Below are positions 1 to 64,000 of a DNA stretch of 64,000 bases, piece after piece (the first letter of the stretch is position 1; each line of letters starts with the position of its first letter). The stretch comes from Tribonema minus (taxonomy: Eukaryota > Sar > Xanthophyceae > Tribonematales > Tribonemataceae). The DNA is taken from the NCBI GenBank assembly GCA_017506865.1, contig JAFCMP010000046.1, positions 62,001 to 126,000 of the forward strand. Direction: 5' to 3'. Below the pieces are notes generated by a model. That model made no database searches, had not been told where the DNA came from, and saw only the letters and a list, made by a program, of their open reading frames with translations. The position numbers were made by a program, and so were the translations under genes.

Positions 1-1037
1 GCGCGTCCGATGGCGTTTCTGGCGCTGCGCGTGCGCGCGTGCTGAGCACCGATGACAGATATGCTGAGCGCTGCGCGGAACGATGCCGCCGATGGGCCAC
101 ACGCAGGTGCGTGGGGAATGCGCGCGCATCGAAATGTAAGCATGCGCACAACTGAGTGCTGCTGCTGGCGCTGCTGCTGGCGCTGATGCTGCCGTCTCGC
201 ACGCTTTCGTGAGTGCTCGGAGCGACCAGCCTGGGGGAAAATGCGATCAGCTTCGCGCTGCACGCGAGCGCGTGCGCGTGCGAAAGGGGCTGCCGCATCT
301 GTCGCAAACGCTATGCGGAGTGCCCGCAGCCGGCGCCTCGGTTCGCGCATCTGTGCCTGAGCGCTGCCTGAATAAGCACCAATCAGTGCTCAACAACGCT
401 GGTGAGGAGAGAGCGACCCCCAGCAACGGTACCCCGCAGTGTGCCGCCACCTGCTACACTCGCCCATAGTGCCTCGCCGGATGGTAGACGGTGCGTGGCG
501 GAGCGCGCGAACCCTAACCCTAACCCTGAGGTGCCCTAACCCTAACCCTAAGGTGCCCAACCAGCTCTTGAGGTCCGTTCTGACCGCACAACGATCGGCC
601 CAACGTGTGCGAACGCTATCCCCAATTCTAAGGTGCTTGACCAGGTCCTGAGGTCTGTCTTGAACGCACAACTATAAACCCATGTAGCGCATGTGCAGGG
701 CTTGATGCGGTGCTTGCCGCGCTCCGCGCACAATCACGGCGGCATGCATTCCGTAGTTTAGTGCACAACGCGCGCTCGCTGAGCTGTGCCGCGCCCGCGG
801 TGGCGCCCCAGCGCAACCTGCCGGTGCAGCGCGCCGCCCGCCTCAGTAGACTTCAAGTGCAGAACTTCTAATTCAGAACTTCAAGTAGCGTGGAGCGTCG
901 CCTCTCACCTGACGCTGATGCGCACGCTGCACGGCGGCGACGCGCCCTTGAACTGCTGTGAGGAGACTTCAAGCAAAACTTCAAGTATACAACTTCAACT
1001 ACATAACTTCAAGTAGGGTGCGAGCGTCGCCGCTCAC
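1..1037. other. Downstream intron sequence of the HSP110 gene
   Basis: No exon is recognisable. About 905-960 is a roughly 90% identical copy of the last 50 bases of the exon ending at 1038, with its donor. A TTAGGG-type block is at 511-552, and several ACTTCAAG motifs lie at 849-1015. Remaining chaperone exons may be hidden here or lie beyond the window. Confidence 0.5.
511..552. repeat. Interstitial telomere-type repeat
   Basis: Two runs of CCCTAA units separated by a short spacer, on the plus strand, so TTAGGG in the chaperone transcript. Confidence 0.85.
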
Positions 1038-4000
1038 CTGACATTGATGCGCACGCTGCACGGCGGCGACACGCCCTTGAACTGCTGCGGGATGTCGATA
1101 CGGTAAGTGGCAATCTCCAGGGGCGCGCCGGGGGGCAGCAGGCTGGGGTCGTCGTAAACCGCCTGCGTCGCGGTACAAGAGGAGGTGCGCGCGTCGGGCG
1201 GGAGTGTAAGGAAGGCCGCGCATGTGCACACGTGAAAGGAAACGCGTCAAGGGTAGGGTATCAGCTTCATGCGTGCCTCAAAGAGCCGTGTAGATGCTTG
1301 CTTCTGGCTTCGCTCACTCAGTTCTGATCCCATCATGCACGAGAACCGGTCGCAGGTGCACTCAGAGCGGTACGGGGAGGTGCATGCATCGGGCGGGCAG
1401 TGTAAGGGCGCGCATGTGCACACGCGAAAGGAAATGCGTCAAGGGTAGGTACGGTATCAGCTTCACATGCGCCTCTGGCAGTTGCGTAGACGCTTGCTCC
1501 TGGCTTCACTCAATGGTTTCTATTCTAGGCTCATCATGCATGAGAAACGGTCGCAGGCGAACTCGGAGCTGCCAGCCGCGCACAGAAATATTTGTGGCCC
1601 ACCAAGAGTGCAAACTGGCGCACATCGCCCTGCTAACCCTAACCCTAACCCTAAACCTAGCCCTAGCCATGCAGGCACATCACATGACGGCCGAGTGCGA
1701 GGCACTTCACCTGCCGCTGTTTGCTGGACCAATGTTGAGTCACGGGCATCGTCAACCAGCGGCAGCGGTTGCGACGGCAGCAGCAGCATCGGCGGCGGCG
1801 GCAGCGGCAGCAGCAGCGGCGGTGCTGCCGCTGCAAGCGCCATCAACTCGTGACTAGGAAGGTGGCGTCACGGCGCTGGCGAGGTCTCTTGGGTCCCAAC
1901 AAGGAGGCGTGGGTGGCCTCATCTGTCAAATTCAAGCAGCAGCGCTGCGCTCCACTGACAAGGTGCCAGCAGCCCCGCGCAAGCGCTGCTAATCGCTGAA
2001 CTGACGTATTGGGGCCATCACGCTGTCGCTCAACTCCAGGGTGAAAGGCTGGGCTGCGGTGCCCTAGCATCAGGCCTGCGATCGCTCACCTTGAGTGTGA
2101 AAGGCTGGTTGCGCTTCAGCGTGAAGCGCCGCGTCCGCGGGCTGTCGCCGTTGCGGTGGAACACCATGGTCGAGTTGCCGCTCTCCTCCGCCTCCTCGCC
2201 GTCTGTAAAGGCGTACAGCATGCCAGCAGTAGGGGGGGGGGGGGGGTTAGTGCTCTGGCAGGCATCTACTCTTCAGCCGGAGCCTGGCACACAATACGCT
2301 GACACTGAGCTGAGCCCGAAGCCTCCTGTGACTCTGACTCTGACTCATGATCCCAGACCATGATCCCAGACCATGCCAACCCCAAATCGTGATCATAACT
2401 CTGGCTTTGAATCTGAGTCACCGGCTTCGTCATTTGCGTCCGGCACGGCGGCACCAGCTTGCCAAGGCCCTAGCGCTACTCGTGACTCTGACTTTGGAGA
2501 GTCAGATGACTCTGAGTCTGACTCATCGGCCTCGTTTTTCGTCTCCGGCGCCGCGGCGCTGTCGTCCGACGGCGCCCGGTCCCACACCCTGCGCACCGGG
2601 TACCTGCTCGCCAAAGACCCTAGGCCCTACTCGCGACTCAGACCTAGGTGATTCAGATGACTCTGAGTCAGACGCATATGCCTCGTCCTTGGCATTTGGC
2701 GCGGCCGCAGCGCTGTCGTGTGACAACGGCGGGTCCCAGACCATGCGCACAAGGTACAGCCTCCACAACGGCGAAGTCCTTCACGCAACTCAGACTTCAG
2801 TGATTCAAATGACTCTGAGTCTGACTCACCGGCCTCGACCTTGGCATCCGGCGCGGCGGCACCGCTGTCGTCCGACGGCGCCGGGTCCCACACCATGCGC
2901 ACGGGGTACGGCACCGCCTCCACGATGGCAAAGTCCTTGACGCGGAAGCGCGAGGACAGGATGGCGCACTGCAGCGCGCAGCCGCGTGCGACAGCCTCGT
3001 CCGCGTTCATGGTGCACGAGAGGCCGTAGTTGATGGCGGCGGGGTCCGTGCGCAGGAGGCCCGCCAGGTGGCGCTTGACGAGGGGGACGCTGCGGGGGGG
3101 GGAGAGGGGTGGGGGGGGAGGGGGGGGGGGGGGGGGGTCAAATGGTGATAGCGACACGCTTCTGTGTAGTGTACGTGATGTACATCAGCAATACACGCTC
3201 AGTGATTTTGTGTGTACGACAGTCCACCAAGCTTTCCTGCTGCAAACACAATCGTACGTGCGATTGTGGAGCGGCAAGGGGGGGGTAATGGGCGGAGCGC
3301 GAGGCTGAACAATGGTAGTTCCTGTTGGACAATGCTGCGAGTGCTGGAAATTTGGTTGGCAAGCTGGTGATGCCGACAGCGCTGCAGGAGTGTGGACCAG
3401 CGCGTCGGGCTGCCGCTGCGGCAAACTGGCTCTGCATGAGCGCACCTTCATGTAGTGAACAGGCAAATGTTATCCGAAGCCGCGAAACTCTTGTTGGCAT
3501 GAGCCTTGACAGGATGTAAGAGAGGACTCTGTCTCACCAACAAGAGCCCAAAGGTGTCGATCTTTACGGTCAGAGTGGCGGCGGCATGCTGCAGCATACG
3601 CGCTTTCCGCGTGCTTTCCTTTACATAGTTTCCAACATGGGGTTAGGGTTACATGCGAGTCATGGTGTGAGCGCTCGATCCACAAGGTTCTGGCCGGAAA
3701 CTCATCGGTCGTGAAGCTCACAAGCCGAGACAGCGGTATGTAGGTATGCTGCAGCATTGCATGTATACATACCAAGTTGCGCCGCCCACGATCTCAATGG
3801 CATCAAGCTGGTCGGCTCCTCAGCGATACGTGCTTGCCGCTTTACCAACATCCATACGCATGAGCTCGATCCAGAACGTTGTGGCCGAAACCTGCTGGCC
3901 ATTGGCAAGACAGAGGCATGTAGGTGTGCTGCAGCATTGCATTCGTACGTACCGTGTCGCGCCGCCCACTATCTCAATGGCGTCGAGCTGGTCGACGGTG

Positions 4001-7000
4001 ACGCCAGCCTCCTTGAGCGCCTGCAGCACGGGCGCGTCGAGCCGTGCCACCAGCGGCGCGATGAGCTTCTCAAACGCCTCCAGCGTGAGGCGCCCGTTGT
4101 AGTCACGCTCCTCCACCAGGCACTCCTGCGCGCGCGACACGGCGTATGCACAGCGATCAGCACATCATGAGTGAGTAGAGATGTCAGAGCAAGATTTGAA
4201 GGGGGTGACGCTCGCCGTAATACAAGCGGCTCAATGAGCTGCTCAAACGCCTCCAGCGTGAGGCGCCCTTTGTGGTTGCGCTCCTCCACCAGGCACTCCT
4301 GCGCGGGGGGGTGATAAAGCGTCGACGAAACCTTTGAGTGAGGCAAGTGCGATTTGGATTCCGCTTTTGTCTGGCGCTCGCGGTGACGCCTGCAATAATA
4401 AGTAATCCAAGAACTCATGTAGTCGCGCTCCTCCACCAGGCACTCCTGCGTGCGCGATGCGACGCACGGGGATAAACGTGTGGAAGGTGAGTGCAGCTGT
4501 CAGAGCAGGATGTGAAGGGGGGGGGGGGCGCTTGCTGTACTACAAACTGTTGACAGTGCCGTTCCCGATGTACATAGTCGCGCGCCGCCACCAGGCACTC
4601 CTGCGCGATGGGGCGGCAGAGCTAGGGGCGCGCATTGGGAGGGGTAGGCGTGATTCGGCAGACGATTCTGCTCATCTGGCGCTTGCGGTAGCGCTCCTAG
4701 TTTTGCTTTTTGAAGATTATTGAACAATTGGGCTCCAGCGCGAGGCGCCCTTGCACACCTCCACCAGGAGGTCCAGCGCAGCTGACACTAACCCTAACCC
4801 TAACCCTAACCAACACTCTCTGCCTCAACTTCAGGCCGACAATGATGCGGCAAAGCTGACGGACATGAGTGCAGGTCCCTTCCGTCAGAACAAGCTCTCA
4901 CGATCGGCGGCGACGCCCGGTTGTCTGAACCTCGACTTCAACCAAGATAAAGTGGTGCCAGCACGGTTTGCGCATGGCCGCCAATGCCTCTAGAGTCCAT
5001 GAAGCAACTTCAAGGGTGAGTGATCGAATGACGCTGAGGCGCCGCTGCTGACTGCTTCGCAGGCAAGGCTGCCTGAATCGCAGCGACGCAGACAGCGCAC
5101 AGCTGCGCAGTTGCAATGCAGCGCTGACACCATAGCCCGGCCTGCATCGATGCTGCTCGGCAAAGCGCGCACAATCCGAGACAGCGGCGGCGGCGCACGC
5201 CCTCAACGGTAACAACGGGCAGGCAGGCGACCGGCACAAGACAGCAGCGGCGGCAACGGCGCGCACTCACAATGTTGACGATGGTGTCCGCCACGCCGAT
5301 GGGGCTGAGCGTCTTCTTGGCGCGCTCCGCAGCATCGAGCAGCTTGATCATGGACTTGTGCGAGTCGCGCGGGTCCTGTAGACACGCACAGAGAGCAGTA
5401 GCAGCTGTTGAGTCCTCTTGTTGCCATGCAGTGCAGCCGGGGCGACATATACGATCCTGAGTGCTGAAATCCTTAGCGCTAACCTTGACTCATATTCTAA
5501 GTGCGGGAAGGCTTACGCCTAACCCTAACCCTAATCCTAGGTTGTTGCGGCGCTGCAGCTGCTGTGCGCGCTGATCAACTTCACGACAGTGCAGTGGGGC
5601 AAGTGTGCTCAGAGGAGTACACACAAATCATGAACCTGTACCTCAGAAGTAAATGCAATCATGCGTCAAAATTGAACTTCACTCGCGCCGCAAGCTGTGC
5701 ACTTAGGTGCATGCCCCACATGCCCCCCCCCCATGACCACCACCCCTCCCCGTAAGTCGCACAGCAACAAGCTTTACCGTGTGATTCACCAGGCCAGACT
5801 CAACCAAACCACTGGTTTGAAACCAGTAACCTGGGCTTCGCCTTGAACTCGCCAGAGAAATACTGAGTGATGGCCAGTCCATACCATGCTCGCTCTCACA
5901 TAACTGCCATGTGCCCAAATGTCACCCGCACCAGGTGCAAAAGCCATAGTCAACGCATGTCCCCCTCTACGATGAGCTCGTGCGCGGTCACCACAAACTT
6001 CACCATGTGACTCACCAGCTTTGCGTTTGCCTTGAAGTCGTCCGACAAGTGCTGAGCGACAGCCCAGTCCGCTCACATGATACTGATATGCGCGCAGTAT
6101 TTATTCGCCTGCACTTGTCTAGGTGCATAAATCACAGTCAACACATGTCCCCTCCGCCATAAGCTCATGCTCCCCTTGTTGTGAAACTTCACGGTGTGAC
6201 TCACCAGCTTGGTATTTGCCTTGAAGTTGTCCGCCAGGTGCTGAGCGATGGCCCAGTCAGCTCAAATGATACTGACACGCGCCTAGTATGAATTCACAAG
6301 TACTAGGTAAATACAGCACAGTCAACACCTGTTGCTTCTGCCGCGGTCACAATCTGACTCACCATTTTGGTCTTTGCCTTGAAGTCGTCCGCCAGGTGCT
6401 GAGCGATGGCCCAGTCCATGTCGCGCCCGCCCAGGTTCCTGTCGTAGCACGTGGACTTGACGGACAGCGCCGCCTGCATCGGCGGCAGACGCACAGCGCA
6501 AGCGATTGAGATTTGGCACGGAGTTGAGAACGCGTTGCCTGCCATCATGCGAAGGCATCAGAGTCGGGTGATGTACGTTGCTGCTTCCACCGACTGGAGC
6601 GATCGCGACAGAGCTGTCTGTGTATGCGCAGCAGCGCTCAACAGCGGCGACAGCCGAGCAGTCCGCTGTCAGACGAGTCAGCGTCAAACTCAAAGTCAAT
6701 AAAGAACATCAGATGTGTGCAAACTTCAAATCGCGGCTGCCCACGCTGAGCGTTGTCAGGCAGCATGAGCTTGAAGATATGCTCGCAATCCTAGTTGAAG
6801 CTACGGTGGATTCTCCCAGGCGCAAGCTTTGTTGCCGTGACGTCTTATCTGCAATGAGCCTTGTTGGCGTCAACTTCAACTTGTACTCGCGGGAACCCTG
6901 TGACGCGGAGTTAGGGTTAGGGTTAGCGCCACATCATCGACGGCGCCAACACACGTACGTTGCTTCCAACCAGAGTTGAAGCTCCCATGGACGAGCGCAA

Positions 7001-10000
7001 CACTCCATTCTGAGGCAGACATTGGCAGGCATTGAGGTGAAGTTGAAATTTATGCCACTAATACAACTTCAACTCACCTGCGTGAACGTGACGACGCTCG
7101 CGCAGAAGCTCGAGTGGCCGAGGTCCAGGAACAGCACCTTGCGTGCGTTGCCGTCAGACGGACACTGGCACGCAGTGAGGTGAAGTTGAAGTTATGCCAC
7201 TAGAACAACTTCAACTCACCTGTGTGAACGTGACGACGCTCGCGCAGAAGCTCCTCCTCACCATGAACCGCGACATGCATACACGCCACGACGTCGACAC
7301 GTCTTCCACGTCATCGACACGACGCTGGGGCTGGCTGGTGAGCATTCCCAGGACCAGCTCGACACTAGGTTTTCTATACAGGCAGGGAGTTGAAGTTGAC
7401 ATTAAGCCACTCACCTGTGTGAAAGTGACGACGCTCGCGCAGAAGCTCGAGTGGCCCAGGTCCAGGAACAGCACCTTGCGCGCGTTGCCGTCGCTGAACT
7501 CGCCCTTTGCTGAGCGGTAGATGCCGTACGCGAGCGCCGTGGCGGTGCTCTCGTGCATGAGGCGCAGGCAGTTGAGGCCGGCGATCTGAACAGCATTCTG
7601 CGAGGGCCACGGTGAGGAGTATGAGATGAGAAATGTAGTTAACGTGTCAATCTCAACAGCATTCTGCACGGGGTCACGGTGATAACCATGAGGTGAACTC
7701 ATGAACTTGACGTATCAAGTTGAACAGCATTATGAGGGGCCACGGTGCGGAGCATGATGCGAGAACATGTAGTTAACGTATCGGTCTGAACAGCATTCTG
7801 CGGGGGGGGAGAGTGACGAAGAACATAGCATGAGGTGAGAAAATGCGGGTGTATCTATGCATTCGTGTCTCTGGAGCATGTGAACGCTTCCATTGAAGAT
7901 CCTCCTTCTGGAGGCAGAGTCCGGGAGAGAGGGTGAGTAATCAACAGCAGATTTCACCGGATGTATTTGTTTCCGGGCCTGCCTTTGTGTGAGGGGTACA
8001 CCAAAGCCTCCCTGCAGGGGCAACGTCTGCAAGCGAAACTGAGTAATCGAGTAGTAAGGTTCATTGAGCAATGCTAGAACAAGGGTTGAAGTACAAAACG
8101 GCTTGACACCCCCAACAACAGCACGTATATATACAGCACTAGTGCCGATGACTGCTGTTGCACTGCGGAAAATTGGATTGCAACCCCATCACAACCCAAT
8201 GGCGTATAAGGCCCTGGAAGAGTAATTGAAGTTTTCCTACTCTACTTGAAGTTTTCCTACTCGCTGAAACCCGCCCCCCCCCCCCCCCACCCCCTGCAGC
8301 ATGCTCAATGTCCACACGTTTGCGGCACTGTTGGCCAACGCAGACCCAGGGCTTGCTGCACGCGGGCGAGCATTCCGCTGGCATCGAAGTGGACCCCACT
8401 GACTCTGGTGACGGTGCTCGTAAGCATGCTGCGGCGCCCCCCCGCCCCGCGCCCCACCCAAGCATACCTACGCATGACCTGCTTTTCGCCGCAGTCCAGT
8501 GCGACACCGCCTGTGGCCGCTGTAGCTCAAAGCCATGCGTAACAAACCCGCACACATGCTGATGTCGACTAACGCCTCAGGCAGCAGTGCTCAATAGCCC
8601 AACACAGCGCGTCGCGGCCGTGTGCCGCCCCGACATGCTGATGCATGTAATACTTCAAGCAAGGGTTCATGCGGCAGAGCTCATTGGGCTGGCAAGTCGC
8701 AGCTGTGCACACACAATCTGTACGCTCGCTGCGCATTACCGTGGGAGCAGTGCTCACCAGTGGGACGCGTAACATCCGCATACCGCGCCGGTACGCTGAC
8801 ACCCGCCTTCAATCATAGTCAGACCAATACATAAACAGCCAACAGTATCTCAAATGATACAGCACGTTGGTCGAGACAACTTCAAGTGGCAGCAGCGCTC
8901 ACCAGCATGGCGTGGCGCATCGCGTCCGTGTACCACCCCGGTATGCTGATGACCGCCTCAGCAACGCTCAGGTCGCTGTTGGCCGCCTTGGCAATGTCCG
9001 CCGCCTTGTTGAGCATCATCGCCACCACCTGCTCCACCGAGAAGAGCACGCTCTCCTCGTTGTACGTCACGCGCACGCCCACGCCGCCCGTCTGCGCGAA
9101 TTGCAGGGGAAAGGGGAAGGGGGGTGTAGTTAATAAGGGTATTTGTGATGCTACAACAGCGCAGTGCTGAGAACCGATGATCACGCTGTTCATTCGCACA
9201 AGCGGTGCGTGTCTGTTGGGGTTCAAGAGAAATGGAGAAAGGAGGGGGGGGAGGGGGGCCGTTTTTGAAGGTTCAATGGTGCTACATGGAACTGTACCAT
9301 GTACCTGTTCAGCGCAGTGCTCAAGCAGTGCCCATGTGGCTCATTTGCGGTCGCCGGCGCGCCACGCCAGAGACTGAGAACAGCGCCTGACACGTGGCAC
9401 TCGGCCACTGCGCCAGCATGACGCATACTTCAGAGCGAACAGTGGCGCCAACGGCGGGACACACAAGCCGCTCGCAGATTTCAAGCAGTCAGACCGCGAA
9501 GCCAGAGCGCATTGCGTCGGTCAACAGGCGCACTTTCTTATCTGACCGCTGCAGCACTCGTGTACATAACATGTGGACAAGTAGATTAGATATGAGTGTA
9601 GCCGTCCGCCATGGGCTGCATGGCCATGTATGCTGCACACTGCAGCGCTGCTGCGCATCAGTACTGCGCAGCAACGTGCTGGCCAATTCATGCGTGCACA
9701 CTTTGAAAACATCAAACTTCAACTTCATGTTTGTGCGCTGCAGGTCAGTTGCATCTGCTGCTTCTTTGACACTTGGAAGAAGTACTTTTGCGGTACACAA
9801 GTACACATGTGAAGTATCTTAATCAGGCACACGTGCAGGTAAATGTCAGGCCGTTCACTCATGCATGGCACCTGAGGCCCCGCCTTTTCAGATCGGACCT
9901 CGACCGGCTGGTGCAGGGGTACTTACTTCCCTGTGTATTGTCACTCTCGCTTTTCAGACAGGCCACAGAGGTACTTGGCCACAACTCTAGTAATCCCAGT

Positions 10001-12198
10001 TTGGGAGTCACGCCCTCAAGCAGCTGCACCAAGCCAGCTCTGCTTGACTAAGGTACTTTGACTTCAAAGCCAGGAATTGTTCTGATTTAAATGCCTGCCC
10101 TGCCTGCTTTCGTCAGCCACTTTGATTGTTGAACTTCACACAGATTGATTGGCTGCAATCTATGACTGCTTGATGTAGTCACCAGGTCTGAAAAAGGCCA
10201 GAGGTTTCATATTGTATGCGTATACTGACAGCGACTCATCAGGTTCTTGAGGACATCAACATGCGAGCCCTGCCCAGCCCAGAGCATACACGTTGATGTG
10301 GGCCTCGGTCGTCTTTACTTACAAGTGTAAACCACCAGACCCCACTTGAGGAACCAGGCTATTTACCAGAATTCAAATTTGCTGCACTGCTTGCGTCAGC
10401 CGCGCTGGGCAGCGCGCGCCGTACCTGCTGCATCAATGTCATGACACAACTGCAACTTCAAGTCCTCCGCCCCCTACCCCCCCTTTCCTGGCCCCCTGCT
10501 CGTGGCAGTCACCTCTGCGCGCTTCTCAAGCACACACGGCATGCGAGCCCGGCAACTACTCTGTGAGAGGAGATTCACATGCCCCTGCACCGAAGCACCC
10601 CCCGCATCTCCGCAGGGTTGCTCGCCTCCGGCGCGCTTGCCCGCACGCGCGCCACGTGACCACGTACTGTATACATTATTGGTGGAAGGCATTCAATTTG
10701 ACGGCTAACCACCCCTTGTCACCTAGAGCTCTCCGATCTTTTGATGCGTATCCATACAACTGTGCGCCTGCCACAAATGCACACCCGCCCCCCCACCCAC
10801 CCCCGCCTCCCCACGCCCCCTTGCCTCCGGGTGTGCTTCTCTGTGGAGAACGGCACGCACGCCAGGTCCGCCTGCAGCTCCAGCTCCGCCTCCAGGCGCT
10901 TCCCCGCACGCGCATCACCTGACCACACAACTGTGTACAACTGTGTCCCTGCCACGAATGACCCCCCCTCCCCCCCTCCCCCCCCCCTGCACGGATCGCT
11001 CACCTCCGGGTGCTTCTGGGCGCGCAGACAACGGCGCGCGCGTCACGCAACCACGCAACTGTGCCCTCGCAATATACAACGATCTTTTGAGCAACTGTGC
11101 CCTCGCAATATATAACGATCTTTTGATTCGTTTTAATACTTCTACAGTCTATATTTCATATAGACCCCCCTTACCTCCGGGTGCTTCTCCGTGGAGAACG
11201 GCACGCGCGCCAGGTCCGCCTGCAGCTCCGGCTCCTCCCACCGGCGCCCCACCATGCGCTTGAGGTCGCGCGCCGTGTTCTTGAAGTTGCTCCGCGAGAT
11301 GGACAGCGCCGCCTCGCCCATAAAGCGCTGTGTGGGGGGGGGCGTATGAGTTCGCAGCAGCAGCGGGCGCAAGTGGGCGAGTGCGCGTGAGTGGCGGTGG
11401 GCGCGCGGCGCCGCGGCGTTGTGTTGGGGATGTGGTGTTGATTTGCGCGCACAGCGGAATTGAAGTTGCGCGCCGGGTGTTGGCCAGCTTACTGTGTTTG
11501 AAACATGTGGTAACGCTGCTGACACCGCAATCTCTCGCACACACCCCGCCATTCTTCTGTGTGAGCGATGCCTGATGCAGTGCGTGCAATCATGCCTCAC
11601 GGAACACCAACAAATGAGGAACCAAAAATACATGTGACGACAGTGAGCATCAAGCATCAGTAATGATGAGGCCCAGAAGAATTCAAAGCTGCCTTTGCGA
11701 GCACACTGGCAGCCTGCACTACAGGTCCACTTCATTCCGATGCTTGTGCCAGCAGCCAAGTACATGGCCACAGCCAAGGGGGCGAATTCTAATGCACAGT
11801 GAGGTTAAGCAGACAGGCGTCCATACAGAAGTTGCAGCCTGTGCTTCAATGAGCTGAAAGCAAACCATAACAGCACTGCAGGTGCCAGAAACGACAAAAG
11901 TGACGCCGAAGGTCGCATCGCCCGCATTGCTGCCTGTTGATAGCTTGAAAGTGCTAACGGCATCAGTGACTAGAAGGCTGCAGCAGCTGTTGCTGACCTG
12001 TGACACCAACATACCATTGATTACCCATGAATGAATGCATGAAGCAACTTGCCCCCATCGCACCTGCTTTCCCTGGAAGGACACCATCGAAGGCGTGCGC
12101 CTGTTGCTGGACTCATTGAGTATGATATCGATGCCTCCCCTGCCAGCCAGACCTATGACGCAGCTGTCATTTCCCAGATCGATACCCACAGAAGACAT
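1038..12198 (-). CDS. HSP110/HSPA4-type Hsp70-family chaperone, 3' end not located
   Basis: Nucleotide-exchange and holdase partner of Hsp70. Exons in transcript order: 12198-12064, 11327-11175, 9091-8903, 7597-7415, 6473-6363, 5375-5271, 4125-3953, 3089-2830, 2202-2090, 1162-1038; every junction is GT-AG and the phases join, giving about 516 residues. The start [19 protein letters not shown] is the Hsp110 form of the first phosphate loop. [15 protein letters not shown] (about 200) is the second phosphate motif, with the Hsp110-type GHS in place of [15 protein letters not shown] (about 345) is the adenosine motif, and [17 protein letters not shown] (about 375) is Hsp110 signature sequence. 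The substrate-binding beta domain follows with an acidic insert. The lid and C-terminus should lie past the last exon; I cannot recognise them in 1-1037. A HSP70 paralog is the alternative, but the motifs favour HSP110. Confidence 0.9.
1633..1666. repeat. Interstitial telomere-type repeat
   Basis: About five CCCTAA-like units, the last ones degenerating to CCCTAG, inside the chaperone intron between exons 9 and 10. Confidence 0.85.
2395..2829 (-). repeat. Tandem copies of exon 8 donor edge (HSP110 gene)
   Basis: Three degraded copies of the last part of the exon ending at 2830, unit about 135 bp, lie directly downstream in transcript direction. Each keeps the Asp/Ser/Ala-rich acidic reading (for example [20 protein letters not shown]) and a GGTGAGTC- or GATGAGTC-like donor. 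They sit where the acidic loop of the beta domain is encoded. Confidence 0.8.
3665..3952 (-). repeat. Copy of exon 7 donor edge (HSP110 gene)
   Basis: The stretch 3777-3818 repeats the end of the exon at 3953-4010 (reverse-strand [13 protein letters not shown] coding sequence), and 3670-3770 repeats the intron sequence at 3862-3950, so a segment of about 190 bp spanning the donor was duplicated. Confidence 0.7.
4126..4770 (-). repeat. Tandem copies of exon 7 acceptor edge (HSP110 gene)
   Basis: Four progressively degraded copies of the acceptor plus exon start, near 4240-4310, 4410-4460, 4570-4612 and 4740-4775. Each contains the plus-strand core ctcctccaccaggcactcc or part of it. They lie upstream of the real exon in transcript direction. 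Confidence 0.85.
4788..4811. repeat. Interstitial telomere-type repeat
   Basis: Four CCCTAA units on the plus strand inside the chaperone intron between exons 6 and 7. Confidence 0.85.
5517..5540. repeat. Interstitial telomere-type repeat
   Basis: About three CCCTAA units plus one CCTAAT variant inside the intron between exons 5 and 6 of the chaperone gene. Confidence 0.8.
5785..6362 (-). repeat. Tandem copies of exon 5 donor edge (HSP110 gene)
   Basis: Units of about 190 bp near 5785-5960, 6005-6140 and 6195-6330 repeat the end of the exon at 6363-6473, including the sequence for [11 protein letters not shown] and the donor, plus a following stretch containing gtcaacac(c/a)tgt. The copies have lost open reading. 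Confidence 0.85.
6911..6926. repeat. Interstitial telomere-type repeat, opposite orientation
   Basis: TTAGGG units on the plus strand, hence CCCTAA in the chaperone transcript, unlike most other blocks in this gene. Confidence 0.75.
7030..7414 (-). repeat. Tandem copies of exon 4 donor edge (HSP110 gene)
   Basis: Two copies at about 7075-7170 and 7205-7260 repeat the exon end at 7415-7480 (coding for [17 protein letters not shown]) with intact CAG/GTGAG donors and the same following intron sequence ttgaagttg. Identity is very high, so these look recent. Confidence 0.9.
7598..7815 (-). repeat. Tandem copies of exon 4 acceptor edge (HSP110 gene)
   Basis: The plus-strand core gaacagcattctg and following ccacggtg recur near 7653, 7727 and 7788. 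They copy the acceptor and first codons (NAVQ) of exon 4 at 7597. Confidence 0.8.
8580..8902 (-). repeat. Degraded copies of exon 3 donor edge (HSP110 gene)
   Basis: Stretches 8585-8650 and 8745-8810 resemble 8895-8965 (end of exon 3 with donor). Both carry a related sequence across the exon/intron boundary, but with many substitutions. Confidence 0.65.
10590..11174 (-). repeat. Degraded copies of exon 2 donor edge (HSP110 gene)
   Basis: The stretch 10815-10920 still reads [17 protein letters not shown] on the minus strand, matching the exon end [17 protein letters not shown]. Shorter related copies are near 10600-10665 and 10990-11035. A further duplicated pair, cgatcttttga with its flank, is at 11060-11130. 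Confidence 0.75.
10676..10750. repeat. Dispersed repeat, copy 1 of 2
   Basis: About 75 bp closely similar to 45050-45122, sharing tggaaggcattc, aatttgac-like and cacctagagctct-like cores in the same orientation. It lies in a chaperone intron; the other copy is in a CNB-gene intron 34 kb away. Confidence 0.7.
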
Positions 12199-13534
12199 GA
12201 TTGCTGCCGCCTCTGTCCAGGCTACCTTGATGTCCTTCCTGAAAGCTAAAGCTGGCCAGTCACCGCCTGCAAAAGCACGGGCACAAAGGTTAGAGTGTAC
12301 CAGTCCTCCTTGCCTGGTACAAGCAACACAACTGCGTTGCTGAGCAACGAATTGGTGTCATCGCTTGTGAGGACAATCGTGCACTCCAGTGAGCAGCAGG
12401 GTCAGGTGCAGGAGGAGGCGAGCAGGTCGAACCTTGGCGCGTCGGCGAAGTGCTGAGTGAATGGAAGCGGCTGACCTAGGCGTGAACGTATGATCTCTGC
12501 AGGTGCACATGACGCTTTGCATGATCATGTCAACGGCGCACACGCCGTCCTGCCGGTGGACAAAAAAATCTCTCGAACACAGACGACATCGCGCGTCATC
12601 GATGTGTTCTGTAGATCGCTGATGTGCCAGAGTTTCGCAACCAGCATACGCTCTCACCTGCGCCGCTGCTCCAATGTTCGATGCAATCTGCTGGATCGAC
12701 GCTGTGTTCGGTGATGCTATTATAAAGGGGATGGTTTCTGTTCCAGATCACATCCGAATCAACGGCTCAGCTCAGCAAGAAGTTTTGGTTTGAAGTTGTT
12801 TGGGGGCGTGAGAGGGAGGGGGGGGGGGGGAGTAGGTGAGAGGGGGGGGGGGGGAGTAGGAACTGATTCTGTAGAGACCGATCGACTAATTTATTGGCAA
12901 ACACCTGGGCAAACACCTCATGCACCAACGTTATCACCCGAACCTGTGTTTCAGTTTGATGCACTTTGATGGGGCGAAAAGCCAAGTTGTATCTGTATAG
13001 TGTGGTGCACACTCTGACAGCACATTTGCTCACCATGGTGCAACACCTTCACTACTGTCCGATCAATGGCTTCATTGTTTCTCCGAGAAAGGTTGGCTTG
13101 TCATTTCAAGAAGGATACATGGTCCCGGTGTTCTGGACTGGGGCAGGGATTGGTTCATGTCACCCTGTGGCTGACAGGTGCATGAGCTCATTTGCCACAA
13201 CATCCACCAACTTCAATTTGTGAACTTCGAACACGGCTGCGCCATAGGGCCAGCACAGCTGGCCTCAGTCGTTCACGCCTTACCGCTCTGCAGGATGAAA
13301 TACAAGATGTCTGGGAGGTTGGAATTTCTAAAGGTCGCGTTTGCGCAAGGCATGCAGCCTACTTCGCCTGAAATCTTTAGATCCAGCCAGGAACCAACGC
13401 ATCCCGCCTATACATCTTTTGAATAGTGCAGACAACGGCGGCGGCGATGCGAACACACACGAGCGCGGCCTCTCTGTCAAGTTCCCAATGTGTCTCTGTC
13501 ATTACGCAGGCGCCGGCACCAGCGGCGCCCGGTG
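12199..13534. other. Intergenic: chaperone 5' side and CNOT11 3' side
   Basis: No credible gene seen. It contains two near-identical G-run blocks at about 12815-12860 and must hold the promoter of the minus-strand chaperone gene, but I recognise no specific element. Confidence 0.5.
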
Positions 13535-22993
<9,459 letters not shown>

Positions 22994-25900
22994 AGCTTGG
23001 GCAGCGAGAAGTTAGTCTTGAAGTTTCCGATTTTTGGTGAACGCTCATGTGGTGCAACGATTGTTGTATGTAGTAAGCCATCTGCAGTTTTCCCTCAGTC
23101 TGTACATAGCACCCCCTCTCACAGCGCCTTGCGTGGCTGCTCAACGTACAGAGGCGGTCTGATGCGGGCCCTCCAGTGCAAATTGGAAGGCAAGGCACGG
23201 TCTACACCAAGACGGCGAAGGTCTGAGAGAGAGTAGGCGCAGATACTGCGAGAACTAGAAGGATCAATTATCAACCGCCTTGCACGACGAAGCAGCTGGA
23301 GAGGGCCAGAGCTGTAGGTTGCGAGTTGCAGGGCAGGGCGGAGGCGGGCGGCAAGGCGGAGAGAGGGTGCTGCTGGGGCACTCGGAGCTACAGACGCAGG
23401 CGTCGTGGCCAAGTGGCCGGTGGAGCCGTGTCTTCTGTACCATGTCGCAGCAGATGCGGTGCCAGCACCTGACACATATGAGCGGTGCAGCAGCATGTGG
23501 TTTTTCCAGCCTTGTTTAGCCATCGACCAGCGCACGTAGGCATGGCAGAACATGGCGGACAGAGGTACAGCAGTTCACCTGTACCCGGCGCTACTGCAGC
23601 TGGCGGGACTTCAGCGAGGGTGGCTGCCGGGGCGCACACATCACAGCAGCTGGAGCAGGCGCCGGAATGGCGACGTCGTGCCTGTTCCCTATCTCAAGGC
23701 GGACGACATGCGCCTGTGCAGCAGAGCTGGCACCGCGTTGTGGGGGCATATATGGTGGTGATCACACCGTCAGAGTACGCGGGCCAGGTACTGGCGGCAG
23801 CACTTGGGGAAAGCCCCATTGACAGTGCCGCCAGTGGCAGGTTGCCAATCAAGTGATGGACTTGCTCTGCAAGCTGTTGAGCGACGACCGCCGTGCACCG
23901 CGCCGCAGCAGTGAGCAGTCCCCGTAACTGACAGCCTACTTGCTGTGACAGCAGCCTGCGCATTCCCAGGCGGCCTAGGTGTCAGCTAATGGTGCAAATC
24001 ATGTGAGGATACAACACTTTCGCCGATGGAGCGAACCAGGCTGCAGCGAGAATGGGCGCACTTGTGAGAGAAGACTTGGATGAGGGTCAAACTGAGATGC
24101 GCGCTTGGACAGCTGCTCTCAGTACTGATGAGCAGAGCTACCTTGTAAGTCTTCTCCCATTGTCGGCTGTTTATCAGTGGCGAATGGCGAGCGAATCATG
24201 GCCTGGTGACGGACGGTGGAGCACCGCGCTTGCGCAACGGCGCAGCGCATAGCGCGGCATGGATTCCGTACTCATGCGCATTGTGGATTGCAGCAGAGAC
24301 GTTAGTGCGTCCATGGGTTTGGAAAACGAACGCACTTCGGTACGGTGTGTGCAGTTTGTGCCGATGGCAGTTGGGCACTTCTACTATTGGCGAGCTCCTG
24401 CAAACCACTACTTGACCCGTGATGAACGTGAGCAGGCGACATCTAATTTATAGGCTTCATTTGATTGACGGGGCACTTAAGCGCAGCACTGCGCAGGCAA
24501 GCAAACGCTTTGAAAGCTGCTGCAGGGCATGAACCCAGGATTCCGCAGCGGCGCACGTAATTGAGTGTCTGCGTGTGGCTGCCATGATGTGCAATTCACC
24601 TACAGCAGCCAGCAGCTAGCAATAGCACACTCATGCACCAACAAATGCAGTATGGCCCGTAGTGCTCGTTAAGTGCCCTGGTGGTGTGTGCTCCCCATGC
24701 GCTCTGCCGTTTTGTGCTGCACGCGTGTGTTCAAGCATGGTACTACTTGTCAATTTGCAGGGCAAGCGCAAGAAGGGCAGTGCATGTGGGCGTAGCGCCC
24801 GCCCAGGCTCTCGTCGGCCTGTTTCGCAAAACAGCGTTGTGCAGCGCTGAACTCGTCGGCGAGGGTGCAGGGTGCTGCGGTGGCTTACACTGGCTCCTGC
24901 CCAGTACAGTGTAGTAAGGGATGTCCAGCAGACAGAGAGGCAAGTCAACTTCAAGTGCTGGAGACCAAAAACAACGTGGAGAGTGTGTGATTGGCATGTT
25001 CCGTACATGTTGTTCAGCCATGTCACTGCCACCCAGCACATGGGATGGGGGATTTTGGAGGGAATTGGGGGGATTTTGTGTTCAGCAGCAAAAGCCAACT
25101 GCCAAGAGCCTGCGCAACGGTTGGGAAAGTTGACGCGCCACTTGTGAACTTCAGCTTGAGCTACCTCATAAGTATCTTGCTGGTGACTTGACCTCTCAGC
25201 CACAGCGCTTGTAAAAACGTGGACATGGCTTACCTGGAACCCACTCTGCGCAATATCCTGCTGCACACTGGCAGCTCGCGGTGTGTCAGCCCAAAAGAAA
25301 CTGTGAGCAGCTGGTCAGACATCTTCAACACGTTGGCTGCATATGTGGTGCCCGTCATGTTGAGGACTGTTGCACGGTAGCAATGACTCAGAGGTGATTG
25401 TGAGAGCAGCAATGGTGGTCGATGACGAGCATGATGGCATGCACCCAACAGGATGAGAACAGGTTCGGTTCAAAGTTATCGCGAAGCCCGAAATATGGTG
25501 CCGGCCTCTTAATAAGCTGTTTTTGGCAGCGGTATCCTTAAATCAAACTGACCGGTACCCGTCGTGCACAGCGGCCTGTGAGCATGGACCCAGGAAGAAC
25601 ATGTGAGTCTAGCCCTACGAGTTTCGTTAATGCTGACTGATCAGGCTGGCGGCGTGCAGGGCTTGTGCAGGGCTTTGAGAGGCTTGTTTTTTATGCGCGA
25701 TCTTTTTTGAAAATCACCGCCAATACGGCGGTGATACCGAGCAACTCTCGCTATATAGGTGACCTCGAGGCCACACTCGTCATCATTGCCACGTCTCCTC
25801 CCGCCTGCAGCCGCGGATCCATTCCAGCAGGCCTCTAAGGCGTGCAAGCAGATCTCCAACAGAGAGGTACGTGCTGCTGCTGTACCGCATTTTTCTGTGC

Positions 25901-26112
25901 CGAGCGAGGCAGCGCGATTGTTTTTCACTGCTTGTCAGAGCATTGGCTTGGCCGCTTTTGTTTCTGCAGCACTCTGTTGTCCTTGTGTGTCCTCTGTGTG
26001 TAGCATGTTCGCGTTGTGATCCCAAGCCTGGACGGTTGCATCCTCACTGAGTCTACACCAGCCCTTTTCGCGAAACCTGATCCATTGAATCAATAGCGCA
26101 ACGCGTGCGAAG
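22994..26112. other. Gene-poor stretch between CNOT11 and the MYND gene
   Basis: About 3.1 kb between two divergently transcribed genes, of more moderate GC than the coding parts. I recognise no protein. The longest open frames (for example 24631-25266 minus, 211 codons) lack any familiar motif. One frame at about 24005-24453 plus looks protein-like but is split by a TAG. Promoters of both neighbours should lie at the two ends. Confidence 0.5.
24005..24453 (+). pseudogene. Protein-like reading frame split by a TAG, unidentified
   Basis: A single frame runs from about 24005 to TAG at 24451-24453 with one internal TAG at 24250-24252. The halves read, for example, MGALVREDLDEGQTEMRAW and CVQFVPMAVGHFYYWRAP, a balanced amino-acid mix unlike the Arg/Ala/Cys-rich shadow frames elsewhere. 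No family recognised. It could be a dead gene, a mobile-element remnant or chance. Confidence 0.25.
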
Positions 26113-27054
26113 ATGGCAGGCAACATGTACAACGACGAGAAAGGCTTCTGCTACTGCATGCAGCACCGCCGAGAGCTCTGCCACGACTGCGCCGTGGATC
26201 ACAGGTAATACTGTGCTGCTACTATGCAGGCCACGCTGCGTCAACATGTCACTTCAGGTTTCGAAAATGTTGCCTCGCCTGCCTGGCATCACCTCGTGCA
26301 GCCCTTGTTGTGCTTCGATTTTGTGCATTGAACTAGTATCTGTGAGGGCACACCCGCCTTGCCTCTCGAGCTCGGTCACGTGCTGACGCCACGCCGGGCC
26401 ATCTTGCACTCCTTCAGGTCAACGAATGCGGTGATGCGAGGGGAAGACTACGATGAAGTCATGGCGCGCCTCGACCGCGCAGGGGAGGCCGAGATGCAGG
26501 CCATGTATGAGGAGCACAGAGCACGCAGCGACACGGGCCCGCTCATATGGGGCGGCGCGGGGACACAGTCCCTGTACGACGCCGTCGCCGCCGCGCCGCC
26601 GCGCGGCCGCTGCAGCCACTGCGCCAAGGAGGGCTCCACCAAGAAGTGCGGCAAGTGCAAGAGCGCGTGGTACTGCAGCCGCAAGTGCCAGGTGGCATCC
26701 TGGAAGACGCACAAGGCCACGTGCCGCAGGCTCAGCACCGGCGCCGCCACGGCTGATGGCAGCACTGGCGGCGGCGGCGGCGGCGGCGACGGTAGCAGCG
26801 GCGGCGCCGCCAGTGGCGGCGGCGGCGGCGGCAGCAGCAGCAGCGCGCGGCCGCACGTCATCTCGTGGAAGACGCTGGAGGCGCTCGGCGGGGCGTGCAC
26901 GGCGGACAACCAGGTCCTGGAGCTGCGCGTGATGACCGCGCCGCTGACGCTGCGCTCCGTCGTCAGCGCCAAGGACAGGGCGGGCGACGTGCGGACGGTG
27001 GCGTTCTACTGCGCGGCGCCCGCGGGGCTGCGCGCGGGTGCGGTGCTGCGCTGA
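26113..27054 (+). CDS. MYND-type zinc finger protein
   Basis: Exons 26113-26204 and 26418-27054, joined in phase 2 by a GT-AG intron. 243 residues to the first stop. The N-terminus MAGNMYNDEKGFCYC plus CMQHRRELCHDC forms a small Cys/His cluster found in plant and algal MYND proteins. The MYND finger (about 85-121) has the full Cys/His set: CSHCAKEG, CGKCKSAWYCSRKCQ, WKTHKATC. A Gly/Ser-rich linker of about 50 residues follows, then a conserved C-terminal region beginning HVISWKTLEALGG. MYND fingers bind proline-rich peptide ligands, so a protein-interaction adaptor role is likely; the partner is unknown. The frame stays coding after the TGA at 27052-27054 (see next feature). An upstream Met is not available in frame with a splice-compatible exon. 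Confidence 0.85.
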
Positions 27055-27147
27055 CGCGCGCCGCGCTTCCACCGCTTCCTGGACGGCCAGACGGGGGCGC
27101 GCATAGAGGACGGTGACCTGGCTAACGTTATGGTCACGGACGCGTGA
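27055..27147 (+). other. In-frame continuation of the MYND protein after TGA
   Basis: Thirty codons directly after the TGA read RAPRFHRFLDGQTGARIED and on to VMVTDA, then TGA. This looks like the natural C-terminus, since related proteins from memory have Trp at the stop position (LRW then PRFH-like). It may be a TGG-to-TGA change, readthrough or a sequencing error. Confidence 0.6.
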
Positions 27148-28269
27148 GGCGACGATGTACACGTGTGGGGTGTGGGCGAAGCGGCAGGAGCTGTATGCGC
27201 GACGCGTGTCGCGTTTTTGTTGTTGTTTAAGCCAGTTTTTTCATGAAACTATCCCGGCAAGCGCGCCGGGAACCGTGTGTGATCGGCCTGAGGTGTCAGC
27301 GGAGGTGCGCAGGTTTGGCAACTTGCTTTGCAGAGCAGGGCCAAAGCCTCAACATACTGTTTGAAGTACATGACGGTCGTCGCCTTCATGCAGCTGCAAA
27401 GCGCTGCGGACTGGCTTGTGGTCTCCATCGTGTGCCCATCTACGCTTGCGCCGCAAGGGTGCAGGAGAGCAATGGCTGCACTGAGTCATTCATGTTCTGA
27501 CAGAACCGTCAAGATGTCAAAGCAGGCCGTGGCTGTATAACAAACAGAGGACCAGGCCTTGAGAAAGGCTGCAGTACGGGCCGTCCAGCCTGTGTGGCCC
27601 GTTTTGGGCTTGTGGCATTCGATGTTGCTTGCGTGTGTATACACTCATGCTGTATCACATGCTTGCCCATTGATTTGAGCACCATGTTCACGCTTGAATG
27701 CACAATGATGGGGGTTTACACAGAGGGACACTGCACAGTCCTTTACTGCCTTGTACACTAATGTCTTTTCACAAATGTCTTGTCCTGCGGCAACAGGTCA
27801 TTTGTACGCTGCCCAGTGCGCATGGTGCACTTGGTGCTGATGAATCAAGGCGCATCTCGTGAGACAAGTTACAGCGGCAGATGTCAGTGAATGTTGTAGG
27901 TGACCATCTTTGACTGACTGCAGATGAGCTCCCAGCCAACGGAGTCCCAAGGCTGCAATGGCGGCTACGCAAGCTGTTCATCCATTCATCCATGGCATGT
28001 CACTGATGCGTTGCAGTCATGACGATGGCACCGCTGGTCACTGCTACGCGACCTGACAACGCAAGTGACTGTCATATACCCAGCATTTCACACATGACAT
28101 GTATCTCGTGATGTCCTACACTGCACCTCATGCGGATGCCTATGACCCCAAGCACACATGCGCAAGCAGCCGTGTCCCCTTACAAAAGCACCAGACACGC
28201 AGCCAAGTCCAAGCATCCGCGGCACCACAGATACAACATTGAACATTGAAGTCGGCGCCCCGCGGAGCG
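27148..28269. other. Intergenic between two convergent 3' ends
   Basis: No gene or repeat recognised in 1.1 kb. The composition drops toward neutral GC. Confidence 0.5.
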
Positions 28270-29974
28270 TCACCGCCGCGTCTGCCCCGCGCGGTTCAGC
28301 AGCGGGTGCGCCATGCTGTCCTTGACGCGCACGGCGCGCTCGCGCAGGCCCTCGGGCTCCGCAGCGCGCCTCAGCAGCGCGGCCGTCCAGCCGTCCACGG
28401 CGCCGCGCAGCGCGCCGGGCGGGAACCGCAGCCGCGCGTCGCGCGCCACGTTGAGCACTGCCTCCGCGGAGGCGCGCGCCCACGGCAGCGCCGTGCGCGA
28501 GTACGCTACGCGCAGGGCGACGACCGCGGCTGCCGCTGCTGTGTCATCATCAGCGGCGGCGGCGGCGGCGGCGGCGGGGACAGAGGCGTCCGAGTCTCTC
28601 GGTTCAGCATCTGGCGGCGGCGGCGGCAAGGACTGCACCATCGCCGTGAGCGTCTTGCAGGCCTGGGGGAGGGCAGATATGAGGGAACACGAACGCATCA
28701 GCGCCGAAAGAGCACTGCTTCTTCGTGTGTGTGACATGTCAGACGTACGACAGTTGAAGTTGTAGGAATGCGACCAACAAGCGAAATACGATTAATAAGA
28801 GATGTGGAACTGCCTGGCTACAGATAGCTTCGCTGCCGCCCAGATTCAAGAGGATTCAGCAATGCCCCGACCAATCACATTTGGGCTGCGGTGTCGGCAA
28901 GACACAAAGCTGGGCTCACAGCACACAATACATTGTGTTCCCAGTCGAGCATGAATACATTGTGTTTCGAGCATGTGAATGTATGTTCGGACATGTTCGC
29001 CCGCTGAACTTCAATTTGCTCTACGACCAATCGGCGACGCATGTCCTGCCCGGCAATCAGTACATCATGGTGCCTGCCAACTCCGCGATGCATACCTTGG
29101 CAAAAGCAAACGAGTCATCCGCCTCCAGCAGCTGCCCGCACAGCCGCCAGCACCCCGCCCACGTGCGCATCGCCGCCACCGCCGCCGCGCTGCCGCCGCC
29201 GCTGTAGCGGCCGCCGCCGCCGCCGCCGCCGCCGCCGTTCGCTATCACCGCCGCCTGGCACGCGTCGGCGAGGTCGAAGGCTAGCTGCTGCAGGTGCGGG
29301 CGCGCCGCCAGCGCGTCTGTCGTTGATGGATCTGACCACGCGTCCATGGTGCGCCGCAGCGCGGAGAGGAACAGCGGCGCCGTGGCCTCGCGGAACTCGC
29401 TCTGAGGTGGGGCGGCGGCGGGAGCGAGAGGCGCGCGCGCGCAGCGTGTGAGGCACTGCATGGCATCAGCTGCACGCGGGCGCAAGTCCGCAACATGAGG
29501 GAAGGGTGACCGATATGAGAGTGAGGCCAACCAGGCATCCCTGCAAACATCTATCATAGGCGTGATGAGTGGCGGTGGCTTCATGACTGCGCTGATCTTA
29601 ATAGGTCACAGCTAGGTTTAAAAAATAATTCATGCACAAGTGCTGATTGAAGTCACCTTCGCCAGAGTGATGGTAAGCGGGACCGCTTTGGGGAGCTTTT
29701 TGGGCTGAGCCAGGAACTTGCACAGCTTGTCGAGGGCGGCTTGCACGTCCATGGTAGGCTTCGCATCACCATCGCCGTCTTCTGTTAATGCTGCTACTGT
29801 AGTTGCTATGGCTCGTGCGGCGGCAGCTTCAGGAGAGCGATGAGGCGGCGGCGGAGGCGGCGGCGGCAAAGATGATGGCGGTGGCGGTGGCGATGGCGGC
29901 GGCTCTTCCTCGGCTTTCACTCGCTTTAAAGCTTGCACGACATCTGCGGACGCGTCATCGCCTTCCCTCTTCAT
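28270..29974 (-). CDS. Conserved protein of unknown function, plant/alga-like
   Basis: Three exons, 29974-29657, 29401-29096 and 28662-28270, all phase 0 with GT-AG junctions, 338 residues and a TGA stop. Residues 1-60 are a basic/acidic and proline-rich leader starting MKREGDDASADVVQALKRVK. LDKLCKFLAQPKKLPKA (about 85-101) then FLSALRRTMDAW and LLEADDSFAFAK (about 197-208) form the conserved helical core. VAYSRTALPWARASAE follows in the last exon after an Ala/Asp-rich linker. The pattern resembles an uncharacterised plant family that I know only as hypothetical proteins. Gly- and Ala-runs are inserted in both linkers. An alternative start 14 codons upstream exists at 30017. No signal peptide or membrane segment is visible. 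Confidence 0.72.
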
Positions 29975-31264
29975 CGCCAACTTTGGTACTTCAACACGCA
30001 CGTGCACTTCAAGCATGACTTGAAGTACCGATGATTGAGAGCGAAAGCAGCTGGCCAGGGTGTAGTGTAGCCAACAGAGGCGACCTGACACCAAGAGACA
30101 TTGCTAGTTGACTCAGCACACATGGTGGCGTCGACAGGTGACTGTCGGCACATGCAAGCTGGGCAGCAGCACCATTCCGAAGTTACTCATGTTCGCTCAT
30201 AGTGCGAGCATGCATCAAGGAAGTGGCCACTAAGCGTTCACTCAGTGGTCGCTTTGAGTGCTCGGTGGATCTACTGCAGTCTGGATTCTTTGAAGTTCCG
30301 TGAACTGCAATTTATCACGTACTGATTTCAATGACATACTTCGAGCCCCATCAATCATGTGTGATTGATACTCTTTCGATTACGACTACTACTTCGACCT
30401 GTAATTGCAAAGCTGCCACCGCAGTAAAAATGGCAAGCTTCGCCATGACTCCCAGTTTCAGTCATCAGCACCGTGCTGATGTTACGTGCATGGGATTGCG
30501 CTGTGTGCCACAGGCTTAGCAGCAGCTGTGGCGTCATTGCGCTCGAACTTGGCAGCTGCCACCACTCCCAGTGGCTCCATATGGTGAGCTCTGCTTGCTG
30601 TTGGCTTGATGTCCAATACTCACTTTTTTAGCAGCGGATTGGACACGCATAACGAGTCATAGTTGACCATTTTTAAGCTTTACCGTACGAGGATGACTTG
30701 CGGATTGCCATTTACATCGTTCGCGAATGATGTACTGATGTGCGTGTTGATGCTCTCACCTCGCACCACGGTCAAGACAGAAGAGTGTGTCTGTAATCAT
30801 GATGCTTCACAGATGTTACACCTGGCTAGTGCTCCTACGGCTTGCACGCAAACTCCACGGCTATCAGCATTGTGATCACGATATTGCCAATGCCGATCCA
30901 TGACTGATGCGGGAGTTGATTGTGAGGTCACATTGCATTCCACACGTGCGATTCGTCGGAGTCACGCCACAGTAAAACGTAAACGGCTGTGCGGGGGGTC
31001 AAGAAGCGCTGCAGGCGCTCACTGTAGTGCCGCAATCGACAGCGGATCAGAATTCAACTGCTGTAGGGCTTGGGGTTAGGCGAAGGTGATGGAAGGCTTG
31101 GCCCTAGTCCTCCTGCAAACTGCAGCCTGTACCTAATCACTGCTGCATATGCATTCTTTACCGGCGGCACGTGCCCTACAAGGCTGACCGTGTTGCGCCA
31201 GTGCAAAATGTCTGCCTGCCGCAATACATCACGGCGCCCCGCATGCACGTGTCTCGTCGCGCAG
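29975..31264. other. Intergenic between divergent genes
   Basis: About 1.3 kb holding the promoter of the minus-strand gene and the 5' part of the plus-strand cyclotransferase-like gene, whose first exon I could not place. A paired ACTTCAAG/CTTGAAGT motif lies at 30006-30028. Confidence 0.5.
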
Positions 31265-34200
31265 CATCATCGGCTTTGGCTCCCTGCTGTCAGAGACCTC
31301 CGCACGGCACACATTCCCCCAGCTGCACGACTTCCACTTTGTGCGCGTGCACGGCTATCGGCGCGTCATGACGCACCCCGGTGAGTGAAGCACCGCTCAG
31401 CAGACCACGACCATGTCGCATGCGGCATGTTGCAGCGCCGTTGCACACCACCAGCGACGGCATCCACTTGTACTGAGAGGGGCATATGGGTGCAGCGTCG
31501 CTGCAGCGTGCGTGAAGCGACGACGCTTGCGCCACAGCCTCTGTTGCGTGGTGGCCCGCAACACATGCAGTTTACGTGACAGGCATAGCGCAGGTCGCAC
31601 AGGCGCTCCCCACATACGACGCAGTGTACAGCCAGCAGCAAAGCATACGTACATAATATTATTCGCATGTCATTATCACGCGCGGAACAACATGAGTGTC
31701 CTTGTTGCAGAGCATGTAGCATGTAATTTGGCTAGGTTTGCTTTCGGGCGCACCAGTATGCAGGGCTGGAAAAATGTTGTATGTCGAAGTTATTGCCTAC
31801 TGCGGCCGCCGGTTGAGCATACGTCTGACACGATTCACCACCGCGCCAGCATGCATGCCGCCGCCGCCGCATGCACCCCGCTGCTCGGACCCACTCATTC
31901 ACATCGAGCGCTGCTGCTGTGGCACTGGCTCCCATGGCACGTGCTCGCGCAGCGCCGGCTCCAGCGCTCTCCTCGCGCATAGAACTGCTGTGACCGTCTG
32001 CACCCAGCAGCAGCGCCGCTGCTCTGCTGTCTGCCGTTTGTTGTCCTGTTCGCAGCGTCCATCTTCTTTCAGCGCGGCATCGCGGAAGTGCTGCAAAGCA
32101 CACCCGCGACTTGTTGAGGAACGCACACATTCAAAAGGGCACCGCCATGGCATGGTGCATGTTCGCGCAGCGCCGCCCGCAGCGCTTGTACTGACCGGCG
32201 GCGCGCTGCCGCTTTTCACGCTGGCTGTGTCCTGTCTGCAGCGTCCATCTTCTTCCAGCGCGGCATCGCGGTGGCAGCCACCAAGGAGTTCAGCAGCCTG
32301 TCCACGGAGGCGCACGAGGGCGCGCACTTTGTGGCGAGCGTCTTCCAGATAGACGGACTCGACCTGGAGGCGTACGTGGAGGTGAGCGCTGCCGCTTTGT
32401 CAGCGCTCAGCGCGTTGGCGCTATTTGAACTTCAGATCTCCCATTGCACCCAGCGAGGTGACCAACGCTTGTTGTTGTTCGCAGTGTTGCTGCTGTGACA
32501 CCGTTCAGCAGAGCTTCGTTCGCCGTGTGTAGATGTGCTCTGAGGCACTGGAGAACAGAAAGTGCTGAGGTTGAACGCTCGTCCCTGCCCGCTCGCGCCA
32601 CAATTGCCAGTCCATACAGACAGACAGTATTTTTGTGATCTGGTCGTAGAGCTGGTGGGCTCTTGAAGCCGCTACAGGTGCGTACAAGGCATCAGTGATC
32701 GGCGGCCTGATGGATAAGAGCACGATACGGCTGACCTTGTACGGCGAGCGCACGTCACACGCAGCACATTGTGAAGAGCGCCTGCACGCGACCAGCGTCC
32801 GTTGAGGTGCTGAGGGGTTCAGCCAGCGGCTCAACTTGCTCATTTTTAGCATGTTTGCTTGTTGTTCCCGTGCGCGCAGAGGGAAGAGGAGTTCGACTTC
32901 ATGTGCGCCGACTACACCGGCCTGGATGACCCATCGGAGACGGGCACGGTGAGCGCCAGAAGTTTATGAAACGCTTTGATAACCCTTCTTGTAGTTCATT
33001 ATAAATATAAATATTTTCGCTTGAGGGGCGAACAATCTCGCCTTCTGCATGGTGAACGCCAGGGGTCCAAATGCACATGACAACCCTTTTCGTACTACTA
33101 CTTTAGTTGCTTTCGCTTGGGGGTCAAACAACCCTGCTGATTCTGCATAGACACTGGTCAAGACGCACGTTTGCTCTCTGTTTCATGCTGTACAAAAACT
33201 TGGCTGCGGCTCAATGTTTCAATGCTCAGCGTGTATCTACGCGAGCCGGTGAGGCGCACTTGCGCAATTAGCATTGCAGGTGCAGTTCTGCACACGTGTC
33301 TCAGCTGTGCTTCTTCCGTGAGCATCGGCGCTCCCCAAATGCTTGACGCCCCCTGATCACACGACATATTTCCTCCTGTTTCGACCGGTTGCCAGCACGG
33401 CACCAAGTCACCACATTGCAGCACGCTACTCTTTTCACTCTACCGCCTTATCATGCGCTGCCCGTTTCTGCCGCCGCTGCCGCCGCCGCCGCCTCCCGCG
33501 CCGTCGCGCCACCAGGGCCTCATGTGCGCGCGATCGACAGACGCGGCGTACCTCGCGCGGTGGGGGCAGAGCATTATGGACGAGCGTTATGGCGCGTACG
33601 GCATCACCTCCGTCTGGGATGCGTGGCATCCGGGGTCCGGCATACTGCCGTGCCCCGTTTACCTGCGGCACTGCATGCTGGCGGCGACGGCGCAGGTGTG
33701 TATGGAGGGTGTGCTGCCGGCGCTGAGGGCTGTCTCAGCAGTGCCTGCCTGAGCGCTGCTGCGGCGCTGGCCATGTCAGTGCCCTCAAGGGGCGAAGCGC
33801 GATATATTGTGGTTTGCGCGCGTGTGGGCAGGCGGTGACTGCCGGAAGCGCGTGCGCCCTGCTCACGCGTCGCCTCGAGACTGTAGCGATGCTATCTTCT
33901 GCGCATGTGACCTTGACACGGGAGCGATGGCGCAGGTGCATTTCACGAGGTTCACGCAGTAAATGAGGTGTAGAAGTGCCCAAATGATCCCTGCAGCCAT
34001 GTGCCACTAGTCGTATCTCGAGCAGCAATCTGCGGCATTGTGCCTCTCAAATTGCCTGCGCACTGCCACGCTTGGAGCGTGCTGCGCCAGCAACATTGCG
34101 GCGCTGGTCTGGCTCTGCTCCGCGTCTCTCCCGGCATTGCGCCGCAGTGTGCCTCCGCCGCCGCATCGCGCAGCATGCAGTGCGCAGCCCTGACCGCGCA

Positions 34201-34573
34201 CACGCATCTCTTTTTCCAAGGCGACCCATGTTGACATGGCCACAGCTCTATCAACGAACATGAGCATACATGACGCGCAGAAATCCTCATAGTTCCAAGA
34301 ACAGGCACGCATGACCGTCAGCATACCTGACAGGAGGCCATCTATTACTGTCTCGTCTCATCGGCCACAATGACTGCGCGGATTTGTTGACGCCACTTAA
34401 CTGTGCGGATGTATCTGTGCGGATCTGTTCAGGGGAGCCGCGTGCTGGACAGCTTTTTGGATGAGACGTTCCTCAGCGACCGCGTCACCACCGTGCGGCA
34501 GCACCTGCACGCGCGCCCCGACATCATGGAGACAGAGCCGCCCGCGCACCTCATCGGCCGCTACAGCGGCTAA
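31265..34573 (+). CDS. Gamma-glutamylcyclotransferase-like protein, first exon missing
   Basis: Exons 31265-31380, 32242-32381, 32880-32948, 33516-33695 and 34433-34573 (TAA) join in phase and give about 215 residues. The first placed exon reads IIGFGSLLSETSARHTFPQL, the FGSLL substrate-loop motif of the GGCT fold, then VRVHGYRRVMTHPA. The next carries FFQRGIAVAATKEFSSLSTE and EGAHFVASVF, then YVE/REEEFDF, where REEEF matches the position of the catalytic-type glutamate. The last ends SFLDETFLSDRVTTVRQHL and HLIGRYSG. This is the plant/alga GGCT-like branch, not the ChaC branch; substrate unknown. No ATG is in frame upstream before a TGA, so at least one 5' exon lies before 31265. Confidence 0.78.
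32035..32241 (+). repeat. Copy of exon acceptor edge (cyclotransferase-like gene)
   Basis: The stretch 32040-32080 repeats 32230-32272: cctgttcgcag/cgtccatcttctt then cagcgcggcatcgcgg. It is an upstream copy with an intact AG acceptor. Confidence 0.88.
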
Positions 34574-35865
34574 CGTGCAACAGATGGGCAGATTCGGCGG
34601 CTAGATAGCGTATCCGATGAGTTGGCGAGGCCACATTAGAACTCCCCTCGGCCACTGGCTAGCCAGAATCTCTCTATGCATGTGGCGGATTGGAGTCTTT
34701 TGTGCTAGCCAGGTTGCCATTTTGCAGGCGACCAATCGGCGGATGCGGCCAGTGGCTAGCTCTCCGCCTGCTCCTGTTTGCTCACAACTACCTACAGGCA
34801 TTTACATCACAGCGGTCGGCCCGTCCAAATGCTGAGCCAAGCGCAACGGCAGGTGTGCAGATGACTACACACGTCGTTTTGGTCTGAAACACTCCAGCAC
34901 ACGAGTACTGAAAGATGACATGCGCATGCGTCCGGCAGGCTTGCCACACTGCTGCTGCTTACGGGCCCGCACCGGCAATCCTCGATGCGCCGTGATTTAA
35001 AGATGACCAATTGTCAAAATGTATATAGCCGTGGTGAAGGTACAGACTTGGGACAAAATGCCTCAAGCGGTGTCCTGTCATGTGTTCATGCAAATCAATA
35101 CACTTTGGGGTTATATGTGTATTACTTCTTAGTTTGTGGCCTGTATGTCATGTGCTTGTGATGAAGTTCAATGTCGGGGCGTAGGACGTCATCAGTGGCT
35201 GTTTTTTGGTGTAGCCGGTGGCCTGACCATGCTCAGCAGATGTTTACGGTTGCCGCAGCCATGTATGCACCTTTTTTGCACTGAGGTCATACAGCCTGTA
35301 ACCCTCCCTTGATGTCAGCACCTGCTGCCCGTTGATGTGTGTAGTCTAAGCGTGTGTCACCGGGCATATGTTTTCTTTTTGCGCCAACGCAAGGGCGCCA
35401 ACGCAATTCATGACCATGAGAACAGGATGGCAAGGAAAAGGCCAAGGCCATCACCAAATGCGGCACCATGAGAGCAGACAGATTCATTAACCAGATGTGA
35501 TGCGCATGACTGGTGTAAATGACTGGCGGATGAGGTGGTATGCGCCCCTGATGCCTGGCCCGCTGGACATATGCCATATTAGGACTCCGACTCCCGATTG
35601 ACTCTCTTTCTAGACTAATAAAGTGACACCGACCAAGATGGAGACGCGCATGGCGTCTCTGCTAAACATATTCGCAAATATCTTCCCGCAAAGTCACGTC
35701 ACGAGCGTGCGGCTCTGCCTACGCAGCGCAACACTGTGCGTGCCGCTGAGTGTTCTTGCACTTCCTGACGCGAACGGTTTCACGCCGTGACTGCACGGCG
35801 CTGCCCCGCGTGCAGCAGATTTCAGCAGTGGTTCGGTGGCCGTTGCTTGGCAAGGTTCGCTTTTC
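34574..35865. other. Intergenic between convergent 3' ends
   Basis: No gene seen. A degenerate direct repeat of ggccactggctagc is at about 34651 and 34749. Confidence 0.5.
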
Positions 35866-38800
35866 TCATCGACAGAGCGCCTTGCCCAGTTTACTCAGGT
35901 GCACCGGCGGCGGCGACACGGCCTTGCGCTTGGTCAGCAGGGGCGCCATTTTCTGGCCGCGCGGCGTGTTTCTGGTGTTGATCGCCGGCAGCACCGGCGG
36001 CGCCGCCGCCGCCGCCCCTGTGGCACGCGTTTTCGGGCACAGCAGCGCCAGGCCGCGCAAGCCGTGCATGTCGGGGTGGTGATGCGCCTTGTAGGGCTGC
36101 GTTTGGACAGGTGGCAATGCTCAGCGGTGAGGGGCGCACGTATTGTGATTATGGGCGACGGCGCTTGCCGCTGTGAGTCGTCTCGGTGGCAGAGCTCTCT
36201 GCGCTCAAGATGCCTGTGCTGTATAAGGGGGCGCTGGTCGGCAGGCTGCCAGTGCATGTTGAACGATGGGAAGCGGCGGATCTCAACGGTTGACAAACAC
36301 CAGGCGCCCGCTGTGAGAGCCTCAGAGCGTCCTGATCAGTGCATGCGCGCAAGTCTGCTGCTGAAGCTGTTGACAACACAACCTAAGCGCCGCTCACTGT
36401 GGCCCACATATATGATGAAGTTCTGCAAGTGCATGTGAAACACATCATCAGCATGTGACAGCTCCAAGCCACTTTCCTAAATTACATGAATGCATCATGT
36501 GTTTGAAAAAGGCTACTGGTGATTGGGCGCTCTGTCCAGCCTGAGGGTGGAATCAGCAGGCTGCACAACTCTGCAAGCCAGTGACGCTCCCTTCAAATTT
36601 AATAGCACATCTGCGAATCTGACCTGAGAGCTGCCGATGGAAGGCAGCGCGCAGCCCCTGGGCGAGCTCATGTAGCTCTCCAGCGTGCGGCACGCCGCAG
36701 ACGCTGCGTCGTCCAGCGACCACTCGTCCGCATCTAGCAGCGCGCCCGAGACGTCTGCAAAGTCACAGCAGCACATGTGGCGGAATTAGGGCCTGAGCCT
36801 GGCAGTGTTCCACTGTTGCGCATACAATGGAGGTGGGAAATGGCCACGCACCCTGCTGTTGCGGAGAAGAGTGTTCAAAGTTTTATCAACACCGATGCAT
36901 TCGTCTAGCGCCCACTCATCCGCATCGAGCACTGCGCTGGAGACATATGCAGCATCACAACATCGGCGGAGTCAGAACTGAGGCTGAAAGCGTGTTTCCG
37001 TTGCACGCAAAAGAGCAGGTGGTGAATGGCTAAGCACCCCCCCCCCCCCCCTCCCCGTCTCCAATGTGTGTAGTGACCAGCAACACTGCAACTGTCCAGC
37101 AACCACTCGTACGCATAAGAGCCGCAATCGAGACATCTGAAGCATTACAACATGTAGCGGAGTCAGGGTCTTGGGCTGCAATCACTCAGCTACTGCGCTC
37201 AAAGAGCAGATCAGATAGAAATGGGGGCCCTCCTGCCCCCAAACGCTGCTGCAGTGAACAGTGAATCAGCAACCGTTACGCCACATTGTCCACTGCTCTG
37301 TTTCTGTCCAGCAATGCGCCCAATCTGTCCGCAGCACCACAACATGCAGTATTGCCGCCACGTCAGGTTGGAAGCGCACCCAGCCGCTGCATACCAAGAG
37401 CACTTGGTGATGTCCCCCACCACTACCCAACTGGCGCTTGCGGGTTTCGTGACAGGCCTATGCCACCGCATCTGTCCCTTGCAGGCAGGAGCCTGAGCAA
37501 AGGGCGGGCAGGGGGGAAGGGGGGGGGGGGAGCTTGGCGATAATGGTTGCACACGTGACTGCTACCTCACCCCAGTGCGTCTTGCCGTCGTGCGTCGTCT
37601 TCCCGCCGAGGCTGAACACGCTGGCATCGTCGTCCGCCGCTGCTGCGGCGGCGGCGGTGCCGTCCGCGTCCGCGGCACCGCCCTCGCGCAGCGCCCGCGC
37701 CTGCTCGCGCAGCCTGCGCCGCGCGGCACGCACCACGCCCCTGCGACGCGCACACGCGCAGTGAGCAGCGTGACGGTGAGAACTGCTATTGGGGCTGTGA
37801 GCTGGAGCTTGAGTGGTGTGTGTGCAGCGCGAGAGTGAGATCGCAGAACTGTCGTCGGGGCAGCGAGCTGGAGCGTCAGTGGGGTGTGTGCAGCGGGGGG
37901 GGCATCACGCAGCTGAGGCAGCAAAGAAGCTGGAGCTGACTGGGGTGTATGCAGCGGGGGGCATCACGAAACTGAGGCAGGAAAGAAGACACGCCGCACG
38001 CGCAGCTCCGTCCCGCGCCTCATAGTGGCCGCGTGTCAGCAATTGGCAGTGGGGCGAGGCCGGCGCCGGGTACTTCAAGTACTTGAAGTGTGCTCCAGTG
38101 CGCCGACGGATGTGCGGCTGACAGTTTCTTAGAAGTATGCGACAGTTGTGATAGGGGAACAGGCCTTTTTCAAATAGTGTGAAGCTTTTGTGAAGAGTCT
38201 GGGAGAGGCAGCAGCGTGCGCAGCAGTCTTTGCATGGCACTGACCAGCAAAGGATGGGCACACGGCTGCAGCAGAGTACTAGCTGGTAGGCCAGTAGTAG
38301 GTTTCTGTACACATTGGTGCAGAGCCCGCAACAAATGTTCGTCGGCAGCGCAGTCACAGACACATGTGCTGCAGCGTGTGCTTCAAGTTGTTCACTGCTG
38401 CACGATGCTGCCAAGGAAAAAGATAGCGCTATTGCCAATGCAATATCAACGCATGTGAGCACAATCCAGGCGCAGCAAGGCTGTAGTGAAGGGGGAGGGG
38501 GGTGGACATAGGGGCACGCCTGCCCCCTGAGTGCCTCCTTCTTGAGCCGCAGTCAAGTGAGCACAATTTTGGTGCAGCATCCTTATACTGCACAGGGGGG
38601 AGCGGGGAGGGGGGGGGGGGAAGTGACGTACCTGGCCCTGTGCGCCTCCTTCTTGCGCGCACGCCGCCACAATGCGCGCACAGCGTGCGCCGACCGCACC
38701 AGCTCCAGCGTGTTGGCGTCAATGATGGCGTAGTGCCGCGCGCGCAGCACGAGTGCCTGCACGGTCGTCCGCGCCACGACGCTGAAACTGCGCAACGTCG

Positions 38801-41800
38801 GCAAAATGACGGGTAGGGGCAGAGAGTGGAATTGAAGTTGACTCAGTCACACATCTTGAACGTACTTCGTATGCAACTTCGTCAGGCGTCCCTCGACTGC
38901 AGTGCAGAGGCGCTATGCACCCCAGCACACTTGCCCCCAACGCTCATGTGCCGTGCCGCGCTCCGTGCGCGCGCCGCACGTCAGTTTCAAAGTGACGTTC
39001 CAAAGTGACGTGCACATGCAGCAAGGCGCTCGCTCAGCTGTGGGCGGCTGCACAGGCACACGCACCTCTCGGTGATGGGCTCGCGTTTCCCCCCCGCGGC
39101 GGTCCCCGCCCCCCCCCCTCCCCCCCCCGCCGCCGCCGCTGCAGCGCCCCCCCCCCACCCCCCCACCGACGCCGCCTGCAGCAGCCCGCTCTCCCCCAGG
39201 TGCTCCCCTGCCTCCAGGATTGCCAAGACGCGCCGCCGCCCACGCACGGCGTGCATGGCCCTCTCCTCCGCGTCGGTGCCGTCGTCGCTGTCGTCGCCCG
39301 CCGCTGCGGCCGCCGCCGCCGCTCTCGTGGCGGCAGTGGTGGCGGCAGCGGCTGCGGCAGCGGGGGCGGCGGCGCCCGCCTCGCCCTCTTTGGACTGCGT
39401 CACCTGCGCCGCATCGCGGTGGTTGTGGTGTCGTGCGCGAGGTGAAAGTCATGCGTTGTTGTGTCGGGAGCGGCGTGTGCTGAGATGTGTAGATGTCTTG
39501 GAGGAGGAAATTGACTTCAAATGACACTTGGGGTCAGCTTGCATCCGGGGTTTCTGGTAATGTTTTTGGCACATCCTGGGAGTTGTGTGCTTGCCCTTGT
39601 GCTGAAGCACGAGTGCACACCTTAGAACAGTGCCACAAAGGGCTGATGAGTATAGACAAATCAACATTGGTGGCTTGAGGGTAAAGGTGTCTATCAGTAT
39701 ATAGTGACGGTCCTCTGGCCTGGTGACAAAGTCTGTACTTTTGAGCGCTGACCTTCTGCTGGCCCCCCAGGACACAATGCTACGTTTTGGGCAAGTGCTT
39801 ACACTCAACTTCAACAATCACTAGGCAGAGGCTTACCTGTGTCGCACACCCTATCAAGGGGGTCCGGCTCTCGAGGCATAGAGCTGCCCCAGAGACCAGG
39901 GAACCACGTGGCGAACTTTAAATGCAGACACATCGGCCGTGCCTATGGCATCCAAATGTGCACACTGCAGCCCTCCCCCGACGGGATCTGGTACTGATGC
40001 AGACATGATCACAAAGCAGTCACTCACCTCTGCTGTGCCGCTGTATATGAAGAAGAGGCCGCGCGATGCTTCGCCGCTGCGCACGATCCACGTGTCCTGT
40101 GGAGCGATGATGACAGCGATCATGCACAGGCGCACCTCAGACTACCAGCCAATGATGTGTGATCATCTATGTGACTTAATTACAGTAGGTACACAAGAAC
40201 ATTGATACGATGAATGTATGTTACGACTGGAAACTATGAGTCAGTTCTTCCATTATTACTCACTTGGTGCAGAAGGGCACTCACTAATCATGCACCTCAA
40301 AGTACACTGGTCAGGTGATGAAGCACGTGAGGCTGTAAAAATCGTCATCTCAGATCGTGCTTGCAGCAAAGTTGAGTCAACACGATACTGCTGCAAGTGT
40401 TCCATCAAATGCAGGTCCTGCTAGCCTGAGGATAGTGTGCGCACCTCATTGCGCGTTGGCGCAGGTGATTGCACGCGCTTGCATCATGATGCTCAAAAAT
40501 GATGCTCAGGGGTTATATGATGCTCAGGTTATATGATGCTCAGGTGATGATGCTCAGGTTATGATGCTCAGGTCAAAAAATGATGCTCCGGTGATGATGA
40601 TGCTCAGGTGATGATGCTCAGGTGATGATGCTCAGACCGACCTTGGGGTACTCCTCCAGGCGTGCCAGCAGCGCAATGCGGTAGATCCTATACATCTCCA
40701 TTCCCTTCAGAAGTGGAACCTGCAACGGTATGCAGTGAGCGGGCGGCAGCGGCCGGGGAGCTCAGGAAATCACTGACAGGCAACATTGTATGAAAAGCGC
40801 ATGCACGCGGCAATATTGGGCATGTCATTCTGTTACGGTGTTGGGGTGTCTGTACGTCCAGGAGCGGGAGTGCACAACATTATGGAGTAGAAGATTCGCA
40901 CAAATGCGCAGAGTCACTTTTGTCTGCAGGCATTGCTGGCGGCTAGCACATACACTGCTGCGGAATAAAACCGCTTGTGAGGATGAGGCATTCACCTGTT
41001 TGAACAGGTAATGCTGACACTCAGTGGCGCTCACTTTGGGTGAATCTCAGTGCTTACGCGGAGGAGCGCATGTCATGTCAGCGCAAGGAGCGAATATCAG
41101 ACCACGGCAACGGCTGCAATAAGCAAACAACGCAACCATCTGTGCCGCTACATGGGCGTGCGACTTTGTGAGGAAGTGGGGACCTCTCATCAACACTCAG
41201 CGATGGACCACCTACCTCCCTGTGGATGCATGCTTCCACACAAAGCTCTGAGCGCGTACCGCACAGAGCATCTCGCGCGCTCATGGCACCTGCACGCGCT
41301 GACACTGCTCGCTTCGGCAGCCCACGCGCACACACACACAAAGGTGCATGCGCACACACACGCACACACAAGGCAGACGGCGCTGCAGCTCGCGCGCGCG
41401 CTTTGCACCTGCTTGAGGAAGTGGAACTTGTCGTCGACGCTCAGCAGCGACACGCCGTGGTCGCGCACGCGCAGGTAGTCCTCCACGTCCACCGAGAGCA
41501 GCGTCGCGCGCGACACGGCGACGGCGGTGTGGTGGCGCGTGCGCACGCCGTCGAGCACGCCGTCGCCGAGGACGTCGCCCGGGCACAGGTCGCTGTGGTA
41601 GACGAGGCGCGCCGTGCCGGTGCTGCGGTGCGCGGGGCAGAGGCGCGGCGGCGGCGGCGGCGGCGCAGAGTGTGTGTGTGTGTGTGTCAGTCAGGCGCTG
41701 CTGCTGCCGTGCGGCATGGCGCTACACGATTGCCATACTGCTGACCTTGATCGCAAGTGGCCAGCAAGATCATTGGCAAATCCCTGTACTTCAAAGTACG

Positions 41801-44800
41801 AGCTTCGCAGGCGGTCATGAAGCAGGCGCTTTGGTGGACAGTACGCACTCTGCCCACGCTGCAGCGCGGAAGGCACGCCATTAAATTATCATGGGCGCTG
41901 TTGACGGCATTTACTACATACAAGAGCACCTCAGCGAGGGCCGTCAAAGTCAGCGACGGGACATGTCATTGAGTCGCTGCGGCAGGCGCGCACGCTGCAA
42001 CCATGCCAGTACCACTGGCATACAAAGCGTACATAGATTTGTGCACAGAAAAGATGCGACAGCAACTTGCTTGTGGCACTGTATGGCATCACATCAAGCG
42101 TAACTTCCGCTAGCCCATCTAACCCGAACCCCAACCCTAGGGGTATGGACACGCTCTCTCTTATAAAAAAACATTGCTTGGAGGGCAGCCAGACGCATTC
42201 TGAGGACCAGATTGAGGTGACGCTGGCGTGAGGCGTACCCCGCGCTGCCCCCCTGGGGGAGTGCTGACCGTCCATGATCGGAGTTGACCCTAGGACCCCT
42301 AGCCCTAGCAATTGCCACGCGCCCACCTGTCCCGAGCCCTAGCCCCACCCCTAACCCAAGCAGTTGCCACGGGCCCCACCTGTCATCCACCACGCGCTCA
42401 AGCAGGCGCACAAGGCCGGTGAGCACGAGGTACGCCTTGCTGCCCTGCGACTCCGCGGCGAAGATGGTCTCCATGGACTCGACTTGCTCGAGCTGCATGT
42501 GGCGGCACAGGTCTAGCCACTGGTAGTCAGGCCACCCCTTTGCATACCTGCGCCGTCAAGCAGAGGGTCAAACTGTTGTGGAGCGTGCATTGGGCGATCC
42601 TGGAGTCCTCACTTGATGCTTATGAGGCCACAGGAGCATCATGAGTAGGCCATGCATGCGCTCTGTGGGCCAAATGGCCTGCAACGCAGCCATGCGGATG
42701 CGGCAGTCGGAGGGTCACTCACATGACCTACGCTGATCACTGACGCTGCGTTGAGCGTTGACACTGCAGCGCCCTGCAGATGCATTGCTTGCCACTGGTG
42801 CACAGAACCGATTTCAATTTGGCAGTATTTCTAGCCTGGCGCATACATCACACTACGGGGTGTTGCTGCGCGGCGCCAAGCCAGCGCGACCCCGCTGACA
42901 GCCACTGCAATAGCCTCTCTGGGTTCATGTCGCATGCCGAGCACTGTCACCACGGTGGCTCATAACGAAGCGCATGTTTGCGGTGCGCCCTTACCAGGGC
43001 CTCTATGCGACTTGGTGCAGAACGAGATCCTGGAAGGCAAGATATCTAAGCTTGTAAAACATGTTTTCGCACCGACTTCATCTTAGACATTCAGCTGTCC
43101 GCGGGCAAGGCTGGTTCTTATTTGCTGCCTGACCCTTACTCTAACCCTAATTCTAACCCTAACATAGCCACACTCACTCACTCACTTACAGTTGCCACTT
43201 GCCTGGAAAGTTTTGTGCGTCTGCTGACCTCTCTGCGTGCACTTAACCTCAAGTTGCTTTCTTACATAACTGTCGTTCTGTGGGAGGGCACTCACTTGAT
43301 GTGTACTGAACTTCATGTTACTTTCTTACATGACTGCCAATCTGCGTGACGCACCACTCACCTGGTGCGTACTGAACTTCAAGTTGCTTTCTTACACAAC
43401 TGCCGATCTGCGCAACAGCACTCACTTGCGTCGCAGCGCCGGCCTCATGCGCAGCACGGCCAACACGGCGGCGCCCTCCCCCTCCGTCACATGCGAGTGG
43501 CGCTTGCTGAGCGCCGTTTTCCGCCCCGACTTTGTTTGCATACACTCACTTGTCCGTAGTTGTTATTTGCTGCCTTGCTCTAACCCTACCTTTGACTCCA
43601 ACTGAGCCTCACTTACTTGCTTGCTTACCCAGTGGTACACTTGCCTGAAGACTCTTGCGCAATTGCTCACCTCTCTGCGCGTACTGAACTTCAACAACTG
43701 CCTATCTGCTCGAGGGGGGCACTCACTTGTGTCGCAGCGCCGGCCGCACGCGCAGCACGGCCGACACGGCGGCGACCTCGCCCTCAGTCATGTGCAAATC
43801 TTGCTTGCTGAGTACTGACCTAATCCTAACCCTAATCCCAACCTTAAACCTCACCCTTGACGGCACTCACTTGTGTCGCAGCGCCGGCCTCACGCGCAGC
43901 ACGGCGGACACGGCGGCGACCTCCCCCTCGGTGACGTGTGAGTGGCGCTTGCTGAGCGCTGACGTGACGGTGGCGCGCAGCAGCTCCACGGCGTGCGCCC
44001 ACTCGCCCACGCTCTTGTGCAGGACCTGCGCGCGCCAGCAGCGAGTGGTGTTGTTGCGCCTTTGTTGCGCCATCAATGAGAGGAGTTGCGCCATCAATGA
44101 GAGGAGTTGTCGCGCCTTCGTTGAGGTCTGAGTCTGCAAGCTGTCAACAGTACAGCGGGCACTTGGGGATGTGCACGTTGCGCAACAGCTTTGAGGGGGC
44201 TTCCAGCTGTCTGGCACATGCGGGCAGCAAACAGTGGTACCCCTGCAGCAACCTGCAAAATGCAAGTCGTGTACTGTGGGCTCTGACTGAGGGAAGATGA
44301 CATAGTCTAGGCGGGAAGTCTCACCTCCGCCATGATTTTTGAATGCTCTGGCAGATTGGCCGGATGGTCAACAAGCTCCGCCAGCAGTTGCTGGTACACG
44401 TCAGCCGAGTGTGCATACGCAACCTGTGAGCGCAGTCAGCGAGATCAGAGGGGGGGAGTGTCAGGGATCAAGGGTTGGAGTGAGCGTAAATAGTCGAATA
44501 TGCGTAGGTGGCCTGCAGGCACAGAGCAGCGAGCACAGGGGTGCAATTAAGGATTAGATTCGGGAATTAGGGTCACCTTTAGATAGGATTTGCATTGACC
44601 TTGAACTGATGGTGCCTCCACCGTGGGCACAGCAAGATCGCAGGAGTGAAGGTCACGGCGGGGGTCAGAGTCAAGGGTTACCAACAGGGTTAAGATTAGA
44701 TACATACAGCCTTGACCATAATTTATTCTAAAAGCTGAGAGTGCGCACACAACCTGTGGGCGCAGACAGCATGAGCGCAGGCGTCCGGGTCAGGATCAGG

Positions 44801-47800
44801 GCTAGCGATGCACACATGAAAGATCGGCCTTGTTGCTGGTGCCGACTTCACCATCTAACGTGCGCATGTGCACGGATGCTCAGATCACGTGAGCCGCTGA
44901 GCAACATCAGCTCTGACTGCTGCGCGGCGTGCCAGGCGACGCGTATGCACATCCCAGGCAAGCCTGAACGCGCTCATCCCAGGCAAGCCTGAACGCGCTC
45001 GACATAGACCGGCCCCCTACTCCAGCCCCAACTTGTGTCTAGCATAACAATGGAAGGCATTCCATTTGACCGCTAACCACACCTCGTCACTTAGAGCTCT
45101 ACGCTCTTTTCATGCGCTTTCATCAGAACTTGCAGAATCTCTCGGCTCTTGCCTTGCGCGCCAGGAACCGCACGCGCTTCGTGAGCCACGCGCCCGGCCC
45201 GCAGTCCATGGCGTCCTGGCTGGCCTTCCTGCGCGCATTGGTGGACAGGCGCTGCCGCGGCGCGTCATCGTCTTCCGGCGCCGCTGCAGACGGCGCCCGC
45301 TGATGCTGCGCCGCGCCGCGGTGCTGCTGAGACGTGGTGGGGGGCGGCATTCAGTTTTGTCAAGTGCCGCCATGCAGTGCATAGATGCGCTGCGCGAGAC
45401 GAACCTGTTTTTGGTGCACACGCGTCATCCAATCATTTGCAGGTGATCGAAAACAGCTGAGTATATCGCTTCTCTGTGCAAGTGACAGGACGAGTGGCAG
45501 CCGTAGACAAGTCAGTGGGCATTGCCGCTGCAGCTTTATACCGCCCCCTTGCAGCATTTCAAGCAACTTGCTTGAGCATATGGTGCATCCTCCCACACCG
45601 TTGAAAGCGCAATTTCTTTCAAGAAAAGACAGCACCACACTGACTCCCATCCAGAACTTCGTTATTTGTTGCTCACCTCAATGTATGGGGGATGCCGTGC
45701 AAACGTGCCCTGCTTGCGGTTCTGCAGCTTGAGCACGTGCATCTGCAGCGGCGGCGCAGCAAGAGTAACCCAGCAAATGCGCAATCAGGGGGCTTAGCAA
45801 TCCTCTCCTTGACATTCTGCATGATGCACTGAGCATTATGTTGCAGTCGCCCTTGCCTCATCAATACGCATACAAGTCAAGCATCACAGCTGCGATGTGA
45901 TATCACCGTCACCGTTTTTTTCATAGTTTCAAGCTTCCTTGAGCCATCACAGTGCCCAGGGGGTGACAGTCGCGCAGGAGTGCACACGTCTTCTGCACAC
46001 AGCTTTTGATCAGCAGTGTTCAGCAGCAGTTTGAACAAGACGAGTGGCACTGACACCCAGGGACCTGCAGAATAGCTTGTACGCAACACTACACTTAATT
46101 GCTCAGCAGCAGTTTTGAACAATACGAGTTACGCTAAACTCTGACCATGTATCAATCATCAACCCTCTCCCCATCTGCATATGCGATGCGCATACACCCT
46201 AACTCAGCGCAACGCCCTGACGGCGCATCGACTGCCGGCGCGCGGTGGACGGCTTGCTGGCCTTCTTGGCAGCCTTTCCGCCTTTCTCTTTGATGGGGTG
46301 GAACAGGTAACCATAAGGTTTGCCCAATTTACCCTGACTTGAACTCAGACGCCGTAAAGATTACAACCCGCGCCCCGTGTGCACTGCGACGCATGTCTCT
46401 TGTCTCACCGCAATGCCTTGGAAGGAGCGCATGGACTGCCGCCGCGCGGTGGACGGCTTGCTGGCCTTCTTGGCAGCGGTCCCGCCCTCCTCCTCGATAG
46501 GGTGGAACAGGTCGTTTGCGTCGTCGTCGTTGCCCTCGCCCGCCATGAGCTGCTTGGTGGCGGAGTGCTCCATCAGCGTGGCCTGCGCGCGCGTGCTCGG
46601 CAGTGCTCAGCGTGAGCTTGCGGTTCATAAGCAGCCGCCACCGCACCGCGTCCGCGTCACATGAAGGCATGCGCGCACGGCGTCGCCGCGCGATGGCGGT
46701 ACGCAACGCGAAGTTTGTGGTTCGACACCAGCCTCATTAGCGTGGTCTGCGCGCGCGTGCGCGGTACTGCACAGCGCGAGCTCAGTTGAACTTGCCGTTC
46801 ATGACCAGTCACTTGACATTGTTATGACGTTGGAATATGATGGGGTCTGTGGTTTTCACCGCACGCTGCCTTGTCGCAGGCAAATTGCATAAACCCTCCA
46901 CGCAAAGATGTCTCTCAAGCAGATCATATTGTGGAAATACTTGGCAAGCTCTAGCCACGTTGTTTCTCACTCACAGCATTAGATGTGTGTACGAGTTGTG
47001 AATGCGCGCTCATATTCATCAGCCGTTGTCATACCGCACACACACGCACTCCCAGCAAATTCATGAAATCGTGATGAATACCACTTTTCTGTCTTTTAGC
47101 TGATTCATAATAGATCACCTTGATGCCACTTAGGTGCGTCTCAAAGTGGCGCCGCGTGAAGCTGAGGCAGCGCACCACCGTCTCCGCCACAACGCTCGCC
47201 GTGCGCAGCAAAGTCGTGAGACTGTGATGCTTACCACTACAGTAATCTGTTTCCTTGTTGATTCGCTGAAGATCACCTTGATGCCACCGAGGTGAACATG
47301 AATACCACTTTTCTGTCTTTTAGCTGGTTCACTAATTATCACCTTGATTCCACTGAGGTGCGTCTCGAAGTGGCGCCGCGTGAGGCTCAGGCAGCGCACC
47401 ACCGTCTCCGCCACGACGCTCGCCGTGCGCATGGACTTCTCAATGAGCGCCACTTCGCCAAAGAAGTCCGACGCGTGCAGCTTGGTCACCTGGGGAAACG
47501 GGCGGCGCGGCGGCGGGAGTTGGAGTCAGCACCGGGCGGCTGGTGCTAGGGTTTGGTTCATCAAGGTCAAGCACCAGAATTGAGAGAGTGCTAGGGTCGG
47601 ATTCATCAAGTTGAAGTAGCGGAATGTATTGGGATAGCTGCAGAAGGAAGGTCAAATTTTGTTTTTCTTGGTACTGCGAGCTAGCAAAAGGGAGGCAGGG
47701 ATGGCTTTATGTGCTGCTTCTGCCATGTTAGGGTGCCAACAGAAGCGCACACGCGGTGATTCTGACATAAGCGCTGAAGTATGAAACACAATACTGAGTG

Positions 47801-50800
47801 CGAGGACCTTCATTTGAAGCTGAGATGTGCTTGCAGGTTTATGTTTACGCAGATGCCAAGACAGAGAAGCTGTCACGTACATATACGCAGGCTGAGAGCG
47901 TGCCAGCTCTGACACTGTCTCTGGCCTGTCTCACAAGCCTACTCACCCCCCGTTGAATGCATACATGCATACCTCGCACTGTTGCCCCATATACCTACCC
48001 ACATTCTATTGAATACATACACACACGAATCACATTGCCCACCCCCTCATTAAATGCATACATGCATACCTTGCGCTGTTGCCCCCATACCTGCCCCCCC
48101 CCCCTTGATGCATACATAAATACCTCACATTGCCCATCCCCTCATGAAATGCATACATGCATACCTCATATGCTGCTCCCATACCTACCTAACCCCTATT
48201 GAATGCATACATGCATACCTCACACATTGCCCACCCCGTTATTATGGAAACGAATCAAAAGATCGTATTATGCATACATGCATACCTTGCGCTGCTGCCC
48301 CAATGCCTACTTGCCGCCATCCAATGCATACAAGTTAGGTGTGATGGCTTAGCCAATTGAAGGTTAGCAACGGGAAGCAAGTCTTTCACCCAAATGAAAT
48401 GCATACAAACATACCTCGCGCTGCTGCCCCGGCATGCTCGGGTCGTGCACGGTGCCCCTATACCTACCTACCCACCTCTATGACATGCATACATACATAC
48501 CTCGCGCTGCTGCCCCGGCACGCTCGGGTCGTGCACGGTGACCTTGCACACGCCCTCCACGATGATGTAGAAGGAGTTGCCGGGCTTGCCCTGCTCGCAG
48601 ATGTAGGCGCCCGGGCGGAAGCTCATCTCCACCAGGGCCTGCCGCGGAGCCAAGCGCACGCGCGCGCGGCAGGGTGAGATGGGGACGGCCGCGCTTCACG
48701 GCATCTGCGCCGCAGTGTCGGGATCTGCACAGCATATTGGGCTTGTTAACTTGCATGCTAACATCTTTTGTCGTGGCGCGCAGTTGCTGCTGACAAATTG
48801 CAGGCGTAGCAGCGCAAGTCTCCTTACAACTAAGTAATGCTCGATTGTGAAGTGCTACGTACAGTTCAAGCGCTTCAAAGTGGTTGTGCGATGCAGTTGA
48901 AGTTAAACTGCTCAGCGTCGGTGCCCTATGCCACGACATGAACTGCACGGTTTCTTCTGGTGTCACAGTGTATTGTAGGGCAGACTCACAACTCAAGACT
49001 CAAGACTCACGGGACCATTGCAGTGCAGACCCATTGCGGTGCACAACACCACGGTCCCGCAAGCTGCAAGTCACAACTTGCAACAAGTTTACCATCGTTT
49101 CAAATGTACAAGACATGCAATGCAGAACACCGCGAAGCTACCCCCTCCCCTCCCCCCACCCCCCCCCAGCCCCGCACCCCCCTACCCCGGCGCACTCACG
49201 CTGGCGACTTGCTCGCGCTGCTCCGCCGGCAGCGGCTCGAACACGGGCACCATGTTGAGCATGGCCAGGCGCGCACGCGCGTGCATGTCTTTTGCGGCGC
49301 TGTGCGCGTCCGCCCCCGGCTGAAGCATGCTGCCGCGCCGCGACGCCGCGGCAGATGGCGCCTGCGACACACACCCACACACAGCGCGATCAGGAAAAAT
49401 GAGTTCCGGGTCAGTGGAAATGACTGACGAGAGGACATGAGGCTTTGGAGGGCAAACGGCGGCAATTTGAAGGCCACGGTGCACACACACACACACACTC
49501 ACTCGTTGTGTGCGCAAAATTGGGGCGTTTTGAAAATGCACTCGTGGAATGATGGTGCAGGCGCGATTGCATGCTGCTGCTGCCGGAAAGCGCGAGGCTT
49601 CGGAGGAAACGCGCTCTGCCGTACAACAGCGCTACGCAGGGCGTAATACTGTGACGCCCGGGTGTGCAGCACAGGCACATGCAATTGCGTGCGTGGGCGC
49701 CAACTGTCAATGCGCGCAGCGTTGTGGCGCTGACGAAGGGATGATGGTCAGAATCATTATAACGCTTTAGTGAACGGCGGATGCAAATGGTATGAAGTTC
49801 GAGGCCCGTCAAGTTGGCCCAGCAACAGGCCGGTGATTGCCGCTGTGCCTATGTCAGTAGCTGAGCCATGCTGCATGGTGAACACGCGCCAGGCGGCGCC
49901 TTCATCATCACATCGTTCAGCGGCGCTGCACCAGCAGCTGCAGCCACCAATGCTACACGACCACTGGCACGGCCTGCTTGCGCGTGGTGCTCACGCCTAC
50001 CGCCGCACCAAACCCCACCCCCAATCCAACTGCCTCCATGGCTAGAGCAAATGAGCCTGACCCTGCCCTCTATCCCACTTGCCTTGTTGTGCGCGCCAAT
50101 GATGGACCTCCGGACAGCCATGTCCTTGGACATCGCAGGGTCCGGTGCACCCTGCCAGCGCGGCGTGCGCGGCCCCTGTGGCAGCAAAAACAAAACGGCA
50201 CGACAGCGCTCAGCAAGGTCTTTATTGATGTCCCTGGGATGATTGGCATACTTTGTGAATCAATGCCATTGGGACAGGAAGAGCGCGCGAGCAGCAACTG
50301 AGAGAGCGGCACGTGCCAGCAAGGAGACAGAGCCTGACATCGCAATTCAAGAGTCGAGTCACCATCTTCTCTCCTGTGCGCCAGTACCAGGGCATGGATC
50401 AGATTCGACTTGACGCAGGCAGGTCATGTGCAATACCTATACGCTGTTGCAACCCGGACCTTGGAGTGGCATGCGCCAGCAAATAACGACGGGGCGTGAG
50501 GCAGATGGGAGTGTTTGAGCTTACAGCTGCTGCCTAGTGAACACCTCGGGACCGATTTGGCATCCCCCCCACCCCCCCTTCCCCCAGTGGGTTACACCTG
50601 CTGCACAGTACGCATCATACATACAATTACACAGCAGGTACGGCACACGTAGCATCAAATAAGCCCACGCCGGCGCACCACAGGCCCACGGTCTCGTGTG
50701 CCTCGCATCAATACTGCAGGCGGCACCAATAATAAACGGAGCTGAGTCCGCCATGGTTGTTGACATCAGCGCCAGCGCATGGCTTCAACTGTGACGCTCC

Positions 50801-53800
50801 GCTGGTGCGCGGGGGTAGCCATCAACGCGCGCAGCATGGTTTTTGAGGGATGCTAGTGCCATTTGTCAGCATGTGCACCGCTAGCGCTCAGCCTGCGCCC
50901 GCCGAAGGCCTGTTTGACCCACTCTGCGCACAGTGCGCTGCGCTCTTCGCAGCCGTAACAGAACGTTTCCACGAGCAGTGAGGTGGCAACCAATGTTGTC
51001 CCTCTCTCATGCCAGGACAACACGCAGCACTTGTGACAACCAGCTCCTGTGTTTTGAGGGTCCATGATCCGTCCAGCTGCCACGATACCACTTGAAGCGC
51101 ACACCCAGCACTGAGCAAGCATAGGTAGGTAGCGCATCGCGCAGCCCTCATACATACCTGCCCGGAAGCAGCGCTGAAGCCCGCGTCCATGAAGAACTCA
51201 AACGGGCCGCGCGCCATCACCAGCAGCTGAGCCCCGCCGCCGCCGCCTTGCGTGGAGCGACGCGGCGGCGCGCGCGGCGGCACTGGCGGCAGCGGCACCG
51301 GCAGCGCTACCGCCGCCGCCGCCGCTATTATCGGCGCCACGCGGTATGTGGCGCAGTGCGGCTCGCCTGTCATGAGCGCCAGGTCGCCGAAAGCGTCGCC
51401 TTTGCGTAGGACGTCCAGCTGGTGCGCGCGCGGGGAGGTTGCAGCGACGGCTTGTGCTTGTTGGGTTTCTCACGTGGCAGCGGATGGTGGTTTGGCTGAG
51501 ACCGACGCTTTCTGACCCTCATGCACTTTGAAGAGAGTATCAGCATCTAAGCGTTTGTGTCATGGTTGCAAGTGGGCAAAGAATGTGAACTAACATGAGC
51601 GTCGCCAGGTCGTTGAAGGCGTCGCCTTTGCGTAGGACGTCCAGCTGGTGCGCACGGGGAGGTTGCAGCGGCGGCTCGCGCTTGACGGGTTTCTCACGTG
51701 GCAGCGGGTGTGTGGTTCGGCTGAGACTGACTCTTTTTGTACCTCTACATCCTTTGAGGTAATGTGCAGCATCTGATAAGGACTGTGTCGTGATTGTACA
51801 CAATTAAGAGTGCATGTTGTCAGCACATGTCGTAACAATGGCGACACAGAGAGAGCGTTCTGTGATCATTGGCCCGTTGAGACTGGAAACAGACAACCAG
51901 CAATCACGCAAACGCCAACATTTCAGCGTGTACACTTTGAGGCGTACGTAGTCAGGGTGTCTGCTGTTGCAGCTCTTTACGACAGGGGGGGGGCTTGTAT
52001 CTAGCAACGCCTGACAGCACACGACGTAAACCACCTGCTCCTGTCACACCTGCCGGCGCAAGAAGCGAGTGGCAATTGATACATTTATAGTGTAGTTGGA
52101 ACAAGTCGACATGAACGCTTAGTACACTACGTGATTACGCTTCAAAATAACAAAAAAGACTTTGCTTGGTCTTTGCTCATCATTTGCTGTCAAAATGGCA
52201 AAAGACGCGGGCAGCATATCGAGCACATGCTCACCTCTTGCAGCTCCTCTGCCCCGCCCTCCCCCTTGGCCTTGCGGAGCACTGTGATACAGCCCGCCGC
52301 CACCACGTACAGCTCCTCGCCAGGCGCGTCCTGTCCATGTTGAACACCACATAGAGCGTTACGTGACATAATGACTGACATTGACGTCAACAGGGGACAT
52401 GAACATCAACAGCTACCATTGACATCGATGGGTGACATAAACATCAACAGGTGACATTGACATCAACAGGTGGCATTGACATCAACAGGTACCATTGACA
52501 TCTGCTAGTGCAGTACCAGCTCTGTAGTCGCTTTGGCACAGTTGCTCAGAGGCGCTGCTGAGTGGGAACACCCATGCGGCTCTGAATTGGCGGCTGCGCT
52601 CGCAACAGTGGTGGTGTAGGTCACAATGGCACTAACTCCATGTGTGGAAGCTGATAGCCTCGGGGGCAAAATGCTGCAATGGTGCGACAGCTGGACAGCG
52701 CTGTAGACACAGAGCAGCACATCGTAAGTCATGCACCAACACTGCAGCTAAACACTGCCTGTATGCCGTTCTGTTGTGATGCTGTCCTCGCCAAGCGACC
52801 CGCGAAGACACGCCACTCTGCCGCACCCGCTGTATCACAAACTTGCAATTTGTGGTTGTCGCGTGTCTCACGAATGCTCTGCGGCGCAAGTGTGTGCTTG
52901 GTCTCTAGGCGGCCGTGACGCAACACACACTGCCTGTACGCCCTGAAACACTCACTGTCAATGCCAGGATTTCACACCATCAGCGATGAAATGCTTGCAC
53001 CTCATAGCCCGGTCAAAGCGCAAAATGACATGAGAATGTCATCAATCAATCACCGCCACACAAGCGAACGTCCGCCAGTGTGGCGTGTTGCACTGTCAGC
53101 CGCACCTGCGTCACAATGACCTCGCCGACGCTGTACTCTCGCTCCTGCATCGCGTCCACGGCCTTTTCCTGCGCGCGCGCGCGAGTGCCGGGTAGGTATA
53201 TGTGCATCAGGCGATGTCAACACACGGCCTGACGTGCCACGACGCACCATCCGACGTTCATGTACGTGTACTGTACAGTCTGGCTTGAGTGAAATACGTG
53301 TAAAAAGCACCGCAGTTGCCATGTCTTGTTAATGCACTCTATATCGAAGTCATGCGCGAATGGCTCCACCAATGGCTGCCTGCTGGTGATTTTTACAGAG
53401 ACAAAACGCGCTGCTGCTCGTTCAGACGTGAGCGGCCCGTTCATTCTGAGACATAAAGCATGCGGCCGACTCTGCTGCAACTACCAGCAATGTGCAGCAT
53501 GCTGGTGCTGCTGTGGCAATCGCACTGCGAAAGAAGAAAAACCCCGGAGGTTTGCGTAGACTCGTGCAAGCACCATCCCGGCTGCAGAAGGAAAGGCTCT
53601 GGAAGCCCTGATGCGGAATTCTTGCAATGCACATCTGTGTGACAATTGCCAACTATGACTTGTGCACACGCACTTAGCATATACTCAGTGAACCTGCACA
53701 CTGGCCGCTGCAACATCATACCACATACAGCGTCGACCAGCACCGCCCCCATGCTGACAATACATGTGTCTCTCACCAACTGCTCCGTGCTCAATGCCCG

Positions 53801-54114
53801 GAACGGAGGCAAAGAAGCCAGTACAGTGCGCGCCAATCGCCGCCGCTCCAGCATTTCCCTGTGCAACTCAGCTCGCACGCGCTTCCTGGGCTCCATGACT
53901 TTCAGCTGCTGCCTCGCCTGCAGCCTCACCATGGCTCTGAGATCAGCGACACGGGCAAAATGAACAACAGACGGTCAGCGTCGACTCCATCAACAGCTAG
54001 TATGGTAAATAGCTTTGTGACTACTGCAGCAAAATCGCATGATCAGCCTGTCGGCGATAGTTGGCGTGTGTGCGTGGTGCCCACGGCTACTCACAGCTTG
54101 CTTTGGAGCTCCAT
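35866..54114 (-). CDS. Multidomain cyclic-nucleotide-binding protein (four CNB domains)
   Basis: Twenty-three exons, about 1110 residues. Exons outside the four domain entries: 54114-54095 (start, 20 nt), 50175-50083, 46582-46409, 45721-45677, 45323-45153, 44423-44325, 44025-43871, 37740-37571, 36754-36624, 36096-35866 (stop). All phases close. Order: a basic helical N-terminus (AMVRLQARQQLKVMEPRKR), CNB-A, linker, CNB-B, linker with acidic NDDDANDLFHPIEEE, helical region (VYQQLLAELVDHPANLPEHS), CNB-C, CNB-D, Arg-rich helix, and a C-tail KMAPLLTKRKAVSPPP. No kinase, channel, cyclase or GEF domain is present, so it is probably a regulatory or scaffold sensor of cAMP/cGMP, possibly ciliary like animal CNBD-type proteins; that role is inference. 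Two introns start with GC (after 50083 and 45153). Confidence 0.85.
36755..37370 (-). repeat. Copies of exon 22 acceptor edge (CNB gene)
   Basis: Three copies near 36890-36985, 37085-37170 and 37300-37370 resemble 36715-36800 (gcccactc(g)tccgcat core and gacgtctgcaaagtcacagcag-like tail). They lie upstream of exon 22 in transcript direction, with decreasing similarity. Confidence 0.8.
38632..40719 (-). other. CNB-D domain exons with low-complexity insert
   Basis: Exons 40719-40642, 40096-40028, 39403-39066, 38787-38632. They read MEMYRIYRIALLARLEEYPK, SGEASRGLFFIYSGTAE, then ILEAGEHLGESGLLQAAS and RSFSVVARTTVQALVL. An Ala/Gly-rich stretch precedes the cassette and a second, Gly-rich one splits it between GESGLL and the RSFSVVA strand. 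Confidence 0.82.
40484..40641. repeat. Minisatellite abutting CNB exon 17 donor
   Basis: About ten copies of a gatgatgctcaggt-like unit of 11-18 bp, with occasional atat or aaaa spacers. It begins a few bases inside the intron that follows the exon ending at 40642. Confidence 0.9.
41409..42547 (-). other. CNB-C domain exons, degenerate
   Basis: Exons 42547-42380 and 41622-41409. They read LCRHMQLEQVESMETIFAAE, KAYLVLTGLVRLLE, then CPGDVLGDGVLDGVRTRHHT. The fold pattern is clear, but the cassette Glu is Asp and the RTAxV-like stretch is RHHTAVAV. Confidence 0.82.
42300..42379 (-). repeat. Copies of exon 15 donor-side intron start (CNB gene)
   Basis: The plus-strand unit ccacctgtc preceded by cagttgccacg(c/g)g and ccctagcccca-type sequence occurs at about 42308-42340 and 42358-42385, so the donor region is duplicated with CCCTAA-like filler. 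Confidence 0.7.
43132..43163. repeat. Telomere-type repeat in CNB intron
   Basis: CCCTAA with TTCTAA variants on the plus strand, TTAGGG-like in the transcript. Confidence 0.75.
43240..43870 (-). repeat. Copies of exon 14 donor edge (CNB gene)
   Basis: Two long copies at 43425-43510 and 43725-43810 match the exon end at 43871-43950 (cacttg(c/t)gtcgcagcgccggcc, gcgcagcacggc cores), each with donor. Shorter intron-side units (gcactcact-tg, tgcgtactgaacttcaag, tttcttaca-aactgcc) repeat at 43240-43425. Confidence 0.88.
43819..43851. repeat. Degenerate telomere-type repeat in CNB intron
   Basis: CCTAAT/CCTAAC/CCTTAA variants between two copies of the exon 14 edge. Confidence 0.65.
44065..44112. 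repeat. 24-bp tandem duplication
   Basis: gcgccatcaatgagaggagt occurs twice back to back, just inside the intron upstream of CNB exon 14. Confidence 0.9.
44933..45000. repeat. Short tandem duplication
   Basis: tcccaggcaagcctgaacgc occurs twice in tandem within a CNB-gene intron. Confidence 0.9.
45050..45122. repeat. Dispersed repeat, copy 2 of 2
   Basis: Closely similar to 10676-10750 (tggaaggcattc, ttgac-gctaaccac, cacttagagctcta). It lies about 30 bp inside the GC-donor intron following CNB exon 12. Confidence 0.7.
46225..46408 (-). repeat. Copy of exon 10 donor edge (CNB gene)
   Basis: The stretch 46225-46308 repeats 46430-46512 (gcgcggtggacggcttgctg, ccttcttggcagc, atggggtggaacaggt in place of atagggtggaacaggt). 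Confidence 0.9.
47095..47342 (-). repeat. Copy of most of exon 9 (CNB gene)
   Basis: The stretch 47100-47215 is nearly identical to 47330-47440 and still reads SVVAETVVRCLS then TRRHFETHLSGIK on the minus strand, followed by the same donor. A partial third copy is at 47275-47330. It could be a skipped or alternative exon. Confidence 0.92.
47343..49361 (-). other. CNB-B domain exons, intact phosphate-binding cassette
   Basis: Exons 49361-49200, 48638-48501, 47489-47343. They read LNMVPVFEPLPAEQREQVAS, FRPGAYICEQGKPGNSFYII, then SDFFGEVALIEKSMRTASVV. The cassette has the Gly-Glu, Ala-Leu and Arg-Thr/Ala residues needed to hold the cyclic phosphate, so this is the domain most likely to bind cAMP or cGMP. 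Confidence 0.9.
47950..48500 (-). repeat. Tandem array of exon 8 donor edge (CNB gene)
   Basis: Seven or more units of about 60-100 bp share the plus-strand core gcatacatgcatacct-cgc(g/a)ct followed by gctgcccc. The units nearest the exon also keep cggcatgctcgggtcgtgca, a copy of its coding end. Every unit retains a GTATG donor in transcript direction. Confidence 0.9.
51419..51720 (-). repeat. Copy of exon 5 acceptor edge (CNB gene)
   Basis: The stretch 51595-51720 is about 85-90% identical to 51375-51505 and reads LDVLRKGDAFNDLATLM after an intact CAG acceptor, then ends in a stop. Confidence 0.9.
52378..52505. repeat. 18-bp minisatellite in a CNB intron
   Basis: About seven units of the type cattgacatcaacaggtga with variants (aacatcaacag, gacgtcaacag). 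Confidence 0.9.
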
Positions 54115-55408
54115 GATGATCGTCTAGAGGCCCCAGGGCCCACCTCCGCTCAGGAGCAGTCCAGCTAGCGTATGACCATTGCATATACTATCCGGGACTT
54201 GGGTCTGGGGCTGGCACTCGTTTCAGTCATTCCCCATTCTGCCGTCATGTCGTCATGTTCATGTTAGCCTTCTGGACGTTACAGAGCGCGGCTCACCAGT
54301 TGAAGCTGAAGTTATACTTCCAGGTTCGTTCATGTTGTGGATGGTGCTGTTGCCAAATGTGGTTTGCATCTTTACACCATCTTTTCAAAGATGCTGTTGT
54401 TACGACTTGTAGTGTGCATGTTCAAGGCCGTGTAAGTGAGGACTGGTTATTGTTTGTCGACGCGCTCCTCGCTAACAGGGGTACCAGCAGCATGTGCGCC
54501 CAACCTGAGGTGATCGACAGCAGCACATGCATCGTACATGCAGGCAACTGCAGCAGTAGGAGACAAAACGGATTTGGGGCACAGCGCGTGCGCACAATGG
54601 AAGTAATAGATGGAGGGGGACACAGTTTTCTGCGCTGGTGGAGCTGCCACTTGGGGACTTCTTCAGGAACGACATTCATGTGTCTGATGCCAGTAAGATG
54701 GGGTGGGGGGCAAGGACTCTGGGGCCCCAGACTGGGGGTGCTGGAGATGGTACCTCAAGAAACGTCAAAAAGTTGATGTGCATATATGTCATATACGCAG
54801 CTGCAAGACATGCTATGTGTAGATGCACCATGTGCAGGTACACGTGCAGCACAAGCACGTGAATGTAGCAGCGCGCCGCGCATCACAAGACCCATACACA
54901 TATGTGAGAAGTCATGGCATCGATGGCGTGTCTGCGGGTGTGCATGTCATGTGCACTTGCTTTGAATGCATGCGCACGTTCTCATGTGCTTGTCATTGCC
55001 CGTGTGCATACACTGCGCGCTGTGCCGCGTTGTACATGGTCTCCACTGCCTTGCCTGCGTGTACAGACAGGCCCTGTGCAGCGTGCCACAATGTGTCATG
55101 CTGTGCAGGCCTTGCATGCTCGTTGACGTTGCTCGGAGTGCTTCATGATAGACCCTAGTCTACACTGTGACAGTGTGTACACCTTCCGGAAGCTCCCTGT
55201 GCTGGGCCCTGTGCCACCCCAAAACCTACAGCCCCTAGAGCTCTAAATACGAATGCGATGTACGTCCCCCCCCTCAACCCCGTGCAACCCCCCTACACCC
55301 CCCCCCCCCTGTGCGCACCTGTGCTGCTGTTGACGTGAGGCCCACATGTAGTCGTCCGGATCGGCTCCATCAAACTACACCTGCTGCTGTCATTGGCATG
55401 GACAGGTT
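54115..55408. other. Intergenic upstream of the CNB gene
   Basis: No convincing gene. It should contain the promoter of the minus-strand CNB gene. C-runs at 55265-55315 and GT/CA-rich stretches at 54770-55130 are the only visible features. Confidence 0.5.
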
Positions 55409-56645
55409 TCAAACCTTTGTCCGCTGTGATTCCTCTCGCACCGCGAAAACGAAGTGCTCTCGCAATGCGTCACCACTAGCGGTGCGATGCACCTCGAGCC
55501 TCTTCAGCACACCAACCATTGTGTGGTAGAAAGGCGTGTACGTCTCGTCCCGCAGCTGAAGCGAGTACCCGCGGTCGAGATGGTTGGCGCAAGTACCGTT
55601 GTCGTAGATCTGCCAGTGAAACGCGTATGGCACGCCCCAGGCGACGGCATCTGCCAGAATTCCTGCATTCACGCGCGACTGCTCCTCCAAGGAGTACCTG
55701 GGATCTCCATTCTTGTGGCGCGTTGGTACTCCGAACTCATCAATGAACACTCTCTTCTCAGGCATTGAGGTGGCACCAGCAGCGGCTCCTGCCCAGCCCT
55801 TGAGGAATTGATTCTGGAGGAAGTTGAGCCCGTCGTGGAATTTGTCCAGCTGCATGTCCCATGCTGAGTACGAGACGCAGTCCACCGCCACAAACGGGAG
55901 TATTGAGTTCGCGACCGACTCGTACTCTGGCATTCGCATCGAACGCCTCACCTTGTTCGCCTCGACATAGTGAAGGACCGTCGAAGTCGAGTCAGGGAAC
56001 CGCCGTCTCGCGTCCTCAATCGCCTTTTGACGGATCCGGGTGTCGGCTAGAATCTTCTGCAGGTGAACGGCGGGGGCAACCGGTTTCATCACGGCACGCA
56101 TCTTCCAGTCTTGCTCTCACGCTCCCAGCAAGAAAAGTTTTTGTGTCGCCATATGTTGTCAACAGATGCGCCGCCAGCCCGAAGTACTCCTGGTACTTGT
56201 CATCGTCCGACGTCGACCGTGCTTGATCCACATGCAGTAGACGCTCAGGTCCATCGAAAACACTTTTCTGTACTCAGGCGACATGGCAGCATCCAAAAGA
56301 GCCTCCATCGCCCCGCCGATCAGCTTGAACTTATAGCTGCCCACTCCCATGTCCTGGAGAAACTGGGCGCCTTCCACGACTTCTTCGACGTCTGGCAAGA
56401 ACCTGTAATTGGGGCCGATCAAACAGCTTCCGAACAATGTGTTCGCCATCGTACCTTGCCACTCAATTAGTGCAACCTCCTGAGAGATCCTGAAAATTAC
56501 AATCCCCCCCCTCGTTCGCGGGAGAGGACCCCACTGCGAGTGGTCGAGTCCCAAGTACGTGAACGGACGTGAACGGCGTGAAGTACAGCACAGGTGAGTT
56601 AGCCCCAACGCGGTGCCACTGTAGCGTGTAGCGGGGGGCGTCCAT
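55409..56645 (-). pseudogene. Glycoside-hydrolase-like gene, broken
   Basis: An intron-poor stretch of lower GC than its neighbours. It encodes, in three alternating frames, a protein resembling an uncharacterised TIM-barrel glycoside-hydrolase-like family. Pieces: SPVLYFTPFT, then GGIVIFRISQEVALIEWQGT to LSVYCMWIKHG, then DDDKYQEYFGLAAHLLTTYG, then EQDWKMRAVMKPVAP to the TGA at 55409. VFIDEFGVP resembles the Glu of clan-A hydrolases, and PYAFHWQIYDNG a late barrel strand. Breaks: a frame change at a G-run near 56505, a second near 56215-56225, and a third with an in-frame TGA at about 56118-56130 where the family from memory has Trp (WEQDW-like). A 60-nt GTGAG...CAG intron could bypass the last break but would remove conserved residues. 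Either a pseudogene (retrocopy or transferred gene) or a poorly sequenced gene. Confidence 0.55.
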
Positions 56646-56730
56646 GCTGCAGCAACGTCAGGCTTGCTGCCGGTGTAGGAACTTCACAGCTGCTTGTTGA
56701 GCGTCACACACGAGCTGCTGACGACTACAG

Positions 56731-59700
56731 TACATGGACTGAATTATTCTCGGATCCGGATCTGGGCAAGAGCGCTATGCGGCTGCCCCGGCCTAGGGGT
56801 GGTAGCAGCAGCAGTGAGTATGAATCTGATGATGATGGCATGGGAGGCCTCTCGTTTGATGACTGGACCAACAGACTGCTGCAAGTTGCCAAGATGCCTG
56901 AGGATAGCGACAGGCGACAGCTAAGGTGAGGGTCAGTGGCAATGATTTTCATGGCACAACCCCCAACATGAACGCCTTCACTTCGGCGACGCGTCTGGAT
57001 CAATATGACCCCGAGTTGTCGGTCAAGCACCCAGCAGCATCTTGCACTTCTGCTCTCAGGGCATCCATGTACGACGACAACAGCAGTGAATTACAAGTGT
57101 ATATTTCGAGATCGGCGACTCATTTCACAATGGCTGGCTGGCATCAATACCCCGGCTGCACCGCAATCATGTGTCTCAGTCTCAGCGCTATTGCCACTGC
57201 TTGTCGTCGGACACTCTGCAGGAAGTACCAGGCCCTGACTGCGCTGAACAAGGACTTCATCAGCGCGGCGGTGACGTACGGCCGCACCATCATCAGCGAG
57301 TGAGTGCCGCGGTTGAGTGGATGTTGGTGACTTCCGCACCCACATATGCTCTGCCTCGCTGGGCGCTGCCGCGCTCGCAGCATCGTCTGACACTGCATGC
57401 ACGCTTCCCAGCCGTGATGCATTACAGTACGCGAGGGAAGAGCGTCGCTGTCCTCAGGCAGCGTCAAAATGCAATCACTCGCGCTGTCTGCCCACACCAG
57501 CGCAAACGCAAGCGCAGCCGTGTGCAGCGACTCAAGCTCCGCCGCTCGCGCACGCGCGCGACACACATCGCTGCCGCGCGTGCGCAGGTACTTCCTGAAG
57601 GAGGAGGCGAAGAGCGTGTGCCCGAGCCTCGTGGGGGGGATCGCGGGGGGGCGGAAGTTCCTGCTGCGTGGCATCCTCTTCAAGCTCGCGGACGGGAGCC
57701 GCGGACCCTATGACGGCAGCGACGAGGCGGCGGGCAAGGCGCTCAACAACGACCTCAAGGGCGCGGTGCACCTGGTCAAGTGCTCCATACCGGGGCTGTT
57801 CTGCTCGCTGCAGGCGCTCATCGACTACAAGGTGAGGCGCGCGCGCGGGGGTTGATGTCAAATACTTCCAAGTAGAAGTATGCATAATGTGGCCAGTGCT
57901 TGCGCTCGGTTCGTCCGCCCAACGGGCGCGCGCGCCTGCCGCGACAGAGCTGAGATGTGTCGGAGGGGAGTCTCGTTGCCTGCGACTGGCTGCCTGGTGC
58001 AGCTCTGATGCACCTTCACAGTGGCCCAGTACAGTGGGATGTGCAGCGACTTGCGTTCCACGTCAGTGCGCTACCTAGCGCGACAGCTGCGCAGCGCAGG
58101 ACTGCCGTATGGCGGCGTGCAAACGCAGTTCTGCCAGCGCGCTGTCCGCCCCTCCACGCCAGCTCAACGCCGCCCACACCGGCGACTGTCAAAAGCACAC
58201 AGCGCCAACGCAGCGCTGCATCATTGCCCAGTCTAACAGCGGCGGCGCTCGCGTCCGCAACGACAGGGGTTCCGCATGCACGCGCAGGCGCAGCTGCCGC
58301 TGTGCAGCCGCGCGACGCTGCGCTGCGGCTCGTGCGACGCCGGCGCGACCGTCGTCGACGGCGACGGCGCGCTGCGCCACAAGCTGCGCCTCGTCGCGGC
58401 GCAGCTCAACCTCAAGGCGCACCGCGGGCGCGGCGGCGCGGAGCTGCAGCTCGGGTGCGACGTGGAGGGGCACCGGGGGACGGACGGGAACCTGTACGTG
58501 GTGAGTGGGGAGCGCTGCTGCCGCTGTTGCTGCTGGTGTAACTGCCAGAGCGTAACCGCCGCGTGCTGCCGCGCCGGATGGGAACCTATACGTGTTGAGT
58601 GGGGAGCGCTGCTGTTGCTGCCGCTGCTGCTGCTGCCGCTGTTGCTGCTGCTGCTGCTGCTGCTGGTGTAACTGTTAATGCGTAACTGCCTTGTGCTCCA
58701 GCGTCGAAAAGTGTGCGTGGCATCGCCTCCTGTGCCTGATGACGGGGATCCCTTTGCGCTGCCGCAAGCGCTGCAAGTGCAGCAGCCGGCACTGACAGAC
58801 AACCTCATCACCGTGGCCTCTCAGCGGCATCAGCACCGACATCACAGCAGCTGACGCTATCCGTGCCATCTGCGTGTGCGCCTGCCTACGCTCACCACAC
58901 GCGCGACACCGCCGCTCGCTTAGGCGCCGCGCGTGACATGCACACCAACAGCCCCCCCCCCCCCCACAATCTCACCGTCCGTCCGCCCCGCGCCAGATCG
59001 ACGCGGCGCGCGTGTTCCCGCCGGAGAGCCCGCTGTACACGCGCCACCTCGACCGCACGCGCGCCGGGCGGCACCGCCTGCGCGTCGGCCAGGTCGTCGC
59101 CTTCGGCCGCGACGGCGCTGCGCGCGGCACGCTCACGCGCGTGACCGACGCCGAGTGCGACGTGACGGGGTGGGCGCCCGCGGGCGGCTGCAGCAGCGCT
59201 GGCGCCTCCGCCTCTGCTGCCGCTGCCGCCGCCGACGGCGACGCTGCGGAGCCCAGCGGCGCCACTAAAGCTGTGGCGGCGGCGCGGGCTGGCGGAAGCG
59301 CTGGCGGCAGCGGCGGCAGCGGCGGCAGCGCAGCAGCAGATGAGGAGGGCGGGCGGGAGGTGACGGTCACGGTGCCGCGCGCGAGCGTGCAGCCGGGCTA
59401 CCGCTCCATCTTCTGGCGGCTGCTGCGGCCGGAGTACGTGCGCGAGCGGGGGCGCGCACTGTTTGAGCGGCGCGCCGAGCGCTGCCTCCAGGCGCGCGCG
59501 GAGGCGGAGGCGGCGGTGGCGAAGGGGCCGGTGGTCGGCGCGGCGACTGTTGGCGTCAGCTGTGGCGGCGGCGGCAGCAGCAGCAAGCGAATAGCGGGCA
59601 GCAGCGGCGGCGGGGGTGGTGGCGGCGGCGGTGCTGGTGTTACAGGCGGCGGCGGTGGGTTTTTGGAGCTGGCGGGCGGCGGGGCGTATGACTCCGCGGT

Positions 59701-62700
59701 TGTGCTGCTGCACAGCAGTGCGGACGCAGAGGTGAGTAGGCTGCCATGGTGGTAACTGCATGCTGCATGATTTGGATGTATTTCACTGACATAGTAGGGC
59801 GCTATGTTGTGCGCGGGCTGCTGCGCTGCAGGCCAGAGCCGGGTGCATGAACACGCAAGGTCATGCTTGGTCGCTGACCGATGCATAGTTGTGCGGCGTA
59901 GTGAGTCCTTTGCGTCACGATTTGGGTATCTTATGTCTTGAAAGCATGCTGTTAGGTGCATGTGTGTTGGCAATCTGCATCAGGATTCCAATCCCAGCAG
60001 CACATCAGCGTCCATAATGGCCGCCGGGTGTGAGCCTCAGCATGTCTCAGAGTGCACTACTTCTGGAACTTCAATCGCTGCAAAAGTGATGTTGTGTATG
60101 CATTCGCAGCAGATCTCCTGACTCCTGTTCCTGTCCCACACGCATGCTGATCACACACACATTCGCAAGTGCTCTCTGACGATCAGCGCCGCTGTAATGT
60201 AGCCAGGAACCGCCGTATTCCCTCACGCTGCTGCAAGCCCCTTTGTTGCGATAGCGCTGCTGCGAAGGCCGCCGCCGTGACACCCCCCCCCCCCGCCACG
60301 CGTGCCCGCTGCACAGGACGACGGTGACGACGACGGCGACGGCGCCGGCGGCTGCGACGACGCGTGCGACGCGGAGAACGACTATGACCTCGCCAATACG
60401 CTCATGCGCCCGGCGCAGGAGACGACGGCGTACGCGTACAGCAGCGCGCTGCGCGAGAGCGAGCTCGCCGCGTACGATCAGAGCGGTGAGCGCTGCTGCA
60501 GTGGTGTCATGACCGTGCTGCGGCGGCGCTCACTCCTGTGTTCTAACGATCGGGGGCGCTGTTGCAGGGCTCACTCCTTCAGGCTGTGGCAGGGCTCGCT
60601 TAGGGTTAGGGTTAGGTTTGGGCCTGTTGGCGGCCCCGGTGGGCAGCTGCACCTTCAAAGCGCTGCTGCTGCGGCGGCGTTGCGCGCGCGCACGGACGCG
60701 CTGCGGCGGCGCTCGCTCCGTCGTCCTGACGATCGGGGGGCAGTGTGAACAGGGCTCTCTTCTTCGTCCTGGCAATCGGAGGCGCTGTCGCAGGGCTCAG
60801 TCCTTTAGGCTGTGGCAGGCCTCAGTTGGGTCTAGGGTTAGGGCTAGGCCTGTCGACGGCCCTGGTGCGCAGCTGCTTGTCTAACGAGTTGGTAGAGTCG
60901 GTAGATGCTGCTCTGCCTGGAGCCTTACATATAGTCGCTGAGTGAGTGCAGTTTGCTTTCCGGTCGAGTCACCTAAACGTGTCTGTCACTGTTTCTAAGC
61001 GTCGCTGTCCTCATACAGCGGTGCACAGCGATACCGCTGCCGCGTCCGCGTCCGCGTGAGGCGGGCGAAGGTGCGCAACGCCGTCCGTACTGACAGCGGT
61101 GACGGTTCCGTGCTGTCATGAGGACCGCGCTCATTGTCGGCAGTGCGCATCAAAGCACATCGCGTTTCATCCCCTGCAACAGCGGCTTTGCGCGCCGTAG
61201 ACCGTCGTCGAGCACTGATGGCGCTACCGCTGCGCCCGCCGCTCGCCGCCAGGTGCTGTGAAGCTTCGGCGCATTGGCGCCCGATGAGGTCATCATCGAG
61301 TACGCATAGTCTGTGATGCTCGCCGGCCGCATTCGCAAAGATGCAATGCCTTGGCCGTGGGCTCGCAGTCAATCTCAGTCCGATCGCATGACGTCGCGAT
61401 CTCCCAGCGCCGCCATACGCCGCCGTTTCGCAGCGCTGCAAGGCTCGCAGCGACCGCCACCGTTCTCACCGAAGGCGCAAACCACTCGTGGTGACACAGA
61501 CCACCGACTGCGCATATCGTTGCGCGCCGCTGCAGCCCTCACAAGCACAGCTAAGGACGGCGCCGCGCCGCCGCCGCTGCTGCTGCGCGCCGCCAATTCA
61601 CCGGCGCGCGGCAGGAGGAGGGCCGCCTCATAAATGTTTCTGACCTCTGTGACGCGCGCAGCAACCACTAAATGCAGGCATAGACAACTTCTGGAAATGC
61701 AAACCATCAACCAGGCATCTGTTGTGCGCCGCTGCAGCCCTCGTGAGCACAGCTAAGGACGGCGCCGCGCTGCCGCCGCCGCCGCCGCTACGCGCCGCCA
61801 GTCCACCTGCGCGCGGCAGGAGGAGGGCCACGTTATAGCAGTATATGTTCGGAGCTCTGTGACGTGCACAGCAACCACTAATCGCAGGCATCACCAACTC
61901 GTGGTAATGCAACCCATCAACCACGCATCTCGTTGCGCGCCGCTGCAGCCCTCGCCAAGGACGGCGCCGCGCTGTCGCTGCCGCCGCCGCGCGCCGCGCT
62001 CGCGCGCCGCCAGTCCACCGGCACGCGGCAGGAGGAGGGGCGCCTCGACGCGCCCGTGCCGCCGGCGCCGCCGCTGTCGTCCGACGCGCTGTCGGCGTTC
62101 GGCGTGCACGACCCGCAGTGCGGCCTGCACGATGCCGAGGTATGTACTGCGTTTTCATGTGTGTTGTGCGCTGCATGCGCCGTCCGTCGTCGCCGGCTTG
62201 CGTGTGCGCCGGAGAGCAGCCGCTCACGCTGTTGGATGGTGCACGGCAGTGCCGCTGTCGTCCGACGCGCTGTCGGCGTTCGCCGTGCAAGACCCTCAGT
62301 GCGGCTTGCTTGATGCCGAGGTATATAACACTGCATGTTCACGTGCGTTGTGTGCTGTGCTGCGCGCGCGGTACGTCGCTGGCCCGCGTGCGTGCGCCGG
62401 AGAGCAGCAAACTCATGCTGCTGGTTGGTGCGCTGTCGGCGTTTGGCGTGCACGACCGGGCGTGCGGCCTGCACGATGCCGAGGTACTTCGCAGTATACA
62501 ACACAGCGTTTTCATATGTGCGCTGCGTTGCGTGCTGCATGCGGCACGTCGCTGGCGCGTGCGCGCGCTGGAGAGCAGCAACGCATGCTGTTGAGTGGTG
62601 CGCGGCGGCGCTGCTGCCGCACTTGGCGGCAAAACGTGCGTTGTCAGTGCGCAATTTGCTTGATACTTTCCGCGCGGAGCCTCCGACTGAGATCGATGGA

Positions 62701-63139
62701 ATGGTTCTGGTTGCACCTCAAGGCCCAGCTGCCAACCTTTCGCCACTGCCATCGCCAAAACTGCGACGCCCGCCGACCACAATACGCACCTCATGGCGCG
62801 ACAGCAAGCATTAATTGCAGCCCGCGCCGATGCCCGACTGCTTCCTTCTGATCGACTTCTGCCGATAGGCCCCTGCAATGAGCGCTGTCAAATATGTTCA
62901 CAACAGCCTATTCCCTCCAACAGGTCCCTGCGATGAGCGCCGTCAGATATGTTCACATCAGCCTATGCCCTTCATTGATAATGCTGCCCTGCTGTGCGTG
63001 CGCGCGCGCGCAGGTGCACGAGGCGACGCGGCTGCTGGTGAACGAGCTTGTGCCGACGTTCGCGGAGGAGTGGCTGGCCAAGTGCTACTGGGAGCCGGCG
63101 CAGCGCGCGAGCACGTGGGCGGAGGCCGTCGCGATACAG
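56731..63139 (+). CDS. CLU-domain (clustered mitochondria / TIF31) protein, partial at both ends
   Basis: CLU proteins control mitochondrial distribution and bind mRNAs and ribosomes of mitochondrial proteins. Exons: 56731-56925, 57222-57299, 57588-57831, 58267-58500, 58997-59731, 60317-60485, 61949-62139, 63014-63139; all phases join. Domain signature in order: LSFDDWTNRLLQVAKMPEDS and DFISAAVTYGRTIIS, then GPYDGSDEAAGKALNNDLKG, LQALIDYK/GFRMHAQAQL, LRCGSCDAGATV, DVEGHRGTDGNLYV, ARVFPPESPLYTRHL, FWRLLRPEYVRERG, and ATRLLVNELVPTFAEEW. Between PPES and FWRLLRPE sits an Ala/Gly-rich insert, and a second one follows. The true start is uncertain: the first exon either begins at an acceptor at 56731 or at Met 56777. 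The C-terminal TPR part should lie beyond 64000. Confidence 0.88.
58501..58670 (+). repeat. Copies of exon 4 donor edge (CLU gene)
   Basis: gggaacctgtacgtg/gtgagtggggagcgctgctg at 58488-58520 recurs as gggaacctatacgtgttgagtggggagcgctgctg at 58579-58613, followed by a (ctg)n-rich expansion and the same gtgtaactg tail. Confidence 0.9.
60599..60620 (+). repeat. Telomere-type repeat in CLU intron
   Basis: TTAGGG units in transcript orientation. A second, degenerate block lies at 60831-60847 (CTAGGGTTAGGGCTAGG). Confidence 0.8.
61530..61948 (+). repeat. Copies of exon 7 acceptor edge (CLU gene)
   Basis: Two upstream copies, 61525-61700 and 61720-61905, repeat 61930-62040: cgccgctgcagccctc, aaggacggcgccgcgc, gcggcaggaggaggg. 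Each keeps the GCTGCAG/CC acceptor and is nearly 200 bp long. Confidence 0.92.
62140..62495 (+). repeat. Copies of exon 7 donor edge (CLU gene)
   Basis: Two downstream copies near 62250-62325 and 62425-62490 repeat the exon end at 62070-62140 (gacgcgctgtcggcgttcg, gtgcggcctgcacgatgccg) and its GTATG or GTACTT donor, with about 180 bp period. Confidence 0.93.
62873..62975 (+). repeat. 50-bp tandem duplication before CLU exon 8
   Basis: cccctgcaatgagcgctgtc and aaatatgttcacaacagcct recur as ccctgcgatgagcgccgtc and agatatgttcacatcagcct. Confidence 0.9.
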
Positions 63140-64000
63140 GTATGTATGTATGTATATGTTTCGTGTGTTTGAAGTTACCTTGGGCAGATCGCCCTTGACA
63201 ACAGCAGCGTCATCATCCTTCTCAGATGACATGGCAGCAACAGCAGCATGAGCCCAAGATGTCCGTCCTGCCCGAACGCACAAGTGTGCAATCTACCAAC
63301 AAGCAAGCATTGTTGTGGCGGTTACGTAACCGCTGTAAGTGTCACTGCGAACAGACACGAACCATAGAACTATAGGCTAGCCAGAGAACAAGCCCATATT
63401 CCAGCAGTGTGTTAAACGCTGAGCGCTGCTGCATACGGCCGAAGGGGGGCGCCTCTCGGCGCAGCAGCGCGGCGGGCGGAGCGCGTGTGTGTCGGTGCCG
63501 TAGTTCGCGTGGGTTTAGTGTGGCGGTCTGGCGTGCGTGATGGCGCGTAAGCAAGCATCTCGCCGGCGAGACGCCGGTTGGGCGGCACGGCGCCTCGCGC
63601 ATGCAGGCGGCGATCGACGCCAAGCACGGCTGACGTGCCTCATTATAACATGCCATGCAGTCACAAACCAACTTTGTCGCCACAGTGGCACGTCATATTG
63701 AAGCGACGGGGGCCGGCGACACCTGCCGAACGCTCTACTCATACACCTACCTCAGACACCATCACCCCTCGTCGCTAGCACTTCGTATTCCCGCAACGGG
63801 CGCGGGCATTACTCACTTACCGCTGCACTTGTTCATCATTTCATGCAGTTACCGACGCCTTTGTCATTAGCACGTCGCATCGAAGTGACAGGGGCCAGCA
63901 ATGCCAAACTACCGACCGCCCCTGCTCATTCAACCACCCCGCCTCCATTGCGACTGCCCGTTTCTTCGCTTTTCATCCACCGCTCTACTCATTAACCCAC
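63140..64000 (+). other. Unresolved downstream part of the CLU gene
   Basis: No further CLU exon recognised. An AG followed by GCGGCGATCGACGCCAAGC at 63607-63625 is a possible short exon start but ends at a TGA after eight codons. Duplicated gcga(c/t)-gggg(c)c(g)gg(c)-type segments lie at 63680-63900. Confidence 0.4.

Follow-up and report, generated by a model that had tools for sequence, protein, structure and literature searches.

Tandem copies of exon ends within introns of Tribonema minus, and their probable origin in short duplications removed by splicing

Why should the introns of Tribonema minus carry, in direct orientation, copies of the ends of their own neighboring exons? The question was raised by a 64-kb stretch of one contig (the window, meaning this whole stretch), in which self-BLAST yielded 54 repeat pairs, consisting of 53 local direct pairs, one distant direct pair and no inverted pair. 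Exons were predicted by a codon/splice model whose training exons had been mapped by homology, mostly in other genes but with four introns of the HSP110 gene of the window included; it gave 55 exons, among them five HSP110 exons with edges as mapped. When the 39 of these 55 exons that scored above 12 were examined for copies of the exon sequence only, at a threshold score above 40, an intron-side copy was found at 21 of the 78 edges (15/39 donor and 6/39 acceptor edges), versus none of the 78 on the wrong side and none of the 78 when the edge's own flank was reversed; about 0.1% of random window stretches reach this threshold. The TRF arrays at exon edges are regular and head-to-tail, with periods of 66-210 bp, and thus qualify as minisatellites or tandem arrays, and many other edges carry a single copy. 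Neither Rfam nor a tRNA scan gave a match in the window. That introns carry copies of the adjoining exon ends, as a preliminary description had proposed, is therefore confirmed, as are its figure of twenty or more edges (21 counted) and its statement that both strands are involved (18 minus-strand and 3 plus-strand edges). Its "five unrelated genes" are borne out only for two Pfam-named genes with copies, HSP110 and a cNMP-binding gene; the CNOT11, CLU and MYND exons of the window have no exon-only copy above threshold, and the remaining affected exons are unnamed predictions.

In the HSP110/SSE1-type HSP70 gene, which runs on the minus strand between 12198 and about 2830, homology served to fix the exons. 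Donor copies here are downstream of the exon and acceptor copies upstream, with two copies at the donor of exon 2, two at that of exon 4, three at that of exon 5, a copy at that of exon 7 and four at the acceptor of exon 7. Exon 1 (12064-12198, from the ATG, placed by PDB sequence matches and splice sites) has no detectable donor copy. Exons 2 (11175-11327), 3 (8903-9091), 4 (7415-7597), 5 (6363-6473) and 7 (3953-4125) rest on homology and the model together. Downstream of exon 2, a donor-edge copy at 10816-10913 comprises 85 nt of exon and 9 nt of intron, and its GT is now GC. The exon 3 copy (8580-8643) is degraded and weak, with scores of 48 and 44, and falls under the stricter threshold of 47, which 2 of the 8 edges of the four fully mapped HSP110 introns pass. 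The two exon 4 donor copies (7169-7253 and 7026-7155, together spanning 7026-7253) retain an intact GTGAGT; at the acceptor of the same exon, self-BLAST and TRF delimit an adjoining 66-bp tandem array (7584-7806) that is mostly intronic and, with a score of 27, fails the exon-only test for want of exon sequence. Exon 5 has donor copies at 6189-6258 and 6000-6070 (overall 6000-6258) and a third further downstream, at offsets of 158, 347 and 537, which are near multiples. Exon 7 is accompanied by four acceptor copies upstream (4214-4773, shifts of 173, 320, 475 and 648) and by a donor copy downstream (3728-3814). In the exon 8 region (2830-3089), where homology covers 2963-3025 and the edges are predicted only, the donor side adjoins a tandem array with a period of about 150 (2450-2829).

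The other affected window exons, mostly on the minus strand, show the same geometry. Predicted exon 1038-1162 has a donor-edge copy at 850-958 (offset 129). Predicted exon 16084-16258 is copied on both sides, in an upstream acceptor-side array at 16361-17013 and a donor-side copy at 15806-15908 (offset 235), and predicted exon 20047-20235 likewise has a donor-side copy at 19907-19943 and an acceptor-side copy at 20702-20886. Donor copies also accompany the predicted exons 18537-18728 (18352-18427), 43871-44025 (several, 43415-43819), 46409-46582 (46160-46308) and 47343-47489 (47074-47207), as well as exon 48501-48638 of the cNMP-binding gene (48394-48457), and an acceptor-side copy accompanies predicted exon 51158-51418 (51594-51745). 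On the plus strand, predicted exon 61949-62139 is flanked by an acceptor-side array (61484-61897) and a donor-side array (62251-62619). The region from 21 to 43 kb is nearly free of copies (1/22 edges); the only one found there is an acceptor-side copy on the plus strand at 32042-32085, belonging to predicted exon 32242-32381.

Is this a peculiarity of one locus? We mapped by homology 57 introns in 23 genes other than HSP110, keeping the HSP110 introns apart. Junctions were restricted to GT and AG, so that all introns were fitted as GT-AG; 31 of 88 neighboring exon pairs were left out, since no junction pair was acceptable or the gap in the profile was too large, 8 HMM rows recognized as partial copies were taken out before exon mapping, and 122 of 191 candidates in the kinesin table were scored. 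At a threshold set to the 99.9% level from the introns of other genes, copies were found at 28 of 114 edges (17 donor and 11 acceptor), in 22 of the 57 introns and 11 of the 23 genes, and at none of the 114 edges in the reversed-sequence control. Other loci, as sampled, do carry such copies, and the pattern thus extends beyond the window. The rule that copies lie on the intron side also held: among 29 exons (26 from other genes and 3 from HSP110), the right side bore a copy at 15 of 58 edges versus 0 of 58 for the wrong side, and at the protein level all nine clear partial copies obeyed it (of 13 overlapping pairs, 9 were scored, leaving out one copy-copy pair, one pair of neighboring exons and two with a stop-containing match). 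Within 1.5 kb, at E 1e-6 over 273,136 bp, there were 307 direct local repeat pairs versus no inverted pair. The wider claims of the preliminary description fared less well. Introns cannot be said to be built from edge copies in general, since recognizable local duplication of any kind covers only about 29% of mapped intron bases and 35 of the 57 introns have no edge copy; nor is the process uniform across the genome, since 12 of 25 gene segments have no edge copy and the segments are heterogeneous (P 0.002). Introns with edge copies are longer (median 895 versus 649 bp, P 0.008), but a long intron also has more space to hold a copy. The view that growth is continuing draws on a small number of copies with full or nearly full identity, not on strain variation. 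As to the kind of alga, one search of the genome gave no match to the RuBisCO small subunit, although short exons could have escaped it, whereas LHC exons gave 92 matches; the best match of one LHC exon was to fucoxanthin chlorophyll a/c-binding proteins and that of another to an entry named LHCI-11, so that a chlorophyll-c alga is probable.

The structure of the copies bears on their origin. Donor-side copies reach the 3′ end of the exon in 25 of 26 cases and acceptor-side copies its 5′ end in 10 of 12. The adjoining part of the intron has also been duplicated: its flank exceeds z = 3 in 21 of 33 edges (z is below 2 in 4 of 33), and alignments of the whole unit agree. At 33 edges, the nearest copies lie 79-302 bp away from the junction, a wider range than the period of 60-190 bp first proposed, and one gene has 7 copies, versus the one to six first proposed. 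Identity between copy and exon is typically 80-97%; the copies bear changes of their own and stand in arrays with spacers. In two recent events, 66/66 and 45/45 aligned exon bases are identical, the second with a 2-nt indel, and neither copy is the nearest to its edge. By eye, the copy contexts listed show no obvious breakpoint motif or microhomology.

Might the copies have a function as alternative exon ends that some transcripts use and that are maintained as coding sequence? The differences between exon and copy are concentrated at third codon positions (26/23/106 for positions 1/2/3 in the genome set and 37/28/113 for the nearest copies), one copy in an MCM gene shows 11 synonymous and no other changes, and 47 of the 55 copies that could be aligned still have their splice dinucleotide. 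However, when changes are polarized at multi-copy edges, it is the exon-unique ones that are concentrated (1/0/19), whereas copy-unique changes are spread over the codon (12/11/19 in near and 37/29/44 in far copies, or 49/40/63 together, with only a mild third-position lean). The third-position excess in the nearest pairs exceeds a simple 2:1 expectation and is accounted for only by assuming faster mutation at third positions. The shift is in frame in 22 of 66 cases, exactly one third, and 14 of these 22 extensions contain stops; no copy covers a whole exon (0/38), and therefore the copies cannot replace it. By our estimate, 90% identity per base would leave GT and AG intact about as often as is observed, and real splice sites outscore their copies under a scoring model that was itself trained on real sites. 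A general coding role is thus improbable, and coding constraint on the copies as a general rule was dropped after the polarization of changes and the frame test. Splicing into the copies from inside the exon was likewise set aside as a general rule, since, by eye, AG precedes only some donor copies among the contexts listed. Near-neutral evolution of the copies is supported. The spacers that separate the copies have diverged further, with more indels, than the exon-derived part, which goes beyond the simplest neutral model; heterogeneous rates, ascertainment or conversion from the exon may be the cause.

A duplication mechanism targeted to exon-intron junctions, through transcription, R-loops or exon-positioned nucleosomes for example, was supported at first. 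When duplications were detected from intron sequence alone and then scored for including an exon edge, 21 of 46 families did so, versus 9.5 expected (P 4e-5), and 18 of 49 met the junction under a strict touching rule (9.9 expected); donor edges with copies also exceed acceptor edges (32 to 17, P 0.044). The excess lies in the multi-copy families (15/22 versus 3.7 expected), whereas families of one repeat pair include edges at the random rate (6/24 versus 5.8 expected). Dropping the detection limit raises the overall expectation to 11.6, and a null based on the whole-array span raises it to 21.1 for the 21 observed. Single duplications, then, are not aimed at junctions; multi-copy arrays are, but the more generous null removes the overall excess. 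These two results weakened the idea of edge-targeted duplication, and we now regard such a mechanism as unlikely. Assembly or haplotype-merging artefacts are more doubtful by far: some contigs are indeed redundant (in the one matching pair compared for allelic differences, C70 and C489, 1,066 aligned bases are 100% identical), but the copies differ from their exons, bear independent changes and spacers and occur in nearly half of the sampled genes, and a genome search with an array-rich 2-kb piece of the window recovered, at its sensitivity, that piece alone. That the introns themselves are new, arising from duplicated AGGT-containing exon segments or from introner elements, is also very improbable, although passages of PMC3443670 and PMC4974935 present tandem genomic duplication as an accepted source of introns. 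The nearest copies stay inside longer introns (372-2083 bp at 30 copy-bearing edges), at a distance from their own junction and not at the opposite splice site, and the introns of different genes share little sequence: in a comparison of 61 introns, 4 HSPs of 49-81 bp linked different genes.

We consider it likely instead that short tandem duplications arise frequently and at random, and that those spanning a junction survive since splicing removes the extra copy. The genome would undergo frequent short-range duplication in units of roughly 75-200 bp. A duplication within a coding exon would as a rule damage the protein and be lost, whereas one across a donor or acceptor would create a second exon end with its splice site. 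Provided that splicing continued to use the junction joined to the remainder of the exon, the extra copy would leave with the intron and the mRNA would be unchanged; the copy would then decay nearly neutrally as a decoy, in an intron longer by one unit, and repeated rounds would produce arrays. The direction rule would therefore reflect a splicing filter and not a directed mechanism. This reading of the rule as what splicing would leave behind, already offered in the preliminary description, is supported. That arrays at edges hold several copies more often than those internal to introns might be due to the conserved exon half, which may keep supplying homology for re-duplication. More tentatively, exon edges might act as permanent seeds: random duplications that include an edge would be re-amplified, with selection keeping the exon half as a template while purely intronic copies drift, and introns would ratchet outward from their exons. 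If so, chains of decoy splice sites would be left, whose rejection the spliceosome must manage.

Rogers (1989), Gao and Lynch (2009) and Hellsten (2011) are reportedly among the works cited on this subject. Intron evolution through tandem genomic duplication takes a variant form in the edge copies, which lengthen existing introns. Passages of PMC3443670, PMC2891723 and PMC4974935 describe intron creation by such duplication in ATP2A1, in a potato RdRp gene, in Drosophila and in fission yeast. Like duplication of an AGGT-containing segment, the present process is a local tandem duplication within a gene, hidden by splicing, that leaves direct repeats of exon-derived sequence and splice sites; there, a new intron is bounded by the two copies, whereas here one edge of an existing intron is copied repeatedly, at about a quarter of tested edges. 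The potato RdRp gene also has, according to a passage of PMC4974935, an 83-bp intronic tandem duplication that left the gene structure unchanged. There too the intron grew by a unit of similar size, but that duplication is single and lies within the intron, whereas the units described here take in splice sites together with the exon edge and occur as arrays in many genes. The large-scale growth of intron-related sequence recalls introners, but those are dispersed families common to many introns, in contrast to edge copies, which are local to each locus and share little between unrelated genes. Duplicated coding sequence beside an exon is also found with internal exon duplication and mutually exclusive exons; those are complete exons with both splice sites and the frame kept, whereas here only edges are copied and the frame is not kept. 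Our search of the open-licence literature, with subscription papers and preprints outside it, found no description of the edge-copy pattern.

The lengthening of introns usually goes unseen, since the added sequence is beyond recognition or comes from transposons. Here, the adjoining exon can be identified as the source of the added pieces, which can be counted and dated by comparison with it. A single genome thus allows direct measurement of intron growth, of the neutral decay of splice sites and of the choice that the spliceosome makes between true sites and decoys.

Self-comparison of the window, which belongs to a eukaryotic genome of 158 Mb in 554 contigs, gave 54 repeat pairs, of which 53 were local and direct and none inverted. 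Because the gene structure should be independent of these repeats, exons were placed by homology. Pfam scans of the translated window, covering all but the plus strand at 1–10 kb and both strands at 40–43 kb and 53–54 kb, together with alignment to solved HSP110/SSE1 sequences, located seven exon cores of one minus-strand gene, the HSP110 gene (12198 down to about 2830). Most edges of this gene have decayed copies of the exon end and its splice site in the adjoining intron, and the direction rule proposed in the preliminary description holds there, with donor copies downstream of the exon and acceptor copies upstream.

Homology-mapped exons, among them those around four HSP110 introns of the window itself, served to train a codon/splice model, which predicted 55 exons in the window, five of them HSP110 exons with identical edges. 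When exon sequence alone was used as the query, the 39 predicted exons scoring above 12 had a copy on the intron side expected from the rule at 15/39 donor and 6/39 acceptor edges; copies on the opposite flank (0/78) and matches in reversed comparisons (0/78) were absent from this set. Among the Pfam-named genes of the window, the HSP110 gene and a cNMP-binding gene were affected, and the CNOT11, CLU and MYND exons had no copy above the threshold in this test. Between 21000 and 43000, copies occur at 1 of 22 edges despite the presence of predicted exons, while duplication-rich stretches adjoin; a like contrast is seen between genes elsewhere.

The scope of the study is this window and three gene families, the Pfam families of chaperonin, MCM and kinesin, with which the genome was searched. 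At the protein level, 13 overlapping matches were printed, among which nine were clear pairs of an exon and a partial copy, and in all nine the upstream copy has the exon start and the downstream copy the exon end. From the Pfam match tables, 57 introns could be fitted as GT-AG (31 more exon pairs were unusable); they lie in 25 sequence blocks, counted as 23 genes. With exon-only edges of at most 80 nt as queries and the 99.9% level of matches to introns from other genes as threshold, the edge's own intron exceeded this level at 17/57 donors and 11/57 acceptors, spread over 22 of the introns and 11 of the 23 genes, and no match was found at the 114 edges when these introns were reversed. Both flanking introns are known for 29 exons (26 from other genes, three from HSP110); among these, 15/58 comparisons passed on the expected side versus 0/58 on the wrong side. 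Recognisable local direct duplication makes up 29.4% of the bases in the 57 introns and none in shuffled introns, and its density differs among gene blocks beyond chance (P 0.002).

In 273 kb, the local pairs were 307 direct and 0 inverted. The exon part of a copy measures 21–112 nt (median 49.5), reaching the exon 3′ end in 25/26 donor-side copies and the exon 5′ end in 10/12 acceptor-side copies. The neighbouring intron sequence is also duplicated, and is more diverged (flank z above 3 in 21/33, below 2 in 4/33). GT or AG is kept in 47 of the 55 alignable copies; the consensus of the copied sites is somewhat weaker than that of the real site, as scored by a model itself trained on real sites. 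Donor copies outnumber acceptor copies (32 vs 17, P 0.044), an excess that would weakly fit preferential use of the first-transcribed donor.

Tandem genomic duplication is a recognised origin of new introns, as set out in parts of three papers (PMC3443670, PMC2891723, PMC4974935). Whereas the system described there makes new introns, here copies of one edge lengthen existing ones. The edge copies of this genome do not qualify as an introner family, nor as exon duplication, and a complete exon is covered by 0/38 copies. Searches of an open-licence library, which excludes subscription papers, brought up no title or abstract that describes the pattern.

Several other features were observed. The motif ACTTCAA/TTGAAGT occurs 229 times in the window and the sampled loci (194 kb), versus about 14.5 expected from base composition, and in mapped genes 71 times in 48 kb of intron and eight times in 11 kb of exon. 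Interstitial CCCTAA tracts, short and resembling telomere sequence, lie at 512–562, 1633–1665, 43132–43163 and 43819–43857, and such words are frequent in other loci too. A minisatellite at 40499–40635, made up of some eight 14-bp units, has a consensus with the donor-like word CAGGTGA. A 66-bp pair within the window (10683–10748 and 45051–45116) and stretches of 58–81 bp common to introns of otherwise unrelated genes, including introns of contigs C516 and C445, perhaps represent a dispersed element. The whole genome gave 92 exon matches to LHC and none to the RuBisCO small subunit, plastid gene families that point to a probably non-green alga, perhaps one with chlorophyll c. Two LHC exons lie in 1,066 aligned bases that are 100% identical between contigs C70 (locus L083) and C489 (L084), one of them only 11.8 kb long, reflecting either a redundant contig or a very recent duplication.

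Are the copies functional? A coding role was first suggested by the unpolarised exon–copy differences at codon positions 1/2/3 (26/23/106), and this was largely resolved when changes were polarised in edges with at least two copies: the exon branch has 1/0/19 changes, compared with 12/11/19 on near copies and 37/29/44 on far ones. Coding constraint acts on the exon and hardly at all on the copies, whose changes lean mildly towards third positions. The distance between real and copied junctions is a multiple of three in 22/66, the exact chance expectation, and stops occur in 14 of the 22 in-frame extensions. On the strength of these frame-blind distances, the stops and the polarised changes, the copies are therefore read as decaying by-products, with the caveats that polarisation needs more than one copy and that spacers decay faster than a simple model predicts.

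Is duplication aimed at junctions? Among 46 repeat families detected from intron sequence alone, 21 include an exon edge, versus 9.5 expected if units were placed at random. Families with one repeat pair match that expectation (6/24 at edges vs 5.8), and the excess falls in families with more than one pair (15/22 vs 3.7); placing whole array spans at random gives 21.1 edge families in total, as observed. The simplest reading combines random duplication, a splicing filter and later growth of edge-containing arrays, the last being its novel and unproved element.
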